A stretch of 64,000 bases of DNA from Clostridia bacterium (GTDB taxonomy: Bacteria; Bacillota; Clostridia; UMGS1883; UMGS1540). Under the pieces are notes generated by a model. That model searched no databases. It had not been told where the DNA came from and saw only the letters and a list, made by a program, of their open reading frames with translations. The stretch spans positions 67,713 to 131,712 of the forward strand of contig JAFZQX010000003.1 in the NCBI GenBank assembly GCA_017620205.1. The letters are read 5' to 3'. Positions 1-64,000 of the stretch are shown one piece after another. Numbering within the stretch: position 1 is the stretch's first letter; every line of letters starts with the position of its first letter. A program made the position numbers and the translations under genes.

Positions 1-576
1 AAGAATGGGTGTGTCGTCGAAGCAAGCGTCAGCCTGACCGCCCGTAACTGCCTGATACATATCGGGAGAAGTTGAGAATGTAACAACTTCGAAGCCGTAT
101 TCGTCTTTGAGGCTTTCTGCGTATTCGTTGCTCATTGTTCCGTTTTTAACAGCAACCTTTTTGCCCTTTAAATCTTCAAAGCCTGCTATATCTGAATTAG
201 CTGCAACAGCCATACCCTGAGTTGCGTCATAGTAACCGTCTGAGAAAATCCAGCCGCTTTCTTTTCTTTCGTCAGTGATTGAAGCGCCTGCTATCATGCC
301 GTCTGCCTGACCTGCCTGGCAAGCTGCGATAGCTGCGTCCCAGCCGATGTACTGAAGCTCATAAGTGAAGCCCTGATCTTCAGCAACAGCTTTTAAAATA
401 TCCATATCGATACCTACGATGTTGCCGTTTTCATCCTCAAATTCAAAAGGACTGAAGCCTTTGTCCGTAGCTACAACAAAACTCTTCTGAGCATTGTTGT
501 CTGTTGTGGATGTTCCGCAGGCGGTAAGTGCCAAGCAGAGCATTGCAGCTAGTAATAAACATAAAATCTTTTTCAT
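1..576 (-). CDS. Amino-acid ABC transporter substrate-binding lipoprotein (partial, C-terminus beyond the window)
   Basis: The reverse strand reads 192 codons open to the left edge, so only the N-terminal part of a usually ~270-residue protein is present. It starts with a lipoprotein signal peptide (lipobox LTAC, Cys20) and continues into a family 3 solute-binding fold (SBP_bac_3). Recognisable motifs are FSPFEFEDENGNIVGID, which builds the ligand pocket start, and GWDAAIAACQAGQADGMIAG. Family members capture polar amino acids or cystine outside the membrane and pass them to a permease/ATPase pair, which should lie beyond the left edge. The start ATG at 576 is preceded by an AAAGGGTG ribosome site and a good promoter. 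The exact amino acid cannot be told. Confidence 0.93.
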   Translation of the reverse strand, partial: MKKILCLLLAAMLCLALTACGTSTTDNNAQKSFVVATDKGFSPFEFEDENGNIVGIDMDILKAVAEDQGFTYELQYIGWDAAIAACQAGQADGMIAGASITDERKESGWIFSDGYYDATQGMAVAANSDIAGFEDLKGKKVAVKNGTMSNEYAESLKDEYGFEVVTFSTSPDMYQAVTGGQADACFDDTPIL

Positions 577-614
577 ACAAAAAACACCCTTTCATATTTT
601 AAAATAACATCAAT

Positions 615-643
615 ATTTTACATCAAACCGATAAAAAAGTCAA
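615..643 (-). promoter_or_regulatory. Sigma-A promoter of the amino-acid-binding lipoprotein gene
   Basis: On the minus strand a TTGACT -35 box (643-638) and a TAAAAT -10 box (620-615) are separated by exactly 17 bp, about 40 bp ahead of the start codon at 576. Seen directly; activity is inferred. Confidence 0.65.
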
Positions 644-679
644 TATTTTTCAATTAAATAGTTAATTTTTATAAACAGA

Positions 680-3130
680 TTATTTAAGAGCCTTAAACAT
701 CCATAATAATACTTCAAAGCGTTTGCACGGCGTACCGTCGGCAGAGCTGAATATATATGTCTCTGCAATACTTCCGTCAAGAGCCCATTGTTCCGCTTCG
801 CCAATCCAACCGTTTTCGCCGGGGTGGGTGGCTCTGTATAAAAAAGTTATCATGTGCTTTTGGCTTAAAGTCATATCGGGCGCAAAGAGCGTATCCGAGA
901 TTCCGCATGTTATTCCTTGCTCCGATGCCCAGGTAACAGCGTCACGGTAATAAGCGCTGTATAATACATCCGAAAACGTATTTTCGTAAGACATCGGGGA
1001 GGGACAGCCTGCGGCACGCCACAAAAACGAAACGGCCTGACCGCGTGTAACGCTCTCCTGCGGCAAAAATACATCCGTTTCCGCGCCGAAAGCAATTTGC
1101 GGTGAGTGGTAGTATGCCCATAATACGGCAGTATAAAAGCTGTCGGATTGCGAGATATCTTTGAAAGGATTTTTGAATGTAAGGAAACTGTGTTCGGGTG
1201 AATAAACAACAAAGTCTATTGTTCTGTATTTTACGGAGTTATCTTTGAAAACTATTTTATAAATTGACGAAGTGATTTCTTCGCGCAATGGTACCCCCGC
1301 GAGAACCGGCTTGTTATTATCGTCCCATTGCAGTTCAAGCCCGTAGGGAGTGGTTCCGCTTTCAGATGAAAGACTCAGCCACTGTCCGTCTGTTTCATCG
1401 CACAAAGGAAGAGTGAAATAGTCGCCCTGCTGTAAATATACGGTTTCGCTGACTTCCGAAACCGTAGGCTCCGGTGTGATAACGGAAACGGTAAAATCAA
1501 TAAATAATGATGTTGTTCCGTCTGTCTTGACAGCAGCGGTTCCTTTGAAATCTCCGCTGTTTTGGGGAGTGCCGCTGAGGTAAAGCTTTTTATTGTTATA
1601 GCCGAGGTAAGTTCCCGGTGGCAATTCGCCTGATATAAGAAAGACGCTCTTAATATTGTCATCGCATTCGGAAAGCGTCAATGGTTTGCTTTGTCCCGAT
1701 ATTATGGCTGTTGACGGCTTACGCATTGCGTATATGTCGTTTGAATAGGCGCTTATGCAGAAATTAGCTTCGCCGTCGCGCTCTTCAAACCAGTTTTCAC
1801 TTTCATTTTCCCTGTAAAAAGATGTATGAAGACGCGGCTTGTGTATCCATTCAACCGTACCTGAAGTGTAAGAGTATACGCACGGAACGGATACGGCGGT
1901 ATTGTCTTCCGGAATGTCAAATTTAAAAACAACGGAAAAGGGGAGACCGGGCATAACCGGAACAGGATTTGTAAGAGGAAGCGTGTGATATCCGCGATAT
2001 TGTATCGCACCGCTTTCTTTGTAAACAAGCTGTCCCGATACGGGATCACATTTGTCGGAAAGACCGGTGTATATCGAAAGTTCGTACGGAACACCGTTCA
2101 TAATCGTTTTTGTTGAAACGGCTGTAAGCTCTTCATATCCGTCGGCGGTGAATACGTTTGCAATTTGCGCGCCGCTTTTATAAAACGCGTGATAGCCGTT
2201 TTGAACGCTTATGCCGTTATATTGGTAGATGTTTTTGTTTTTATCCGTGGGTTCAAGTGCAAAGAAAGCAAACTCCGAGTCTTTTATATATGCGTCCTCG
2301 TATGAAATGTAAACGTAGCCGTTATCGCCTTTATCGGCGCCGTAACTGTTTTTTGCTATCCATGCGCCGTCATGCAGGGGGCGGTTGTCTTCTTTGAAAT
2401 TAAAGCGGGAATAATTATCGTCCCAACCGACTATTGCGGCTGCATGAGCCACCGGCGTTTTATTATCAACAAAGTTTAGACAGCAATACGCTCCGTTTTC
2501 GTTTTGATACTCGTCTCTGTGGTAAAAGTATGTATAGGCAGAGCCGTGTTCCATGATTTTTTTCTTGATTTCAGTCATATCGCTTGACGAAATCCCGATA
2601 GCGTCCGTAAGATGTGCGGCGTTATAGTCATATGCGTATTTTTCGTCGATTCCGCTTAAATGACGGTATACGTTTTCGTATTTTAAGTCTTCCTCAGTCT
2701 CTGCGGCAGGACCTTCGCGGCGCATAAGAGTTGATGCGCCTGCCCAAAAGTTTGCGCCGAGATTTAAATAAATATTGTTAAAGTTATCGGTATCGGAAAG
2801 AATTGTTTTGTCGCCTTCAAGCATGCCTTTTTTATCATGCGCGTCGGAATAAGTAAACCAGGCGAGATGCGATTCCGAAAGATTCAAAGTTTCATTCGCG
2901 GGCAATCCCGTAGCAGGATCTTCCAAACCGTTTTTTATCATATATGTTTCAAGACATGAAATAATGGCGTGCGCCCAGCAACAACTGTAAACCTGGTTTT
3001 TAACGGGGGTAACATACCCAAAATCGCGGCTGTCATAGCGTGCAGGCAAAACTTCACCTGCATAAACGTCGTTTGGCAATAACGTATTCAAAATGAGAAT
3101 AACGGCAATTGCTGCAGATGTTTTTTTCAT
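680..3130 (-). CDS. Secreted papain-family (C1) cysteine peptidase with C-terminal SLH repeats
   Basis: An exported peptidase of about 816 residues. A signal peptide (about residues 1-25) leads into a C1 peptidase domain. The oxyanion Gln46, catalytic Cys51 (in SCCWAHA), His229 (in PVAHAAAIVGW) and Asn261 (in AWIAKNSYG) are all present. Beta-rich, putative-Ig-like domains fill the middle, and the last ~170 residues are SLH repeats (FKDISQSDSF, VTRGQAVSFLWRAAG, FSDVLYSAYYRDAVTWA), which bind secondary wall polymer. It should therefore act on proteins while tethered to the cell surface. I place the start at ATG 3130, behind GAGAGG. An upstream in-frame ATG at 3160 overlaps the previous stop and would only lengthen the n-region. 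It follows the DUF4428 gene directly, so the two are probably cotranscribed. The natural substrate is unknown. Confidence 0.85.
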   Translation of the reverse strand: MKKTSAAIAVILILNTLLPNDVYAGEVLPARYDSRDFGYVTPVKNQVYSCCWAHAIISCLETYMIKNGLEDPATGLPANETLNLSESHLAWFTYSDAHDKKGMLEGDKTILSDTDNFNNIYLNLGANFWAGASTLMRREGPAAETEEDLKYENVYRHLSGIDEKYAYDYNAAHLTDAIGISSSDMTEIKKKIMEHGSAYTYFYHRDEYQNENGAYCCLNFVDNKTPVAHAAAIVGWDDNYSRFNFKEDNRPLHDGAWIAKNSYGADKGDNGYVYISYEDAYIKDSEFAFFALEPTDKNKNIYQYNGISVQNGYHAFYKSGAQIANVFTADGYEELTAVSTKTIMNGVPYELSIYTGLSDKCDPVSGQLVYKESGAIQYRGYHTLPLTNPVPVMPGLPFSVVFKFDIPEDNTAVSVPCVYSYTSGTVEWIHKPRLHTSFYRENESENWFEERDGEANFCISAYSNDIYAMRKPSTAIISGQSKPLTLSECDDNIKSVFLISGELPPGTYLGYNNKKLYLSGTPQNSGDFKGTAAVKTDGTTSLFIDFTVSVITPEPTVSEVSETVYLQQGDYFTLPLCDETDGQWLSLSSESGTTPYGLELQWDDNNKPVLAGVPLREEITSSIYKIVFKDNSVKYRTIDFVVYSPEHSFLTFKNPFKDISQSDSFYTAVLWAYYHSPQIAFGAETDVFLPQESVTRGQAVSFLWRAAGCPSPMSYENTFSDVLYSAYYRDAVTWASEQGITCGISDTLFAPDMTLSQKHMITFLYRATHPGENGWIGEAEQWALDGSIAETYIFSSADGTPCKRFEVLLWMFKALK

Positions 3131-3156
3131 ACCGATTTTCCTCTCATGAGGCCTTG

Positions 3157-3984
3157 TCATTCCGCTTTCCCTGTGATAATGGCCTGAATTTCGCGTGCCA
3201 TGGCGAGATAATACTGATAACGCCTGATTTCATCAAAGTTCTCGGGGGAGCATTTAAAACCGTAGGAATAGTCCGGCATCTCGAACGGACTGCGAAGAAA
3301 AATATGTAAAAGCGATTCGTTGTCAAATACGGCTTCGTTATTCTCTTTAACGAGACCCGGAAGACCGAGAAGATGCGCCGCAAGCTTTCGCCCCGGATCT
3401 GTCCAAAGGCGTCTGCCTATGTTTTTAATCTGAACGGCGCCGTCGTTTAGCTGAATGCTCATGGAACTTATATAGGGGTGCTTAAGCTTTAGCCTGAGCG
3501 TGAACGTTTCCATATAGATAATGTGGGGTGGGTTAAAGCTTACCTGCTTGCCGTCAACCGTCTGTTTTGCTTCGCGGCTTGTCTCGGTTATATCGATTTC
3601 AAAATCTTCAACGGCAGAAAAATCAATCAAATCAGGCCCCAAATCAATTACGTCGTCAATAGATGTAACTTTTCTCTGATTTCCGAACAGACCTTTGGAG
3701 GTTGAGGGAAAGGCTACAAATTTTTTAGAGTCTTCGGCAATAAGTATAACGCCGTATTCGCCGAAAATCTTGTTAAAGTTTAAGGATTTCGCTTCTACTG
3801 CGTTTGCCTGCCTTTTAATAATTTGCCCGCCGAGCAAAAGCCTGTCCGAGTTTTTGTAATCGTCAAACCAAACAGAAAGCCTTTCTTTACAGTTTTTGCA
3901 AACTTTTCCGTCCCGGCATTTTTTGTCAAGCATTCCTGTTTTGCCGCCGCAGATGCAGCAGCTGTCTTTATTAAACAATCCCAT
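3157..3984 (-). CDS. DUF4428 domain protein with N-terminal zinc-finger-like motif
   Basis: A cytoplasmic 275-residue protein. The first ~45 residues hold CCICGG...KKCRDGKVCKNCKE, a CxxC pair arrangement typical of the DUF4428 family that probably binds zinc. The rest resembles the PH-like/short-lipid-binding part found in such proteins (FGEYGVILIAEDSKKFVAF). There is no signal peptide or membrane segment. Function is not established for the family. It precedes the SLH peptidase gene with a 4-bp stop/start overlap if the longer peptidase start is used. The start ATG at 3984 has a GGAAA-type site upstream. Confidence 0.75.
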   Translation of the reverse strand: MGLFNKDSCCICGGKTGMLDKKCRDGKVCKNCKERLSVWFDDYKNSDRLLLGGQIIKRQANAVEAKSLNFNKIFGEYGVILIAEDSKKFVAFPSTSKGLFGNQRKVTSIDDVIDLGPDLIDFSAVEDFEIDITETSREAKQTVDGKQVSFNPPHIIYMETFTLRLKLKHPYISSMSIQLNDGAVQIKNIGRRLWTDPGRKLAAHLLGLPGLVKENNEAVFDNESLLHIFLRSPFEMPDYSYGFKCSPENFDEIRRYQYYLAMAREIQAIITGKAE

Positions 3985-4084
3985 GTGAGTATTTCCTTTC
4001 CGTTTATATAATTAATTATAATAATAGCATATATAGTATTTTTTTTCAATATTTCATAAAAAAACAATAAACTTAAAAAAAACC

Positions 4085-4113
4085 TTGACAAAGCTTTGTG
4101 TTTGGGTTATAAT
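4085..4113 (+). promoter_or_regulatory. Consensus sigma-A promoter of tRNA-Gln
   Basis: TTGACA (4085-4090) and TATAAT (4108-4113) with a 17-bp spacer: a perfect match to the consensus, as often seen for stable RNA genes. The -10 box ends 13 bp before the mature tRNA. Confidence 0.9.
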
Positions 4114-4126
4114 AATTTTTGCACGT

Positions 4127-4200
4127 TGCGGAATTGTGTAAAGGTAGCACGAGTGACTCTGACTCACTTTGTCTGGGTTCGAATCCTAGTTCCGCAGCCA
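4127..4200 (+). tRNA. tRNA-Gln (anticodon CUG)
   Basis: A complete cloverleaf can be folded. The acceptor stem TGCGGAA pairs with TTCCGCA, the D-arm contains AAAGGTA, the anticodon stem AGTGA/TCACT closes the loop CTCTGAC (anticodon CTG), and the T-arm is CTGGG-TTCGAAT-CCTAG. CCA is encoded. The weak U1-A72 pair and discriminator G73 are identity marks of bacterial glutamine tRNAs. It reads CAG only, so a UUG isoacceptor must exist elsewhere. It is a single gene with its own promoter and terminator. Confidence 0.95.
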
Positions 4201-4204
4201 CGTC

Positions 4205-4240
4205 GGAGCAAAGTTCGCTTTGCTCCATTTTTCTTTTTTA
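4205..4240 (+). terminator. Rho-independent terminator of tRNA-Gln
   Basis: A perfect 9-bp stem (4205-4213 with 4218-4226) closed by a TTCG tetraloop is followed by ATTTTTCTTTTTT. The hairpin begins 4 bp after the encoded CCA. Confidence 0.9.
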
Positions 4241-4491
4241 AGAAAAATATCCGCCCGCTGCCTTGCTCCTCCTTTTCCGAAAAAGGCACGTTCACGTCGG
4301 CTATTCGCTTATAAATGTGCTCATAACGCCTTTGGCTCTCTACCACCTTTTTCGGTTTTGCGCCTTCGGCGCTTTTTGACTGTTCCGCCGAACCATCTGC
4401 GGATTATTTTTTTGACCAAAATTGCGCAAAAAATCACAAAAACGGTTTAAAATTCTTCGAATCGAGCAGAATGCCAAAAAGCGGCAGGTGT

Positions 4492-4634
4492 AGGACTCGA
4501 ACCCTTCAAACCCGCATAAACACAGACTTTTTCGCGATTTACAAGCTCAAATTCGATAGGTTCGAATCCCTCCTTTCCCTGAAATTTGACAGGTAATCAA
4601 CAGGAACTTGAACCCCTCAAACCCGCATAAATAC
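4492..4634. repeat. Pair of ~32-bp direct repeats with tRNA T-arm-like motifs in a gene-free stretch
   Basis: The stretch 4241-4745 has no gene. Two near-identical copies lie at 4492-4523 and 4602-4634, sharing the core TCAAACCCGCATAAA. Both begin with a GAACCC motif that is the complement of a tRNA T-arm. On the plus strand, GGTTCGAATCCC (4559-4570) and GGTTCGAGTCC (4642-4652, followed by a GCACCA) lie beside them. No full cloverleaf can be folded. They could be attachment-site scars or remnants of tRNA 3' ends left by integrations; this is inference. Confidence 0.5.
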
Positions 4635-4745
4635 CGGAAAAGGTTCGAGTCCTTACTGCACCAAATTTCATTTTTTTTGACACCGGAATTGAACAAAAAT
4701 CCGTTGTTATTAAGTGAGGGCTTATAAGGAAGTATTTCCGCAAGA

Positions 4746-5050
4746 CTAATCGAGGCCTTGCGGATGTTCCTTTATATCGGGGTTAAATTCACCGATACAG
4801 TTGAATATAATCTGTATCTTTTGTACTCTGTGACCGCTTAATTTATCATGAGCGTGAACAATGATTTTTTTAATAAATTCATTTACGATGGGTGGCGTCA
4901 ATTCTTTTATGCCGACATACTTTCGTACAATTTCTCTGAATTTATCGAAATCAAGCTGCTGCCTGTTAAATTCAGCGGTTTCTTTTTGATATTCATTTAC
5001 TTTGTTCTGTAATTTCTGCTGTTCCGCTTCATATTCTGCAGATAAGGGAA
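4746..5050 (-). pseudogene. C-terminal remnant of a large serine recombinase (DUF4368 region)
   Basis: About 100 residues are recognisable. A coiled-coil stretch (SAEYEAEQQKLQNKVNEY) is followed by FREIVRKYVGIKELTPPIV, then NEFIKKIIVHAHDKLSGHRV and QKIQIIFNCIGEF. This order matches the C-terminal end (DUF4368) of TnpX-like serine site-specific recombinases carried by clostridial conjugative and mobilisable elements. The catalytic resolvase domain, recombinase domain and zinc ribbon (about 400 residues) are absent, and the reading frame runs into unrelated sequence near 5050. It is therefore a decayed piece, not a working enzyme. It sits 550 bp downstream of tRNA-Gln. Confidence 0.7.
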
Positions 5051-5158
5051 CGATACATTTCGGGCTATTTGGATGATGAGTTAAAAAACATCCTCGAAAG
5101 CACCGACGCGACAACGGAGCGTTTTGCCGACAAGTACACTTTTATTTTGACAGAATAG
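5048..5158 (+). pseudogene. Possible 3' fragment of an unidentified gene
   Basis: Thirty-six codons ending in TAG read ERYISGYLDDELKN...TERFADKYTFILTE, with the composition of a genuine protein C-terminus. It has no start codon or ribosome site and abuts the recombinase remnant head-on, so the point near 5048 looks like a breakpoint joining two foreign fragments. I do not recognise the family, and chance coding potential cannot be excluded. Confidence 0.3.
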
Positions 5159-5254
5159 ATGGCATCGGTTAATAGATAGCGAAAATGGTGTACTTTTTGA
5201 ATTTCTTACCTTAAAATTACCCCTGATATGTACCTTTTTGCCCGTCTTTGCCAT

Positions 5255-5300
5255 GTAGGAGCAAGTCCGCTTTGGTCCGTTTTTCTTTTTTATGAACAAT
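5255..5300 (+). repeat. Second, degenerate copy of the tRNA-Gln terminator region (first copy 4202-4248)
   Basis: The segment aligns over about 46 bp with 4202-4248 (GGAGCAA, CCGCTTTG, then TTTTTCTTTTTT, and further similarity after it), but its hairpin arms no longer pair fully. The two copies bracket the decayed mobile DNA. They are either a dispersed repeat or the trace of a duplication caused by insertion beside the tRNA. Confidence 0.55.
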
Positions 5301-5338
5301 TATAATAAACCGTTAATATAATACTAATGGGTGATAAT

Positions 5339-5833
5339 ATGCCAAATATAATTGAATACAACAGAAGAAAAGCCGTTGCGTATTCTGATAAATGGGCGCT
5401 TTCGCGCAACCCTGCGTATTATGATTTTTCGGAACTCGGCGGTGACTGCACAAATTTTGTATCCCAGTGCCTTTATGCCGGAAGCGGGGTTATGAACTAT
5501 TCGCGGGATTTGGGGTGGTATTATATAAATGCAAACGACAGAGCGCCCGCTTGGACATCTGCGCGGTATTTAAACAGATTTCTTTTAACTAACAAGAAAA
5601 AAGCAGTATTTGCAAGCGAAGCAGAACTTTCGGAAATAATGCCCGGTGACGTTATTCAGCTTGTATCGGGCGGCAGAATATACCATTCGCTTTTCGTTGC
5701 GGATATCGGCAGCATGCCGTCTGAAGAAAGTATATTCGTAAACGCGCATACTTTTAACGCGTATCACAGACCGCTTTCCTCATATTCTTTTGACAGCGCA
5801 GTTTGTCTGCATATTGAAGGAGTTTACAATTAA
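5339..5833 (+). CDS. Putative amidase domain (Amidase_6) protein
   Basis: A small protein of 164 residues belonging to the Amidase_6 family, related to NlpC/P60 and CHAP cysteine peptidases thought to cut cell-wall or other amide bonds. The catalytic-type motif GGDCTNFVSQCLYAGSG (Cys) lies near residue 33 and a conserved YHSLFVADI (His) near residue 120. There is no signal peptide, which is common for short family members. Start choice: an ATG at 5327 is in frame, but GGGTGAT just before ATG 5339 matches the extended anti-Shine-Dalgarno, so 5339 is preferred. A TATAAT lies at 5317-5322. Substrate unknown. Confidence 0.8.
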   Translation: MPNIIEYNRRKAVAYSDKWALSRNPAYYDFSELGGDCTNFVSQCLYAGSGVMNYSRDLGWYYINANDRAPAWTSARYLNRFLLTNKKKAVFASEAELSEIMPGDVIQLVSGGRIYHSLFVADIGSMPSEESIFVNAHTFNAYHRPLSSYSFDSAVCLHIEGVYN

Positions 5834-5848
5834 TTAACTTTATATGTA

Positions 5849-5877
5849 TTGACCTTTTTTGCGGTATATGTTATTAT
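5849..5877 (+). promoter_or_regulatory. Sigma-A promoter of the PII-like/antiporter operon
   Basis: TTGACC (5849-5854), 17-bp spacer, TATTAT (5872-5877), 39 bp ahead of the start codon at 5917. Confidence 0.7.
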
Positions 5878-5916
5878 TTATTAGGAAATCAGGAATTTGA
5901 CGAAAGGATGACAAAA

Positions 5917-6258
5917 ATGCAAGTCATTGTTATTGTTTTAAATAAGGTTGAATGTCTTGAAAAACTTCTTGAAAAATTCGGTGAAACCGGAGTAAGAGGC
6001 GCTACAATCCTTGAAAGCAGGGGTATGGCACACTCGCTTTCCGAATTCAGCGAACTCAGCTTTATGGCATCTCTCCGCATGCTTCTTGACCCTGAGCATC
6101 AGGAAAGCAAAACCATTTTTGCCGTTGTTGACGATGATCAGATAGAAACTGTATCAAAAGCGGTGAATGAAGTTACGGGCGGTCTCGATAAAAGCGATAC
6201 CGGCATTATGTTTGCGATGCCTGTTTCATATACTGAAGGAATCGGTGGCAAAAAATGA
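5917..6258 (+). CDS. PII-like signalling protein associated with a cation/proton antiporter
   Basis: A 113-residue protein with the ferredoxin-like pattern of the PII superfamily. Beta 1 is MQVIVIVLNK, helix 1 VECLEKLLEKFGETGVRG, beta 2 ATILESRGMA, and a later strand is KTIFAVVDDDQIETVSKAV with the C-terminal GIMFAMPV. The canonical PII T-loop tyrosine-uridylylation motif is not evident, so it is PII-like rather than GlnB. Related proteins bind small effectors and gate membrane transporters. It overlaps the antiporter gene by ATGA, so the two are translationally coupled, and I infer it regulates that antiporter. Start: AGGATG six bases before ATG 5917 favours it over ATG 5908, which overlaps the ribosome site. 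Confidence 0.75.
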   Translation: MQVIVIVLNKVECLEKLLEKFGETGVRGATILESRGMAHSLSEFSELSFMASLRMLLDPEHQESKTIFAVVDDDQIETVSKAVNEVTGGLDKSDTGIMFAMPVSYTEGIGGKK

Positions 6259-7430
6259 TACCTTTAAATACTTATATGTACCTCGCGCTTATGATTCTGT
6301 TCGGAATGTTTTTCGGCAGAATGGCAAAGCACGTGGGACTTCCGAATGTTACGGGCTATCTTGTCGGCGGCCTTTTGCTCGGTCCGTCTGTGCTCGGCAT
6401 TGTGCCCGCGGACGCGCTTTCGGGCTTTGACATAATTTCCGAAGTGGCGCTCGGCTTTATTGCATTTACGATAGGCAACGAGTTTAAAATTTCTTATTTC
6501 AAGAGAGTGGGCAGGGCGCCTATAGTAATTGCTTTTCTGGAAGCGTTTGTAGCAGTTATATTCGTAATATCGGCGCTGCTCATAGCAGGATTTCAGCTTC
6601 CGTTTTCAATAGTTCTCGGCTCAATTGCGGCGGCGACAGCACCCGCCGCTACTATTATGGTTATAAAGCAGTATAACGCCAAGGGTCCTGTGACGGAAAC
6701 GCTTTTATCCGTTGTCGCTCTTGATGACGCTGCGGCGCTTATTTTGTTCGGCATTTCGGTAGCAATAGGACAGGCCCTTATGAGTCCCGGCGATACTGCA
6801 ATACTGCCGCTTGTTATTAAACCGTTTATTGAAATATTCGGCGCTATAATTTGCGGTTTCCTGTTCGGACTTCTGTTTACTCTTCCGCTGCGATATTTTA
6901 AGAAAAGCGGAAACAGACTTTCGATTATTGTCGGATTCATTTTTGCCGGTATAGGAATATCAAAAATGTTCGGGCTTTCATCTCTTCTTTTGTGTATGGC
7001 TATGGGCGCGGCGCTTGCAAATGTGAGCTCCGTTACAAAAGAACTTGTGAAAATATCTGACAGTATAACTCCGCCGATATTTCTTTTGTTTTTTGTAACG
7101 TCGGGCGCGGAGCTGCAGCTGTCTGTCTTGCCCTCTATAGGAGTTGCAGGCGTTATTTACGTTATATTCAGAGTCATAGGCAAATACGCAGGCGCATATT
7201 TTGGTGCTGTGCTTTGCAAAACAGATAAGAATATCAAAAAATATCTCGGTCCCGCGCTTATACCGCAAGCCGGCGTTGCCATAGGCTTGTCTCTCGTTGC
7301 GACAACCGTTGTTCCGCAGTTCGCAAACGAGATACGCGGCATAATTTTATGCGGCACGCTTATCTATGAGATGATAGGCCCCGGCGTTGCGAAATGGTCG
7401 CTTAAAAAAGCAGGGGAGATATGTGGCTGA
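6255..7430 (+). CDS. CPA2-type cation:proton antiporter (KefB/NapA-like)
   Basis: A 391-residue, all-membrane protein with about 12 helices. It begins with the CPA2 pattern GLPNVTGYLVGGLLLGP and has the core GSIAAATAPAATIMV and ALDDAAALILFG segments, where acidic and polar residues carry Na+/K+ or H+. The family exchanges monovalent cations for protons across the plasma membrane, serving pH and salt balance. There is no cytoplasmic TrkA-N/RCK domain, so gating probably depends on the coupled PII-like protein encoded just before it. A terminator follows directly, making this a two-gene operon. The transported ion cannot be fixed from sequence. Confidence 0.88.
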   Translation: MIPLNTYMYLALMILFGMFFGRMAKHVGLPNVTGYLVGGLLLGPSVLGIVPADALSGFDIISEVALGFIAFTIGNEFKISYFKRVGRAPIVIAFLEAFVAVIFVISALLIAGFQLPFSIVLGSIAAATAPAATIMVIKQYNAKGPVTETLLSVVALDDAAALILFGISVAIGQALMSPGDTAILPLVIKPFIEIFGAIICGFLFGLLFTLPLRYFKKSGNRLSIIVGFIFAGIGISKMFGLSSLLLCMAMGAALANVSSVTKELVKISDSITPPIFLLFFVTSGAELQLSVLPSIGVAGVIYVIFRVIGKYAGAYFGAVLCKTDKNIKKYLGPALIPQAGVAIGLSLVATTVVPQFANEIRGIILCGTLIYEMIGPGVAKWSLKKAGEICG

Positions 7431-7448
7431 TAAGAATATATAAATTTA

Positions 7449-7487
7449 AAGGACTGTCTCACTATAAAGTGGGACAGCCCTTTTTAT
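7449..7487 (+). terminator. Terminator of the antiporter operon
   Basis: An imperfect stem of about 13 bp (GGACTGTCTCAC against GTGGGACAGCCC) is followed by TTTTTATTT. Confidence 0.85.
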
Positions 7488-7573
7488 TTACAAAAAATTA
7501 TGGTAACATATTCTGTTATGAGGTTTCATCTGCTTTTTCTGATTTATATAAAGCTTTCGGCTAAGAAAACTGT

Positions 7574-8833
7574 TTAGCCGTTATTGTCATCCGGAGGGAA
7601 ATAATCATATGGATTTTCGAAAGATTCTTCCTTTTTTGAACGCAAATATTTAATTACGTAAAGCAATATGAATACAGCCATTAATAATACGATGCCTATC
7701 AGTATGATAAGCGTCGGCGTGATTCCGGAGGCGTCCTCAGAATCATTTTTTGATTTCTTTGTTTCCGGCTTGGTTTTATCCTTTGAATCCGGTGTTTTGA
7801 CGCTGTCTATATTCTGTGTACCGGCAGCTTTATCTGCAGAAGAACCGGGATATTTTACGGAGTTCATGAATTCATCGAGCTCTGCAGCGTTTTCTGAGAG
7901 CCCCATATACTGAAAACTGTACAGCCAGCCGTTTTCCGCATGCATCAGAACAGTTGTGTTAAAGCTTGAGGCAGTTTCGGAAATTTCAGAAATATCCGAG
8001 CCGTCCAATTGATAATACAAAACACCGTTATACACTACATCTGAAAGCTTGCTTGGAGAAATGCCCAAAGATTTTGCAAATTTATTCTTGTTTTCAAAAT
8101 CCTCCGCCCACTTATTGCTGCCGTAGGTGATAACAGAAATATCGGACTTGTCGGATACAAATTTTGCGTCAACAAACTCTCTTTTGGCTGACAGTTCTTC
8201 TTGCTGCCAGCTTTCGGGTAAGTCTATAGTCAGGCCGGTTTTTGTGTCTTTATATACTGAAGAGGCAGTACTCTCTTTAGCCGGACTTTCTGCTGCTTTT
8301 GCGTCGGAATCAGTGAAAACTATGGTGTCAACAATTGCTTTTAAAGCCTCTTTTTGCTCTTCGGTTATGTTGCCCGTCATATTGCGGTAAGCTACGTAGA
8401 TTGATTTATAATCATGAATGGTACCGTATACTATGGATTGAAAAGATGTATTTGAGAATTGAAACGTAACAAATTTAGTCTGAGGATGATTATATATTTT
8501 CGGGTCTAATGATAACGTCATGTTATTCTGTGTAATCAGCTGTTGTATTGACGAAATAATCAGCGAGTCGTCCATTGTGTTAAAATCACTAATTACGGTT
8601 TTTGACATTGTTACAACAATTTGTTCGTTTACATCATTTGTTGTGGCAAGCAGATAAGTATCTTTTGATTCGCTCTTTGTGAGAAGTTCTCTGTCTGTTA
8701 TAACAAAGTAGTTGTCCGGAAACGTGATTTCCATACCCAATTCTGCAATTGTGCATTTGTTTTCGGCAGCATAAATACACATGAACCGAGAAAAAACAAT
8801 AATTAAAACCAATACCAACGATTTGAGTTTCAT
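7574..8833 (-). CDS. Membrane-anchored extracellular protein of unknown function
   Basis: About 419 residues. The signal peptide (LKSLVLVLIIVFSRFMCIYA) is followed by two similar extracellular halves, each opening with a pattern such as GMEITFPDNYFVI and GLTIDLPESWQQE. This resembles PsbP/DUF1795-like or lipoprotein LpqN-like alpha-beta repeats, though not strongly enough to name. A Ser/Lys-rich linker leads to one membrane helix (TPTLIILIGIVLLMAVFILL) and a short acidic, proline-rich cytoplasmic tail. Start: GAGGTGATT lies before ATG 8833; a GTG nine bases upstream sits inside that ribosome site and is rejected. It stands alone between two unrelated units. Confidence 0.7.
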   Translation of the reverse strand: MKLKSLVLVLIIVFSRFMCIYAAENKCTIAELGMEITFPDNYFVITDRELLTKSESKDTYLLATTNDVNEQIVVTMSKTVISDFNTMDDSLIISSIQQLITQNNMTLSLDPKIYNHPQTKFVTFQFSNTSFQSIVYGTIHDYKSIYVAYRNMTGNITEEQKEALKAIVDTIVFTDSDAKAAESPAKESTASSVYKDTKTGLTIDLPESWQQEELSAKREFVDAKFVSDKSDISVITYGSNKWAEDFENKNKFAKSLGISPSKLSDVVYNGVLYYQLDGSDISEISETASSFNTTVLMHAENGWLYSFQYMGLSENAAELDEFMNSVKYPGSSADKAAGTQNIDSVKTPDSKDKTKPETKKSKNDSEDASGITPTLIILIGIVLLMAVFILLYVIKYLRSKKEESFENPYDYFPPDDNNG

Positions 8834-8953
8834 GCGAATCACCTCTCTAAGCAGTTTGCTGTTGTTTTTCCTTCTTAAAATGTTTTTGTTTGCAGGGCTA
8901 AAAAGTGATTTCTTAAAAAGGACATCAAAGACTTATAAAAACAGACAAACTCT

Positions 8954-8983
8954 TTTATAATTATAGGGTTTTTCCGATTTCAA
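8954..8983 (-). promoter_or_regulatory. Possible promoter of the membrane-anchored protein gene
   Basis: On the minus strand TTGAAA (8983-8978) and TATAAA (8959-8954) are 18 bp apart, 120 bp before the start codon. The rest of 8843-9130 shows no gene. Confidence 0.4.
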
Positions 8984-9081
8984 TATATCATAAATGCACC
9001 GTTGGGTCAATGGGTCATGGTTGAATTTGGTTAAATCATACAAATGGTGCGTTGGTATTATAATAAATGCAGCCTCTAAAT

Positions 9082-9123
9082 ACATTAAAAACAAACAAAA
9101 AGCCCTCCCGTTTTGGGGAAGGC
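9082..9123 (-). terminator. Terminator of the three small unknown genes
   Basis: On the minus strand a GCCTTCCC/GGGAGGGC stem (9123-9102) with a CAAAAC loop is followed by TTTTTGTTTGTTTTT. It lies right after the stop of the last gene. Confidence 0.8.
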
Positions 9124-9130
9124 AGAACTT

Positions 9131-9379
9131 TTAAAATCCTGAGATAAATATAAACGCGAGCGCAAGGATTACCGTTTTATCGCAGTTTTTTTCACGCATG
9201 AGAAAGAAAATAACAGCGAGCAGAAGGATATCGTCCGTTTTCATATCAAAGGGTAGGGGAATCGGCTTTTTATTTATTTCGTGTTTTTCATGCGGTGAAG
9301 GCGCGTTTTGCTGAGTGGGTATGCCGTGGCGCATTTCTTCTGCTCTTTTTTCATATTCGCTGTAATACTTGCGGTACAT
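9131..9379 (-). CDS. Small membrane protein of unknown function
   Basis: Eighty-two residues. A charged N-terminal half (MYRKYYSEYEKRAEEMRHG, then a proline-rich linker) precedes two short hydrophobic segments near the C-terminus (DDILLLAVIFFLM and TVILALAFIFISGF) that could form a membrane hairpin. A GGGTGAT ribosome site precedes ATG 9379. It is the third gene of a tight minus-strand trio with 11- and 23-bp gaps and ends in a terminator. I do not recognise a named family; similar small genes occur in Clostridia genomes. Confidence 0.7.
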   Translation of the reverse strand: MYRKYYSEYEKRAEEMRHGIPTQQNAPSPHEKHEINKKPIPLPFDMKTDDILLLAVIFFLMREKNCDKTVILALAFIFISGF

Positions 9380-9390
9380 ATTCTATCACC

Positions 9391-9720
9391 CTATAAGTCT
9401 ATATTTTCAAGCAACGACGAGATTTTCGAGATTTTAAGTAGCTTTATAGCCGTATCGGCGCTTTCGGCGCGCTTGCCGCTGAGGTAAGGCTTTAAAGCAG
9501 AGATAAGTTTTACTCCGTTATCGTCCGTATCACTCAGTTTTGACATAACCCCTTGAAGTTTCATCATCATCTGCAAATTTTCAGGCGGAAAAGGGGCGGA
9601 GGATTCCTCGGTTTGAGTGCCGCCGCTTTCTTTATAAGAGGAAATCAGAGAGCTTATTTTACCCATGGTCTCCGGGTCGTTTAATATATTTTGTATCATG
9701 TTTTCCGCGTTGTCCGCCAT
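9391..9720 (-). CDS. Small soluble helical protein of unknown function
   Basis: One hundred and nine residues, mostly helical and without a signal peptide. The pattern MIQNILNDPETMGKISSLIS, then a Ser/Thr/Glu-rich linker, then LKPYLSGKRAESADTAIKLL suggests two helical bundles. It is the middle gene of the trio. Its N-terminal NDPE motif resembles the NNPD motif in the neighbouring 72-residue protein, so the two may share an origin. No function can be given. Confidence 0.7.
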   Translation of the reverse strand: MADNAENMIQNILNDPETMGKISSLISSYKESGGTQTEESSAPFPPENLQMMMKLQGVMSKLSDTDDNGVKLISALKPYLSGKRAESADTAIKLLKISKISSLLENIDL

Positions 9721-9743
9721 TTTTTTGCCCCTTTCCGCCTTTC

Positions 9744-9962
9744 TTAGAGAATGTCGTTTAGCTTGTTTGCCAAATCGGGATTGTTTTTAAGAAACGATAT
9801 GATATCGTTTTTGTCTTTGCCGCCTACTTTATCTCCGCGTTTTATACTTTCAACAACCTTTTTGCCTTCTTCCGTTTTGGCATACTGCTGCGCGGCGTTT
9901 ACAGCTTCCGCAAGCGTTTTGCCGTCCATGTTTTTAAAAAAATCGTTTAATGAATTTGACAT
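9744..9962 (-). CDS. Small charged helical protein of unknown function
   Basis: Seventy-two residues rich in Lys, Asp and Asn (SLNDFFKNMDGKTLAEAVN, KTEEGKKVVESIKRGDK, NNPDLANKLNDIL). It is predicted cytoplasmic and helical. It has a GGGAG ribosome site before ATG 9962 and is the first gene of the trio, divergent from the export operon at 10194. Not recognised. Confidence 0.7.
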   Translation of the reverse strand: MSNSLNDFFKNMDGKTLAEAVNAAQQYAKTEEGKKVVESIKRGDKVGGKDKNDIISFLKNNPDLANKLNDIL

Positions 9963-10093
9963 TTTTGTCTCCCTTTACGTTTAATTATATTTTTGCTGTT
10001 TATAATATATGCAAAATCGGAAGAATTTGTGCCGATAAACGCAAGTGTTTTATGTATTGTTACCGCAGTATGACAATTAATTGAACAATTGAT

Positions 10094-10138
10094 AATAGTT
10101 TATTAAAACTATTGACAAAGCGCAGCATAAAATATAAA
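10094..10138 (+). promoter_or_regulatory. Candidate promoter with overlapping inverted repeat for the export operon
   Basis: A TTGACA at 10112-10117 is followed by TATAAA (10133-10138, 15-bp spacer) or TAAACT (10135-10140, 17-bp spacer). An 8-bp inverted repeat AATAGTTT/AAACTATT (10094-10101 and 10106-10113) overlaps the first two bases of the -35 box, a position suited to a repressor. The regulator is not visible nearby. Confidence 0.45.
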
Positions 10139-10193
10139 CTAATAGTCGGTATTTTATGCTCTAAATTCAAAAAACAAACAGGGAGGCGGACAA

Positions 10194-11840
10194 ATGTTTA
10201 AGCGTACCGCTAATAAGACAAAAGAAAAGTTTAGAAGTTTTAATATAAAAAAGACCGTATCAATAGCTCTTGCCGCAGCTGTGGCACTTGGCACAACGGG
10301 ATATCTTGCACATAAAAAGCTTAATAAAAAAGATGACGGCGCATCGCAGACAGTCGCAATGGTTAGACGTGGGTCAATTGTAAAATCGCTTGAAGCAAGC
10401 GGAACGCTTGAAGCTCTTGATCAGTATGAAGTAACTGCGCTTGTCAGTGGAGATGTTATCAGCGATTACTTTGAAGAAGGCGATTATGTAAAAAAAGATC
10501 AGGTTTTATATAAGATAGACGCGACAGCGGTTGAAAACAGTATAGCGAAAGCGCAGAATTCACTTTCGCAGAACAAAATGACTTACAACGAAGCTGTTGA
10601 AAGCATTAAAGACTTAACGCTTACGTCGCCGCAGGAAGGCACGGTTACGGAAGTATACATAAATAACGGTGATGAAATTAATATGGGTGACAGAATATGC
10701 TCTTTGTCCGATAACTACAATATGACTCTTGATATTACTTTTTTGAGCTCGCAGACGGACAGTATAAGCGTAGGGGACGCGGCAACAGTTGAAATAACCG
10801 GCGGCGGAGGGTCTTTTCCGGGAACGGTATCATCTGTGGCAAGCGGCGTTTTGACAAACAGCTTGGGTGTTCCCGTTGTAAATGTTGAGATAACCGTACA
10901 AAATCCCGGCGGAATTGAAGGCGGAGACACTGCAACCGCCATAATAGGAGCCGTTGCATGTGCTGAACCGGGGAAATTCAAAAATTCAAATGAAACTACC
11001 GTTACCGCAAAAGCTTCCGGGACAGTCAGCGGATTTCATTTAATAAAAGGTGACCGCGTATCAAAGGGGCAGAAAATTCTCAGTCTTTCAAATACGGCGG
11101 TTTCCAATCAACTTAAAAAGAGTGAACTTATGGTAAACGACTCAAGTATTTCGCTTGATGGGCTTTACGATGACCTTTCCAAATATTCTATCAAAGCTCC
11201 GATATCGGGAAAGGTCATACAAAAAAGCGTAAAAGCCGGAGATAAAATAGCGTCCCAGATGGGAAGCACGTCGATGGCTGTCATTGCAGACCTTTCCGCG
11301 TTTAAAATGACGATGGATATAGATGAGCTTGATATTCTTTCGGTAAATGTCGGGCAAACAGTTGAAATACGTGCAGACGCGCTCGGAGATAAGGTTTTTT
11401 ACGGCACTGTAAATAACGTCAGCATTGTCGGAACATCGGAAAACGGCGTTACTACATATCCTGTTGAAGTTCTTATTACCGATGTTGAAGGTACTGATCT
11501 TATTCCGGGTCTTAACGTTACGGCAACAATAGTAGTCGAGAAGAAGGACGATGTTTTGCTGCTTCCCGCTTCCGCTGTAAACAGAGGCAACACCGTTACA
11601 AAAGCGGAAACCGAAGAGACAGTTGAAGTTAAAACGGGTTTGAGCGACGGAAACAATATAGAAATTACCGAAGGGCTCAAAGAAGGAGATCAGGTTATTA
11701 TAAGAGAGGTTCCCGTTGGCAACGCGTCGGAAAACATGTTTGAGAGCATGGGTGAGAGACATAAGGCAAACGGAGGCCCGTCGGGAATGGAAGGAATGCA
11801 GGGAGGGCCTCCCTCCGGTAACGGTGGAATGAACAGATGA
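10194..11840 (+). CDS. Membrane fusion/adaptor protein (HlyD/MacA/YknX-like) with two adaptor units
   Basis: A 548-residue extracytoplasmic adaptor anchored by one N-terminal helix (near residue 30). It carries lipoyl-like half motifs twice. The first set is ALVSGDVISDYFEEGDYVKK and LTSPQEGTVTEVYINNGDEI (about residues 80-170) with a beta-barrel. The second is AKASGTVSGFHLIKGDRVSK and YSIKAPISGKVIQKSVKAGD (about 280-370), again followed by a beta-barrel (MTMDIDELDILSVNVGQTVEI). Typical MacA/YknX proteins have one set and about 380 residues, so this looks like an internal duplication. The end is Gly/Met/Pro-rich. It would link the MacB-like permease encoded downstream to the cell wall side. 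GGGAGG precedes the ATG. Confidence 0.85.
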   Translation: MFKRTANKTKEKFRSFNIKKTVSIALAAAVALGTTGYLAHKKLNKKDDGASQTVAMVRRGSIVKSLEASGTLEALDQYEVTALVSGDVISDYFEEGDYVKKDQVLYKIDATAVENSIAKAQNSLSQNKMTYNEAVESIKDLTLTSPQEGTVTEVYINNGDEINMGDRICSLSDNYNMTLDITFLSSQTDSISVGDAATVEITGGGGSFPGTVSSVASGVLTNSLGVPVVNVEITVQNPGGIEGGDTATAIIGAVACAEPGKFKNSNETTVTAKASGTVSGFHLIKGDRVSKGQKILSLSNTAVSNQLKKSELMVNDSSISLDGLYDDLSKYSIKAPISGKVIQKSVKAGDKIASQMGSTSMAVIADLSAFKMTMDIDELDILSVNVGQTVEIRADALGDKVFYGTVNNVSIVGTSENGVTTYPVEVLITDVEGTDLIPGLNVTATIVVEKKDDVLLLPASAVNRGNTVTKAETEETVEVKTGLSDGNNIEITEGLKEGDQVIIREVPVGNASENMFESMGERHKANGGPSGMEGMQGGPPSGNGGMNR

Positions 11841-12532
11841 TAGAGTTTCGTGATATTTATAAAATCTATAATGAGGGCGAAGCCGAAAATGAGGTCAGGG
11901 CTGTAGACGGCATTTCGTTTTTTATAGGACGAGGTGAATTTGTAGGCATAGTAGGTGCGTCCGGTTCGGGAAAATCAACATGCATGAACATTATAGGCTG
12001 TCTTGATGTTCCTACAAGGGGACAGTATCTTTTAAACGGTACGGACGTCAGCACGATGTCGGAAAAGCAGCTTGCGCATGTCAGAAACAGGGAACTCGGC
12101 TTTGTTTTTCAACAGTATAATTTAATACCTAAGCTTACTATACTTGAAAATGTTGAATTGCCTTTGCTTTATAAAGGAATAGGCCAGTCGGAAAGGAGAG
12201 AGCTTTCGTTTCGTGCTCTTGAAAAAGTAGGCCTTGCGGACAGGGTTAAAAAGTATCCTGCCCAGCTTTCCGGCGGACAGCAGCAGAGAGCTTCAATTGC
12301 CCGCGCGCTTGCGGGGAATCCGCCCGTTATTTTGGCAGACGAGCCGACGGGCGCGCTCGATTCAAAAACAGGGCGCGATATTTTGGAGTTCATAAAAAAG
12401 CTTAATGAAGAGGACGGCACTACGATAGTTCTTATAACACACGATCCTTCTATTGCTGAAGAGTGCCCCAGGGTTTTGAAAATTCATGACGGTAAAATTA
12501 TAGACGATATCAGAAAGCAGGATATAAAATGA
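11837..12532 (+). CDS. MacB/LolD-type ABC transporter ATPase
   Basis: A 231-residue nucleotide-binding subunit with Walker A GASGSGKST, the Q-loop region FVFQQYNLIPKLT, signature LSGGQQQRA, Walker B VILADEPTGAL and a His-switch ITHD. It overlaps the adaptor gene by ATGA and is overlapped by the permease gene, so all three are translationally coupled. The set resembles YknXYZ of Bacillus or MacAB, which use ATP to drive peptide or toxin extrusion by mechanotransmission rather than classical transport. Substrate unknown. Confidence 0.93.
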   Translation: MIEFRDIYKIYNEGEAENEVRAVDGISFFIGRGEFVGIVGASGSGKSTCMNIIGCLDVPTRGQYLLNGTDVSTMSEKQLAHVRNRELGFVFQQYNLIPKLTILENVELPLLYKGIGQSERRELSFRALEKVGLADRVKKYPAQLSGGQQQRASIARALAGNPPVILADEPTGALDSKTGRDILEFIKKLNEEDGTTIVLITHDPSIAEECPRVLKIHDGKIIDDIRKQDIK

Positions 12533-13704
12533 GTATTACACAGTCTTTTATGCTTGCCGTAAAAAGCCTTGCTGCAAGCAAAATGCGCGCGTTTTTGACA
12601 ATGCTCGGTATCGTAATAGGCGTTGCGGCTGTTATCGCGCTTGTAAGTCTTATGAACGGAATGAGCTCGCTTATCGTTTCCTCTTTTGAAGATATGGGAA
12701 TGAATAACATCATGGTATCTTTTACACCGCGCGGCGGCAACAGGGAGATTAAACCGGAAGATATGCAGAAGTTTTGCGATGATAGAGAAGATTTGTATTT
12801 CGGAATGACTCCTACTTTAAACATTATGGGTGCGACGGTTAAACAAGGCACCGTGAATTCAAACACATCGAGTGTTGTCGGCGTCAGTGAGCTTTACGAT
12901 GAAATAAACGGCAAAGCAGTTGAACAAGGTACGTTTTTGACGTATGTTGACGTTGAAAACAGAATGAGAAACTGCGTTATCGGCACGTATGTCAGAGATT
13001 ATTTTTTTGACGGAGACGCAATAGGAAAAACGATTAAAATAAACGGATATCCCTTTTGCGTAACGGGCGTTTTGGAAGAAAGCGCGGGAGGGGAACAGTC
13101 GTCTGCGGACGATACGATTCTCATACCTTACACCGTAGCGAGCAAAATAGCGTTTACAAGAGTTTCAAACTATACCGTGGCGGCGAAAGACAATGAACAC
13201 GTTGAAGAAGCAAAAAAAGAACTTCAAAAGTATCTTTTTAATGAGCTCGGCGATGAGGATATGTATACCATAATAACTATGCAGGAGGCCGCAAACATAG
13301 TTGATGACATATTGGGTAAAATGTCAATGGTTTTGGTGGGCATAGCGGGTATATCACTTCTTGTAGGCGGTATCGGCATAATGAATATCATGCTTGTGTC
13401 CGTAACGGAACGGACGCGGGAAATAGGTATAAGAAAAGCGCTGGGGGCAACACCCTGGGATATTCTGAGTCAATTTGTTGTTGAAGCAATAACTACAAGC
13501 GCAATAGGCGGAGTTGTAGGTATATTTTTCGGAGTGTTTCTTGCGAGAATGCTTGGAAATATGGTAGGGCTTCGTGCTGTAATTTCCGCATCGGCTATTC
13601 TAATTTCCGTTTCGGTGTCTGCCGGGATAGGTATTGCGTTCGGATACTTTCCGGCAAAAAAAGCAGCTAAACTTAATCCCATTGATGCACTGAGATATGA
13701 CTGA
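12529..13704 (+). CDS. MacB/YknZ-type ABC transporter permease (FtsX domain)
   Basis: 391 residues. One N-terminal membrane helix (MRAFLTMLGIVIGVAAVIAL) is followed by an extracellular MacB periplasmic-core-like domain. Three C-terminal helices of the FtsX domain contain the conserved ISLLVGGIGIMNIMLVSVTE and TREIGIRKALGA. It pairs with the ATPase encoded immediately before and the duplicated adaptor. The following SLH gene begins 16 bp later, so it is likely on the same transcript. Confidence 0.92.
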   Translation: MSITQSFMLAVKSLAASKMRAFLTMLGIVIGVAAVIALVSLMNGMSSLIVSSFEDMGMNNIMVSFTPRGGNREIKPEDMQKFCDDREDLYFGMTPTLNIMGATVKQGTVNSNTSSVVGVSELYDEINGKAVEQGTFLTYVDVENRMRNCVIGTYVRDYFFDGDAIGKTIKINGYPFCVTGVLEESAGGEQSSADDTILIPYTVASKIAFTRVSNYTVAAKDNEHVEEAKKELQKYLFNELGDEDMYTIITMQEAANIVDDILGKMSMVLVGIAGISLLVGGIGIMNIMLVSVTERTREIGIRKALGATPWDILSQFVVEAITTSAIGGVVGIFFGVFLARMLGNMVGLRAVISASAILISVSVSAGIGIAFGYFPAKKAAKLNPIDALRYD

Positions 13705-13719
13705 GAAAGGAACAAAGAA

Positions 13720-15984
13720 ATGAAAAAAAGAATTTTGACGGCGCTTTTTGCACTGATATGGCTTTTCAGCCTGACCGCGTTTGCCTCTGATGAAGACAAC
13801 AGGCTGGGAATGCTTAGCAATTTGAATATTATGGTAGGCTACGGCGATGGCGATTTCGGCCTTGACAGGGCAGTTACGCGAGCCGAGTTTACAAAGATGG
13901 CAGTTGCCGCCTCAAAGTACAGGAATTCTGTTGCAACAAGACTTTCCGTTTCGCCTTTTTCAGATGTTATGTATGACAGCTGGTATGCCCCGTATGTTTA
14001 TATAGGCGCTGTAAACGGTGTTTTAAAAGGCTATAAGGACGGTTCCTTCAAGCCCGACGGACTTATTACATATGAAGAGGCTTTAACGGTTGCGCTCCGT
14101 CTTTTGGGATACGAAGACAGCGAATTTGAATATGCATGGCCTTACGGTCAGGTAGGCACTGCGGAAAAAATTGGTCTTTGTGATAATATGAATTCCGGCG
14201 TTGGCGAGATTCAAACAAGAAATCAGGTTTCGCATCTTTTTTACAATCTTTTAAAGACCACACCTAAAAACGGCAGCGGCGATTATGTAAAAGCAATAGG
14301 TTATGAAATACTTGACGATATTATACTTGTTTCATCAAACAATGAAACACAGACTGTAGACAAAGGGTATGTGTACACAAGCGAGGGACTTTATAAAACT
14401 GCGGACGGTTTTGATTATACACTTGTTGGACTGCGGGGTGACGCAGTTTTAAAGGACGGAAAGATAACAGCATTTCTTCCGGACGTTCAGAGCGAAAAAA
14501 CATACAGCGTGTTTTCGTCTGCAGGCGGAAATTACATTCTTTTGGAAAACGGAGAAGTATCAAACTATAAGCTTGACAAAGACGGCGTGCTCTATTACGG
14601 AATGCAGAAAACAACCGTGGGAGCATTTCAAAACCAATTTGAGCCCGGAGATATACTCCGCGTGTATTTTGACAAAGATATGAAAGATGACTATGTTATC
14701 TACGACAGCGGCGAGCTTGACGGCCCCTTTACGGTAAAGGGATCCGGCTGGATGAATGATAACGGAATCCCCAAAGATGCGGCTGTTATACGCGGCGGCA
14801 ATAAAGTGGCGGCATCGGCAGTAAAGAAAAACGATATTATTTATTATTCTCCGACAATAAATGTGGTTTGGTCCTACTGTGACAGTGTTATAGGCGTTTA
14901 TGAGTCTGCATTTCCAAACCAGAATATGCCGGAAAGTATAACTGTTTCGGGTAAAACATATAGTATTGAGGGCTCTTCCGCATATAATGCGCTCTCATCA
15001 AACGGAACGTTATCTTACGGCGATACCGTTACACTTCTTTTGGGCAAAAACGGAGGTGTTGCGGACGCGGTGAGTGTTTACGGCGAAGATGAAGAAACAG
15101 TCGGGTTCATGGTCGAAGCGGGAGTGAAAACTTTCACAAACGCATCGGGCAGGGAATACTCGTCAAATTATATCAGCGTTGTAGGTACGGACGGCGTTTT
15201 GCGTGAATACGAGACCGAAAAGGACTATTCTAAAGACAGATTTGAAAACAGTGTTTTAAAACTCAGCTTTTCCGGCGGAAAAGCTGCGGCAAGTGTTTTG
15301 AAAAGCAGTGATTCGGTTTCGGGAACATACAGCTATTCTTCCCAAAAGCTGGGCAAATACATTCTAAACTCGGATTCTGAGATAATTGATGTGGCGGGCA
15401 AGACAGATAAAGACGGCGTCCTTTGGAAAAAGGTATTTCCGCAAAGGCTTGACGGAATAAGCTTTTCTGAAAGAGATATCTTCTATGCCGAGGCTTCGGA
15501 AGACAATGTGATTAAAAAACTGATATTAAACAATGTAACCGGGGATGTATACGGTTACGGTCTTGTAACAAAGGCTTCGGCGAATAACTTCATTACATCC
15601 GGTGATTACACATATTTTGAAGGTGCTTCAAAATACGAAACCACGACAATGGGGATAACTTTTTCAGTTCATGCCGGGCAGCCCGTACAAATAAGACAGA
15701 GTGTACAAGGCGGTATGCAGTCGGTATCGATGTTGAAGCAGCTTAATGAATATGAAGGCTTGACGGCTGTAAGTGAAACCTATGCCGTGACCGGTAACGA
15801 AAAATATAAGCTTTCCGACAACGTACATGTCTACTTAAACAGTGAGTCTTATGAGTATCAGTCTATAACATTATCTCAGCTTTTGGCAAACGCAAATGAT
15901 TATATTATTACGGCTTTTTACGACAAAACAGAAAAGTCCGGAGGCAGAATCAGAGTGCTTCTTGCAAAGCCAAAAACGAAATAA
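13720..15984 (+). CDS. S-layer homology protein with large beta-rich C-terminal region
   Basis: 754 residues with a signal peptide (about 1-22). Three N-terminal SLH repeats span roughly residues 28-200; markers are YGDGDFGLDRAVTRAEFTKM, FSDVMYDSWYAPYVYIGAV and YKDGSFKPDGLITYEEALTV. The remaining ~550 residues are beta-strand-rich with many Gly-Asp turns and no recognised enzyme motif. The SLH part should bind the wall polymer and hold the protein at the surface. Since it is last in the export operon it may be the exported cargo, a surface partner of the adaptor, or simply cotranscribed. Its architecture resembles the protein at 52616-55696. Confidence 0.8.
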   Translation: MKKRILTALFALIWLFSLTAFASDEDNRLGMLSNLNIMVGYGDGDFGLDRAVTRAEFTKMAVAASKYRNSVATRLSVSPFSDVMYDSWYAPYVYIGAVNGVLKGYKDGSFKPDGLITYEEALTVALRLLGYEDSEFEYAWPYGQVGTAEKIGLCDNMNSGVGEIQTRNQVSHLFYNLLKTTPKNGSGDYVKAIGYEILDDIILVSSNNETQTVDKGYVYTSEGLYKTADGFDYTLVGLRGDAVLKDGKITAFLPDVQSEKTYSVFSSAGGNYILLENGEVSNYKLDKDGVLYYGMQKTTVGAFQNQFEPGDILRVYFDKDMKDDYVIYDSGELDGPFTVKGSGWMNDNGIPKDAAVIRGGNKVAASAVKKNDIIYYSPTINVVWSYCDSVIGVYESAFPNQNMPESITVSGKTYSIEGSSAYNALSSNGTLSYGDTVTLLLGKNGGVADAVSVYGEDEETVGFMVEAGVKTFTNASGREYSSNYISVVGTDGVLREYETEKDYSKDRFENSVLKLSFSGGKAAASVLKSSDSVSGTYSYSSQKLGKYILNSDSEIIDVAGKTDKDGVLWKKVFPQRLDGISFSERDIFYAEASEDNVIKKLILNNVTGDVYGYGLVTKASANNFITSGDYTYFEGASKYETTTMGITFSVHAGQPVQIRQSVQGGMQSVSMLKQLNEYEGLTAVSETYAVTGNEKYKLSDNVHVYLNSESYEYQSITLSQLLANANDYIITAFYDKTEKSGGRIRVLLAKPKTK

Positions 15985-16015
15985 CGGATAAGCATTAATG
16001 CTTCAAAATCATAAA

Positions 16016-16052
16016 CCTCTTTGCTCCCGTTTGGGGCAAAGAGGTAATCTTT
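16016..16052 (+). terminator. Likely terminator of the export/SLH operon
   Basis: A 12-bp stem (CCTCTTTGCTCC with GGGGCAAAGAGG, one wobble) with a CGTTT loop. The tail TAATCTTTTGT is only moderately U-rich. Confidence 0.6.
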
Positions 16053-16131
16053 TGTAAAACCTGCAAACTGTGCACTTTGGCATGTAATTGCATGTGTAAT
16101 AAAAAAATAGCAGAAAAAATATAAAAAACTC

Positions 16132-16160
16132 TTGATTTTACAATATTTATGTTGTATAAT
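16132..16160 (+). promoter_or_regulatory. Sigma-A promoter of the rpsB operon
   Basis: TTGATT (16132-16137), 17-bp spacer, TATAAT (16155-16160). It gives a leader of about 115 nt before rpsB. Confidence 0.8.
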
Positions 16161-16166
16161 AATAGG

Positions 16167-16269
16167 GCTTGTAAAAATCCGCACGCAGATTGAGCGTAAG
16201 CCGGTTCTGTAAAGCATGCTGCTTTATGGCGGCGGCGCGTTGACATTTGCGGAGGTAAAAAAACATTTT
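16167..16269 (+). promoter_or_regulatory. Possible structured 5' leader of rpsB
   Basis: The ~115-nt leader is GC-richer than other intergenic DNA here and contains a perfect TAAAGCA/TGCTTTA hairpin. Long leaders of rpsB often carry an S2 autoregulatory structure. I cannot match a defined motif, so this is a suggestion only. Confidence 0.3.
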
Positions 16270-16283
16270 AGGAGGTGCGCTAC

Positions 16284-17030
16284 ATGGGTGTAGTTGCAAT
16301 GAAACAATTATTGGAAGCGGGCGTTCACTTCGGTCACCAGACAAGAAGATGGAACCCCAAAATGGCCGAATATATTTTTACCGAGAGAAACGGTATCTAT
16401 ATTATCGACCTTCAGAAAACAGTAAAGAAGATAGAAGAAGCGTATGACTTCGTAAGAAGCGTTGCGGAAAACGGCGAAGATATCCTCTTCGTAGGCACGA
16501 AAAAACAGGCGCAGGATTCTATCAAGGAAGAAGCTGAAAGAGTTGGAATGCATTATGTAAATGCAAGATGGCTCGGCGGCATGATGACAAACTTCAAAAC
16601 AATCAAGAGAAGAATTGACAGATTGTTCCAGCTCCATGCAATGGAAGAGGACGGAACATTTGACTTGCTCCCCAAAAAGGAAGTTTTGAAGCTTCGCGGC
16701 GAGATGGATAAACTCGAAAAATACATCGGCGGTATCAAGAATATGAAAAAACTCCCTGGTGCTCTCTTCGTGGTTGATCCCAAAAAAGAAAAGATTGCTA
16801 TCGCAGAAGCTAAAAAACTCGGCATTCCCGTTGTTGCTATAGTTGATACAAACTGCGATCCCGAGGAAGTTGATTATGCTATCCCCGGCAATGACGACGC
16901 TATCCGCGCCGTAAAACTTATCGCACAGACAATGTCAAACGCAATTATCGAAGGCAGACAGGGTGAACAGATGGAAGCTCCTGCAGAAAGCGAAGAAGCT
17001 GAAATCGAAGCAGCGGCAGAACAGGAATAA
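16284..17030 (+). CDS. rpsB: 30S ribosomal protein S2
   Basis: 248 residues, full family length. The N-terminus [20 protein letters not shown] is diagnostic; [31 protein letters not shown] and [21 protein letters not shown] follow in order. S2 binds the small subunit head/body hinge and is needed for S1/initiation. The start is ATG 16284, six bases after AGGAGGTG; a GTG inside that site is not used. The acidic tail (Glu/Ala-rich) is common in Firmicutes. First gene of rpsB-tsf. Confidence 0.98.
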
Positions 17031-17057
17031 TAACTTTAGATAGGGAGGATATATACG

Positions 17058-17966
17058 ATGATTAGTGCAAGCATGGTTAAAGAACTCAGAGAACAGACCG
17101 GTTGCGGTATGATGGATTGTAAAAAAGCTCTTACCGAAACAAACGCCGACATGGAAGCAGCTCTTGAATTTTTAAGAAAAAAAGGTCTTGCAACTGCTGA
17201 AAAGAAATCAGGCAGAATTGCTTCAGAGGGTGTTGTTAAATCCCTTATAGATGGCAAAGTGGGCGTTTTACTTGAAGTAAACTCCGAAACAGACTTTGTT
17301 GCGAAAAATGCTGAATTCCAGGCGTTTGTTGACGAAGTGGCAGCTCTTATTGCCAAAAACGCTCCGGCTGATGTTGAAGCGCTTAAAGCAGAGCAGCTCG
17401 GCGGTATGACGGTTGCGGAAGCGCTTACGGAAAAAATTGCTAAAATCGGCGAAAACATGAATATCAGACGTTTCGAAAGAATCGATACCAAGGGCGTTGT
17501 TGTTGATTACATTCACGCCGCAGGCAAAATCGGCGTTTTGGTTGAAGCAGAAGCCGAAGATAACGACGATGTTCGCGAAGCATTGAGAAACATCGCTATG
17601 CAGATAGCGGCTTTAAATCCCAAGTATCTTTCAAGCGACGATGTTTCCGAAGAATATAAAGAACATGAAAAATCAATTCTCATGGCTCAGGCTAAAGAAG
17701 ATCCGAAAAACGCAAGCAAGCCCGACGAAATCATAGAAAAAATGATTATGGGCCGTCTCAACAAAGAATTTAAAGAGATCTGCCTGCTCGAACAGGAATA
17801 CGTAAAAGCTGAAAACAAAGAAAACGTTAAAGGTTACATTGACGCGGTTTCAAAGAAAATCGGTTCGCCGATAAAACTCGTTAAATTCGTTCGTTTTGAA
17901 AAGGGCGAGGGCCTTGAAAAGAAAGAAGATAACTTCGCTGAAGAAATCGCAAACATGGTAAAATAA
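17058..17966 (+). CDS. tsf: Translation elongation factor Ts
   Basis: 302 residues. The N-terminal UBA-like part MVKELREQTGCGMMDCKKAL and the core motif LEVNSETDFVAKNAEF are signature sequences of EF-Ts, the nucleotide exchange factor that reloads EF-Tu with GTP. It follows rpsB by 27 bp with a GGGAGG site, the near-universal bacterial order. The C-terminal dimerisation region is complete. Confidence 0.98.
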   Translation: MISASMVKELREQTGCGMMDCKKALTETNADMEAALEFLRKKGLATAEKKSGRIASEGVVKSLIDGKVGVLLEVNSETDFVAKNAEFQAFVDEVAALIAKNAPADVEALKAEQLGGMTVAEALTEKIAKIGENMNIRRFERIDTKGVVVDYIHAAGKIGVLVEAEAEDNDDVREALRNIAMQIAALNPKYLSSDDVSEEYKEHEKSILMAQAKEDPKNASKPDEIIEKMIMGRLNKEFKEICLLEQEYVKAENKENVKGYIDAVSKKIGSPIKLVKFVRFEKGEGLEKKEDNFAEEIANMVK

Positions 17967-17967
17967 A

Positions 17968-18462
17968 ATGCTGGATTTAATCGATGTTCTTAATAATGAA
18001 GGATGTTTATATAAATTCAGTAAAGAATACAGTCCGGAGCCTCAGGAGTTTATGGGCGGGACATTAAGGTTTGAAGAGCCTTTTACCGTAACCGGGCATG
18101 TTAAAAACATGCAGGGTGCGATAGAAATATTTGCAAACGTTAAAGGAAGCCTTAAAACAGAATGCGCAAGGTGCGGAGACGATGCACGCTACTGCTTTTC
18201 GTTTGAATATTTCGACGAGGTAGCTCATGAGGGGTATGAAGACGGAATAGAGCTCATAGGCACCAAAATAGATCTGGGCGGAGCAGTGCTCGGCGAGATA
18301 CTCAGTAATCTGCCTATGTCTATACTCTGCAAACCCGACTGTAAAGGCTTGTGCCCCAAATGCGGCGCAAATCTTAATAATACAACATGTAATTGTCCGA
18401 GCGTCGAGTCAGACGCCGTATGGGAAAAACTAAAACTGTTAAATTTGAAAGACGAGGTGTAA
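17968..18462 (+). CDS. YceD/DUF177 family protein
   Basis: 164 residues. The DUF177 features are present: an EFMGGTLRFEEPFTVTGHVK beta region, CARCGDDARYCFSFEY, and the C-terminal zinc-type motif CKPDCKGLCPKCGANLNNTTC. The family is found next to rpmF in most bacteria and has been linked to 23S rRNA/large-subunit maturation; its exact biochemistry is open. It starts one base after the tsf stop and ends three bases before rpmF, so all four genes form one operon. Confidence 0.88.
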   Translation: MLDLIDVLNNEGCLYKFSKEYSPEPQEFMGGTLRFEEPFTVTGHVKNMQGAIEIFANVKGSLKTECARCGDDARYCFSFEYFDEVAHEGYEDGIELIGTKIDLGGAVLGEILSNLPMSILCKPDCKGLCPKCGANLNNTTCNCPSVESDAVWEKLKLLNLKDEV

Positions 18463-18465
18463 AAT

Positions 18466-18645
18466 ATGGCAGTACCGAAAAATAAAACTTCTAAAGCAAG
18501 AAAAAATAAAAGAAGAGCAAATTGGAAGCTCGAAGTTCCGGGTATGATTAAGTGCCCCAAATGTCAGGCGTTTATAATGCCTCACCGTGTTTGTGATGAA
18601 TGCGGATACTACAAAGGCGCAGAAGTAGTTAAAAAAGAAGCGTAA
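18466..18645 (+). CDS. rpmF: 50S ribosomal protein L32
   Basis: A 59-residue protein: [20 protein letters not shown] at the N-terminus, then CPKC (residues 29-32) and CDEC zinc ribbon separated by HRV. This is the zinc-binding (C+) form of L32. GAGGTG at the end of the upstream yceD frame serves as ribosome site five bases before the ATG. A strong terminator follows 8 bp later. Confidence 0.97.
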
Positions 18646-18653
18646 TGATTTGT

Positions 18654-18692
18654 GCGGCGAAACGGATTTCCGTTTCGCCGCTTGCTTTTTTT
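18654..18692 (+). terminator. Terminator of the rpsB-tsf-yceD-rpmF operon
   Basis: A perfect 13-bp stem (18654-18666 with 18669-18681) with a 2-nt apex is followed by TTGCTTTTTTT. Confidence 0.93.
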
Positions 18693-18720
18693 GATAGAAT
18701 ATGATAAAATAATAAATAAA

Positions 18721-19101
18721 TCAGAGCTTTAACGCCTTCATCCCCTCAGCATGGCTGCGCTTTAAAATTAAAACGGCTTTTTTCAGATCATTGCCGTTTA
18801 CAGGCATGCTAAAATAAATGATATTTTTATTTCCGTTTTTTTTGCCCGTCATTGAGGCTGTCATAATAAGAGCAGATCCGATGCTGCTTTCTGCAGATGT
18901 GTTTTGCGCTGTATCTGTAGTTGCACCGAAAAATACGGGAACGTTATATATTTCGGGGAAAAGCGTATCGGGGCTTGAATTTTGTGTATAAACGGAGATT
19001 TTATCCGTATTAATGTTTTCGCTTTTCAGCTCGTTTACAGCCGCTTGAACGGCGTTTTCGCAAGGAAGAGAGCATTTAATAATAAACAAAGAATCTTTCA
19101 A
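18721..19101 (-). CDS. Small protein of unknown function with TTG start
   Basis: About 126 residues. The best start is TTG 19101, nine bases after a perfect AGGAGG on the minus strand; a longer open frame upstream has no ribosome site. The sequence starts (M/L)KDSLFIIKCSLPCENAVQ and alternates beta strands (KISVYTQ, VPVFFGA, ALIMTAS, KNIIYFSMPV) with helices, suggesting a small alpha-beta fold. There is no signal peptide. Not recognised. It is convergent with rpmF and divergent from the four-cysteine gene. Confidence 0.6.
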   Translation of the reverse strand: MKDSLFIIKCSLPCENAVQAAVNELKSENINTDKISVYTQNSSPDTLFPEIYNVPVFFGATTDTAQNTSAESSIGSALIMTASMTGKKNGNKNIIYFSMPVNGNDLKKAVLILKRSHAEGMKALKL

Positions 19102-19218
19102 TTTAAATAACCTCCTGTGTTTTATATTTTTTGCAGGACAAAGTTTTTTATTCGTTATTTGCGTGTCTGCGGCAAAGAACGGCACATAGATTTGCAGACG
19201 GAAAGTGAGCTGTTTTCG

Positions 19219-19434
19219 TTGAAAAATGAGATGAGATATCCGCATTCATGCAAATATTGCAGGTATTCGGTTAATATAAGTGTTAAACGTGAATGCTTCT
19301 GTAAGTATAAGGGAGTTGTAGCTTCAAACGCTATTTGTTCAAAATATGAGTTTGATCCGTTTAAATATAAAGTCAGAAGGCTTAGAAATATGGACATTAC
19401 AAGGTATAAAAACGAGGATTTTTCGATAGAATAA
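19219..19434 (+). CDS. Small four-cysteine protein of unknown function
   Basis: About 71 residues from TTG 19219 (alternative ATG 19231). The frame is open further upstream but lacks a ribosome site there. CKYCRYS, ECFCKYKGVV and CSKYEFDPFKYKVRRLRN give four or five cysteines in a spacing suited to a metal site, and the tail ends in EDFSIE. Similar short proteins with a C-x-x-C / DP-x-K-R layout occur across Clostridia, without a known role. Confidence is in the gene rather than its start. Confidence 0.6.
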   Translation: MKNEMRYPHSCKYCRYSVNISVKRECFCKYKGVVASNAICSKYEFDPFKYKVRRLRNMDITRYKNEDFSIE

Positions 19435-19495
19435 CTAAAAAAAAGGCTATTTTTCATTAGAAATAACAAAAAATAAGATTTTATGCAAAAAAGTG

Positions 19496-19524
19496 TTGAA
19501 ATTTCCGATGAAAAGTGATAAAAT
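19496..19524 (+). promoter_or_regulatory. Sigma-A promoter of the HU gene
   Basis: TTGAAA (19496-19501), 17-bp spacer, TAAAAT (19519-19524), 33 bp ahead of the ATG. Confidence 0.75.
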
Positions 19525-19557
19525 ACACATATATTAAAAAAGGAGGAGATATTTACT

Positions 19558-19830
19558 ATGAACAAAGCTGATTTAATTGCTGCAGTTGCAACAAAAGCAG
19601 AATTATCAAAAAAAGACGCAGGCGAAGCAGTTGATGCTATACTTGCTACAATTACAGGTGCTCTTAAGAAAGGTGACAAAGTTCAGCTCGTAGGCTTCGG
19701 TACTTTCGAAGTTCGCAAGAGAGCTGCTCGTAAGGGTAAAAACCCCCAGACAGGTGCAACTGTTAATATTCCCGCGGCAAAGGTTCCCGCTTTCAAAGCT
19801 GGTAAAGGCCTTAAAGACGCAGTTAAATAA
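19558..19830 (+). CDS. hup: HU-family DNA-binding protein
   Basis: Ninety residues, the standard length. [20 protein letters not shown] opens the helical dimer part; [20 protein letters not shown] and INIPA-like [13 protein letters not shown] form the DNA-gripping beta arm. HU bends and compacts DNA in the nucleoid. It is a single-gene unit with its own promoter, a strong AAGGAGGAG site and a terminator, consistent with high expression. Confidence 0.97.
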
Positions 19831-19842
19831 TTATATCAATAT

Positions 19843-19882
19843 AAAAACCGGCGGTTCCGCAGAGAACCGCCGGTTTTATTTT
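19843..19882. terminator. Bidirectional terminator between hup and ruvC
   Basis: An 11-bp stem ACCGGCGGTTC/GAACCGCCGGT (19847-19857 with 19864-19874), T-rich on the plus side (TTTATTTT) and A-rich on the other side, so it can serve both convergent genes. Confidence 0.88.
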
Positions 19883-19902
19883 GTGAATATTAATATATTT
19901 AT

Positions 19903-20385
19903 TTAGTATATGTTTTGTCTGAACGAATGTGCATGGCATATAGCAACCGCAAGCGCATCCGCAGTATCGTCGGGTTTCGGAACGGAGGGGAGCCCCAAAA
20001 GCGTTTTCATCATCTGCTGAACCTGATGCTTGTCTGCGCGTCCGTATCCCGTCACAGCCTGCTTTATCTGAAGCGGAGTGTATTCGTATATGGGTATGCC
20101 TGCCTGCTCTGCGGCAAGAAGCAAAACACCGCGAGCATGACCCACTGCTATCGCTGTTTTAACGTTTGTGTTGAAAAATAGTTCTTCTATGGATAAATAT
20201 TCCGGTTTGTGTATATTTATTAATTGTGTTGTTTTATCGTATATTTGTTTTAAACGCTGTGGAAACGGCGTGTCCTTATCTGTGAGAATAGCTCCGTAAT
20301 CTATGGTTTTAAAGTGATTTTGGTTATATTCAATTACTCCGTACCCTACAATGGCATACCCTGGGTCTATGCCTAAAATTTTCAT
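19903..20385 (-). CDS. ruvC: Crossover junction endodeoxyribonuclease RuvC
   Basis: 160 residues from ATG 20385. The N-terminal MKILGIDPGYAIVGYG holds the first catalytic Asp (Asp7), LSIEELFF the catalytic Glu, and KPDDTADALAVAICHAH the C-terminal Asp pair. This is the RNase H-like fold that cuts Holliday junctions in recombination and repair. ruvA and ruvB are not adjacent. An in-frame TTG 15 bases upstream would add five residues but overlaps the GCGGGG-type ribosome site. Confidence 0.96.
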   Translation of the reverse strand: MKILGIDPGYAIVGYGVIEYNQNHFKTIDYGAILTDKDTPFPQRLKQIYDKTTQLINIHKPEYLSIEELFFNTNVKTAIAVGHARGVLLLAAEQAGIPIYEYTPLQIKQAVTGYGRADKHQVQQMMKTLLGLPSVPKPDDTADALAVAICHAHSFRQNIY

Positions 20386-20410
20386 AAATTTACCCCGCAA
20401 ATTAAATATT

Positions 20411-20429
20411 TTGCATAAAATTGCATAAA
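20411..20429 (+). promoter_or_regulatory. Candidate ARG box upstream of argGH
   Basis: TTGCATAAA occurs twice in direct succession (20411 and 20421), giving a TGCA-N6-TGCA symmetric site that resembles ArgR/AhrC operators. It lies 85 bp before argG and 26 bp before ruvC. A TATTAT (20456) could be the argG -10. The argR gene is not in the window. Confidence 0.35.
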
Positions 20430-20513
20430 TTACAAAAAAACTCTTTACTTTTTTATATTATAGCATTAAAATAGTAGTAAATCAACATAAATTTATAAGG
20501 AGTTGTATATATT

Positions 20514-21731
20514 ATGGCAAAAGAAAAAGTTGTACTTGCATATTCCGGAGGCCTTGATACTTCCATCATTATCCCGTGGCTTAAAGAAAACTACGATTAT
20601 GAAGTTATTGCCGTTTGCGGCGACGTTGGTCAAGGTAAAGAAACTGAGGGACTCGAAGAAAAGGCTCTTAAAACTGGCGCTTCAAAGCTTTACATAGAGG
20701 ATTTAAGAGACGAATACGTAAAAGATTATATTTATCCCACGCTTAAAGCAGGAGCCGTTTATGAAGGAAAATACTTACTCGGCACATCGCACGCGCGTCC
20801 CTGCATTGCAAAGCGCCTCGTTGAAATAGCAGAAAAAGAAGGCGCAACAGCTATTTGTCACGGATGTACAGGCAAGGGTAATGACCAGGTGCGTTTTGAG
20901 CTTACAATAAAGGCTCTTGCTCCGCAGATGAAGATTATAGCTCCCTGGAGGATTTGGGACATTAAATCACGTGAAGACGAAATCGAATACGCTGCGGCAC
21001 GCGGTATTCCGGTTCCCGTAACAAAAGAGGATAACTACTCAATGGACAGAAACATCTGGCATTTAAGCCATGAGGGAATGGACCTTGAAGATCCTGCGAA
21101 TGAACCGAATTACGATAAGATATTAAAGCTCATGGTATCGCCCGATAAAGCTCCCGATAAAGCTACATACGTTACTATTGACTTTGAAAAGGGTGAACCT
21201 GTAGCTGTTGACGGTAAGAAAATGAAACCCGTTGAACTCGTTGAATACTTAAATAAAGTTGCGGGCGAAAACGGCGTTGGTATCGCAGATATAGTTGAAA
21301 ACAGACTTGTCGGCATGAAGTCAAGAGGTGTTTATGAAACTCCTGCAGGCACGGTTTTATATTATGCTCACCGCGAACTCGAGTATATTACGCTTGACAA
21401 GCAGACGATGCATTATAAAGATGAAGCGGCAATTAAATTCGGCGAGATCGTTTATGACGGCCAGTGGTTTACACCGCTTCGCGAAGCGCTTTCGGCTTTT
21501 GTTGACAAAACACAGGAAACAGTTACGGGCAGTGTTAAACTCCGTCTTTACAAAGGCAACGTTATGTCTGCGGGCGTAACATCTCCGTATTCGCTTTACG
21601 ATGAGGATATTGCAACATTCTCCGAAGACGAAGTTTATGACCAGAAAGACAGCGCAGGCTTTATTAATCTTTTCGGTCTCCCGATTAAGGTTCGCGCGAT
21701 GATGATGAGAAAAAATAAAGAAAACAAATAA
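20514..21731 (+). CDS. argG: Argininosuccinate synthase
   Basis: 405 residues, full length. [17 protein letters not shown] is the N-type ATP pyrophosphatase P-loop; [34 protein letters not shown] and [16 protein letters not shown] are signature segments. It joins citrulline and aspartate using ATP in arginine synthesis. It is 29 bp upstream of argH, so they form an operon. AAGGAG precedes the ATG. Confidence 0.98.
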
Positions 21732-21760
21732 AGCATTTAAGATAGATTGGAGAAACCGAT

Positions 21761-23143
21761 ATGAAAATGTGGGGCGGCAGATTTCAGAAAAGTACTGATG
21801 CGGCCGTAGATGATTTCAATTCGTCGATAAGATTTGATAAAAGACTGTACAGACAGGATATTATGGGCAGTATTGCACATGCTAAAATGCTCGGCAAACA
21901 AAACATAATATCTCAAAACGACGCTGAGCTTATCTGCAAAACCTTGCTTGAAATACTCAGTGATATAGAAAACGGTGAAGTTAATTTTTTGGTTGACGCC
22001 GAAGATATACACATGAACATTGAAAAAATCCTGACGGACAGGATAGGCGAAACGGGAAAGCGCCTTCATACAGGCAGAAGCCGCAACGATCAGGTTGCGC
22101 TTGATTTGCGCATGTATATGAAAGACGCCATCGATGAAATGTCAAAAGAGATTTCACGTCTTACTTCCTCGCTGATCGGCATAGCGGAAGAGAATACGGA
22201 AACCGTTATGCCCGGATATACGCATCTCCAGAAGGCGCAGCCCATAACTTTCGCACACCATATAATGGCATATGTTCAGATGTTTCTGCGTGACCTTGAC
22301 AGGCTTTCGGACTGTAAAAAAAGAACCGACGTTATGCCGCTTGGCAGCGGCGCTTTGGCAGGTACTACATATCCGCTTGACAGATTTTCAGTAGCCGCCG
22401 AACTTGGCTTTTCGGCAGTTACGGAAAACTCACTGGACGGCGTTAGTGACCGTGATTTTGCGCTTGAAGCTGCGTTTTGCATGTCTGTTATAATGATGCA
22501 CATGAGCAGATTTTCCGAAGAACTTATTCTATGGAGCAGCAACGAGTTTTCTTTTGTTGAAATGGATGACGCGTATTCTACGGGAAGCAGCATAATGCCG
22601 CAAAAGAAAAACCCCGATGTTGCGGAGCTTATACGCGGCAAAACGGGAAGAGTTTACGGCTCTCTTATGGGTCTTCTAACTATGATGAAAGGCATACCGC
22701 TTGCATATAATAAAGATATGCAGGAGGACAAAGAACAGCTCTTTGATGCACTTGATACCGTGCTTTTGTGTGTTCCTGTATTCAGAAAAATGATAGAAAC
22801 AATGAAGATAAACAAAAACGTTATGCGCCGCGGCGCAAACGGCGGCTATACAAACGCAACCGATGCTGCGGACTATCTTGTTAAACGCGGTATGGCGTTC
22901 CGTGATGCGCACGAAGTTATCGGCAAACTTGTTTTCTATTCGATAAGTCAGGGAAAAGCGCTTGATGAGCTTTCTATGGAAGAGTTTAAGGAGTTTTCCG
23001 GTGTTTTTGATAGTGATATATACGATGCAATAAGTGTTGAAACGTGCGTTTCTCAGCGTAATATTTACGGAGCTCCCGCAAAGGATGCTGTTGAAACGGC
23101 GATAAAAAATGCCAAAAAGTCACTTGAGGCTTTTAAGAAGTAA
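21761..23143 (+). CDS. argH: Argininosuccinate lyase
   Basis: 460 residues. [13 protein letters not shown] at the start, [33 protein letters not shown] and the fumarase-superfamily signature [20 protein letters not shown] identify the last enzyme of arginine synthesis, releasing arginine and fumarate. The 3' end overlaps the convergent gpr gene by 11 bp; no terminator hairpin is seen there. Confidence 0.98.
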
Positions 23144-24104
23144 GCGCGGATATATCGTCAGATGAAATATTACTGTGTACGGCACGGTTTATTCCGTCCG
23201 TCACAACTTTTGATACACGCTCTGCAGATGCGTCAATCTCCTTTGGAGTAACAAAAAGCGGTTTATCGCTTAAGACGCTTCTTATGAGCGTGTATTTTTC
23301 TTCTCTGTCCACGTTTTTTAAAACATGGTAAAAATCCTCATCGCTTTTGCACTCCGAGAGCAGAACGTCAATCACGCCGTCTATTGCGTCGTTTGCTATG
23401 GTGGCGGCGTCAACAACCATGGGAACACCTATTGCAATTACCGGTATACCTAATGTTTCTGAGTCAATGGCACTGTTTCGAAGACCTATACCGCTGCCGG
23501 GACTGATTCCCGTATCTGTAATCTGAATTGTAGTGCACACTCTTTCGGTCTTTCGCGAAGCAAGAGAGTCGATAACAATCACGCTTTCCGGTCTAACGTG
23601 CTCGCAAACTCCTTTTATTATCTCTGCAGTTTCAATGCCCGTGATACCCAAAACGCCGGGAGACAGAGCACAGAGGGGGGAAAGGTTTTCAGTAAAACTT
23701 GCCATAGGTTCCGAAAAAAGGTGACGGGTTACGAGAAGACCGGATACAACGCGCGGACCGAGAGAATCTGCAGTTATATCTTTGTTGCCGAGCCCCACTG
23801 CAAGCGTTGTTTTACCTTTCAAATCGCCCAAAAGAAATGAAAGTTCATCTTTTAATGCCGAAGCGGCTCTTTCGGGAATATCCGGATTGTGTTCTGTAAG
23901 TGACGGTGCTTCAATTGTAATATATGTTCCTTTTCTTTTCCCTAAAGCTTTTTCGCCTTTTTCATCTGTTATCTTTACGCGTGTTATTTTTAGGTTTTCA
24001 TCGCCGTATTCTGTTGTTTCTATACCTTCGAGGTTGCTTGTAACCCCGTTTTCGTTTATTATTTCCCTGGCTTCCAACGCCAAGTCTGTTCTAAAGCTGA
24101 AAAT
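23133..24104 (-). CDS. gpr: Spore germination protease GPR
   Basis: A peptidase that degrades small acid-soluble spore proteins at germination, made as a zymogen in the forespore. Family motifs are [62 protein letters not shown] and GSGIGLRN. The conserved N-terminus [11 protein letters not shown] is encoded upstream of the first usual start codon (TTG 24083). The only in-frame codons before it, back to a stop, begin with ATT 24104, five bases after GGGGTGAT. I therefore place the start at ATT 24104 (323 residues), an unusual AUU start; TTG 24083 is the fallback. The gene proves a spore-forming ancestry. It lies just behind the mscL terminator. Confidence 0.92.
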
Positions 24105-24120
24105 AAGAAATCACCCCATA

Positions 24121-24161
24121 AAAAAATAACTCAAAGCTATTTTTCTAAGCTTTGAGTTATT
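24121..24161 (-). terminator. Terminator of mscL
   Basis: A 14-bp stem AATAACTCAAAGCT/AGCTTTGAGTTATT (24125-24138 with 24148-24161) is followed, on the minus strand, by further T residues. It leaves only a few bases before the gpr ribosome site. Confidence 0.8.
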
Positions 24162-24184
24162 TTATTCATGTAATGAAAATATCT

Positions 24185-24595
24185 TTATTTTAAATCAGAT
24201 GTACAAGCAGGGCACTTTGTAGCCTTAATCGGAATGGTGCTGCAGCAGTAAGGACATGTTTTTTCTGTCTTTTCTTCTTCTTTTTCTTCATCTTTTTTAA
24301 CGAGCGTTGAGGCTTTGTTTATTGCTTTAATAATACAGAAAATAACAAACGCCATGATAATGAAATTGATAACTGCTGTTATGAAATTGCCGTAAGCAAG
24401 GTCAATTCCTGCAATGTTTACCGACAAATCTTTAAAATCGCACTTAAATATAAGACCTATAAGAGGCGAGATGATGTCGCCGACGAAAGAATCTACGATA
24501 GCTTTGAAAGCAGCACCGATAATAACGCCGACAGCGAGGTCCATTGCGTTGCCTTTTAAGGCAAACTCTTTAAATTCTTTGAAAAACTTTTTCAT
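24185..24595 (-). CDS. mscL: Large-conductance mechanosensitive channel with C-terminal zinc ribbon
   Basis: 136 residues. The amphipathic N-terminus ([20 protein letters not shown]), pore helix ([20 protein letters not shown]) and second helix ([20 protein letters not shown]) are typical of MscL, which opens under hypo-osmotic stress. After the charged cytoplasmic helix ([14 protein letters not shown]) it carries CPYC...CPAC, a double CxxC zinc ribbon not found in the classic E. coli protein. It has a TTGTAT-17-TATAAT promoter and its own terminator. Confidence 0.95.
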
Positions 24596-24630
24596 TTGTA
24601 TACTCCTTCCGCTTTAACAAATTTTTAAAT

Positions 24631-24659
24631 ATTATATCACACCTGTTATGAGAATACAA
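24631..24659 (-). promoter_or_regulatory. Promoter of mscL
   Basis: Minus strand: TTGTAT (24659-24654), 17-bp spacer, TATAAT (24636-24631) with an extended -10 TG. Confidence 0.75.
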
Positions 24660-24666
24660 TATTTTC

Positions 24667-24695
24667 TTTACAAAAACTTATATATATGCTAAAAT
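24667..24695 (+). promoter_or_regulatory. Promoter of the amidohydrolase gene
   Basis: TTTACA (24667-24672), 17-bp spacer, TAAAAT (24690-24695). Its -35 box lies only 7 bp from that of the divergent mscL promoter. Confidence 0.65.
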
Positions 24696-24719
24696 CTATA
24701 TTGATAAGGAGTGATAAAA

Positions 24720-26024
24720 GTGCTTTTTAAAAATATAACGGTTGTTGATGCAAATTTTGATGTCAAAAATAATATTTACTTGGGAACTGAAGGTAAATAC
24801 ATAACATATATAGGCGGCAAAGAGCCCCAAAACGCGGAAAAGTTCGGTAAAGTGTATGACGGTGCGGGAAAGGTAATAATTCCTGCCTTTTACAATGCAC
24901 ATTCGCACGCTTCCATGAACCTTATGCGCGGTTATGCGGAGAATCTGAGTCTTATGAATTGGCTTTTTGATAAGATTTTCCCGTTTGAGGCATGCCTTAC
25001 AGATAACGATATTTACTATTCAACGCTCTTAAGCGTTGCGGAAATGCTCCGCTACGGTATTGTCGGCACAACGGATATGTATATGAAGTGGCAAGCGCTT
25101 GGCCGCGCGTTTTTGGACGGCGGAGTAAAGGCAAATTTCTCAGTGGGCTGCACATGTCCCGAAGACAAAAGCTTTTATGATATTAAAGACTATCAAGATA
25201 CGCTTCAAATGATAAGTGAATTTGACGGCGCGGGTGACGGCAGACTTATACCTGAGTTTTCGCTTCATGCCGAATATACTTCAACAGAGCGTATAGCTAC
25301 AGAGCTTGCCGCGGAAGCAAAAAAAGCAGGAAGCCGCATACATGTGCACGTGTCGGAAACAAAAAGTGAAGTTGAAGAGTGCAAAAAGCGTCACGGAGGC
25401 AAAAGTCCTGTGCGCTATCTCGCTGACTGCGGCATTTTCGATGTGCCCGCAACTGCTGCACACTGCGTATGGATAGACGATGACGACATGGAGATTTTAA
25501 AGGAAAAGAAAGTAAGCGTTGCAACATGCCCGAAGAGCAATTTAAAGCTCGCAAGCGGCATTTGTCCGACGGCAAGGCTTATTAAAAAAGGCGTAAATGT
25601 TGCAATCGGCACAGACAGCGTTGCCAGCAACAACAATCTTAATATGATAGAAGAAATGAGATTTTTCAATCTCCTTCAAAAAGGCATAAATAACGACCCG
25701 TGTCTTATAACTCCGAAAGAGACGCTTTACGCCGCAACGCGCGCCGGCGCGCTTTCGCAGGGCAGGGAAGACACAGGCCTTTTAAAAGAAGGCTTCAAAG
25801 CGGATTTGACGGTGATATCAACCGAAAAAATATACATGAAGCCCACACACGATATTCTAAATAATATAATATACTCATCAGACGGCGCAGACGTTATAAT
25901 GACAGTCTGTGACGGCGAGGTTCTTTATGAAAACGGAGAATATAAAAAACTTGATATTGAGAAAATCACGGCGGAAGCGGAAAAAACAAGAATCAGAATT
26001 TTAGGAGAATTGGAGGATAAATAA
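24720..26024 (+). CDS. Amidohydrolase (MtaD/TrzN-type adenosine/SAH or related deaminase)
   Basis: About 434 residues from GTG 24720, seven bases after TAAGGAG; an earlier GTG lies inside that site. Metal-binding motifs of the amidohydrolase superfamily are in order: HSHASMNLMRG, then HAEYTSTE, HVSETKSEVEE, and the Asp in GTDSVASNNNLNM. The NLMRGYAENLSLMNWL stretch is characteristic of S-adenosylhomocysteine/methylthioadenosine deaminases and chlorohydrolase-like enzymes. It probably deaminates a purine nucleoside or base; which one cannot be told. Its 3' end overlaps the convergent gene by 32 bp. Confidence 0.87.
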   Translation: MLFKNITVVDANFDVKNNIYLGTEGKYITYIGGKEPQNAEKFGKVYDGAGKVIIPAFYNAHSHASMNLMRGYAENLSLMNWLFDKIFPFEACLTDNDIYYSTLLSVAEMLRYGIVGTTDMYMKWQALGRAFLDGGVKANFSVGCTCPEDKSFYDIKDYQDTLQMISEFDGAGDGRLIPEFSLHAEYTSTERIATELAAEAKKAGSRIHVHVSETKSEVEECKKRHGGKSPVRYLADCGIFDVPATAAHCVWIDDDDMEILKEKKVSVATCPKSNLKLASGICPTARLIKKGVNVAIGTDSVASNNNLNMIEEMRFFNLLQKGINNDPCLITPKETLYAATRAGALSQGREDTGLLKEGFKADLTVISTEKIYMKPTHDILNNIIYSSDGADVIMTVCDGEVLYENGEYKKLDIEKITAEAEKTRIRILGELEDK

Positions 26025-26571
26025 TATCCTCCTTTTTTTCTGTGCATACCGAGATCGAATACCCCGAAAATTCGTACGTGTAAACGTTTTTAATCTTGTT
26101 CATTGGCGTTTTGGCTGCGGGGAATAAGCCCATACCCGTCATTTTGCCGTAGCTTTCGAGTCGGGTAAACATTGAAAAAAACTTATGGATATCAATGTCC
26201 TTTAAATCTCTGTCGTCAAAAAGCCTTTCGGAAACGGAAAGGTTTTGGTTTTCGTCAATCTTTTCGATATCCGCGCCGACTTCGTTTCCGGCGACAGCGA
26301 TTAAAACGTATTTGTCCGAATGTGAAAGAGAAAAATTGATGCCGTCTGCATATGGCTTTCCGTTGTTGCCGCGTTTGATTTCCGTATCCGGTGCCAAGCC
26401 GCTTGAAATCAAAGCATGGCGAAGCAGCAGACCTGCGCCGAGCAGCTGCTTTTTTTTGAGTGGCAGAACCGCTTTTTTAATCCTTTCTCTGCGATCTGCG
26501 CTTATCATATTCAGAAGCTTTTTATCATCCGTGTCTATATACGAAATATCGGTTAAATAAAGTGTAATCAT
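25993..26571 (-). CDS. 4'-phosphopantetheinyl transferase (Sfp type)
   Basis: About 192 residues from ATG 26571. KRGNNGKPYADGINFSLSHS and VGADIEKID (the Mg-binding GxDIE) with FTRLESYGKMTGMG (the WxxKE-like segment) are Sfp-family hallmarks. Such enzymes transfer phosphopantetheine from CoA to carrier proteins of polyketide, peptide or fatty-acid synthesis. No carrier protein or synthase lies in the window. The protein is shorter than Sfp (224). Weak ribosome site; a longer in-frame start exists at 26646 but would cross the pth promoter region. Confidence 0.82.
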   Translation of the reverse strand: MITLYLTDISYIDTDDKKLLNMISADRRERIKKAVLPLKKKQLLGAGLLLRHALISSGLAPDTEIKRGNNGKPYADGINFSLSHSDKYVLIAVAGNEVGADIEKIDENQNLSVSERLFDDRDLKDIDIHKFFSMFTRLESYGKMTGMGLFPAAKTPMNKIKNVYTYEFSGYSISVCTEKKEDIIYPPILLKF

Positions 26572-26612
26572 ACTCAAATAGTATATCATGCGAAGCAAAT
26601 TGTCAATAGCTC

Positions 26613-26639
26613 TTGAAAAAATAGGACATGTGATATATA
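26613..26639 (+). promoter_or_regulatory. Extended -10 promoter of the pth-mfd operon
   Basis: TGATATAAT (26631-26639) is a full extended -10 element; TTGAAA at 26613-26618 is spaced 15 bp from it. Confidence 0.6.
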
Positions 26640-26673
26640 ATATCAAATTGAATTAAGAAAAAGAGGTATAGAA

Positions 26674-27240
26674 ATGTATTTAATAGCAGGGCTCGGTAAC
26701 CCGGGCGAAAAGTATAAATATACAAGGCATAACGTAGGCTTTATGACGATAGACTATTTAAGCGCTGTTCACGGCATAAAAGTCAAAAAGATTAAATTCC
26801 GTGCTCTTATCGGAGAGGGCATGATAGGAGGCGAGAAAGTGCTTTTGGCAAAGCCGTCAACGTTTATGAATTTAAGCGGTGAGAGCATAGCGCCCATGGC
26901 GGAATATTTTAAGATACCGAAAGATAAAATAATAGTAATTTATGACGATGTTGCGCTTCCCACGGGAAAGCTCAGAATAAGACCATCCGGCAGCGACGGC
27001 GGGCATAACGGTATGAAGTCTGTCATATATATGCTGGAGACGGAAAAGTTTCCCAGAATACGCATAGGCATAGGCAATACGGGCGAGATACCGATGGCGG
27101 ACTTTGTTACAGGAACGTTCTCGAAAGAAGACGGAGAAAAAGTAACTTCATGCATAAAGCAAACCGATAAAATAATTTCAGAAATTATAGAAAACGGTGT
27201 GGAAAGCGCTATGAATAAGTTTAATGGGATGTCTTATTAA
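26674..27240 (+). CDS. pth: Peptidyl-tRNA hydrolase
   Basis: 188 residues. MYLIAGLGNPGEKYKYTRHNVGF includes the catalytic His (TRHNVG), LAKPSTFMNLSGES binds the substrate, and IVIYDDVALPTGKLRIRPSGSDGGHNG carries the conserved Asp and Gly-rich part. It recycles tRNAs from stalled peptidyl-tRNA. Two bases separate it from mfd, the usual Firmicutes arrangement. Confidence 0.97.
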   Translation: MYLIAGLGNPGEKYKYTRHNVGFMTIDYLSAVHGIKVKKIKFRALIGEGMIGGEKVLLAKPSTFMNLSGESIAPMAEYFKIPKDKIIVIYDDVALPTGKLRIRPSGSDGGHNGMKSVIYMLETEKFPRIRIGIGNTGEIPMADFVTGTFSKEDGEKVTSCIKQTDKIISEIIENGVESAMNKFNGMSY

Positions 27241-27242
27241 GT

Positions 27243-30200
27243 ATGAAACAGTTTTTTGAGGTGTTAAATGAATATGACAGCTATAAAAAGCTCAAAGAAA
27301 TAATTAGCGCCGGTACACAGGCTGCCGTAGGCATTACCGGTGCGGCGGAGATTTCAAAAGCGCATATTTTATCCGCCTTGAAATATGATTTGGGCAAGCA
27401 GATAGCTGTTATAGTGCCGTCAGAACTTGAAGCGAGAAAGCTTCGAAGCGAATTCGAAATGTTCGGAGACGCATCTGCGGTACAGCTTTCGCCTGCCGAT
27501 ATTACCGTTGAAGACGCGTTTGGTGAGAGCTTTGATTTGCATGGCGCCAGGATAGAAGCGTTAAACGGGATCAGAAACGGTGCGACAACGGTTATGAGCG
27601 CCGCCTCCTTAATGTGCTGTGTAATGCCGAAAAAGGATTTTGATTCGTCTGTTTTAAAACTAAAGGTCGGCAGTGTTCAAAGTGATATCGCAAAGGTATT
27701 GACCGGTATGGGCTATGAGCGCACTGCCGAGGTTTGCGGAGCCGGGCAGTTCTCGGTGCGCGGTGGAATTGCGGATATATTCCCGCCCGGGACGGACGCA
27801 CCTTTGAGAGTGGAATTTTTTGATGACGAGGTTGACAGCATAAGGCTTTTTGACGTTAAAACGCAGGTTTCAACAGAAAATATTGACGAAGCAGAGATTA
27901 TACCGGCAAATGCGGATAAAGGCACGGGAAACGTTTTGGAATACTTTAAGGCTGACAACACAATATTTGTGTTAGACGAGCCGAGAAGAGTAATTGACAG
28001 TGCGTCGCGCTTTGCACAGGACATAGAAGAAAAAATATCGGCAGCCGTTATGGGCGGCAAAAAGATAAAAGAATTTCCTGTTTTTGATTTTGATAAAGCA
28101 CTTGAAACCATGAAGCGGGGCACTCTTCTCGGAATGGGTGCCATTTCGTGCGTTTGCGAGGGTTTTTTGCCGCAAAACACGCTTGATTTTACAGTAAAGA
28201 TTTTGTCTTCGTATTCGGGCAAAACGGATGTTTTGGCAGAAGACACATTATATTGGCAAAAGCAGGATTACAGAATATTTGTAATGGCGGGCAGCAGCAG
28301 TAAAGCGCGCGGCATTGCAGAAATATTTAAAGACAATAAGATCAAATATAAGCTTTTAAAAGAAAACGAAGAGGTCCTGCCTAAAACAGCGGGGATATAC
28401 GCTCTGCCTCTTTCAAAAAGCTTTGAGTATCCGCTTTGTAAAACCGTGTTTTTGAGTGGTACGGATGTTTTTACCGAAAGACAAAAGAGAAAACACAGAA
28501 GCGCGGATGCGGGCAAAGCAATACGCAGTTTTGATGAACTCGCAATAGGCGACTATGTTGTTCACATATCTCACGGTATAGGCCGTTTTGAAGAGCTTGT
28601 AACCATGACGGTTGACGGTTCCCAGAGAGATTATCTCAAAATAGCATACCAGGGTGCGGATGTTTTGTATGTACCTGTAAACCAGCTTAACATGCTTTAT
28701 AAATATTCGCACGCCGGTGACGATACGCCTGCGCCCAAAATAAACAGGCTCGGCGGTACTGCGTGGCAGAATACTACCGCAAAAGTTAAAAGCAGTGCGA
28801 AGAAACTTGCGATAAAGCTTTTGGATCTGTATGCGGAACGCAGCCGCATACGCGGTCACGCATTTGCAAAAGACACACCGTGGCAAATGCAGTTTGAAGA
28901 CGAATTTCCTTATGAGGAAACGCCGGACCAGCTCAAAAGCACCGATGAAATTAAGCGTGATATGGAAAGCGAAAGACCTATGGACAGACTGCTTTGCGGA
29001 GATGTAGGCTTCGGCAAAACGGAAGTTGCAGTGCGTGCGGCGTTTAAATGCGTTATGGACGGATGCCAATGCGCATACCTTGTTCCGACTACGATTCTCG
29101 CATCGCAGCATTTTTCCGGATTTGTTGAGAGAATGAAAAGCTTTCCGGTAAGTATAGAGATGCTGTCGCGTTTCCGTACACGCGCTCAGCAAAAAGAAAT
29201 ATTGGAAAAACTTAAAAATGGCGAGATAGATATAATAATCGGAACGCACCGACTTTTAGGTGATGATGTTGAATTTAAAAAACTCGGTCTTTTAATAGTT
29301 GACGAAGAACAGCGCTTCGGTGTGGGCCACAAAGAGAAAATAAAGAACCTAAAGCGCGGCATAGATGTTCTCACGCTTACTGCAACGCCGATACCCAGAA
29401 CGCTTAACATGGCTATGAGTGGCATACGCGATATGAGCGTTATTACGATGCCGCCCGAGGACAGACATTCTGTGCAGACTTATGTTTTAGAGCACAGCGA
29501 TGATATTATTGCGTCAGCCATACGCCGTGAAATATCGAGAAGCGGCCAGGTGTATTATGTATACAACCGCGTTGCCGGCATCTACACAAAGGCAGAAAAA
29601 ATAAAAAAACTTTTGCCGGGCGTAAACGTTGCGGTTGCTCACGGACAGATGAATGAGCGTGAGCTTGAAAAGATAATGCTTAAGGTATTGTCTGGCGAGG
29701 TACAGGTTCTCGTTTGCACAACAATAATAGAAACAGGTATTGATATACCCAATGTTAATACAATAATAATTGAAAACGCCGATTGTATGGGGCTTTCACA
29801 GCTATATCAGCTGAGGGGAAGAGTTGGACGTTCGGCGAGAGTTGCGTATGCTTATCTTACTTTCCGCAGGGATAAGGCACTTTCCGAGGTGTCCGAAAAA
29901 AGGCTTGTGGCCATAAAGGAATTTACTCAACTCGGCGCCGGCTTTAAAATAGCTCTGCGTGATCTTGAAATACGCGGCGCAGGCGATATTTTCGGGCCTG
30001 AGCAGCATGGCTTTATGTCAAGCGTAGGTTATGATATGTATATGCGTCTGCTCGGAGAAGCTATATCAGAGACCAAAGGCGGTATGCAGAAGAAGACAGA
30101 GTCTGTTATTGATATCTCGGTCGACGCAGGTATTCCGGAAGATTATATATCCGATACGCGCCTGAGACTTGAAATATACCGTGAAATCGCAGATGTTGAG

Positions 30201-30548
30201 AGTGAAGACGATAAAATGCGCGTTATTGATGAAATATGCGACAGGTTCGGAGATATTCCCGATAAAACGCTCATGCTTCTTGATGTTTCAATGCTCAGAG
30301 TTTACGCGGCAGAAGTCGGAGTGCGTGATATTTCTGGTGACAGCAGCAGAATTGTTCTTAAAATTGATGAAAACAACGCTCCGTCTGCGGAAGGGATAGC
30401 AAATCTGATAGAAAAACACAAGCATAATATCATGTTCAGTGCGGGCGAAAACCCTTATATTACGGTAAAAATCGACTCAAAGTCTCAAAAAGAAACAATA
30501 AATATAATAAAAAATATGTTAAAAGACTTGAAAGTTCACGGAAATTAG
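27243..30548 (+). CDS. mfd: Transcription-repair coupling factor Mfd
   Basis: 1101 residues. The UvrB-like N-terminal module covers about residues 1-330. The RNA-polymerase-interacting domain starts near residue 430 (LAIGDYVVHISHGIGRFEEL). The RecG-like translocase has Walker A GDVGFGKTEVAVRAA (near 585), VDEEQRFGVGHKEK (near 686) and TATPIPRTLNMAMSGIRDMS. The TRCF C-terminal domain completes it. It removes stalled RNA polymerase and recruits UvrA to the damaged strand. Cotranscribed with pth. Confidence 0.97.
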   Translation: MKQFFEVLNEYDSYKKLKEIISAGTQAAVGITGAAEISKAHILSALKYDLGKQIAVIVPSELEARKLRSEFEMFGDASAVQLSPADITVEDAFGESFDLHGARIEALNGIRNGATTVMSAASLMCCVMPKKDFDSSVLKLKVGSVQSDIAKVLTGMGYERTAEVCGAGQFSVRGGIADIFPPGTDAPLRVEFFDDEVDSIRLFDVKTQVSTENIDEAEIIPANADKGTGNVLEYFKADNTIFVLDEPRRVIDSASRFAQDIEEKISAAVMGGKKIKEFPVFDFDKALETMKRGTLLGMGAISCVCEGFLPQNTLDFTVKILSSYSGKTDVLAEDTLYWQKQDYRIFVMAGSSSKARGIAEIFKDNKIKYKLLKENEEVLPKTAGIYALPLSKSFEYPLCKTVFLSGTDVFTERQKRKHRSADAGKAIRSFDELAIGDYVVHISHGIGRFEELVTMTVDGSQRDYLKIAYQGADVLYVPVNQLNMLYKYSHAGDDTPAPKINRLGGTAWQNTTAKVKSSAKKLAIKLLDLYAERSRIRGHAFAKDTPWQMQFEDEFPYEETPDQLKSTDEIKRDMESERPMDRLLCGDVGFGKTEVAVRAAFKCVMDGCQCAYLVPTTILASQHFSGFVERMKSFPVSIEMLSRFRTRAQQKEILEKLKNGEIDIIIGTHRLLGDDVEFKKLGLLIVDEEQRFGVGHKEKIKNLKRGIDVLTLTATPIPRTLNMAMSGIRDMSVITMPPEDRHSVQTYVLEHSDDIIASAIRREISRSGQVYYVYNRVAGIYTKAEKIKKLLPGVNVAVAHGQMNERELEKIMLKVLSGEVQVLVCTTIIETGIDIPNVNTIIIENADCMGLSQLYQLRGRVGRSARVAYAYLTFRRDKALSEVSEKRLVAIKEFTQLGAGFKIALRDLEIRGAGDIFGPEQHGFMSSVGYDMYMRLLGEAISETKGGMQKKTESVIDISVDAGIPEDYISDTRLRLEIYREIADVESEDDKMRVIDEICDRFGDIPDKTLMLLDVSMLRVYAAEVGVRDISGDSSRIVLKIDENNAPSAEGIANLIEKHKHNIMFSAGENPYITVKIDSKSQKETINIIKNMLKDLKVHGN

Positions 30549-30601
30549 TGTATTATATTAATATTAGTGTAAAAAATCATATTGACAAAGGAGTAATAAC
30601 A

Positions 30602-31900
30602 ATGAAAAAGATTTGTGCAATGATTATGGCGGCTGCATTGCTTTTAACGCTTTGTGCCTGCAATATTAAAGACGTTACAAAGATAGTAACTGTCGGAGGC
30701 GAATCAATCAGCAAAGGTGAGTTTAATTTTTATCTTCAGCAGGCTAAAAGCCAGACTGTAAGCAAAGCTCAGCAGGACAATCAGACGCTTTCGATGGATT
30801 CTCCGGCTGAAACATGGGATTCAGTTATGGTAGACGGCAAAACAGCTAAAGAGTATGCTATTGACTTGGCTAAAGACAATGCAAAAAAAGTACTCGTTTT
30901 AAAAGCTAAAGCTGTTGCAGACGGAATAACGCTTACAGAAGAAGACAAGGATAATCTCAAAAAACAGCGCCAGCAGATTATTGAACAGCTCGGCGGCGGC
31001 AGATATTCTTATGAGCAAACTTTTGCTGAAGCCGGATATGCTCTTGATGATATTGAAAAGATTCTTGAGAACGAATTATATGCATCAAAAATTCAGAACA
31101 AGTATTTGAGTGATGAAATAGAAGCTCCCGCAGATGAGACGGACGCGGAGGAAGAAGCAAAAGAAGAAACAAAGGATAATGATGACGAAGAAGCAGCTGA
31201 GTCGGAAGAAACAGAAGAAGCAGCAGAAGATGTTGTAAAAGACGAAGCACCTAAAACAGTAGAAAATCCTGATGCGATCAAAGTAACTGATGAACAGGCT
31301 CTTGAAAGCTATAAAAAAGACTACGTATATGTTAAACATATTTTGATTTCAAATACAAAGACAGAAGAAGCTGCACCCGAAGATACAGAAGCAGAGGCTG
31401 ATGCAGCTGCTGAGACAGGGGAAGCAGCAGATGAACCTGCCGAGACAGAAGAAACTGCGGAAACAGAAGATACCGAAACGGCAGAAGAGCTTGATGAACA
31501 GGCTAAAGCAAAAGCTGAAGATCTTATTAAACAGCTTGAAGGCGGAGCTGATTTTGATAAGCTCATGAAAGAAAACTCAGACGACAAAAACAGCGAAACA
31601 GGCGAAGTAAACGGTTTGGAAGGTTATATTTTCACAAAGGGTGAGATGGTATCCGAATTTGAAGAAGCAGCTTTTGCTCTTGAAGTGGGCGGTATGACAA
31701 AAGAGCCCGTAAAGACAAGCTATGGTTACCACATTATTAAAAGACTAGAGCTTCCCGAAAGCGGAGATCTTTTTGAACAGACATTAGAGGGTGCAAAAGA
31801 CAAGGTTAAAAGTGACCTCTGGGATTCCATGGTTGAACAGTGGGCAGAAGAATTCGGAGTAACATATAACGACAGAGCAATTTCAAAGATTAAATTTTAA
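30602..31900 (+). CDS. PrsA-like foldase lipoprotein (parvulin PPIase) with acidic insertions
   Basis: About 432 residues from ATG 30602 (AAGGAG site). A lipoprotein signal ends at CAC (Cys20). The SurA/PrsA N-terminal helical part (ESISKGEFNFYLQQAKS) is followed by an acidic block at about 173-216. The rotamase domain opens at about 242 (YVKHILISNT), is broken by a second ~45-residue Glu/Ala/Asp/Thr-rich block, then resumes with DLIKQLEGGADFDKLMKENS, GLEGYIFTKGEM and YGYHIIKRLE. PrsA-type proteins help exported proteins fold outside the membrane, which would suit the many secreted proteins here. The role of the acidic blocks, possibly Ca2+ or cation binding, is a guess. Confidence 0.88.
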   Translation: MKKICAMIMAAALLLTLCACNIKDVTKIVTVGGESISKGEFNFYLQQAKSQTVSKAQQDNQTLSMDSPAETWDSVMVDGKTAKEYAIDLAKDNAKKVLVLKAKAVADGITLTEEDKDNLKKQRQQIIEQLGGGRYSYEQTFAEAGYALDDIEKILENELYASKIQNKYLSDEIEAPADETDAEEEAKEETKDNDDEEAAESEETEEAAEDVVKDEAPKTVENPDAIKVTDEQALESYKKDYVYVKHILISNTKTEEAAPEDTEAEADAAAETGEAADEPAETEETAETEDTETAEELDEQAKAKAEDLIKQLEGGADFDKLMKENSDDKNSETGEVNGLEGYIFTKGEMVSEFEEAAFALEVGGMTKEPVKTSYGYHIIKRLELPESGDLFEQTLEGAKDKVKSDLWDSMVEQWAEEFGVTYNDRAISKIKF

Positions 31901-31919
31901 TTCATAGGGGGAAATTTTC

Positions 31920-32660
31920 GTGTCAGGCCATTCCAAATGGAGTAACATAAAACATAAAAAAGAAAAAAGCGATAGCCAGAGAGCTAAGATATTTACAAAA
32001 ATCGGCAGAGAGATTTCCGTTATCGTTAAAGCCGGCGGACCGGATCCGGAAGTAAACTCGAAACTCAAGGATGTTATTGTTAAAGCACGTGCAAACAACA
32101 TGCCAAACGATAATATTCAGCGCTGTATTAAAAAAGCCGCAGGTGAAATGAGTGGCGATAATTATGAAGAAATAATATACGAAGGTTACGGTCCCGGCGG
32201 AGTTGCAGTAATAGTTGAAACTCTTACGGACAACAGAAACCGCACAGCAGGTGATATGAGACATTATTTTGACAAGTGCGGCGGCAATCTCGGACAAAGC
32301 GGCTGTGTAACTTTCATGTTTGATAAGAAAGGAATTATCCTTATATCAAAGGAAGGACAGGACGAAGATACAGTTATGATGGACGCGCTTGACTGCGGCG
32401 CGGATGATTTCAGCGGTGAAGAAGATGAGATTTTCGAGATCTCAACATCTCCCGAAGCTTTCGGCGCGGTTTCAAGTGCGCTTGAAGAAAAAGGATACAA
32501 ATTTGAATCTGCTGAGATTATGAGAATACCTCAAACGACAACTACGTTGACAGATGAAGATATGCTTAAAAATATGAGAAAACTCATTGACATGCTCGAT
32601 GATAATGATGACGTTCAAAACGTTTATCACAATTGCGAGCTGCCGGACGATGAAGACTAA
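31920..32660 (+). CDS. YebC/PmpR-family protein
   Basis: 246 residues starting at GTG 31920 after [27 protein letters not shown] is the invariant family start; [21 protein letters not shown] and [23 protein letters not shown] follow. The family includes reported transcription regulators and factors that help ribosomes through difficult proline motifs. It follows prsA by 19 bp and is probably cotranscribed; a terminator lies 50 bp downstream. Confidence 0.95.
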
Positions 32661-32708
32661 ATGGTGTTTTCTTGAATTGCCTGCTATATTAAATATTAAA
32701 ATTGGTTT

Positions 32709-32743
32709 GGCTGTCTTGCTGTAAAGCGGACAGCCGTTTTTTT
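32709..32743 (+). terminator. Terminator after yebC
   Basis: GGCTGTC/GACAGCC stem (32709-32715 with 32729-32735) followed by GTTTTTTT. Confidence 0.85.
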
Positions 32744-32853
32744 ATTTGCTTTTACAGTAATTATGTTTTGTATGCAGATGATAAATTTTGACGGCAACAA
32801 CATGCCAAAAACCTTATTCTGTTTACAAAATAGCTTATTTAAAATACATTTTT

Positions 32854-32885
32854 ACATGTACAATGCATTTGTCATGTAGTATAAT
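32854..32885 (+). promoter_or_regulatory. Possible promoter and operator of the YesN-like regulator gene
   Basis: TATAAT at 32880-32885 has no good -35 box. An imperfect palindrome of ATGTACAA type (32854-32877) sits directly upstream. The rest of 32744-33020 is AT-rich without a gene. Confidence 0.35.
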
Positions 32886-33020
32886 AATTATATAAAAACA
32901 ACAATGATATAATGATTAGTAAAATGTTGCTTTAGCAAGATATCCAAAAAAAACGGATTATTAATTAAAATATTGCACAGCCCGGGTTTAAAAAAGTACC
33001 GGGGCGTATGAGGTATAGAA

Positions 33021-34541
33021 TTGATTAAAGTTGTAATTGCTGAAAACAATACCGAAATGTATAAACGCATGACGGAATGTATCGACCGCACAAGATTTGG
33101 AATAGAACTTGCCGCCTCGTTCCTCAACGGCCGTGACGCATTGGGGTTTTTGAAAAATAACGATGCAGATATACTTGTAACCGATATTAAAATGCCGCTG
33201 ATGGACGGATTTGAACTTATTTCAAACGCAAAGAAATTCAAGCCGGATCTCGGGATAATTGTTCTTAGCGGTATCGATAATTTTAAAACAGTAAAAAAAG
33301 CTTTTAAACTCGGCGTTGATGATTATGTTCTTAAAAAAGAATTCAATCCCGGTTCGTTTCTGCAGTTAATAAAAGAAGTTTATGACCAAAAGCAGAACGT
33401 AGCGGGGACAGACAAGCTCAGTGTTAACATGAAGGAATATACACTCCGCCAGTTTTTTTGGTCTGATACCCAATTGAGAAATAAGAAGAAAGAGCATCAT
33501 TTAGCGCCCGAAGCCGTGTACAGAGTTGCGATTTTGAAATTGTCAAATTACGAAACGGTTGTAAGAGCAGGGTGGAGCATGGAAAAAGAGCTTATGAAGT
33601 TCGGCCTTTCAAACTGTATCGCGGAAACGCTTGACAATTACGGATTCGGCGACTTTTTCTTTAACACTTACGATGAAGTCGTATTTTTATTTAAGGAAAA
33701 AGAGAACTCATGCGCAGAGATACGTAAAATTTTTTCGGATATTTTTTCTTTTCTGTCCCAGAGGTTTGGTATAATAGCGACCGGAGTTCTGTTTGATACA
33801 AAGGATTTGCCGGACCATAAGGAACAGTATTATATATTAAACCGTATGCTGGCGTATTCTTTCATATTCGGAAACGGCATTCTGCTGTCGGTAGATAAAA
33901 TCAACGGTTATAAAGATGAACCTGAGCTTTCCGGCGTTTCCGAAAGAATTGAAGTTGATTTGCTTAATATGGATCTTGCTTCATTCGGCGCGGAGATAAA
34001 GAATATTGAAACGATAAAGCCTGCTTATGAGTATATTTTCGGTATAAAAGATATTTATGTGAGAGTAATTAAAAAGCTCATTAAAATATTGAGAAACTAC
34101 GAGATGCCGGCTTCTTTGGTTAATCTCGGTGAGATTAATATGGAGTGTACATCTGTGTCTGAACTTAACAAGATTATATTTGAGGAGTGTTCTGCGCTTT
34201 CAAAAAGTATAGAATACTCCGATGTTGCAATTGTTCAGGTTCAAAACTATATCAAGGAGCACTATTCGTCTGCCATAAATCTTCAGTTTCTGGCAAAAGA
34301 GTTTCTTTTCAGTTATACCGATTTAAGCAGACGCTTTAAAAAAGCTGCCGGCATGAGTTTTTCGGAGTTTTTAAACGACGTTCGCCTTACAGAGGCCATG
34401 AAACTTATCAAAACGACCGATTACATGTGTTCAAAGATAGCTTTTGTTGTCGGGTATAAGAATTATGAGTGTTTCAGCCGTGCTTTTAAGAATAAATACG
34501 GTAAAGCACCTAATGAGGTTAGGAAAGAGAATAAACTATAG
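33021..34541 (+). CDS. YesN-type response regulator with AraC DNA-binding domain
   Basis: 506 residues, TTG start six bases after TGAGGT. The receiver domain (1-125) keeps the phospho-acceptor Asp (ILVTDIKMPLMDGFEL), a Ser in VLSG and Lys in YVLKKEF. Its acid pocket reads AENN, where VDDE is usual, so Mg2+ binding may be weakened. The middle ~270 residues are a linker seen in YesN proteins. The last ~100 form an AraC helix-turn-helix pair (INLQFLAKEFLFSYTDLSRRFKKAAG, CSKIAFVVGYKNYECFSRAFK). Such regulators activate neighbouring sugar importers. The partner histidine kinase (YesM-like) is absent here. Confidence 0.9.
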   Translation: MIKVVIAENNTEMYKRMTECIDRTRFGIELAASFLNGRDALGFLKNNDADILVTDIKMPLMDGFELISNAKKFKPDLGIIVLSGIDNFKTVKKAFKLGVDDYVLKKEFNPGSFLQLIKEVYDQKQNVAGTDKLSVNMKEYTLRQFFWSDTQLRNKKKEHHLAPEAVYRVAILKLSNYETVVRAGWSMEKELMKFGLSNCIAETLDNYGFGDFFFNTYDEVVFLFKEKENSCAEIRKIFSDIFSFLSQRFGIIATGVLFDTKDLPDHKEQYYILNRMLAYSFIFGNGILLSVDKINGYKDEPELSGVSERIEVDLLNMDLASFGAEIKNIETIKPAYEYIFGIKDIYVRVIKKLIKILRNYEMPASLVNLGEINMECTSVSELNKIIFEECSALSKSIEYSDVAIVQVQNYIKEHYSSAINLQFLAKEFLFSYTDLSRRFKKAAGMSFSEFLNDVRLTEAMKLIKTTDYMCSKIAFVVGYKNYECFSRAFKNKYGKAPNEVRKENKL

Positions 34542-34662
34542 AGTTAATAAAAAGCCTATAGAAACAATTACATAAATTTCGTATCGGTTCGTTGTGCAAA
34601 GCGCCGAAAATACCATTTTAAAAGGGTTTGTGACTATTATCCTAAAAAAAATATTGTTTATA

Positions 34663-34812
34663 TGGCAAAATAAACAAATAGAAAATGGCGTTTTAGTACC
34701 GTGAAATTACAGTTTTTCGTGGTAAAAATCGCACTGTTAGTGCATATTTGGCAAAAAATATCAAGTTTTCGCAAATTTAATCATGGTTATTTAAACTTAT
34801 ATATTTTATAAT
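34663..34812 (+). promoter_or_regulatory. Upstream region of the importer operon with TGGYAAAA repeats and a -10 box
   Basis: In the 332-bp gene-free AT-rich stretch 34542-34873, TGGCAAAA (34663), TGGTAAAAA (34720) and TGGCAAAAAA (34749) recur on the same strand. TATAAT (34807-34812) has only a poor -35 (TGGTTA), as expected for an activator-dependent promoter. They may be sites for the regulator encoded just upstream; inference. Confidence 0.35.
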
Positions 34813-34873
34813 AAAAAATAATAGGTGAAAATTAGACTAGAGTTAGTATGACATTTTTTGGAAGGAGAAAAAC

Positions 34874-35923
34874 ATGGGTAAAGAACAGAAATTCAAGGCA
34901 GAGAACCTTGAAAAAAACGCACAGACCAAGACAGAAAATTTGGTCGAAAATGTAACCGAAAAAGAAGTTGCTCTTAAAAATGCAGCCGCAGAAAAAGAGG
35001 CACCGGCTGTATCAACCGTCAGAAAGACTTCTGCCGGAGCATACTTCAAAAAACACAGAGCAACTTATTTATTCCTGCTTCCGGGAATTATTTGTTGCCT
35101 GATTTTCCACTATCTGCCTCTTGCCGGATTATCGATGGCGTTTATGAAAGTTGATATTCTGGATCTTTTCCACAGTCCCTGGATAGGACTTGAAAACTTT
35201 AAAAAGATTATCTCCATGCCGGACTTTACAAAAGCGATTTTCAACACCGCATGGCTCGGTTTTCTTAATATTATTATTAAGTTTCCCGCGCCTATAATAT
35301 TTGCGCTTCTTTTGAATGAGCTTAAGGACGGTATCGGAAAAAGGTTTACTCAGACAGTAAGTTATCTTCCTTATTTTATTTCAACAATAGCTGTCGTAGG
35401 TCTTGCAGTTACGCTGTTTAGCTCAGACGGTATAGTAAATGAAATAAGATCATACTTCAAGCCAAACGAGGAACCGATGTATTATTTGCTTGAACAGAAA
35501 TGCTTTGTTCCAATGAACGTTGGACTTGTTGTTTGGAAAAACCTCGGTTGGAGCTCGGTTATTTACCTTGCAACAATCTCAGGTATCGATGCTGCTCTTT
35601 ATGAGGCCGCTATTATAGACGGTGCCGGAAGGTTTAAACAATGTTTACATATTACAATTCCTTCTATTATAGGAACAGTTATCATTCTTCTCATTCTTGA
35701 AATAGGTAACCTCTTTAAGACAAACTTCGATATTATCTACGGTTTGCAGAACTCGGCAATAGATTATGAAGTAATTTCAACAATGGTATACAAAAAAGGT
35801 ATTCAGGGCAGTCAGTACGGAATTGCAACCGCACTCAGCTTGATGGAAGGCCTTATGAGCCTTGTGCTTGTTCTTGCAACCAACTTTATTTCGAAGAGAT
35901 TAAACGATACTTCGCTTATCTAA
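34874..35923 (+). CDS. LplB-type sugar ABC transporter permease
   Basis: 349 residues with six membrane helices and the inner-membrane-component EAA-like loop YEAAIIDGAGRFKQCLHITIPS, which docks to the ATPase. FLLPGIICCLIFHYLPLAGL and the N-terminal helix match LplB/YteP, which import oligosaccharides such as unsaturated rhamnogalacturonan or aldouronates. A 60-residue Lys/Glu/Ala-rich cytoplasmic extension precedes the first helix, longer than in typical members. No ATPase gene is nearby; these systems usually share an MsmX-like ATPase encoded elsewhere. GGAAGGAG precedes the ATG. Confidence 0.92.
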   Translation: MGKEQKFKAENLEKNAQTKTENLVENVTEKEVALKNAAAEKEAPAVSTVRKTSAGAYFKKHRATYLFLLPGIICCLIFHYLPLAGLSMAFMKVDILDLFHSPWIGLENFKKIISMPDFTKAIFNTAWLGFLNIIIKFPAPIIFALLLNELKDGIGKRFTQTVSYLPYFISTIAVVGLAVTLFSSDGIVNEIRSYFKPNEEPMYYLLEQKCFVPMNVGLVVWKNLGWSSVIYLATISGIDAALYEAAIIDGAGRFKQCLHITIPSIIGTVIILLILEIGNLFKTNFDIIYGLQNSAIDYEVISTMVYKKGIQGSQYGIATALSLMEGLMSLVLVLATNFISKRLNDTSLI

Positions 35924-35975
35924 GGCGGAATGTAGACAGAATACTGATTCATGTACAGAAAGGATATAATTTGTT

Positions 35976-36197
35976 ATGAAAAGAATATACGGATATCTGC
36001 TTTTGGCGATTTCTCTTGCAGCTGCTTTTTACGGCCTTAAAACAAATGCATGGAGAGACGCTCTTATAAGCACAAATCCCGCCGCACACTACGGCGCGAT
36101 ATTTGCAGCAATAGCTGTTGTAGCATTAATAATAGTAGCCATCTCAATGGCAGATATAATCAAAATAAATAAACTGCGCAATGAAGGCAACGGATAA
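35976..36197 (+). CDS. Small two-helix membrane protein between the permease genes
   Basis: Seventy-three residues with two likely membrane helices (YGYLLLAISLAAAFYGL and AIFAAIAVVALIIVAISMA) and a basic/polar tail. AGAAAGGAT lies upstream of the ATG. It sits between the LplB and LplC genes, with the LplC gene starting 13 bp later. No named family is recognised. It might be an extra subunit, or the detached first helix of LplC, which starts close to its first membrane segment here. Confidence 0.65.
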   Translation: MKRIYGYLLLAISLAAAFYGLKTNAWRDALISTNPAAHYGAIFAAIAVVALIIVAISMADIIKINKLRNEGNG

Positions 36198-36209
36198 AGA
36201 GTATTTAAA

Positions 36210-37088
36210 ATGTTTGTAATCTTGTTTATGCTCTTTATTGTAGCACTCACACTTTTCCCGTATCTTAACGTTTTGGCAAAAGCGTTTAACGACAGCGCGG
36301 ACGCGGCTAAAGGCGGTATTAAGCTTTGGCCGAGAAAGTTCACGCTTGAAAACTTCAAACAGATGCTCAGTGATAAAAATATTTATCATGCGCTTTATAT
36401 TACTGTAGCGAGAGTTGTGCTTGTAACAATAGGCGCCCTGCTCGTTCAGTTTATGACCGCATACGCTTTGACGCGTAAGCTTAAAGGTACGGCTCTGTTT
36501 AATATCTTCTTCCTTATCCCGATGTTTATAACGGGCGGTACGATGGCTTCGTTCGTGCTTTATAAATACATTGGTCTTTTGAATAATTTCTGGGTTTACG
36601 TTTTACCCGGTTTGTTTACCTTCTATAATGTTATAGTAATCAGATCATATATACAGACAAGTATTCCGGAGAGTATTATAGAAGCTGCTCATATAGACGG
36701 AATTTCGGAACTTGGTTTGTTCTTTAAAATAATACTTCCTCTTTCGAAGCCTATTCTCGCAACAGTAGCTCTTTGGGTTATGGTTGCTAACTGGAACGAC
36801 TGGACAACTACTCTTTACTTCGCTTCCAGAAATAAAGACCTCGAGACGCTGCAGTATAAATTGATGCAGACAATTCAAAAGAGCGCACAGCTGCAGAAGG
36901 ACATAAAGGCCGCACTTATTGAAGGCGGCGACGTTGAAGCTGCTAAGAAAGCTGCTTCTAAGAACATTCCGCCGGAAACTATGAAATCCACACAGATTAT
37001 TATAGTTACTGTTCCGATTATCATGGTTTATCCGTTCATCCAGAAATACTTTACAAAAGGTATTACATTGGGTGCTGTTAAAGGTTAA
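36210..37088 (+). CDS. LplC-type carbohydrate ABC transporter permease
   Basis: 292 residues; six membrane helices with the loop IPESIIEAAHIDGISELGLFFKIILPLSKP that contacts the ATPase. It matches LplC/YtcP. It begins almost at its first helix (MFVILFMLFIVALTLFPYLN), without the usual 10-20 residue cytoplasmic lead, and lacks a strong ribosome site, so translation may be coupled to the small upstream gene. Near the end there is a ~35-residue charged insertion (LQKDIKAALIEGGDVEAAKK) common in LplC homologues. Confidence 0.92.
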   Translation: MFVILFMLFIVALTLFPYLNVLAKAFNDSADAAKGGIKLWPRKFTLENFKQMLSDKNIYHALYITVARVVLVTIGALLVQFMTAYALTRKLKGTALFNIFFLIPMFITGGTMASFVLYKYIGLLNNFWVYVLPGLFTFYNVIVIRSYIQTSIPESIIEAAHIDGISELGLFFKIILPLSKPILATVALWVMVANWNDWTTTLYFASRNKDLETLQYKLMQTIQKSAQLQKDIKAALIEGGDVEAAKKAASKNIPPETMKSTQIIIVTVPIIMVYPFIQKYFTKGITLGAVKG

Positions 37089-37124
37089 TAATTTAAATTT
37101 GTATATTTTAATGGAGGTATAGTT

Positions 37125-39050
37125 ATGAAAAAATTAATTGCGTTGTTACTTAGTGTAGGTATTTTGATGAGTTTTTCCGGCTGCGGAAAGAAAAAGATGC
37201 TCGGTGACGAGCCCAGCGCGGGATTACCGATGAATTTCAATGAAGAAGCAGATAATTATGATATTATAGACGATATGCCCGACTATACCGGCGACAATCT
37301 TGACCTTGTTGTTTGGTACGGTTACGGCACAGGCGAAAAATATAAAGATTCATTAGCAACAGACGATAAATTCCGTGACGAAATAGAAAGAGTTACAGGC
37401 GTTCGTCTCAGCGATGAATCTTATGACAACAACGGTAAAACAGCCGATCAGCTTATTTCGGAAATGGCTGCAAGCGAAGATTTCCCGCAGGTTGCTATGG
37501 GTATCGAAACTTCCGCTGCAGACAAATTCATAGAAAAAGATATGCTTTTTGACTTGTCTGAGTATATTCCGAAGTATATGCCGCACTACTGGAAAATCAT
37601 AAGCGAAAACCCCGATATTATGAGACAGTGGGAAAACACACAGCCTGAAAAAGGTACGTTCTACTTAAAACGTTTCCACAACAGAGCGTTCCAGTTTACA
37701 GATCCCGAAGGTTATGAAGCAGGCGACTATTCCAGACTTGTTCAGCCTGTAGATTCCCGCAATTGGGTTTGGGTAAGAGACGATATTCTCAAACAGATTT
37801 ACCCCAATGCTAAAACACAAAAAGAAATAAAGGCTATTTACGAAGCAAACGGCGCTTATACAAAAGAAGATATGAGCGATGTTACAATCAAGAGCAGTGA
37901 AGAATTTAAACAGCTCCTTGAAAAAATAAACGCGCTTAACATTACCGAAAACGGTAAGAAAGTATGGCCTTTCTATACAAGAGAAGGCGTTGAAGATTAC
38001 TTCAATCTCTTCACAATGTTCGGCACAACTCTTGCCGGCGCAGGAACAGGCGGAGATGTTGTAAGTGACTATACATATTTTGACGGCAACCGTGACGAAA
38101 TAGTAGTTACGGCAGAACAGCCCTGGTTTAAAGATCTTTGCAAATACTTTAACGGTTTATACAGAGAAGGTCTTGCTTCAAAAGACGCTATTGCAGATGA
38201 TGAAACAACATTCAACTCAAAGCTTAAAAACGGTGAATATGCAGTTATTTACGGCTACGATATGCCTCCTACGGACGAAGAGCTTGAAGCGGCAGGCAAA
38301 AACTTCTCATACAGAAAAGTTATGATTGACATTCCCTGTGATTACAACGAATTTGTTCGCAGAAACGATAACAAAAACGCATTTGATTCATATAACATGG
38401 TATTCTTCAAAACAAGCATGACAGGTACGCAGCTTGAACAGGCTCTCCGCTTTATTGACTTCTTCTATACAGAGCCCGGTATGAAGCTTGCAAACTGGGG
38501 TCCGAAAAAAGCCGGTCTTTATGAAGAAACCGACAAAGGATTCCGTTACACGGACGAAAGATATGAAAAAGCACAGCTTTACAGCGCAGACCCGAAGGTA
38601 TATGAAGATTACGGTTTATACTCATTCCCGCGTATTGACTACTTCATTTACCCCGACGGTATAAATAAATATCAGCCGGAAATAGTTTACGGCGATGATT
38701 TCAAACAGCAGCCTTCAGATTGGGTTAAATATTGGAATTACTCATTTGTAGAAGGCGAAGAAATGCCCGACTTCCCGTATACAAACTTTGCATGGCAGAT
38801 CTATACATTTGCTAAATACTGCGAACCCGCTAAAACATTCTGGGATGCACGTGACGAATTTGAAAATGCGCTCGGAAGAGTGGTAGTTGCTGCATCTGAC
38901 GATGAATTTGAAAAGGCATATAGCAATTTACTTGATACAATTCACAGAAACGGTCTTGATGAAGAAGGCATGAAAATAATGAACGAAACAATGAAAGAAA
39001 GATGCGGAGACACATACGAAGAGCTTGTGAATTGGACATCTGATAAATAA
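37125..39050 (+). CDS. LplA-type extracellular sugar-binding lipoprotein
   Basis: 641 residues with a lipoprotein signal (SFSGCGKK, Cys20) and a family 1-like solute-binding fold much longer than usual, as in LplA/YtcQ. DNLDLVVWYGYGTGEKYKDS opens the mature domain, and a Trp/Tyr/Asp-rich C-terminal half (SDWVKYWNYSFVEGEEMPDF) is suited to stacking on sugars. It would deliver oligosaccharides to the two permeases encoded upstream. GGAGG precedes the ATG. It is followed after 18 bp by the first beta-helix gene, tying import to extracellular processing. Confidence 0.92.
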   Translation: MKKLIALLLSVGILMSFSGCGKKKMLGDEPSAGLPMNFNEEADNYDIIDDMPDYTGDNLDLVVWYGYGTGEKYKDSLATDDKFRDEIERVTGVRLSDESYDNNGKTADQLISEMAASEDFPQVAMGIETSAADKFIEKDMLFDLSEYIPKYMPHYWKIISENPDIMRQWENTQPEKGTFYLKRFHNRAFQFTDPEGYEAGDYSRLVQPVDSRNWVWVRDDILKQIYPNAKTQKEIKAIYEANGAYTKEDMSDVTIKSSEEFKQLLEKINALNITENGKKVWPFYTREGVEDYFNLFTMFGTTLAGAGTGGDVVSDYTYFDGNRDEIVVTAEQPWFKDLCKYFNGLYREGLASKDAIADDETTFNSKLKNGEYAVIYGYDMPPTDEELEAAGKNFSYRKVMIDIPCDYNEFVRRNDNKNAFDSYNMVFFKTSMTGTQLEQALRFIDFFYTEPGMKLANWGPKKAGLYEETDKGFRYTDERYEKAQLYSADPKVYEDYGLYSFPRIDYFIYPDGINKYQPEIVYGDDFKQQPSDWVKYWNYSFVEGEEMPDFPYTNFAWQIYTFAKYCEPAKTFWDARDEFENALGRVVVAASDDEFEKAYSNLLDTIHRNGLDEEGMKIMNETMKERCGDTYEELVNWTSDK

Positions 39051-39068
39051 TAAAAGGCAGGGCTTAGC

Positions 39069-42000
39069 ATGAAAAAATATATATGCATATTATTGGCAAT
39101 ATCAATGCTCTTAATGATGTGTATAAACATATCGGCGGATTCATTTACTAAGTATACACCTGAATCTGCAGGTCCAATGAATTATTCATTGGACCTCAGA
39201 TACCCCGTTTCTGCAAACGGGGCATCTGTGTCCGGGAGCTATCTTAATATGCCGGCAGGTTCAAGCGCTGAATATGATATATTCTTCGATTATGACGTAG
39301 AAAACCTTCAGGTGTCATATCAGGCTACTGCAGCCGGAACGCTTACAGTCGGTGTTGACGGAAACTCATATCAGCTTTCACTGGCTGCGGGCTCATATAC
39401 GGTAAACAAGGATATTATTGAGAGAAAGGGCTCTCATACAATAAGTCTTTCTTTTGCCGGGACCGGCTTAATAACAGATGTCAGTTTCAAAAAGGCTAAA
39501 ATTGACAATACCGGTATAAGCCAGCAGTACACCGTATATAACATTGATTATAATGATTATGACAAGGCAATGCAGACGGCAGTTGCAGTTTCAACTTCTA
39601 AAGTTGCTATTAAGGTAAACGGGGCTTTCCGTTACCTTGATTATACGGATACTTCGCTTTCTCCTTTGAACATTGACGGAAGAATTTATCTTCCCATACA
39701 TGCCGCTGCGAGAGCGTTTTCGCTGTACTATGAGGATTATCCCGATAAAGCGTATGCTTATTTGAGCAATGATGATTTTGAGATTTATCAGAAAGAAAAT
39801 GATTGCTACGTAGTTATAAACGGTGAAAAAATAGATAATTACGGAAGATTTGCGATTTATTTAAATGGCACTACATGGGTCCCGTTCCGTCAGTTGGCAG
39901 AACTTCTCGGCGAAAAAGTTGAGTGGCGACAAGACCATAGAGGAAACGGCTACGCAATAGCCGACGACAGAATAAGAGCAAAGGCTATAGTTTCAAACGA
40001 TGACATTTTCAATGACCTTGTTGATGAATTTTCTCAGTTTGATGTCTCCGGTCTCCGGAGGAATAAAACTTATTATGTCTCACAGACAGCAGGATCGGAT
40101 ACGAATATCGGTACTTCCGAAGCAGCACCGTTTGCAACAATTCAGAAGGCCGCAGATGTGGCACAGGCCGGTGATACAGTTATTATTCACGGCGGTGTAT
40201 ACCGCGAAACCGTTAAGGTTAAAAACAGCGGAACCGCGACACAGCCTATTGTTTTCAAAGCGGCAGATGGGGAAGACGTAACTATTTCCGCTTTTGATAA
40301 GGTCAGCGGTTTTACCAAGTCGAGTTATAATCAGAACGGTTATGATCTTTATCAGGTAACGCTCGCAAAATCAATGGGATATGACAGAAACTTTGTTATA
40401 AGAAACGATGAAATTCTTCGTGAAGGCAGGTATCCGGACAACGATGATCATCCTCTTGTAAGTCCGCACCCGAATATGAATGAAAACGTAATGCGTGCGA
40501 CGATGGGTAACATAGCTATGCCTTCGCCAAGTGCGGTCTCCGGTAAAACATTTACCTACACAACAACCGACGGAACCTTTTCAAAAGCATACGAATATGA
40601 TTTTGCAATAAGTGATACTGATCTTAATCAGTCAAAGAATTATTGGAAAGACGGCACATTTGTTACTCTTACGGGTCAGGCTTATACATTGTCTTACGCC
40701 CGTATTGACGCAAGTGACAATCATATAGGTGCAAACGATAACATAGGTTGGATTCATTTGATTGATAACAACAAGGGCGGATATGATTTTGTAGGACCCG
40801 AAAAAGAAAATCAGAATTTGTTCTACAAATCAAAAAATTCCGATGACTACGGTTATATTACGCACCATTTAAAGACTGTTACATTGCCCGGCGAATGGTA
40901 TGTTGACCACAGTAAAAAAATACTGTATATCATACCTCCCGAAGGTGTTTCGGGCTCCGCACTGGAAGTTGAGGTTAAGCAGCGTCAGTGCGTAATTGAT
41001 ATGACCGGTAAAAGCTTTGTTCAGTTCCATGATATTAATACACGCGGCGGCGGCGTTACAATGGCGGCGCAGTTCACAAATGGCGAAGTTACAGATACCG
41101 AAATGGATATTTTAGACGGCGGTACTCATAAATATATTTCCCAGATAGACTGGACCGCTGCTCACGCAACACACGACGGAAGATATATATACAGACAGCA
41201 AACCAACAGAGTTGCAACTAAGAATCAGGACGGTCCGGAGCTCGGTGAAGTTGGTTTCTATACACACGGAAAAAACAACGCGATTGTAAATACGCATATC
41301 GCATATTCGGCGCAGGCCGGTATTTATACAACAGGTCTTTATACATATATAGAAAATAATTACGTTGAAAACGCAAGCTATATGGGTTCGTATCCGGGTG
41401 CAATTACTCTTGAAGGCGTTAAGTGGAATTCAGACCCCGGCGCCAAATCGGGCGGCCATACTGTTGTAGCTAATACAATGGTAGGTTCCGGTCGCGGCAA
41501 CCTGTATCTCAGCCGAGGCGTAGCCTATGCTAACAGTTCGAAGGTAGATCCCGAAACGATGTATCCATATATTGCGTGTGATCTGTCGTATAACCGTATA
41601 CAGATGGGCGCAGTTTCATCAAGGGATACAGGCAGTGTCTACATTTACGGTACGAGCGCCGGAAATGACCTTTTAAAGACACGGCTTCATCACAATATTA
41701 TTTATGATATGGGCACTCTTGAAAAGAACTCAATGATGAATGCTCTTATTTATCATGACGGTTATGCAAACTTTATCAATACATACTCAAATATGACATT
41801 TGATACGGCTAAAGGGTATGTAGGATATGATTTATTCCAGCATACTTCAGCAGATCATTACAGAAACTATGTTGAAAAATGGGGTAATGTTTCGCTCGGT
41901 ACAATCACAAGCGGCGTTACATGCGATATGCAGGATACTTTCAGCAAGAAAGACTATCCGTACGGCAAGCCGTTTGACGTAGGTTCAACAAGAGACGGTC

Positions 42001-43013
42001 ACAGGCGTTTCATGCTGAATTATAACGATGACGCTGACTGCGCTATAAGATATGCCGGCGAAGCAGCAGACGCAACGCTTTCTTCAAACGCAAGTCTTGG
42101 TGAAGACGGATTTGTAACATTACCGTCTTCAAGCGATTACATTGACTTTAAAAACGTAAAATTCTACGATACAGGAACAGAATTTTCAATATTCTATTCC
42201 TCAGACAGGTATCAGTACGGTACCAACGTGGGAACTGAGGCTAAACCCAGATACGAAAGCGCAATCCCCAAGTTTACGATTGAGCTCAGAAACGGCAACA
42301 GTGTTGTAAGAACTATTACTGAAGATGTTTATTCACATGCGACAAATCTTGAAAATGAGTCGAGATTTATAATGTACTTTAAGCCTCAGACAACGGCTAC
42401 GTACACCGTGCGTTTAAAGGTTGACAAGAATTATGTAAGACCGTGTAAGCTGATGTCGGCTAAGCTTGACTTTAATGCAAAGGCTCAGGAGGATTGGCCG
42501 TATCCGTTTGACGGTGATACATTCCTGTTCGGTCCGTTGCCAAATACAAACGGATATAATGAAAACGAAAATCTGAAACTTGATGACCTTAGTATTCACA
42601 ATAAAATAAACCATTCATTCGGAGATGTTTCAACGTCATATTTTACAATCAGCAGCAAATACTTTACAAGTTCCGAAAACAAGGTTTCTATTAAGATTTC
42701 TACTGACTATCATTATACGAACGGTGTAATTAAAGTATATGAAAACAGCAGAATCCAGAGAAATCTTCTTGCAGAATTTAATCTTGCTGATTATATTCAG
42801 CCAACAGCTGACGGAAATGCTGCTGTTTGGCGCCCGTTTGTACTTACGAAAACCATGAATAAAACACTCGCACAAGGCAACCACACTATTTATGTTGTGT
42901 TTGACAAGTATGACCAAAGTGGTGCTTACCCGACTGTAAGCGCATTTTGGATAAGCTTCCATTCGCGCGATTTCAGCGGTTCATCACCGACACTGGCTTC
43001 ACTTCAGCAGTAA
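39069..43013 (+). CDS. Secreted right-handed beta-helix protein with CBM6-like and copper-amine-oxidase-N-like domains (paralogue 1)
   Basis: 1314 residues, signal peptide to about 24. Residues ~30-150 form a CBM6-like beta sandwich; ~180-300 two copper-amine-oxidase-N1-type units (GRIYLPIHAAARAF, GTTWVPFRQLAELLG), a wall-protein module without copper ligands. From ~332 a DUF1565 beta helix begins (TYYVSQTAGSDTNIGTSEAA, IQKAADVAQAGDTVIIHGGVYRE broken here for length). GEWYVDHSKKILYIIPPEG (near 608) is a pattern seen in GH120/GH141-type beta-helix hydrolases, and LDGGTHKYISQIDW (near 682) is invariant in the paralogue and may be near the active site. Two C-terminal beta domains follow. I infer a glycan hydrolase or lyase; the reaction is not proven. 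Confidence 0.78.
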   Translation: MKKYICILLAISMLLMMCINISADSFTKYTPESAGPMNYSLDLRYPVSANGASVSGSYLNMPAGSSAEYDIFFDYDVENLQVSYQATAAGTLTVGVDGNSYQLSLAAGSYTVNKDIIERKGSHTISLSFAGTGLITDVSFKKAKIDNTGISQQYTVYNIDYNDYDKAMQTAVAVSTSKVAIKVNGAFRYLDYTDTSLSPLNIDGRIYLPIHAAARAFSLYYEDYPDKAYAYLSNDDFEIYQKENDCYVVINGEKIDNYGRFAIYLNGTTWVPFRQLAELLGEKVEWRQDHRGNGYAIADDRIRAKAIVSNDDIFNDLVDEFSQFDVSGLRRNKTYYVSQTAGSDTNIGTSEAAPFATIQKAADVAQAGDTVIIHGGVYRETVKVKNSGTATQPIVFKAADGEDVTISAFDKVSGFTKSSYNQNGYDLYQVTLAKSMGYDRNFVIRNDEILREGRYPDNDDHPLVSPHPNMNENVMRATMGNIAMPSPSAVSGKTFTYTTTDGTFSKAYEYDFAISDTDLNQSKNYWKDGTFVTLTGQAYTLSYARIDASDNHIGANDNIGWIHLIDNNKGGYDFVGPEKENQNLFYKSKNSDDYGYITHHLKTVTLPGEWYVDHSKKILYIIPPEGVSGSALEVEVKQRQCVIDMTGKSFVQFHDINTRGGGVTMAAQFTNGEVTDTEMDILDGGTHKYISQIDWTAAHATHDGRYIYRQQTNRVATKNQDGPELGEVGFYTHGKNNAIVNTHIAYSAQAGIYTTGLYTYIENNYVENASYMGSYPGAITLEGVKWNSDPGAKSGGHTVVANTMVGSGRGNLYLSRGVAYANSSKVDPETMYPYIACDLSYNRIQMGAVSSRDTGSVYIYGTSAGNDLLKTRLHHNIIYDMGTLEKNSMMNALIYHDGYANFINTYSNMTFDTAKGYVGYDLFQHTSADHYRNYVEKWGNVSLGTITSGVTCDMQDTFSKKDYPYGKPFDVGSTRDGHRRFMLNYNDDADCAIRYAGEAADATLSSNASLGEDGFVTLPSSSDYIDFKNVKFYDTGTEFSIFYSSDRYQYGTNVGTEAKPRYESAIPKFTIELRNGNSVVRTITEDVYSHATNLENESRFIMYFKPQTTATYTVRLKVDKNYVRPCKLMSAKLDFNAKAQEDWPYPFDGDTFLFGPLPNTNGYNENENLKLDDLSIHNKINHSFGDVSTSYFTISSKYFTSSENKVSIKISTDYHYTNGVIKVYENSRIQRNLLAEFNLADYIQPTADGNAAVWRPFVLTKTMNKTLAQGNHTIYVVFDKYDQSGAYPTVSAFWISFHSRDFSGSSPTLASLQQ

Positions 43014-43036
43014 GTCGATTAAAGAATTTATCCTTT

Positions 43037-43067
43037 GGGTTGTAAAGTACTTAGTATTTTACAGCCC
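43037..43067 (+). other. Intergenic hairpin without U-tract
   Basis: GGGTTGTAAA pairs with TTTACAGCCC in the gap between the two beta-helix genes. No run of T follows, so it probably protects or punctuates the mRNA rather than ending it. Confidence 0.55.
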
Positions 43068-43157
43068 GGAGGAATAATGTTCGAAAATTAATTCTTTTTA
43101 AAGAATTTTGAAAAATATATATAGTATGAAAAAATTTAGAAAAGTAAGGTGAGGTAA

Positions 43158-46100
43158 ATGAAAAAAATTTTAGCAATTTCATTGGCGATGGTTATGCTCT
43201 TTTCCATGTGTCTGAATGCCTCTGCGGCACTTCAGTATTACACGCCCGAAACTGCAGGCCCGATGCTGTATAATCTCGAATTAACAAAACCTCTGTCTAC
43301 TGACAAAGCTCAGGTGGCAGGCAAAAATTTGAGAATCAGTGCAGGCGGCAGCGCAAACTTCGATATATACTTCAATTTAGACGTTGAAAACATCGAACTT
43401 TCTTATCAGGACGCTGCAGCAGGAAAGGTTACTGTAACTACGGAAAACAATTCATATGAATTGGCCATAGATCCGCAGCTGAACAATGTAACAGTTCCAA
43501 TTTCAGAGCGAAAAGGTTCGCATAATGTAACGGTATCTTCTACCGGTGCAATTACGATCACTTCGCTCGCGTTCCATAAAGCAAAAATGGAAGGCATAGG
43601 TCCCTACAACGACATTTTTGTTGAATACAATAATTATGATGACGCTATGCAGACAGCCGTTGTAGTAAATCCTGAGAGAAATGCTATTAAAGTAAACGGC
43701 GCTATGCGCTACTATGATTACACAAATACAAATCTCGTACCCAAAAACATCGATGGCAGAATTTATCTCCCGATACATGCTTTTGCAAGAGCATTCCAGC
43801 TCTACTATGAAGATTATCCGGATTTGAATTATGCGTATATTGCTAATGACAATATCGTTGTTTACCAGCGCGATGATACTACATACATGCTTAAAAACGA
43901 CGCAAAATATGATTACGGAAAGTTTGCAATTTATCTTGACGGTATTACATGGGTACCTTTCCGTCAGATGGCAGAGCTCTTCGGCGAAACAATCGTATGG
44001 CGTGACGGATATGCTGTAGCAGATGACAGAATCCGTGCAAACAATATTATAAACGATGATGATATCTTTAACGCTCTCGTTAAAGACTTTGCACAGTTTG
44101 ATGTTTCAGATCCTTCAAAGACTGCAAGAAATAATACATATTATGTTTCCCAGGCGGCTTATGCATCCGACTCTAACAACGGCAGCGAGAACTTCCCGTT
44201 CCGTACAATTCAGAAGGCTGCAGATGTTGCCATGGAAGGTGATACGGTTATTATCCGCGAAGGTGTATACCGTGAAACAGTTACAATTAAAAATGACGGT
44301 ACAGCAACACAGCCTGTTATTTTCAAAGCAGCCGAAGGCGAAAACGTAACGATTTCGGCGTTTGAAAAGGTAAAAGGCTTTGCAAGCTATAAAGGAAATA
44401 TATATCAGGCAATCATTCCGAAGTCAATGGGATATGACAGAAACTTCATTATAATGAACGATGAAATTCTCCGCGAAGGCAGATATCCCGATACGGATAC
44501 GTCAACAGTTAATGCTCCGCATCCGGGTTATACATGGGATGACAATATAATGAGAGCAACTTACGGCGATATCAGAATGCCTGTAGAGCAGAATACGTCA
44601 AAAGATTATTCTTACGCTATTGGCGGCGACCTTAATCAGACCGAAAAAGATTACTGGAAGGGCGGCACATTCGTTACCCTGACAGGTGAAGCATGGACGC
44701 TCTGCTATGCTATGATTACAGGCAGTAAATACGGCAGAATTGATATAGCGCATAACGGTAAAGGCGGCTATGCAATAGATAACTACTATTTAGATAAGAA
44801 AGAAAATGACTGGGGTTATATTACCCACCATTTAAATACAGTTAATATGCCGGGCGAATGGTATATAGACGATGCTTCGCACGTACTCTATATGGTTCCT
44901 CCGGAAGGAACAGACCCCGCTACTCTCGAAGTAGAAGTTAAACAGCGTCAGGTTGTTGTTGATATGACGGACAGAAAATTCGTTCAGTTCCATAACATCA
45001 ACACCCGCGGCGGCGGCCTCACAATGGCAGGCAATTCCGAAATGAACGTCCTCGACGGCGGTACTCATAAGTATATCTCGCAGATAGACTGGTCAGCAGC
45101 TCATGCAACGCATGACGGTAGATATATGGACAGAGACGCAAGATGGCAGGCTAAAGTTGACGCCCCCGAACTCGGCGAAGTTGGCTTCTATGCATACGGT
45201 ACCAACAACGCGTTTGTAAATACGCATATTGCATATTCCGCAGTAGCAGGTATTTACCTCACAGGTACATACGGATATGTTGAAAACAACTTCATAGAGT
45301 CTGCAAGCTACATGGGCACATACCCCGGCGCAATTACTCTTGAAGGTATCCATACAAGCGATGTTCATGATAAGATAGGCGGTCACACGGTTGTTGCAAA
45401 CACATGTGTGGGTTCGGGCCGTGCAAATCTCTATCTCAGCCGCGGTAAAGCATATCCGTCGACTGACAATATGCTCCCGTATATCGCATGTGATTTATCA
45501 TTTAACCGTCTCCAGATGGGCTCAACGGTAGCAAGAGATACAGGTAACTTCTATACATACGGCACATCGGTTGGTAACGACGTTATCCATACTCATCTGC
45601 ACCACAACGTTGTTTACGATATAGGTACTGAAACGAAACACTCTGCACTCAACGCGCTTATTTACCACGACGGTTTTTCAAGCTTCTATGACACATATTC
45701 GAACATGACATTCCAGACAGTTCCCGGATATGTTTCAAACGATGTATTCCAGCATCTCAGCGGTGACTACAAAAACTATGTTGAAAAATGGGGTAATGTT
45801 TCGGCAGGTACTGTTCCCCAGGGCATGGCAGGTCTTAAGATAAGCGACTATCCCTACGGTAAGAAGTTTGACGTAGGTTCAACGCTTGACGGTCATGACC
45901 GTGTAATGGAAAACTGTGACAGAGTAAATGAAGCTACTTTGGATTATACACGTGACGCAGAACTTGCAGGCGGCGCAGCTCTTGCAGACGACGGTCTTAT
46001 TGATATGCCGACGGCAGACGCTTCAGCAACATACAAAGATGTTACATGTTATCCCGAAGGCACAGAGCTTTCAATTTACTATTCATCAGACAAATATCAG

Positions 46101-46892
46101 TATAATACAAAGAACGTTCCGACCATGACGTTTGAATTTATACAGAACGGTCAGGTAGTTGCTACAAGAAGCGAAGGCGTTTATGCACATGCAATGCGCA
46201 TAGAAGACCGTGAAAGAACAGTTCTTTACCTCGATTCCGATATGGCGGGAACATACGATATACGCATTAAGGTAAACAAGGATTATGTAAGACTCAGTAA
46301 ACTTGTATACAACCCCATAAACTATGCTGAAAAAGCAGCAACAAGCGATTACCCGCTGGACGGCGATACAATAACACTCGGTTCATGGGATCACTGTCTT
46401 GACTGTAACGATGCGGGCCCGAGAACAAACATCAAGCTTGAAGGCGCAAACGTTATTGCTAAGACAAACTTCACAATCCATGATACAAACGAACACAGAC
46501 CCGTATATGAAAACCGTCTCTTTACTCACGACGCTTCCGTTGTTACAATGAGAGTAGGTTGTGCACACGACTATGCAAACGGTTATATCGACATTTATGT
46601 TGACAGCATGTCCGCAGGTCCGGTAGCAACATTTGATATACTCAGTTACTACAGACCGCACAGCAGTTGGGAATTCAAGAATATGACAGCTAAAATGAAC
46701 AGAGTAATACCCGCAGGAATCCATACTGTTTACGTTGTATATCACGGTTATAAGCATCCGACATCCGATGTAAACGATGCTCCGTTCGGTATTACAGACT
46801 CACATTGGCTCTCATTCCATAACGGTGAAACATATACAAAAACAACACCTACAGTTGCAGAAGCAGAAGCTGCTGCAGCAGCACAACAATAA
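43158..46892 (+). CDS. Secreted right-handed beta-helix protein (paralogue 2)
   Basis: 1244 residues with the same order as the preceding gene product: signal peptide, CBM6-like sandwich, copper-amine-oxidase-N1-like pair (from ~175), DUF1565 beta helix (from ~325), GEWYIDDASHVLYMVPPEG (near 567), LDGGTHKYISQIDW (near 632), SAAHATHDGRY, and two C-terminal beta domains. Much of the length is clearly alignable, so the two arose by tandem duplication and then diverged; loops around residues 400-560 differ most, hinting at different linkages or side chains. It ends in a Glu/Ala-rich tail. GGTGAGG precedes the ATG. Confidence 0.78.
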   Translation: MKKILAISLAMVMLFSMCLNASAALQYYTPETAGPMLYNLELTKPLSTDKAQVAGKNLRISAGGSANFDIYFNLDVENIELSYQDAAAGKVTVTTENNSYELAIDPQLNNVTVPISERKGSHNVTVSSTGAITITSLAFHKAKMEGIGPYNDIFVEYNNYDDAMQTAVVVNPERNAIKVNGAMRYYDYTNTNLVPKNIDGRIYLPIHAFARAFQLYYEDYPDLNYAYIANDNIVVYQRDDTTYMLKNDAKYDYGKFAIYLDGITWVPFRQMAELFGETIVWRDGYAVADDRIRANNIINDDDIFNALVKDFAQFDVSDPSKTARNNTYYVSQAAYASDSNNGSENFPFRTIQKAADVAMEGDTVIIREGVYRETVTIKNDGTATQPVIFKAAEGENVTISAFEKVKGFASYKGNIYQAIIPKSMGYDRNFIIMNDEILREGRYPDTDTSTVNAPHPGYTWDDNIMRATYGDIRMPVEQNTSKDYSYAIGGDLNQTEKDYWKGGTFVTLTGEAWTLCYAMITGSKYGRIDIAHNGKGGYAIDNYYLDKKENDWGYITHHLNTVNMPGEWYIDDASHVLYMVPPEGTDPATLEVEVKQRQVVVDMTDRKFVQFHNINTRGGGLTMAGNSEMNVLDGGTHKYISQIDWSAAHATHDGRYMDRDARWQAKVDAPELGEVGFYAYGTNNAFVNTHIAYSAVAGIYLTGTYGYVENNFIESASYMGTYPGAITLEGIHTSDVHDKIGGHTVVANTCVGSGRANLYLSRGKAYPSTDNMLPYIACDLSFNRLQMGSTVARDTGNFYTYGTSVGNDVIHTHLHHNVVYDIGTETKHSALNALIYHDGFSSFYDTYSNMTFQTVPGYVSNDVFQHLSGDYKNYVEKWGNVSAGTVPQGMAGLKISDYPYGKKFDVGSTLDGHDRVMENCDRVNEATLDYTRDAELAGGAALADDGLIDMPTADASATYKDVTCYPEGTELSIYYSSDKYQYNTKNVPTMTFEFIQNGQVVATRSEGVYAHAMRIEDRERTVLYLDSDMAGTYDIRIKVNKDYVRLSKLVYNPINYAEKAATSDYPLDGDTITLGSWDHCLDCNDAGPRTNIKLEGANVIAKTNFTIHDTNEHRPVYENRLFTHDASVVTMRVGCAHDYANGYIDIYVDSMSAGPVATFDILSYYRPHSSWEFKNMTAKMNRVIPAGIHTVYVVYHGYKHPTSDVNDAPFGITDSHWLSFHNGETYTKTTPTVAEAEAAAAAQQ

Positions 46893-46900
46893 AATATACT

Positions 46901-46938
46901 CTTTGTGCGGTCTGTAAATGACTGCAGACCGCACAAAG
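46901..46938 (+). other. Strong intergenic hairpin without U-tract
   Basis: A perfect 14-bp stem (46901-46914 with 46925-46938) is followed by TAAATTTG. It starts 9 bp after the stop and may stabilise the 3' end or reduce readthrough. Confidence 0.6.
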
Positions 46939-46969
46939 TAAATTTGAAAAAACAGGGAGTGTGAATTTG

Positions 46970-48562
46970 ATGACATTTAAGAAAAAAGTTTTATCGGTTC
47001 TCATAGCGTGCTTTATGTTGATAACAGTTATGTCGGCAATTTCTGTTTCAGCAGCAGGAAAATGCTTGGAACTTGATTTAAGCGGTATGGCAGAATCATT
47101 TGCAGGATCGCCCGGTGACGGCACCAACGTTGGTTTAAAAAATAAATTATCGGGCTGGGGCGAGACTATAACAATGAAACATAAGAACTCGGGCGGCGCA
47201 GTAGTTAAAATGACCAGACAGTATACTGCAAATGCCGAGGGTGAAGAAGTAACGCCCTATATTCTTTTCGAAAACAACTCGGTAAGCTGGGATTATAATA
47301 CAGTTCAGTTTAATATCGCAAACAAAAAAATGGAGCAGGATCCAACCTCAATTTCATTTTGGGCAGATGTAGATACATATTCTGCAAAAGCGGTTGCAAT
47401 TGTTGATTTAAAAGTTGATTATACTTCTTTGGCTCAGGCAGAAGAAGACTGGCAACAAGCTGCTTATGATGCAAAAAAAGAGGCTGAAAAACAGAATAAA
47501 GATTATGTAGCCCCTGTATATCCTACAGCGCGTGAAACTTATAATTACGATGTAGACCTGTCTGTTTCAACAACAGGTGCGATTTGCCTTAAAAACGGTG
47601 ATTCACATACGGTTAATGCCGGATGGAATCATTATGTAATCACAAGCAGACCGATTGATTACGACAATGTTGTTACCGTAGATGTAACAGCACAGTTTGA
47701 TGATGACGATGAAGGTATTAAAGTAGGAGACGTAATTCAGAGAGAACGCGTTGTTAAATATTATGATTTATACATAAACGGCGTTTGTGTTGAAACTTAT
47801 GAGATGTATCTTCCCAAAGACGCGGTTTCAATTAATGCAGTTCTTGCAGTTGCTAACAAATGGGGAACCAAAACAGACGGTTCATCCGGATTTAACAATT
47901 CATTGCCCGCAAAAGCAAAATACGGTCAATTTGAGATTTATGACAGTGTTTTAGATGAATCCGAGGTTTTATCGGTATTTTCATCACAGAAAGAAGCTTT
48001 TGGTTTAGGATTTGCAAACAGAATAGCAGACGGACCGGAAGAAGTTGCGCCTGATGCAAAAAGTTTCAAAGTTACTTTTGAGAATGACGTTACAAATGTT
48101 AAAGATTTGGGCGATGTAGTAATTGTTGATAAAGTTGACGGTAAAAGAATTGCTGTAGACTTTGATGCATCCGGAAAAGATGTAATAATAACACCTAAAG
48201 AATACTTAACGCCCGGCAGAGAGTATTTAGTTGATTTTTCTATTGACTATTCTACCGACTTTACGTTTAAAGCGGCTGCAAACGGAATAGTATTTAACTC
48301 TGCTACAAAAGTTGAATCTGATTATGTTGAGTTCGACCTTAAGAGCGAAAAAAGCATTAACGCTGTTATTGTTATAATGGGTTACGATGAGGAGGGCTTT
48401 ATTACTAACGCTGTAATGGAGGATAAAGTATTTGACGGCTCGACGGACTTTAACGTGGATGCTCCCGGTATCGGACAGTGCAAAACAGCAAAAGTTATGA
48501 TTTGGGAAAAAGACGGTGCAAAACTGCTTCCTCTTACCAATGCATATGTATTTAACAAATAG
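46970..48562 (+). CDS. Secreted LamG-like protein
   Basis: 531 residues (ATG 46970; AGGGAG ten bases upstream) with a signal peptide to about 29. One concanavalin A/LamG-like domain (CLELDLSGMAESF to the end of QFEIYDSVLDESEVLSVF, about 30-330) is followed by a Big/SwmB-like beta domain (KSFKVTFENDVTNVKDLGDV) and a C-terminal ~90-residue module ending in MIWEKDGAKLLPLTNAY. No catalytic motif is seen. I infer glycan or surface binding. The LamG domain is close to those in the next gene and those at 57599 and 61512. Confidence 0.72.
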   Translation: MTFKKKVLSVLIACFMLITVMSAISVSAAGKCLELDLSGMAESFAGSPGDGTNVGLKNKLSGWGETITMKHKNSGGAVVKMTRQYTANAEGEEVTPYILFENNSVSWDYNTVQFNIANKKMEQDPTSISFWADVDTYSAKAVAIVDLKVDYTSLAQAEEDWQQAAYDAKKEAEKQNKDYVAPVYPTARETYNYDVDLSVSTTGAICLKNGDSHTVNAGWNHYVITSRPIDYDNVVTVDVTAQFDDDDEGIKVGDVIQRERVVKYYDLYINGVCVETYEMYLPKDAVSINAVLAVANKWGTKTDGSSGFNNSLPAKAKYGQFEIYDSVLDESEVLSVFSSQKEAFGLGFANRIADGPEEVAPDAKSFKVTFENDVTNVKDLGDVVIVDKVDGKRIAVDFDASGKDVIITPKEYLTPGREYLVDFSIDYSTDFTFKAAANGIVFNSATKVESDYVEFDLKSEKSINAVIVIMGYDEEGFITNAVMEDKVFDGSTDFNVDAPGIGQCKTAKVMIWEKDGAKLLPLTNAYVFNK

Positions 48563-48633
48563 CATTTATAATTATTAGTTATTTGTTTATTTGTTGTTTT
48601 TAACATTCTAATTATATTTTGAGGAAAATGATT

Positions 48634-51600
48634 ATGAAAAAAGTTTCAAAGGTTATTTCATCTTTATTAGTAACCGTTTCAATCGTCTGTTCTTTACTTG
48701 CCGTTTTGCCTGCAGCAGGAGTCAGCGCAGCAACAACAAAGCTTGTTGATTTAGATTTAAGCACTTATGTTGAAGATACAAGCACAGAACCTAATGATAC
48801 AAACGCAAGCGTAGGTAGTGTTACAAATAACGGTTCGCTTGCAAGTTCAACAAGAGTTGTTATGTCTTCGCAAACGCGTTACCACAAAAACGAATTGAAA
48901 CTAAATCAAATGTGGAACGCAAACGGAGAAAAGACATATTGGTTTGATTATACCAATGACAACGATAACGTTGCCGATAAGAACCGTTTCCGTATGGTAA
49001 ACGAGCCTGCGCTTGAATCTCAGGCTAACACAATTTCTGTTTGGATAAAGTATGATCCTTCCGAAAACAGTGTTTCAAACAGATACAGAAGTATTCTTGA
49101 TTATTCCGTAAACGGTACGCAGAAGTTTACGCTCCGTACAGACACGAGCTCGAACGGAAACTTTATCCTTACCGACGGATATACCTTTAATTGGAGATCT
49201 GTTCAGAGCCAGGCAAATAACACTTGGGTAAACCTTGTTGTTACAAACCCTGCATACGTTGGCGGGTCAAAAGTGATGAAGACCTATTTAAACGGAACGC
49301 TGCTTGGCTCAACAACTGTAACCCAGACAGCAAACGTAACAGATGCAATAATTGCTATAGCGGGCACTAACCCCGAAAACACCGTTGGTCTTTATTATCC
49401 TACCTCAATATCATTCGGTGAATTTAAAGTTTATAGCGGTGAGCTTTCACAAAGCGAAATTTCAAATTTGTATACTGACAATGCATACAAATTTGAGGAA
49501 GGTTCTGAACCGCTTCAGAATATCATAGGATATTCGTTTAATAACAGTACGGTAACATACGACGGTCAAAACCATAACATAACTGTATCGGCAGGCGCAG
49601 GCGCCACACAGGGCGTAAGCATTGCCTATACATCAAACGGAGCAGCTTTCAGCGGCGCGTCGGCTGTCGGTACATATCCCGTAACAGCAACAATTACAAA
49701 ATCAGGATATAATACCCTCGTATTAAACGCAACGCTGACAATCAACTCCGCGCAATCACAGTCAGAACATGATACGTTTGTAGATCTTGATTTGACAAAC
49801 ATGGAAAAATCAGTAGGTACGGCTCCTTTTACCGGAACTTCCGGTGTTGCCGATAATGGTGATTGGGCAAGCTCGACAAATTTGGTTATCCAATCCAAAA
49901 CCGGCGTTGATATTGACAAAGCGTCGTTTGCAAACGCTGACGGCGGAACAACGGATTATATCAAACTCGAAAATTCAAATCCGGGTTGGAACGAAAACAC
50001 AATAGGCTTCAATTTCAGCAATACGGCTCTTGAAGCAAACGATGACACAATTTCATTTTGGGTAGACGCTACGAAATACCCGAATAAGAATACAGAAGTA
50101 TTGCAGTATTTAGTAAATTACAATAACGGCAGCCGTGCGTCCTTCGACCTCAGTATGACGTCGGAAGGAAAGTGGAATGCACAGAGCGATGCAACTGCAA
50201 CAACGAGTGATTGTTATACACTTGCTGATGGGTGGAAACATGTTGTTATTACAAATCCAAAACGTTCGGGCGGCAGCAAGACGATGGATATGTATGTAAA
50301 CGGTGTGCTTAAAGATACTGTTACACTAAACATTCCTGACGGTGCGTCAATACAAAGCGCAACTGTTTCTTTTGCCGCACGTGACGAGGACGGTACGGGA
50401 TTTAAAAAACGTGTTCTCATAGCTGCAAAATACGGCGATATTAAAGTATATTCAGGCGTTATGTCGGCGTCCGAAGTCACGGCGCTTTATAACGCAAACT
50501 TAAACAGATATACAGAATACGGTTCATCAGCGCTTCAGGATATTACCGGTTACTCATTTGCAAACAGCACGGTAAACTATGACGGCGGCATTCAAAGTAT
50601 TGCGGTAACGGCGTCTTCCGGCGCAACCTCCGGTGTAAGCATAGATTATACAGTTGACGGTGCGCCTTTTACGGGAGCCTCTGAAGTCGGTTCATACTAT
50701 GTTACTGCAACAATCACAAAGCCCGGTTATAATGCGTTGGTACTTCATGCAACGCTGACGATCTTGTCAACCAACGTTCCTGATTACACCAAGCTTATTG
50801 ATCTTGATTTTTCAACTTATGTAAAGGATACTTCAAGTACGGATCCCGATAGCGTAGCGGGCTCAATAGGAAGTATTGCAAACAGAGGCACGCTGGCGGC
50901 ATCGACAATAGTAAAAATGTCGTCCCAGTCAGGAAGATGGACCGGGCTTGATCTTTCAAAAGAAAGCTTTGCAAGCAAAAACGGTTCAATAACAAGTTAT
51001 TTGCACAGGACAATAAATACACAGGTTTGTAATGAAAGAAACAGATTTAATACTGTTGAAGAAAAGGCTCTTGAAGAGCAGGACAACACGATCTCATTCT
51101 GGTTGAATTACATACCTGAAAACAGGGACGCCGTCGAATATAACGTTTTTGACTATAACGTAAAATACGGCAGTACTTCACAGCATTTGCTTACGCTTAA
51201 TCAGGCACCTACAACAACGGGCAAATTCAAGCTTGTTGCAAGAGGTCAGTCTAAGATATACGGTTCAATAAATGAATGTGCAGGCAAATGGACGCATTTT
51301 GTTATAACAAACCCGGCGTATGTAAACGGCGAAAAAGAAATGAAGATATATGTAAACGGTCAGCTGCTTGCAACCGATACGGTTACACAGCCATCAGGAA
51401 CTCTCTCAACTGCATTGATGGCATTCGGCGGTGAGGCTTCTCCGAATGCTTATTACTGGCCTACAGAATATAATCTTGCCGATGTTAAAGTTTATTCCGG
51501 CGTTGTTGAGCCTACCGATGTGGTATCTTTGTTTAATTCAGAAGCCGGCAGATTCATTGAACACGACGATAATGTTTTCTTCCAGGTATTCTCTGCTGCC

Positions 51601-52515
51601 GAGGAAATAGTTGAAGAAGTTGCACAATCCCAGCTCAGCAACAGTATCATAGGTAAGCTTATTGTAAATAACCTGGATGTTGAAAGCGAAATGCCCGCAA
51701 AACTTTTTGCGGCGGTTTATGACGACACGCTCGATGGTGTTAATGCTGCTTCAAATATGGTCTTTGCAAAAGTTTATGACGGTATTACTTTAAGCCCCGG
51801 ACAGGTTGACTATATTAAAGAGTTTAATTTGGATGATGTATTTTCTAATGTAAGAGAGGGTCAGAAAGTTTCCTTCTTTGTATGGGGCGATCATCTCAAG
51901 CCTCTCACAAAGGCAACAAGCTTCAGAATCATGGACGCTTGTTATGATCCGGACGCTAAGTACAGGCTGGTAATTGAGCTTGCTCCCGGTACGGTACCGA
52001 ATGCATCAACACTTAAACCGGAGAAGTTCAGTGCGGCTACGGAAGATCAGGAACTCGTTGTAGAGCAAACAATCTATTATCCCGCAAACAATGAGATTCA
52101 TCTTATCTTACAAAAACCGCCGACAATATTTAAACCTGTAACGGTCACAGCAAGCCTTACAAGTATTTCGGGCGCTCCGTTTAATATCAATACGCAGAGT
52201 GTAATTTTGGGATACAGTAAAACGCCTCTTTACGAGGATTCTGTTAAATACGTTGCAATTGCCCAAAACGGCAATCCCGTAACAAAAGTTACAGCCGCAG
52301 GCACTTATACAATAGACGTTGGCGCGGCATTCCAGGGAACAAAAGACGGTACTGCAACTATCAGAGTTTACAAAGTATCCGCAAGCGGAAACAGAACCGA
52401 TATTAAAACAGTCACTGTAAACGTAAATAAGTATAATGAAGATGATTCCACACTGACTGCTATTCAGGTTCAGCTTGATACCGGCGACAGAGTATATGCG
52501 GAAATTATTAAGTGA
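48634..52515 (+). CDS. Secreted multidomain binding protein with three LamG and two MBG domains
   Basis: 1293 residues; start ATG 48634 after GAGGA, signal peptide to about 36. Order: LamG 1 (~37-270), MBG-type beta domain (~294-375, IIGYSFNNSTVTYDGQNHNI), LamG 2 (~382-625), MBG 2 (~633-712), LamG 3 (~719-985), the shared ~90-residue module (~1005-1100, ending FVWGDHLKPLTKATSF), and a C-terminal beta region. There is no enzymatic motif. Each LamG contains HVVITNPKRSGGSKTMDMYV or a close variant. It probably gives multivalent binding to a polysaccharide. LamG 2 is closest to the LamG of the 57599 protein. Confidence 0.73.
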   Translation: MKKVSKVISSLLVTVSIVCSLLAVLPAAGVSAATTKLVDLDLSTYVEDTSTEPNDTNASVGSVTNNGSLASSTRVVMSSQTRYHKNELKLNQMWNANGEKTYWFDYTNDNDNVADKNRFRMVNEPALESQANTISVWIKYDPSENSVSNRYRSILDYSVNGTQKFTLRTDTSSNGNFILTDGYTFNWRSVQSQANNTWVNLVVTNPAYVGGSKVMKTYLNGTLLGSTTVTQTANVTDAIIAIAGTNPENTVGLYYPTSISFGEFKVYSGELSQSEISNLYTDNAYKFEEGSEPLQNIIGYSFNNSTVTYDGQNHNITVSAGAGATQGVSIAYTSNGAAFSGASAVGTYPVTATITKSGYNTLVLNATLTINSAQSQSEHDTFVDLDLTNMEKSVGTAPFTGTSGVADNGDWASSTNLVIQSKTGVDIDKASFANADGGTTDYIKLENSNPGWNENTIGFNFSNTALEANDDTISFWVDATKYPNKNTEVLQYLVNYNNGSRASFDLSMTSEGKWNAQSDATATTSDCYTLADGWKHVVITNPKRSGGSKTMDMYVNGVLKDTVTLNIPDGASIQSATVSFAARDEDGTGFKKRVLIAAKYGDIKVYSGVMSASEVTALYNANLNRYTEYGSSALQDITGYSFANSTVNYDGGIQSIAVTASSGATSGVSIDYTVDGAPFTGASEVGSYYVTATITKPGYNALVLHATLTILSTNVPDYTKLIDLDFSTYVKDTSSTDPDSVAGSIGSIANRGTLAASTIVKMSSQSGRWTGLDLSKESFASKNGSITSYLHRTINTQVCNERNRFNTVEEKALEEQDNTISFWLNYIPENRDAVEYNVFDYNVKYGSTSQHLLTLNQAPTTTGKFKLVARGQSKIYGSINECAGKWTHFVITNPAYVNGEKEMKIYVNGQLLATDTVTQPSGTLSTALMAFGGEASPNAYYWPTEYNLADVKVYSGVVEPTDVVSLFNSEAGRFIEHDDNVFFQVFSAAEEIVEEVAQSQLSNSIIGKLIVNNLDVESEMPAKLFAAVYDDTLDGVNAASNMVFAKVYDGITLSPGQVDYIKEFNLDDVFSNVREGQKVSFFVWGDHLKPLTKATSFRIMDACYDPDAKYRLVIELAPGTVPNASTLKPEKFSAATEDQELVVEQTIYYPANNEIHLILQKPPTIFKPVTVTASLTSISGAPFNINTQSVILGYSKTPLYEDSVKYVAIAQNGNPVTKVTAAGTYTIDVGAAFQGTKDGTATIRVYKVSASGNRTDIKTVTVNVNKYNEDDSTLTAIQVQLDTGDRVYAEIIK

Positions 52516-52551
52516 CTAAACATTTAGTGTTAATATAGATTTGTTTTCAGT

Positions 52552-52588
52552 TTACTTTGCCGTCCCTTTAAAAGGGGCGGCAGGGTAA
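52552..52588 (+). other. Intergenic hairpin without U-tract
   Basis: TTTGCCGTCCCTTT pairs with AAAGGGGCGGCAG with one wobble; flanking TTAC/GTAA extend it. No T run follows. Confidence 0.55.
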
Positions 52589-52615
52589 GACTAAAATTTG
52601 AAAGGATTGGTTAGT

Positions 52616-55600
52616 ATGAAGAAGTTTTTGACAATTTTTTTCTTAGTAGCCTTGCTTCCGCTGTGCTATGTGTTGACGGCACATGCGGCTGAAACGGTTA
52701 CTATTGATGCAAAGAGTTATAATCAAGGTAAGCCTGCAAAAGTAGGCGCCACATCAATCTCTTTGTCTAAAGGGCAGTCTGTCGGTTTTGATATTGACTT
52801 CGCAATATCGCCTACAGAGATTTCCTTTATCTGTTCAAACGATGCGCATCACTCGGGCCCGGTTGAGATCCATTTAGACTCATCAAGCGGTCCTATTCTT
52901 GCGAAACTTTCAACGAATCCTAACGTTGAATGGGTAAGGGTTAACTATACGGCGCCTATAAAAACGGATATTTCAGGCCCTCACCAGATTTGGTTCGTTT
53001 TCCAGGGCTTATCAACCGACTTTGTAAGCGTATCCTTTGTAATTCAGGATCCTGCTGATATGTATGAAAGCTTCGTGACACAGTCGGACGCTTTCAATGA
53101 TATTGCGGACAATCCTCTCCGCACTCAGATAAATGTTCTTGCCGATCTCGGCATTCTTTCTAAAAGCCAGGAAAGCTTTGACGCGGAAAGACTTGTTTCA
53201 AAACGTGATTTTCTCCGCGCTGTGAGCGCTTTTTATCAGGAAACGGTTGTAGGACTTCAGGAAGAGCAGCTGTTTGCCGATATAACCTCGGCTGACAAGG
53301 ACTATAATCTTGTTAAATGGCTGTGCGGTACAGGCGTTTTAAAGGCAGATCCGTATTCAAATTTGAACCTTGACAGTTCTGTAAGCTTTGATGAAGCTAT
53401 AGGATACCTTGTAGGACTTCTTGAATATGACAACGAAGTTGAACTTCGCGGCGGCGTTTTGCAGACGGCTAACCGCCTCGGACTTTTAAAGGGCGTTAAC
53501 GTTTCATCCGCAAACGATGTTAAGAACAAGGATATGGCAAAACTCCTTTGGAATGCGCTCCAGAGCAAGTATAACAACACCGTATCCGTATCGTCAAAAG
53601 GTTTGGTTAAATATCAGTCTGAAGACGATGTTATGGAATACACAGGTCTTATAAACGGTGGGGAAGACGTTATATACGCAACACAGAACTCTAACATTTA
53701 CTCGGGACCGAAAGCACCCGTTTCGGCAGTAATGATAAACAATGAGGTATACTACGTTGGCAAAACAGACGCTGCTAAATATCTCGGTTTTAAATGTATT
53801 TACTTCTATGAAGACGTTGACGGCAGAAAAACATTACTCGCAGCAAGACCTGCTATGAACATTCAGTATCAGAGTATTTCTTCGCAGGATTATGAAATTG
53901 AGAAGATTACAGACGATCTCGTTTCGTATTATGAAAACAACAAGGAAAAACAGTTCCGTTTTGCAAATGATGCTATTATAGTTTATAACGGAACAAAGAC
54001 GACTGAGAATCTCGAAGATCTGGTTGAAAAGAATAAAAAGGATAAATTCAACGGCAGAATTCTTCTTGTTGATAACGATAACGATAACAGATATGATATT
54101 GTTATGGTAGATCAGGCGAGAACAATCGTTTTCGGCGGTTACACAATGAGCGCAGATTCCACTTCTGTTTATGACTTACTCGAGAACAATTCTATTGTTT
54201 CCGACAAAGACACACGCGTTATTCTTCTTTACGGAGTAAACGGCGGCTCTTGGGCTAATGCAAAACCCGGTACTGTAATGGACGTATACGAGAGCGAAGG
54301 CATTACCCGTTATGTACCTTCATCCGAAACAGTAACAGGTACAGTTAAGGAAATCAGCAAAAACGGCGGAACTGTTACCGTAGTAATGGATGACGGCGGC
54401 GAATATGAAGCTTATGATAAAAACAATTCTGATATCATAACGGGCGAGACCGTAACGATTAAACTTAATTCTTTCGGTCAATATGTTACATATACGAAAT
54501 CAGAGACTTCGAAAATAGGCGTTGTTCTCGGCGCAGGCACCGAAAAAGACGGACTTGAAGTTATTCCTCGCATTCGTCTCCTTACGGAGAAAAATGAAAA
54601 GGTAGTTTTTGATTTTGCAAACCGCGTATATTTCGACGGCGTAATTCTCAAAAAGCCTGAGGATATTGAAAGCAAATTATCGGCTGTCAGCGAAAGAGAT
54701 ATAGTTATCTATAATACAAACGCAAACAATGAAATAATAATGATTGACACCGCAGTAGATGTGGCACGCAATAAATACGATATTCTCACACCTACCATTA
54801 CGCTGAATTCGGATAATAAATTAACAAGTACATATATCGGATTGGTTGACGCTGATCCGACACCACTCGGTGTTGTACGTAACTCATTAAAGGCAGTAAG
54901 CGTACCGGTAAACGGAAACGAAGATCAGTATGAATTTGTTAATTTTAATTCAGGAAAAGCACCGTTTTCCGGATACAGCACAACGCTGAATCCCGTAACA
55001 GGCAGAGCTTCATTCTTGACGGATCTCATTGTTATACAGAGACCCCCGAGAACTTCTACAAACGACAGAGAAGCAAGCTTTATAGTTACAAGAAAATTCG
55101 ACAGACTTGGTGATGACGGCGAAATTGAAATAGTTATTGAAGGTATGAACAAGGGCGGAAAGGTTACATATGTGGTAGATAACTATACATTAAACGGCGA
55201 TGTAGTTGTTACAACGGCAGACAATCCTAAACTGACGGATACATTCTACGCAAGTGAACAATTGCGTGAAGCCGTTGAAGCTGTTAAACCCGGAGACATT
55301 GTTCAGCCTGCTGTTGATCCTGCAGGTAAAATTACTTACCTTGCAGTAAACTATTTTGGTGATGAAAGAACAGATCCCAATTGCAAGCCTGAAATTCCCG
55401 GTGACGGAACAAAATACGCAACTGATATTACCGACGGTAAGGGCGGCCTGTTTAAAGGCAGAGTTTTAAATACCGAAGAAGGTTTTGCCGAAGTTGAGTA
55501 CATTAACAAGGACGGCTCAAAACGCAGCGCTTACATAGACGGTAACACATTAAAGATTTATGCAGTTACACTCAGAAACGGAAATGCAATTGTTGAAACG

Positions 55601-55696
55601 GTTGGTGCAAGTTGGCTCAGAGTTGATGAAGAAGTTCTTGTTTCATTCGACTCTTACGAATACAAACCCGCCATGGCAGTTGTATTTTGCAGATAA
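52616..55696 (+). CDS. SLH protein with N-terminal CBM6-like domain and long beta-rich region
   Basis: 1026 residues from ATG 52616, signal peptide to about 24. Residues ~25-145 form a CBM6-like sandwich (GPVEIHLDSSSGPILAKL, then ISGPHQIWFVFQG). SLH repeats cover about 150-330 (FNDIADNPLRTQINVLADLG, FADITSADKDYNLVKWLCGTG). A ~700-residue beta-rich region with repeated short modules such as TVTGTVKEISKNGGTVTVVM follows. Its plan resembles that of the 13720-15984 protein. It would link the glycan-binding machinery to the wall polymer. No enzyme motif is visible. Confidence 0.75.
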   Translation: MKKFLTIFFLVALLPLCYVLTAHAAETVTIDAKSYNQGKPAKVGATSISLSKGQSVGFDIDFAISPTEISFICSNDAHHSGPVEIHLDSSSGPILAKLSTNPNVEWVRVNYTAPIKTDISGPHQIWFVFQGLSTDFVSVSFVIQDPADMYESFVTQSDAFNDIADNPLRTQINVLADLGILSKSQESFDAERLVSKRDFLRAVSAFYQETVVGLQEEQLFADITSADKDYNLVKWLCGTGVLKADPYSNLNLDSSVSFDEAIGYLVGLLEYDNEVELRGGVLQTANRLGLLKGVNVSSANDVKNKDMAKLLWNALQSKYNNTVSVSSKGLVKYQSEDDVMEYTGLINGGEDVIYATQNSNIYSGPKAPVSAVMINNEVYYVGKTDAAKYLGFKCIYFYEDVDGRKTLLAARPAMNIQYQSISSQDYEIEKITDDLVSYYENNKEKQFRFANDAIIVYNGTKTTENLEDLVEKNKKDKFNGRILLVDNDNDNRYDIVMVDQARTIVFGGYTMSADSTSVYDLLENNSIVSDKDTRVILLYGVNGGSWANAKPGTVMDVYESEGITRYVPSSETVTGTVKEISKNGGTVTVVMDDGGEYEAYDKNNSDIITGETVTIKLNSFGQYVTYTKSETSKIGVVLGAGTEKDGLEVIPRIRLLTEKNEKVVFDFANRVYFDGVILKKPEDIESKLSAVSERDIVIYNTNANNEIIMIDTAVDVARNKYDILTPTITLNSDNKLTSTYIGLVDADPTPLGVVRNSLKAVSVPVNGNEDQYEFVNFNSGKAPFSGYSTTLNPVTGRASFLTDLIVIQRPPRTSTNDREASFIVTRKFDRLGDDGEIEIVIEGMNKGGKVTYVVDNYTLNGDVVVTTADNPKLTDTFYASEQLREAVEAVKPGDIVQPAVDPAGKITYLAVNYFGDERTDPNCKPEIPGDGTKYATDITDGKGGLFKGRVLNTEEGFAEVEYINKDGSKRSAYIDGNTLKIYAVTLRNGNAIVETVGASWLRVDEEVLVSFDSYEYKPAMAVVFCR

Positions 55697-55713
55697 TTGG
55701 GAGGAGAAATAAC

Positions 55714-57483
55714 GTGAAAAAATTAATCAGAATACCTCTTATACTAATTCTTATATGCTGTCTCTCTTGCAGTTATTTGACTGTCGGAGTGTCGGCGGCA
55801 TCCAATAAAATAAGTCTGTCCACGAGATTTGACGTTGATAGTTCTAAGCTCTATATTTCGGGTACCATTAACAGTGAAAAAGGTAATATACCCGTGATAA
55901 TGACATTTTCGAACCAAGACGGAGAAGTTATTGCGGCTGACCAGTCTGTAACTAATTATGCAAGTGAGGGAGAAATCAAATTTTCATTTGACCCGATTCC
56001 GTTTGCGCCGGAAACTCCCAGCGGTGATTATAAAATCTATGTTTCTGCAGCGTATATAAATGAAGATAAAACAGAAATATATACTTATATCGGTCCTGAC
56101 AGCCGTTTTGACTTAGTTCAAAGAATAAACGAAGCAGTTAAAGGCAAAGATAAGAACGGCGTTGTTAATACTTTGTCTGATTATAGGGATGTTGTAACTG
56201 ACGGCGATAACAGTCTTTTCTCACTGTCTTCAAACGCAAAATCCGTATTTGCCAAACAGTTTATAGCAAAAGGAAAATACGAAATTCCTGAAGGTTATGC
56301 AGAAGATGAGGATATTGAATTATTAAAAGAGTCTGTAAAAAAGATTTCAAGCAGTTATAAAGATGCACTCTGTTTTGGAGAAGCAGTAGATATTTCAAAC
56401 AAAGCCGGTATGCAGGCATGGCTTGATAAATATGCTGAAGAAAGAGGACTCTTTGAAGACTCACCCGAAACAGAATATAATGAGGCTGACCTTAAAGCGT
56501 ATTTTGACAAAGCAATATCAAACGATGGTTTGTATGATAGAGTTAGTAAAGCAGCGAAAGCGGCGAAAGACTTTGCCGAACTTAAAGATGAAATTCTCAA
56601 AGCCGGCGTTTTAGAAGCTTTGCAGGAGGCTAAGCCGGCAGTTATCCAGGAAATAGTTGAGAATAATACAGATTTACTTCCCGTTGACATTGAAAACTTC
56701 AACAAACTTAAAGCCACACAAAAAGTGGAGGTTTGCAAAGAGCTTACTAACGATAAGTTCAGCAACGTAGAAGATTTTGTTAAGAAGTTTGACGACACTG
56801 TAAACGACATCGCTGAAAGTGGATCAGACAGCTCAAGCGGCAGTAGCAAGAGCAGTAGTAAGGGCGGCGGCAAGGGCGGAAATTATACATCAACTCAGAC
56901 TGCTCCCATAAACACAAAAGATGCAGTAGTTTCTTCAGCAACAAGCGATGAATTCGCTGATCTTGAAGACTGCGAATGGGCTAAAGAAGCCGTAGGTTAC
57001 CTTGCGTCAAAAAGCGTAGTTTCCGGTAAAGCAAATGGCGTTTTCGATCCTTTCACGCCTGTTACCAGAGCTGAATTTACAAAGATGGTTGTTTTGGCGT
57101 TCGGCATACCCTCAGAAAGCTACGAAGGTAACTTCTCCGACGTGTCTGAAAGCGACTGGTTTGCTCCTTACGTTGCGGCTGCATATAAATCCGGCGTTGT
57201 AAACGGTATGGGCGACGGAACATTCGATCCCAATGCGCTTATAACACGTCAGGATATGGCAGTGCTTTTATACAGAGCAAAGGGCATGTCACCGTTACCT
57301 GAAGAAAAAGATGTTTACTACGATTCCGAAAACATCAGCGACTACGCTAAGAGCGCAGTATTCGCGCTTTACTTCAACGGTATCGCGCTCGGCTACGGTG
57401 ACGGCACATTCGGGCCTCTTAATAACGCAACAAGAGCAGAAGCAGCACAGATGATTTATAAAATGGTAACATTTGATAAATAA
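55714..57483 (+). CDS. Surface protein with three C-terminal SLH repeats
   Basis: 589 residues; GTG 55714 after GGGAGGAG is the likely start, giving the signal peptide KKLIRIPLILILICCLSCSY. An N-terminal beta domain (~30-135) is followed by an alpha-helical region (~140-375), a Ser/Gly/Lys-rich flexible linker, and three canonical SLH repeats (FADLEDCEWAKEAVGYLASK, FSDVSESDWFAPYVAAAYKS, DSENISDYAKSAVFALYFNG) with TRAE motifs. It is the last gene of the long unit, 17 bp after the previous stop, and is followed by a strong terminator. It is a likely wall anchor or scaffold. Confidence 0.82.
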   Translation: MKKLIRIPLILILICCLSCSYLTVGVSAASNKISLSTRFDVDSSKLYISGTINSEKGNIPVIMTFSNQDGEVIAADQSVTNYASEGEIKFSFDPIPFAPETPSGDYKIYVSAAYINEDKTEIYTYIGPDSRFDLVQRINEAVKGKDKNGVVNTLSDYRDVVTDGDNSLFSLSSNAKSVFAKQFIAKGKYEIPEGYAEDEDIELLKESVKKISSSYKDALCFGEAVDISNKAGMQAWLDKYAEERGLFEDSPETEYNEADLKAYFDKAISNDGLYDRVSKAAKAAKDFAELKDEILKAGVLEALQEAKPAVIQEIVENNTDLLPVDIENFNKLKATQKVEVCKELTNDKFSNVEDFVKKFDDTVNDIAESGSDSSSGSSKSSSKGGGKGGNYTSTQTAPINTKDAVVSSATSDEFADLEDCEWAKEAVGYLASKSVVSGKANGVFDPFTPVTRAEFTKMVVLAFGIPSESYEGNFSDVSESDWFAPYVAAAYKSGVVNGMGDGTFDPNALITRQDMAVLLYRAKGMSPLPEEKDVYYDSENISDYAKSAVFALYFNGIALGYGDGTFGPLNNATRAEAAQMIYKMVTFDK

Positions 57484-57493
57484 AAGTCTTTAA

Positions 57494-57527
57494 AAGGCTT
57501 AGTGCAAACATGCACTAAGCCTTTTTT
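57494..57527 (+). terminator. Terminator ending the importer/surface-protein operon
   Basis: A perfect stem AAGGCTTAGTGCA/TGCACTAAGCCTT (57494-57506 with 57511-57523) with an AACA loop leads into TTTTTT. Confidence 0.93.
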
Positions 57528-57598
57528 GCGCAGTATATTTTTTAGGGATAAAACTTGATTAAACAATTTGGGATATTTATTATTGGAGAGATGATAGT

Positions 57599-60500
57599 AT
57601 GAAAAAATTCAGAAAACACTTTGCATTGATGCTTGCGTTATCAATGCTTCTCGGCTTGATTACAGTTGGCACTGCTGTCTCGGTTTCTGCCGACACGACA
57701 GCGCTTTTGGAACTTGATTTTTCAAATTTTCAAGCGGTAACCTTTGTGCCGTCAAGCCCCACCGAATCGGCAGTTATAAATAAGACTTCCGGCATTGCTA
57801 AAAGCGGGTCATGGGCTAACAGTACAGTTTTGGGCTTTGCGGCAAGAGCTGACGGTGAAACTGCTTTAACAAAAAAGTCTTTTTCAAATGCAGGCGGAGG
57901 AGCTACATATTATATTGATTATTATGATTCTAAGGTTTATCCGAACGTAGCAACCGGTAATTCTTATTCAAAACACTTAACAGACGTTCAGTTTTTTAAC
58001 AGCAACCTCGAATCGGCAGACAATACTGTTTCATTTTGGGTTGATGTAACTGAGAGCGCATGGTTTAAAGAAATCCTTTGTTACAGAGTTGATTATACAC
58101 AAAGCGGCACAGCTGCTTCAAAATCATTTGACCTTGGTATAAACCCTGACGGCACATGGAATGCTTTATGTTCGTCGTTGGCATCAGCTGATCATGCCGG
58201 TGCAAAAACGGACGGTGCTTTCTCTGTTCCCGCAGGCTGGAAACACGTTGTTATTACAAATCCTAAACGCTCCGGAAACTCTAAGACTATGAGCGTATAT
58301 GTAAACGGTGAGTTTAAAAAGAACGTAACTCTTGATATTCCGGACAATGCGACCATAAATCATGCAACCGTATCGTTTTTCAGTAAATCTGCCGGTGAAA
58401 ACCCAGGCAGTGAATACTGGAGATCAAATTGGTGGCCCGCACCTGCAGGTCAGCTCGCTGAAGTAAAAGTATATGACGGCGTTTTAACAGGCGGCGAAAT
58501 ACAGGAAAAATATAATAGCGAGATCCCTTTGTTTACAGTATTTGAACCTATTGAGTTTTTAAACGCGGATGGGGAAGAAGCTCTGAAGCTTGATGGCCTT
58601 TCATCGCTTACTTTAAAATACAATCCTGTATCCGATGAGCCCGTAATTGCTTTTGCCGCTTGCTGCAACGGGGAAGGTAAATTACTTGAAATAAAATGCC
58701 TGATGGGTAATAAAGAAGATACGGTATCATTTGACGTGCCTGTCGGAACAAGCGTGGTTAAAGGCTATGCATGGTACGCTTCAAATTTGAATCCCATTAT
58801 AAAGCCCTTAGAGATTTCATACAGTGATGGCTTTGATCCGGGTTCGGTTTCCGTAACAGGTGATTTTTATGACGGCAGCGGGAACGCTATTACATATATG
58901 GCCGGCAAGTCAGGCATAAACGGCAAAGTATCTTTAACGTCTGCAAACCCTCCCGCCGGTGTAAAAGCAGAGCTTTATCTTGATAGGAACGGATCAAAAG
59001 TGTTTACTGATGTAAGAGACGTTGCTTTCACAGGCCAGACTGCTGAAGTTACAATTCCGTTTTCGGGAGTTGCGGCCGCTGAAGGCGACAAACTTGTTCT
59101 TACCGTTTACACGAGCGCCATTACGTTATTTGAAAAGAAGATAGACTATATTGACGGCTCAAAGATAGTTGACGTTTTGCTTGTTATGGGCCAGTCAAAC
59201 GCAGAGGGACAGGGAGGCAATAGTGAACAAAGTGAAATTCCCGAAGATGGAACGGTTTATCGCAAAAACATGAACGAAAAGGCAAAAGGAAATAATGGCT
59301 GGGATAACTCGCTCGGTAAGAAGTGGCATGAAGAAACAGGACACACCGTTTTAATAGTTAAAGCAACATGGGGAGCAACAGGATTTCCGCCGAAACCGAA
59401 TTTTTATACGGGTGAAGTAAGCACAACCGGCAGCGCCGAATGGGGATACTGGAATCCTGACAATACAGCCGATCCGGACGGCAAACCAAGAAACTGCTAT
59501 GCAAAAGCTAAACAAAGATATGCCGAAGCTATTGCGTCAATAGATACCACTAAGTACACAATAGGTGACTGCATCATGTTCTGGAACCAGGGCGAAAATG
59601 AGAACTTGTCATATACTGCAGCTGACTATGAAGCTGCTTTTATGGAGATGTATAACAGCGTTAAAGCTGAATTCGGCAGCGCCGATTCAAAGATTACCGC
59701 TTGCGGTATTCTTCCTATCCGTTCTAACCAAACGAAGAGTAAGTCGGGCGAGAACCTGTTGCTGACAGGTCCGAGAATTGCACAGTATAACATGGCTAAA
59801 AAATATGATGATATTGCACTCGTTATGGATTGCACGGAATACTGGTACAAAGACGAAGGCGTTAAAAACTGGTTTGAAGCAAAATACGCAGGTATAACTT
59901 ATCCGTTAAACGGCGGTATTAAGCCTTCAAAATGGAGAGATATTATTCAAAGTGACGATGTTCATTACTTGCAGCCTGCTTTAAATGAAATGGGGCAGGA
60001 GGCAGCAAAATATATGCTCGCATACATAAAGGGCACAAACGTTCCAACGGGTATCGATCTTATTACGCCGACGGGTATTCAGCACTATGAAAACGGCGCG
60101 TCAATCACGCTCGGAACAGACGGCGCAATTCCCGTTATTCCCGCACCTGTCGGCACAAAGGCGGCGTTTAGTATAAACGGCAGAGCTGCCATAATAGATG
60201 AAAACGGAGTTTTAAGACCTTGCGGTGCTCCCTCGGACAGCTATTCAACTCTTACTGTAACGCCTGCGGCGGGCAGCGTTATGACGTTTAAAATTTATTC
60301 TCCCACGGTTGATAACAGCATTGCCATAGCGGAAGTAAAAGATAATAAAGACGCAATTTATACAATCACAACAGACGACGGCTTTCACGATACTAACTTC
60401 TTTATAGATGAAAAGCTTCAGCAGTATAATATGAGAGCGACTTTGGGCGTTGTTACATCCACTGTGGGCGGCAGCGGAAAAGTATCGTGGAATGATTTGC

Positions 60501-61282
60501 AGACGCTTGTAAATTCCGGCAGATGGGATTTGGCAAACCATACAAAAAATCATAAGCAGAGCACATTTTCATCGCTTACTGAAGCGGAGCTCCAAGAAGA
60601 AATAAACGGCGCAAGACAAATAATCTTAGAACACTTCCCGTCGCAGAAGGTGCTATCTGTATATACCCCGGGCGGAATATCAAGCAGTATGATTAAAAGC
60701 GTTGCAGCAGAAGAGCATCTCGTATTCCGCCTTGCAGGCGGCGGTAACAATAGCTGGCCGCTTTCAATGGACAACATAATGGAAGTAAGCGTAAACGGTC
60801 CTATGGCAGGTGCGAATAATACAGGTGTCAGCACCATGAACGGCTGGATAGACAGCGGAATTTCAGGCAAAAAATGGATCGTTGAAATGTGGCACGGTAT
60901 TGGAAATGATGCATCAAGCTGGAGTGGCAATGTGTCTGAGCAAAACGCGGCAGAGCATTTCGCTTATGCGGCGCAGAAGAGAGATGAAGGAAAGCTTTGG
61001 GTTGCAACACTTGACGAAGTGGCTGTATATAACGCGGAACGCCTCGCGGCAAACATTCGGAAAGTTTCCGAAAGCTCAAGCCAAATGGTTCTAAGCCTTA
61101 CTGACGGTCTTGACAATTCGGTTTATGACCAACCCATTACATTAAACATAACTATTCCTTCGGGGAAAAGCGGTGCGTCGGTTACATGCGGCGGCAATAA
61201 CCTTGCCGTAACGGCGTCAAACGGAAAAATAAGCTTTTCCGCAGTTCCCGACACAGGCAACATAACAATTAATTGGCAATAA
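57599..61282 (+). CDS. Secreted LamG protein with SGNH sialate-O-acetylesterase-like and NodB deacetylase domains
   Basis: 1227 residues, signal peptide to about 31. LamG domain ~33-310, shared ~90-residue module ~315-410, a beta domain ~417-520. The SGNH/carbohydrate-esterase (DUF303-type) domain has Ser533 in MGQSNAEGQGG, NQGENE (663-668) and Asp786/His789 in DDVHYLQPA. After a linker, a polysaccharide deacetylase (CE4) domain has the TTDD motif (Asp926, Asp927) and HTKNH (His981, His985), then YTPGG. A short beta domain ends the protein. It would remove O- and N-acetyl groups from one glycan, with binding by the LamG part. GGAGAG precedes the ATG; a terminator follows, so it is monocistronic. 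Confidence 0.85.
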   Translation: MKKFRKHFALMLALSMLLGLITVGTAVSVSADTTALLELDFSNFQAVTFVPSSPTESAVINKTSGIAKSGSWANSTVLGFAARADGETALTKKSFSNAGGGATYYIDYYDSKVYPNVATGNSYSKHLTDVQFFNSNLESADNTVSFWVDVTESAWFKEILCYRVDYTQSGTAASKSFDLGINPDGTWNALCSSLASADHAGAKTDGAFSVPAGWKHVVITNPKRSGNSKTMSVYVNGEFKKNVTLDIPDNATINHATVSFFSKSAGENPGSEYWRSNWWPAPAGQLAEVKVYDGVLTGGEIQEKYNSEIPLFTVFEPIEFLNADGEEALKLDGLSSLTLKYNPVSDEPVIAFAACCNGEGKLLEIKCLMGNKEDTVSFDVPVGTSVVKGYAWYASNLNPIIKPLEISYSDGFDPGSVSVTGDFYDGSGNAITYMAGKSGINGKVSLTSANPPAGVKAELYLDRNGSKVFTDVRDVAFTGQTAEVTIPFSGVAAAEGDKLVLTVYTSAITLFEKKIDYIDGSKIVDVLLVMGQSNAEGQGGNSEQSEIPEDGTVYRKNMNEKAKGNNGWDNSLGKKWHEETGHTVLIVKATWGATGFPPKPNFYTGEVSTTGSAEWGYWNPDNTADPDGKPRNCYAKAKQRYAEAIASIDTTKYTIGDCIMFWNQGENENLSYTAADYEAAFMEMYNSVKAEFGSADSKITACGILPIRSNQTKSKSGENLLLTGPRIAQYNMAKKYDDIALVMDCTEYWYKDEGVKNWFEAKYAGITYPLNGGIKPSKWRDIIQSDDVHYLQPALNEMGQEAAKYMLAYIKGTNVPTGIDLITPTGIQHYENGASITLGTDGAIPVIPAPVGTKAAFSINGRAAIIDENGVLRPCGAPSDSYSTLTVTPAAGSVMTFKIYSPTVDNSIAIAEVKDNKDAIYTITTDDGFHDTNFFIDEKLQQYNMRATLGVVTSTVGGSGKVSWNDLQTLVNSGRWDLANHTKNHKQSTFSSLTEAELQEEINGARQIILEHFPSQKVLSVYTPGGISSSMIKSVAAEEHLVFRLAGGGNNSWPLSMDNIMEVSVNGPMAGANNTGVSTMNGWIDSGISGKKWIVEMWHGIGNDASSWSGNVSEQNAAEHFAYAAQKRDEGKLWVATLDEVAVYNAERLAANIRKVSESSSQMVLSLTDGLDNSVYDQPITLNITIPSGKSGASVTCGGNNLAVTASNGKISFSAVPDTGNITINWQ

Positions 61283-61296
61283 TATTTAAGTTTTTA

Positions 61297-61327
61297 AAAG
61301 GCACGGCTCAAAATAGCCGTGCCTTTT
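61297..61327 (+). terminator. Terminator after the esterase/deacetylase gene
   Basis: AAAAGGCACGGCT/AGCCGTGCCTTTT (61297-61308 region with 61315-61327), loop CAAAAT. The T run is part of the stem end. Confidence 0.85.
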
Positions 61328-61449
61328 AAACGCAAAAAAGTATTTCACTGTTTTGTGCATTTTTAACTAATATTTGAACTTCGCGTTTGACCAATTAAAG
61401 GATTAATTGTATATTCTGACGTAAAATGCTCTTCGGGTTTATTTGGATA

Positions 61450-61478
61450 TTTACTTTATAAGGTATTGGTGATATAAT
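61450..61478 (+). promoter_or_regulatory. Promoter of the last LamG gene
   Basis: TTTACT (61450-61455), 17-bp spacer, TATAAT (61473-61478) with extended TG; the start codon is 33 bp on. Separate transcription from the previous gene fits the terminator upstream. Confidence 0.7.
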
Positions 61479-61511
61479 ATTGTAGTAAAGCTTATAAAGG
61501 AGAGGAAAATT

Positions 61512-64000
61512 ATGAAAGTATTCAGAAAACACTTATCATTACTGCTTGCGGTATCAATGCTTTTAGCCTTGTTTGCAGTAAGCGGTTCTATCACGGCTTC
61601 TGCCGATCCGACAGCGCTTTTAGAACTTGATTTTTCTAATTTTTCAGCGCAAACTTTTCATGCACCTAATATCGAAGAATCAGAACTTGTCGGCAAGACA
61701 TCGGGCGTTACCGCAACCGGAACACTCGCTGCAAGCACAACTTTGGGCTTTGCCGCAAGAGATGACGGCGGAACCACGTTGACAAAAGAGTCTTTCGCAA
61801 ATGCCAACGGCGGAACTACATATTATATTGACTATTATGATGCTAATGTTTACCCTAATGTAGCAACGGGTAATTCTTATTCCAACCACTTGACGGATGT
61901 GCAGTTTTTTAACAGCAACCTTGAAGCATCGGACAACACGATTTCTTTCTGGGTTGATGTAACGGCAAGCGCTTGGTTCAAAGAAATTCTTTGTTACAGA
62001 GTTGACTATACCAAAGCCAACGGTGATACTTCTTTAAGATCTTTTGACCTTGGTATTAACCCTAACGGCACATGGAATGCTGTTTGTGAATCGTGGGCGG
62101 CTGCTGCACACGCAAGCGCAAAGACAGACGGTGCTTTCTCTGTTCCCACGGGCTGGAAACACGTTGTTATTACAAACCCGGTTCGTTCCGGAAACTCAAA
62201 GACTTTGGACGTGTATGTAAACGGTCAGTTTAAAAAGAGCGTAACGCTTGATATACCTGACACAGCAACCGTAAATCATGCAACTGTATCGTTTTTCGGT
62301 AAATCAGACGGTACTAACAATGCAAGTCAATATTGGAGAGCGAATTGGTACAACCCGCCCGCAGCTCAGCTCGGCGGCGTAAAAGTATATGACGGCGCAA
62401 TGAGTGCTTCTGATGTTGCAAGTCTTTATACTGCACAGCTCCCTGAGTTTTCAGAAGATACCGGACTGCAGACAATTACCGGTTATTCATTTTCCGACGC
62501 TACGGTAGACTATGACGGCGCAAGCCATAATATTACCGTTACTGCGGCACAGGGAGCAACAGAAGGCATAAGCATTGCTTATACATGCAACGGCAGTGCT
62601 TTTTCGGGCGCTACTGAAGTCGGAACATACGATATAACGGCTACAATCACAAAAGACGGCTATCAGCCCCTTGTGTTAAGCGCAACGCTTAAAATCAAGC
62701 AGGTGACAGTTCAGCCGACAGCCGGTGATCTTCTTGTGGATCTTGACTTTTCAACATATGTAAAAGACGATAGTCAGACAGATCCCAACACCGTAGCAGG
62801 ATCTGTTGGTGAAGTTACAAATAACGGTCTCCTTGCAAATACAACCATACTTAAATTCAAATCAAGCGCTATGGTTCAGAACTGGTGCCATTATGATTTG
62901 GCGCTTGAGTCATTTGCAAATGCCGCAGGCTCTACAACATATTATTTGCACAAAACAGTTGGAGTTGACTACTGCACAGACGGCAACAGATTTTCTACTA
63001 TTATAGAAGAAGGCCTTGAAGATCAGGCAAACACAATTTCCTTCTGGGCAAATCATGTTCCCTGCAACAGATCCGGCGCACAGTGGAATATTCTTGACTA
63101 TTCCGCGGAATACGGCGGCACATCAAACATTTTGTTCTCGTTAAACCAGGCGGGAACAACAACCAATAAATTTGTTCTTGTTGGCAGAGGCGAAACACCT
63201 AGTTACGGCGACATTACGGATATTGCGGCAGGCAAGTGGGCTCACTATGTTGTTACAAATCCGGAATATACATTAAATACAGACACAGGCAACTATGAAA
63301 AGACGATGCAGGTGTTTGTAAACGGCGTATGGAAAGGTCAGAAAGTTGTAACAAGACCTTCGGGTACGCTTACAACTGCAAAAATTGCTTTGGCAGGCGA
63401 GGCTGTAAACCCCGGATCTAACAGCGGTAAAAACTGGCCGACCGATATATCGTTCGGCGATGTTAAGGTTTATGCAGGCACAATGTCTGCTTCAGAAATA
63501 ATGGCAAAATATAACGAAGAACTTCCCCGTTATAACAATACTCCTCCGGTTCAAATTATAGAGTTTGTAAACGGTTCGGATGTTACAATAGAAAACCTTG
63601 ACAACCTTCCGTCCGTAACACTTAAATATAATCCCGAATCAGATGATTTGGCACTTTGCTTTGTTGCTTGCTATGATGAAAACGGAGAGCTGCTCGCAGT
63701 TTCTTGTATGAGAACAAACACAGAAGGTACTATAACTGTTGAAATCCCGGACGGAACAAGCGTAGTTAAAGGTTACGCATGGGATGCGGCAACTTTAGCA
63801 CCGATTTCTGATTGCAAAGAGCTTACATACAGTGAAGGATATGATCCGAGCGACGTAGGCGTTACAGGTAATATCTACGACGGAAGCGGAAATGTAATTG
63901 ACTGCTTATCCGGCAAATCCGGCATAAACGGCAGAGTGACAATTTCGTCACTTCAACCGCCTACGGGAGTTAAAGCAGAGCTTTATCTCGACAGAAACGG
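61512..64000 (+). CDS. Secreted LamG/MBG protein, paralogue of the 57599 product (partial, open at the right edge)
   Basis: At least 829 residues, open past the window end. The signal peptide (LSLLLAVSMLLALFAVSG) is followed by LamG 1 (~36-315), an MBG domain (~317-395, TITGYSFSDATVDYDGASHN), LamG 2 (~410-680), the shared ~90-residue module (~681-775, ending GYAWDAATLAPIS) and the start of the beta domain that precedes the esterase in the 57599 protein (SGKSGINGRVTISSLQPPTG, KAELYLDRN). An SGNH domain may therefore follow beyond the edge; this is a prediction. AAGGAGAGG precedes the ATG. It has its own promoter. Confidence 0.83.
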   Translation, partial: MKVFRKHLSLLLAVSMLLALFAVSGSITASADPTALLELDFSNFSAQTFHAPNIEESELVGKTSGVTATGTLAASTTLGFAARDDGGTTLTKESFANANGGTTYYIDYYDANVYPNVATGNSYSNHLTDVQFFNSNLEASDNTISFWVDVTASAWFKEILCYRVDYTKANGDTSLRSFDLGINPNGTWNAVCESWAAAAHASAKTDGAFSVPTGWKHVVITNPVRSGNSKTLDVYVNGQFKKSVTLDIPDTATVNHATVSFFGKSDGTNNASQYWRANWYNPPAAQLGGVKVYDGAMSASDVASLYTAQLPEFSEDTGLQTITGYSFSDATVDYDGASHNITVTAAQGATEGISIAYTCNGSAFSGATEVGTYDITATITKDGYQPLVLSATLKIKQVTVQPTAGDLLVDLDFSTYVKDDSQTDPNTVAGSVGEVTNNGLLANTTILKFKSSAMVQNWCHYDLALESFANAAGSTTYYLHKTVGVDYCTDGNRFSTIIEEGLEDQANTISFWANHVPCNRSGAQWNILDYSAEYGGTSNILFSLNQAGTTTNKFVLVGRGETPSYGDITDIAAGKWAHYVVTNPEYTLNTDTGNYEKTMQVFVNGVWKGQKVVTRPSGTLTTAKIALAGEAVNPGSNSGKNWPTDISFGDVKVYAGTMSASEIMAKYNEELPRYNNTPPVQIIEFVNGSDVTIENLDNLPSVTLKYNPESDDLALCFVACYDENGELLAVSCMRTNTEGTITVEIPDGTSVVKGYAWDAATLAPISDCKELTYSEGYDPSDVGVTGNIYDGSGNVIDCLSGKSGINGRVTISSLQPPTGVKAELYLDRN

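Follow-up and report, generated by a model that had tools for sequence, protein, structure and literature searches.

Gene content of the locus

The window, by which we mean the whole 64,000-nucleotide stretch analyzed here, contains a run of + strand genes that begins at position 33021 and, according to gene calls and Pfam searches, continues to the window end and then about 9.6 kb further to the contig end (Table 1). An earlier note on this DNA had listed a regulator, LplB, a small membrane protein, LplC, a lipoprotein, two beta-helix proteins, LamG proteins, two SLH proteins and an esterase/deacetylase as a one-strand run, and all of them are indeed on the + strand. The last gene that begins in the window has a reading frame broken near contig base 133,117. 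The genes beyond it, up to the contig end, encode a LamG protein, one that resembles TIM-barrel isomerases, and a 1159-aa protein in which we recognized no family.

Between LplB and the SLH gene the intergenic gaps are about 10–145 bases long, and we found no terminator-like site on the + strand in any of them. Promoter-like sites are at about the level of shuffled sequence in the first half and above that level in the second half. Judging from the sequence, a single transcript from LplB to the SLH gene is plausible.

Table 1. Genes of the locus, with positions in the window.
Feature	Position	Strand	Evidence
YesN-type response regulator, orphan	33021-34541	+	Pfam Response_reg and HTH_18; Asp55 kept
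LplB-type permease	34874-35923	+	BPD_transp_1; 51-58% to orthologs in G194, G390, G419, G422, G435
Small membrane protein, 73 aa	35976-36197	+	Read from sequence
LplC-type permease	36210-37088	+	BPD_transp_1; orthologs 48-60%
Extracytoplasmic binding lipoprotein, 641 aa	37125-39050	+	Lipobox FSGC; syntenic binding proteins 34-49%
Beta-helix protein 1	39069-43013	+	Signal peptide, CuAO-N1, GH141/GH120-like helix; candidate catalytic D853/D897
Beta-helix protein 2	43158-46892	+	AF2, Foldseek, motif; candidate catalytic D794/D838
Exported LamG-like/Big_5 protein	46961-48562, likely start 46970	+	Big_5
Exported LamG x3 protein	48619-52515, likely start 48634	+	Laminin_G_3 x3, E 1.8e-30
CBM6, degenerate SLH triad and long beta-rich region	52598-55696, likely start 52616	+	Profile search
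Triple-SLH wall protein	55687-57483, likely GTG start 55714	+	SLH E 4e-38
LamG, SASA esterase-like and CE4 deacetylase-like protein	57599-61282	+	Pfam
Second LamG-SASA-CE4 gene, 5' part only	61512..64000, runs past window end	+	

Conservation in other genomes

A search for the same gene order elsewhere, as the earlier note had proposed, was positive. The order LplB–LplC–binding protein–beta-helix (1–2)–LamG/Big_5–[CBM6+SLH]–[SLH] is present in five loci (G194, G390, G419, G422 and G478), all from other families of the same class, and three further loci have it in partial or diverged form. Because the order recurs in five loci this is a conserved neighborhood, the absence of which the earlier note had named among the grounds for abandoning its interpretation. 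The short LplB-to-SLH gaps, together with the same order in other families, indicate that the run is more than chance.

Catabolic and CAZyme genes flank the locus in other genomes–for example, G390 has sugar-acid dehydratase-like, KDG kinase-like and aldolase-like genes, and there is a fucosidase-like gene near the G478 locus. Adjoining genes in some carriers give a hint of acetylated glucuronoxylan; the adjoining enzymes vary from carrier to carrier, which makes it uncertain that all share one substrate. Neither GH10 nor GH28 is present in the window's genome. GH10 was found in 5 of the 8 carriers and 7 of 33 relatives (one-sided P = 0.034, uncorrected, with genome size as a confounder), and GH28 in 5 of 8 and 15 of 33 respectively (P = 0.32), which is not an enrichment. 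This survey did not settle the substrate.

Regulator and importer

The earlier note had called the YesN regulator an orphan, and this holds: it has REC and AraC domains, and we searched for a kinase gene beside it, as in a YesM–YesN pair, and found none. Its closest homolog among the compared loci is in G435 (31% identity over 509 aa), where it adjoins a YesM-type partner kinase.

The binding lipoprotein had no match in a Pfam search. It has a 64% paralog at C13, where a paralogous binding protein and beta-helix protein form a pair. The 73-aa ORF is not found between LplB and LplC in other loci, where these two genes directly adjoin. There is no ATPase gene in the operon, and a single-copy gene for a MalK/MsmX-type ATPase is located elsewhere in the genome, which is the arrangement of a CUT1 importer with a shared ATPase of the MsmX type. 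That known members of this transporter family import uronate or rhamnose oligosaccharides, as the earlier note had stated, is true of YtcQP-YteP of B. subtilis, which is MsmX-dependent (PMC5730181). This precedent does not fix the substrate of the window importer.

Beta-helix proteins

The two beta-helix proteins are 54% identical to each other. In a Foldseek search with an AF2 model of the second (pLDDT 76, pTM 0.83), the best match was the GH141 enzyme BT_1002 (5MQP; to 5mqp_A, probability 1.00, TM 0.42/0.57), followed by the GH120 enzyme XylC (3VST). The model has a beta-helix with an inserted domain, as in 5MQP. A candidate catalytic Asp pair is kept in all 16 beta-helix family members, and it agrees with the GH141 pair D523/D564 of BT_1002 at the level of motif and spacing. 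The D523/D564 pair is essential in BT_1002 (PMC12786026, PMC5593877). A profile of the C-terminal catalytic half had no PDB relatives by sequence, so the Asp pair is assigned from its motif, its spacing and the fold.

The GH141_M domain (PF21231) scores 11.8 bits in the window enzyme, against a cut-off of 27 bits; 5 of the 16 members match it at E ≤ 1, the best at 2e-4. By sequence, the best match of the first helix turns is GH120 XylC (4e-31), in an alignment confined to the first ~95 residues rather than extending over the full length. There is also a weak profile match to PL9. On the evidence of the modeled fold, these enzymes look like an uncharacterized branch near GH141, a known sugar-cutting family. 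The known activities of GH141 range over fucosidase, xylanase and endo-fucanase.

All 16 members have a CuAO-N1 domain, and many have a CBM6-like C-terminus. We considered and rejected an amine oxidase function based on the CuAO-N1 match, since there is no amine oxidase catalytic domain and CuAO-N1 is common in surface proteins. We looked for SLH domains, dockerins and LPXTG-type sorting signals in the beta-helix enzymes and found none, which leaves their attachment unexplained. A beta-helix paralog at C32 has no importer alongside, so the pairing of beta-helix protein and importer is not absolute.

LamG, SLH and deacetylase-like proteins

Profile searches with the 52598 protein matched CBM6 (2v4v, 5e-16) and the SLH domains of Sap (2e-11). 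Its SLH part is detectable only with a profile or by way of its orthologs, of which 6 of 8 have a Pfam SLH match. The AF2 model is poor (pTM 0.36), and fold matches beyond CBM6 mean little. The triple-SLH protein has full-length homologs in all five same-order loci. We recognized no catalytic domain in either protein. With three SLH repeats, and a single-copy gene for a CsaB-type pyruvyl transferase elsewhere in the genome, binding to the wall is predicted. LamG and SLH domains are expanded genome-wide (38 and 110 matches, respectively), which means that neither domain is specific on its own.

The 46961 protein has positional counterparts with LamG and Big_5 in G390; its tail contains LPLTN, with no hydrophobic stretch after it. 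In the 57599 protein the motifs GQSN, DxxH, TTDD and HTxxH are all kept, and a homolog (40% over 920 aa) lies inside the G435 locus. The GH141/GH120-like nature of the beta-helix proteins, the SLH part of what had been listed as a CBM6 protein, and the partner kinase in G435 go beyond the earlier note.

A probable wall-anchored glycan-harvesting system

A Gram-positive polysaccharide-utilization locus (gpPUL) is minimally defined as an enzyme, a transport system and a regulator (PMC5320581). Here the transport system includes a lipoprotein recognized by its conserved position and lipobox, the regulator is the REC+AraC protein, and predicted GH141-like and CE4/SASA domains are linked to LplB, LplC and the lipoprotein. 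This content, and the recurring gene order, support the wall-bound polysaccharide-utilization system suggested by the earlier note. We regard the locus as probably a gpPUL that encodes a wall-anchored machine for capture, cutting and import, and we read it as placing anchoring and catalysis on separate conserved proteins.

In such a machine, the exported CBM6+SLH and triple-SLH proteins would bind the secondary wall polymer through their SLH domains, and CBM6 and LamG modules would keep the glycan close to the wall. The two giant GH141/GH120-like proteins, to judge by their fold and conserved residues, would hydrolyze the glycan with the Asp pair, and the LamG-SASA-CE4 protein would strip acetyl groups. 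As expected of their family, the lipoprotein and LplB/LplC would take up the oligosaccharides, powered by the shared MalK/MsmX-type ATPase, and the YesN-type regulator would turn the genes on. Our first guess at the substrate, a tentative one, is an acetylated hemicellulose such as glucuronoxylan. A bolder proposal, which we hold to be doubtful, is a non-cellulosomal scaffold, in which the two SLH proteins (one with CBM6) are wall platforms for the anchorless giant hydrolases, CuAO-N1 serves for docking, and the hydrolases make up a GH family of their own close to GH141.

The same machine might instead act on pectin (rhamnogalacturonan I or II), importing uronate/rhamnose oligosaccharides and using its GH141-like enzymes as in RG-II breakdown. 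The YtcQP-YteP precedent (PMC5730181), an RG-II fucosidase as the best fold match, the weak PL9 match and the sugar-acid genes of G390 all suit pectin, but GH28 is missing from the window's genome and not enriched among carriers, no PL1, PL9 or PL11 family was called in the locus, and GH141 also includes a xylanase and fucanases, so we think pectin unlikely. Somewhat less likely again is a fucosylated, sulfated or host glycan such as fucan or mucin, with the beta-helix proteins acting as endo-fucanases or fucosidases and SASA as a sialate or sugar O-acetylesterase. GH141 endo-fucanases do exist (PMC12786026), and the absence of GH10 and GH28 would fit, but no sulfatase or sialidase was called in the window locus and only one carrier, G478, has the fucosidase-like neighbor.

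It is improbable that the system modifies or recycles the cell's own envelope (wall polymer or S-layer glycan) rather than consuming an outside glycan. Two SLH proteins without catalytic domains, the CE4 and esterase domains, and CuAO-N1, typical of surface proteins, on the beta-helix proteins could be read that way, but the operon includes a regulator of inducible type as well as a sugar importer, SLH walls are common whereas this locus is rare, and the genes that flank it in other genomes include catabolic and CAZyme genes. A chance run of unrelated surface genes, as the genome-wide abundance of LamG and SLH might suggest, is very improbable: it is contradicted from LplB to the triple-SLH gene by homologous genes in the same order in several families and by the paralogous pair at C13, and may yet hold for some genes after 61512.

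If the polysaccharide-utilization reading is right, the locus represents a conserved glycan-harvesting layout in Gram-positives in which anchors, giant enzymes and importer are separate genes of one cluster. It would also nominate an enzyme group near GH141 with a testable catalytic pair, and supply a small set of orthologous proteins to put through glycan arrays and activity screens. We found no earlier account of such a locus in the open-access literature searched.

Comparison with known systems

Like the gpPULs of Roseburia and Eubacterium rectale (PMC5320581), the locus links a regulator, an ABC sugar importer and predicted polysaccharide-active enzymes, but its conserved core adds LamG proteins, a pair of dedicated SLH proteins and giant enzymes that are exported, and that study does not name the enzyme family seen in the window. 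As in the xylan system of Paenibacillus sp. JDR-2 (PMC4765114), CBM and SLH domains would hold depolymerization at the surface, coupled to ABC import of oligosaccharides. In JDR-2, however, a single polypeptide, encoded distal to the transporter cluster, combines CBM, GH10 and SLH, whereas the window encodes anchors and enzymes separately within one cluster, in a genome without GH10. The likeness to YtcQP-YteP/MsmX (PMC5730181) is one of gene content, the importer genes having no ATPase gene with them.

Compared with GH141 (BT_1002, Xyn141E and the Wf141 fucanases), the window enzymes share the fold, the domain inserted in the beta-helix, and the Asp pair motif with similar spacing, and Xyn141E has a CBM6, recalling the CBM6-like C-termini of many members. 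They differ in the sub-threshold GH141_M score, the lack of a full-length sequence match, and the extra CuAO-N1 domain. GH120 XylC resembles them in the sequence of the first helix turns and is the second fold match, but the conserved dyad of the window enzymes follows the GH141 pattern.

Gene content and borders of the locus

The main genes from position 33021 of the window onward all lie on the + strand (table below), and their content confirms the gene run at 33021-64000 proposed in an earlier note. The contig is 141 kb long, in a genome (G000) of 2.34 Mb and 46 contigs; the window covers its bases 67713-131712.

Main genes of the locus, with window positions
Product	Position	Strand	Place in run
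REC+AraC regulator	33021	+	first gene of run
LplB, then 73-aa membrane ORF, then LplC		+	downstream of regulator
Binding lipoprotein, 641 aa	37125	+	after LplC
Two beta-helix proteins	39069 and 43158	+	after lipoprotein
LamG-like/Big_5 protein, then LamG x3 protein	48619-52515 (LamG x3)	+	after beta-helix pair
CBM6 protein	52598	+	after LamG x3 protein
Triple-SLH protein	55687	+	after CBM6 protein
LamG-SASA-CE4 protein	57599	+	after triple-SLH protein

Because housekeeping genes (peptidyl-tRNA hydrolase, Mfd-type helicase, peptidyl-prolyl isomerase and YebC) stand upstream, we regard 33021 as a natural left border. On the other side the run extends beyond the window, with a broken LamG-SASA-CE4 gene, a LamG protein, a TIM-barrel isomerase-like protein and then a 1159-aa protein (G000:C7 137,489-140,968; L013:8489-11968) that has no matches in Pfam, NCBIfam or PDB sequences. 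The broken gene, the second LamG-SASA-CE4 gene (start 61512), loses its frame at a T run within the deacetylase domain, just past the window (G000:C7 about 133,050-133,140; L013:4050-4140), which may reflect assembly error, decay or phase variation. One LamG-type domain is expanded in this 2.3-Mb genome, with 38 matches spread over many giant proteins, often together with MBG/Big-type domains (in the window, 48619-52515 and 57599-63998). A tRNA-Glu called by ARAGORN at 54101-54176, inside the 52598 coding sequence, lacks Rfam support and is probably spurious.

Conservation of gene order

The beta-helix family is rare, with matches in 8/391 sampled genomes of the class (E<=1e-20); among those eight, the match continues past the first helix turns only in G194, G337 and G390, besides the window's genome. 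Additional carriers were obtained by order-level searches. Looking for the same gene order elsewhere, as the earlier note had suggested, we found the full order LplB-LplC-binding protein-beta-helix(1-2)-LamG/Big_5(1-3)-CBM6/SLH protein-SLH protein in five loci (genome:contig G194:C12, G390:C16, G419:C69, G422:C36 and G478:C8); in G478:C8 the binding protein is short and diverged, and the permeases have diverged as well. The order is also present in diverged form in G337:C4 and in part in G422:C94. The locus in G435:C153, cut by the contig end, comprises YesM-YesN, LplB, LplC, a binding protein, a LamG-SASA-CE4 homologue (40% identity to the window protein over 920 aa) and two beta-helix genes. 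Leaving out G337 and G478, identity to the window is 48-60% for permeases and 34-49% for binding proteins; over all loci the beta-helix proteins reach about 28-40% and the two SLH genes about 22-30%. Sequence conservation is weakest in the SLH genes, but their position and architecture are kept.

Paralogues in the same genome

Elsewhere in G000, contig C13 has a paralogous binding protein (64%) and a beta-helix gene side by side, and C27 (L054, 1-14435) has a parallel build, YesM-YesN-LplB-LplC-binding protein followed by tandem GH141-type proteins (5MQP, E 8e-30). On C32 (L016:11073-15503) a beta-helix paralogue with a shortened C-terminus has no importer beside it; the genes that follow encode a DUF6935+SLH protein and a giant protein with a CotH domain. 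In the tree, the beta-helix duplication arose separately in several lineages, so retention of two copies seems to have been favoured repeatedly.

Beta-helix enzymes

Pfam recognition of the beta-helix proteins is limited to CuAO-N1 and the first helix turns, plus CBM6 in some members. A 16-member profile matches GH120 XylC (4e-31, about 95 residues), PL9 5olq (3e-8) and GH141 BT_1002 (2e-6); its C-terminal part matches CBM6 1w9s (2e-9). Residues 140-960 of the second enzyme, 43158, were modelled with AlphaFold2 (mean pLDDT 76, pTM 0.83); the top PDB matches of the model are the 5MQP chains of GH141 BT_1002 (E 3e-15 to 3e-14; TM up to 0.42/0.57), followed by XylC.

In BT_1002 the residues D523 and D564 are essential; Xyn141E retains both (PMC12786026, PMC5593877). 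In the 5MQP chain the Asp of YDVAGVY is at chain position 528 and that of YTDEG at 569, 41 apart, in agreement with D523/D564 at an offset of 5. The motifs D-[TG]-G-x-x-Y and Y-x-D are present in 16/16 family members, and the Asp-to-Asp distance is 44 in both window enzymes. Motif, spacing and fold make D794/D838 (43158) and D853/D897 (39069) the likely candidate catalytic pairs. The GH141 family model did not recognise the window enzymes, and we therefore term them GH141-like, not GH141.

Predicted wall attachment

At first sight the 52598 protein appears to be a plain CBM6 protein. A profile built from its eight orthologues, however, hits CBM6 structures first and next SLH regions from Sap and further S-layer proteins, and Pfam finds SLH in 6/8 orthologues. 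Three canonical SLH domains are present in the 55687 protein; no catalytic domain was recognised in either protein. SLH anchoring requires a CsaB-type pyruvyl transferase, and the genome encodes one. SLH matches genome-wide number 110. No SLH or sorting signal was found in the beta-helix enzymes, so any hold on them near the wall must come from the CuAO-N1 domain, from the SLH proteins or from simple retention.

Import, control and substrate

The locus has no ATPase gene with its importer, and the genome's one MalK/MsmX-type ATPase is on a separate contig, an arrangement that fits the MsmX precedent (PMC5730181). The regulator retains Asp55 and has no adjoining kinase gene; of its homologues in the compared loci, the closest is in G435 and does adjoin one.

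The genes neighbouring the compared loci vary. They include two GH10 genes, sugar-acid dehydratase-like and KDG-kinase-like genes and a GH1-like reading frame in G390; glucuronoyl esterase, GH116, GH28-like and fucosidase-like genes in G478; GH31, SASA, PIG-L and FGGY kinase in G419; and GH3 in G194. GH94 neighbours in G337 (L033:4695-6941) and G422 (G422:C94:17752-20058; L045/L046) are 81% identical in genomes of different families, and were likely transferred horizontally. GH10 is commoner in carriers (5/8) than in relatives (7/33), with a one-sided, uncorrected P of 0.034, whereas no such excess holds for GH28; the window's genome has neither. We lean towards acetylated glucuronoxylan as the substrate, without claiming it; the varying neighbours could also reflect a core locus that serves as a chassis for different glycans in different hosts.

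Comparison with known systems

The gene content fits the published definition of a Gram-positive polysaccharide-utilisation locus (gpPUL; PMC5320581), and the wall-bound glycan system of the earlier note is supported at the level of a wall-bound gpPUL. New points of our analysis are the conservation of gene order across families, the pair of dedicated SLH proteins, neither with a recognised catalytic domain, and the predicted GH141-like catalytic pair. We found no description of this layout in the open-access literature, an incomplete set. In its predicted mode of action the window locus most resembles the xylan system of Paenibacillus JDR-2, which is built on SLH and CBM domains (PMC4765114); there, unlike here, anchor, binding module and enzyme form one protein, encoded apart from the transporter cluster.

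Follow-up and report, generated by a model that had tools for sequence, protein, structure and literature searches.

GH141 has been little characterised, and the few members that have been tested differ widely in substrate: an RG-II fucosyl linkage, arabinoxylan and fucoidan. The catalytic pair of the GH141 enzyme BT1002 (BT_1002, PDB 5MQP) is D523/D564, and both aspartates are conserved in Xyn141E as D540/D577, an enzyme that joins a GH141 domain to a C-terminal CBM6 (PMC5593877). BT1002, Xyn141E and the Wf141 endo-fucanases have an insertion after the first helix turns that ends in GEWY.D..LY..P, and an Asp pair about 40 residues apart. P1 and P2, two neighbouring genes of a Clostridia bacterium, encode proteins that resemble these enzymes in both respects, with a catalytic role proposed for their pair.

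The two genes lie in the window, the stretch of 64,000 nucleotides that we analysed. They are tandem paralogues, as the earlier note had proposed, with 50% identity over their full length (660 of 1326 aligned positions), and both proteins have a signal-like start. Their main features are as follows.

39069..43013, + strand: P1, GH141-like beta-helix protein (predicted secreted), intact ORF, 1314 aa
39651..39938, + strand: P1 Cu_amine_oxidN1, residues 195-290 (Pfam PF07833, E 5.3e-10)
40053..42053, + strand: P1 predicted beta-helix core with insertion ending GEWY..LY..PPEG, residues 329-995 (alignments; fold by homology)
41112..41153, + strand: LDGGTHKYISQIDW in P1, conservation limited to copies of this genome
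43158..46892, + strand: P2, GH141-like beta-helix protein (predicted secreted), intact ORF, 1244 aa
43728..44006, + strand: P2 Cu_amine_oxidN1, residues 191-283 (Pfam PF07833, E 1.8e-8)
44121..45947, + strand: P2 predicted beta-helix core with insertion, residues 322-930 (alignments; fold by homology)
45051..45092, + strand: LDGGTHKYISQIDW in P2, conservation limited to copies of this genome
46545..46778, + strand: P2 C-terminal CBM6-like module, residues 1130-1207 (Pfam CBM_6, E 0.0035, sub-threshold)

The Cu_amine_oxidN1 domain ahead of the helix, recognised in the earlier note, scored 39.6 bits in P1 and 34.7 bits in P2 against a gathering cut-off of 24.2, and no amine-oxidase catalytic domain was matched in either protein by Pfam at E up to 1. 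The expected DUF1565 start of the helix held as a resemblance, below the family cut-off (E 0.0055 and 0.0064). The GEWY...LY..PPEG motif is present and aligns with GEWYhDidarKVYYyPreGe of BT_1002. A CBM6-like module had been placed before the helix, where none was detected: the sole Pfam CBM6 signal is C-terminal and in P2, with none in P1, and at the equivalent C-terminal place CBM6 is significant in two relatives (Pfam, E 1.0e-15 and 6.6e-11). Identification of the N-terminal module as CBM6 was rejected, as its profile gave no match to that of the C-terminal module (probability 0.9%). The segment LDGGTHKYISQIDW, which had been called invariant, is identical in P1 and P2 and near-identical in the four copies of this genome; that invariance does not extend to the family, as none of five relatives from other genomes keeps it.

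The relation to GH141 was examined with profiles. The 12-sequence set comprised nine clade members, from this genome and three other genomes of its class, and three plasmid homologues (Bacteroidota, Pseudomonadota and Actinomycetota); five plasmid homologues had been fetched, of which L032 and L033 did not enter this alignment and L033 was placed in the GH141-type set. The 12-member core profile aligned over its full length with seven GH141 or GH141-like proteins (probability 100%, E 8e-40, 452 columns). The earlier note had let the question of novelty turn on a strong match to a characterised family over the full length; such a match is present only at the profile level. Single sequences gave no GH141 match: when each protein was searched against the PDB (E up to 1), GH120 was returned for both and PL9 for P1 only. 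In the PDB profile search, 5MQP was matched at the first turns and at the GEWY motif and nowhere else. The N-terminal turns of the core are common to several beta-helix families, and they carry part of the full-length scores: once the plasmid homologues are left out, the nine-member profile alone fails to match the catalytic half of GH141 (probability 6.5%). When only the catalytic halves were compared, the 12-member profile still aligned at a probability of 93.1% (E 3.1e-7); two reversed controls gave 0.1% each, and four comparisons with viral beta-helices ranged from 0.4 to 30.3%. The plasmid homologues act as a bridge, the nine-member half matching the plasmid half (99.4%, E 6.3e-22) and the plasmid half matching the GH141 half (97.1%, E 6.3e-11).

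This alignment points to a candidate catalytic pair. In the C-terminal half of the core, conserved acids were sought across the 12 relatives; of the 37 acidic residues in P2 590-930 only two are invariant, D794 and D838.

45537..45539, + strand: P2 D794, proposed catalytic nucleophile (invariant 12/12; aligns with BT1002 D523 via L073 D699)
45669..45671, + strand: P2 D838, proposed general acid/base (invariant 12/12; aligns with BT1002 D564 via L073 D732)
41625..41627, + strand: P1 D853, proposed catalytic nucleophile (aligned with P2 D794)
41757..41759, + strand: P1 D897, proposed general acid/base (aligned with P2 D838)

L073, encoded in the same genome, is homologous to GH141 (BT_1002, E 8.2e-30). 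Its D699 and D732 fall opposite chain residues 528 and 569, whose spacing of 41 is that of D523/D564. D794 was aligned with D699 and D838 with D732 in all six alignments using the 12-member profile, and D794 was one turn out of register in two of three settings of the nine-member full-length alignment. An acidic cluster had been anticipated near 41112 and 45051; the conserved acids lie further on, at 41625 and 41757 in P1 and 45537 and 45669 in P2. R755 and H815 of P2 are additional invariants, and they distinguish these proteins from GH141, as do the extra N-terminal module, Cu_amine_oxidN1 and the unmatched GH141_M domain: PF21231 was matched neither by P1 and P2 themselves (E up to 1) nor at the two loci in the genome scan, although the GEWY insertion is present. 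AlphaFold, run on an alignment of P1 and P2 only, gave no confident model for the core (609 aa, pLDDT 27.2) or its second half (311 aa, pLDDT 26.1).

P1 and P2 are therefore placed, by sequence comparison, as most likely divergent GH141-like glycosidases with an unusual domain plan and not as a new kind of enzyme. The earlier description of a GH120/GH141-related beta-helix hydrolase was right in kind, with GH141 much the better fit and the catalytic half of GH120 left unaligned. Its statement that the fusion plan fits no family is weakened, because Cu_amine_oxidN1 has 40 matches across this 2.34 Mb genome and Xyn141E (PMC5593877) is a precedent for GH141 with a C-terminal CBM6, similar to the relatives of P1/P2 and the sub-threshold P2 module. 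A new subfamily is still plausible, as the clade of nine proteins in four genomes (genome counts being lower bounds) has its own domain plan.

Other identities were weighed against this assignment. XylC of GH120 (PDB 3VST), which P1/P2 resemble at the start of the helix core (~100 residues), is the best-matching solved structure for that part (profile E 1.4e-29; single-sequence E 4.8e-13 and 2.1e-15), as would be expected if P1 and P2 were GH120-type (beta-xylosidase-like) enzymes. However, the profile alignment with GH120 stops at the first ~103 columns (nine-member) or 224 columns (12-member), and the GH120 catalytic half is not aligned with the acid residues (probability 1.0% with nine members; 54.3% with 12, ending before them). 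The GH120 profile has nine members, those with the LDW signature among 13 usable ORFs from 23 loci. In GH120-type proteins FVEVSH follows LWLDW, and no conserved acidic counterpart exists past D838 in the nine members of the P1/P2 clade; the Glu of FVEVSH is presumably the GH120 acid/base E405. A review gives GH120 an Asp nucleophile and a Glu acid/base, and this arrangement, on two turns in succession, is not seen in P1 and P2. We consider a GH120 identity very unlikely. An assignment to PL9- or PL6-type polysaccharide lyases, with an Arg or Lys base, is very unlikely as well. R755 is invariant over the 12 homologues, PL9 5OLQ gives a weak first-turn match (profile E 3.5e-8), and chondroitinase B gives another in relatives, below the cut-off. 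PL9 enzymes use a Lys base and a Ca-binding Asp cluster. The 12 sequences have no invariant Lys, which leaves the lyase option of the earlier note unsupported. Their invariant residues show no sign of such an Asp cluster either, and the two acids that are invariant in the C-terminal half, the only ones there, correspond to the GH141 pair. The likeness of P1/P2 to the PL9 rhamnogalacturonan lyase (5OLQ), and to GH136 lacto-N-biosidase (PDB 6KQS), is confined to the first-turn motif, with no significant match beyond it.

P1 and P2 might also be surface adhesins or glycan binders that have a beta-helix scaffold but no catalytic activity, since they lie among LamG, CBM6 and SLH proteins, where other obvious enzymes are few, and Cu_amine_oxidN1 is so frequent in the genome. 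This is improbable: the Asp pair, Tyr, His and Arg are all invariant across distant phyla (12 homologues), which would hardly be expected of proteins that only bind, and the dedicated importer adjoining the genes fits a cleaving enzyme.

Relatives of this GH141-like pair were sought in genome and viral searches. In the class search at least 8 of 391 genomes matched, with a long match in at least four (its own, G577, G720 and G773) and ~80-130 profile positions only in the other four; the order search matched at least 3 of the 27 non-own genomes, in each case over a short stretch. In the phylum sample, at least 17 non-own of 398 genomes matched with a single protein and at least 10 non-own of 398 with the nine-member profile, with no long match among the listed non-own matches in either case; all these counts are lower bounds because few candidates were scored per genome in large searches. 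Many matches of the order, phylum and class searches were GH120-type or limited to the first turn. No relatives were found in genome-contig scans or in the first viral scan. A second viral scan gave 12 loci whose proteins are tail-fibre-like with only the first-turn motif; these were dropped from the family, and four were reused as the controls for the catalytic-half alignment. A viral origin of P1/P2 was rejected, one weak PHROG tail match being found, in P1 only. Right-handed beta-helix proteins of Persicobacter, Catenovulum and Streptomyces share the Arg-Asp-Tyr-His-Tyr-Asp set with the P1/P2 family at 25-27% core identity; they are ~700-790 aa long, no importer genes were noted beside them, and Cu_amine_oxidN1 is absent in the two scanned.

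The neighbouring genes of the locus are as follows.

33021..34541, + strand: response regulator with AraC-type DNA-binding domain (YesN-like), likely locus regulator (Pfam Response_reg E 5e-18, HTH_18 E 1.2e-18)
34874..35923, + strand: sugar ABC importer permease 1 (LplB-like; NCBIfam permease matches below equivalog cut-offs)
36210..37088, + strand: sugar ABC importer permease 2 (LplC/YtcP-like; NCBIfam permease matches below equivalog cut-offs)
37125..39050, + strand: importer substrate-binding lipoprotein, 641 aa, lipobox-like start
46961..48562, + strand: protein with Big_5 domain (predicted secreted; Pfam E 4.4e-5)
48619..52515, + strand: protein with three Laminin_G_3 lectin-like stretches (predicted secreted; Pfam E 1.8e-30)
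52598..55696, + strand: protein with N-terminal CBM6-like module (Pfam E 1.4e-5, just under cut-off)
55687..57483, + strand: S-layer homology (SLH) protein (Pfam SLH E 4.2e-38)
57599..61282, + strand: Laminin_G_3, SASA (esterase-like) and polysaccharide deacetylase protein (Pfam; SASA just under cut-off)

The importer and enzyme genes recur together in G577 and G773, which belong to two other families of the class, and tandem duplication of the enzyme genes is lineage-specific. Permease 1 has 53-54% and permease 2 54-55% identity to their counterparts in these genomes (same-place for permease 1). The lipoprotein has no Pfam match over its cut-off; it has 39-41% identity over ~640 aa to the same-place proteins and 63% to the copy beside the C13 paralogue. 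A candidate tRNA-Glu at 54101 was discarded, being absent from Rfam and positioned inside an ORF.

Considering these results, we propose that P1 and P2 are probably secreted multi-domain GH141-type glycoside hydrolases in which the Asp pair is catalytic, the released oligosaccharides being imported by the adjoining LplABC-like system. The predicted right-handed beta-helix would carry the two Asp on neighbouring turns (D794/D838 in P2, D853/D897 in P1), which, by analogy with BT1002, may serve as nucleophile and general acid/base. The N-terminal module, Cu_amine_oxidN1 and the C-terminal CBM6-like module may anchor the enzyme to its substrate or the cell surface. The polysaccharide would be cut outside the cell and the oligosaccharides taken up by the importer just upstream, under the control of the YesN/AraC-type regulator, with the downstream SLH, LamG and CBM6 proteins possibly contributing binding or deacetylating functions. 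As to the substrate, our guess is a plant polysaccharide of pectic or glucuronoxylan-like type that is acidic, acetylated or both. A bolder and rather doubtful extension is that P1/P2 and their seven relatives are the founders of a separate GH family that is a sister of GH141 and is distinguished by invariant R755 and H815 in addition to the Asp pair; its members would be endo-enzymes for an acidic plant polysaccharide that travel with their own importer, tandem-duplicated separately in three lineages, the copies sharing out substrate variants.

With its link to an importer and a clear candidate for the catalytic pair, the divergent P1/P2 branch extends GH141 in a way that can be tested directly. 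Furthermore, the locus shows a small-genome bacterium building polysaccharide loci from duplicated beta-helix enzymes.

Two intact open reading frames encode the proteins P1 and P2:

39069-43013, + strand: P1, intact ORF, in tandem with P2
43158-46892, + strand: P2, intact ORF, in tandem with P1

P1 and P2 were 50% identical end to end in a pairwise alignment, and Cu_amine_oxidN1 scored above its Pfam cut-off in both, which upholds the earlier note's description of tandem paralogues with this domain. The DUF1565 helix start of both proteins and the C-terminal CBM6 of P2 were sub-threshold Pfam matches, and NCBIfam returned a short helix-start match alone, far below cut-off. The word "copper" in the domain name is uninformative on copper chemistry, since the Pfam scan found no catalytic amine-oxidase domain in P1 or P2 and PF07833 (Cu_amine_oxidN1) matched 40 places across the 2.34 Mb genome; the fusion is therefore a habit of this genome. 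The predicted beta-helix fold of the cores rests on homology, because two AlphaFold runs with only P1 and P2 as input sequences gave pLDDT of just 27.2 and 26.1. Among the matches listed in the open-access literature, no title or abstract start named this domain plan, which is not a claim of its absence from print.

The earlier note had called the GEWY...LY..PPEG motif typical of GH120/GH141-like helices, and the GH141 part of that description gained support from the Asp pair and the profile comparison, while GH120 was similar at the core start alone. GH120 was indeed the nearest match there; however, its catalytic half gave no alignment over the acids with the family profiles, and no conserved acid followed D838 (P2 numbering) at the FVEVSH place of GH120-type proteins, so P1 and P2 were not filed under GH120. 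In contrast, a 12-member profile of P1, P2 and their relatives aligned with seven GH141 or GH141-like proteins over 452 columns at E 8e-40 (hhalign; E-values of single comparisons, with no database background behind them), three of the seven being from own-genome contigs where Pfam GH141_M exceeds its cut-off, including the homologue L073. The catalytic halves alone aligned with a probability of 93.1%, against 0.1% for reversed controls (n = 2) and 0.5, 0.4, 1.7 and 30.3% for viral beta-helices (n = 4). The 9-member profile, restricted to own-genome and same-class sequences, failed to match the catalytic half of GH141 (probability 6.5%), and its full-length alignment was off register in two of three settings.

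Among charged, His, Tyr, Trp and Cys positions of the core's C-terminal half, only R755, D794, Y799, H815, Y836 and D838 were invariant in the 12 sequences; D794 and D838 are thereby the 2 invariant residues among the 37 acidic ones in P2 590-930. D794 and D838 fell on D699 and D732 of L073 in all six alignments using the 12-member profile. L073 matches BT_1002 at E 8.2e-30, and its two residues align with chain residues 528 and 569 of the BT_1002 structure 5MQP, with the same spacing as D523/D564. D523 and D564 of BT_1002 are the putative nucleophile and acid/base (PMC10154630), the pair is reported as essential (PMC12786026) and it is kept in Xyn141E (PMC5593877). PF21231 (GH141_M), examined as a GH141 feature, gave no match in P1 or P2, so they are not filed as proven members; we propose that they work like GH141.

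L073, L071 and L072 (contigs C27, C6 and C21) encode GH141-type proteins of about 1170-1260 aa. C21 and C27 stop within the start of the next similar gene and C6 and C21 start within one, so tandem copies seem to have broken the assembly. On contig C5 of this genome (L076), a GH141-like beta-helix ORF is followed by a GH88 match and apparent sugar-metabolism genes.

The genome holds two additional copies: C32 (L051:11074-14292), a 1072-aa ORF with 65% identity over P2 1-1058 and without the C-terminal module, and C13 (L050:397-4770), with a duplicate N-terminal module. The five other genomes of the same family gave no match; in a class sample, 8 of 391 genomes matched, four with long matches (this genome; G577 and G773, two tandem copies each; G720, one). 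Proteins of Persicobacter, Streptomyces and Catenovulum share the core at 25-27% identity. In a tree of the 12 cores, P1 grouped with C13 and P2 with C32. The four sequences from this genome, the two from G577 and the two from G773 each formed a branch of their own (100/100, 100/100, 100/99), so duplication would most simply have occurred independently in each lineage.

Upstream of P1 the locus encodes a response-regulator/AraC protein, followed by two permeases and then a substrate-binding lipoprotein; downstream of P2 come genes for proteins with Big_5, LamG, CBM6, SLH and LamG/SASA/deacetylase domains. A tRNA-Glu called by ARAGORN at 54101-54176, inside ORF 52598-55696, is very likely false, as Rfam finds none there. 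The LamG, SASA-like and polysaccharide-deacetylase protein (57599-61282) has an N-terminus like that of L078:4225-8115, which is followed by another LamG protein (L078:9148-11478).

The permease-permease-lipoprotein-enzyme-enzyme order is kept in G577 and G773 (permeases 53-55% identity to the window's, lipoprotein 39-41%); the importer set of G720 is clearly distinct (permeases 30-33%; lipoprotein match 94 residues, E 0.13). L073 also sits directly downstream of its own permease-, permease- and lipoprotein-like genes, which makes this layout a theme in the genome. The P1/P2 pair is real: two divergent GH141-like proteins, predicted to be secreted and most likely glycosidases, encoded in an importer-linked locus. 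The weakest step of the argument concerns their substrate, which may be an acidic or acetylated plant polysaccharide; this is suggested by an enolase-superfamily sugar-acid dehydratase-like gene upstream of the G773 enzymes, by the deacetylase and esterase-like domains encoded downstream of P2, and by GH88 matches that this genome has on two further contigs.
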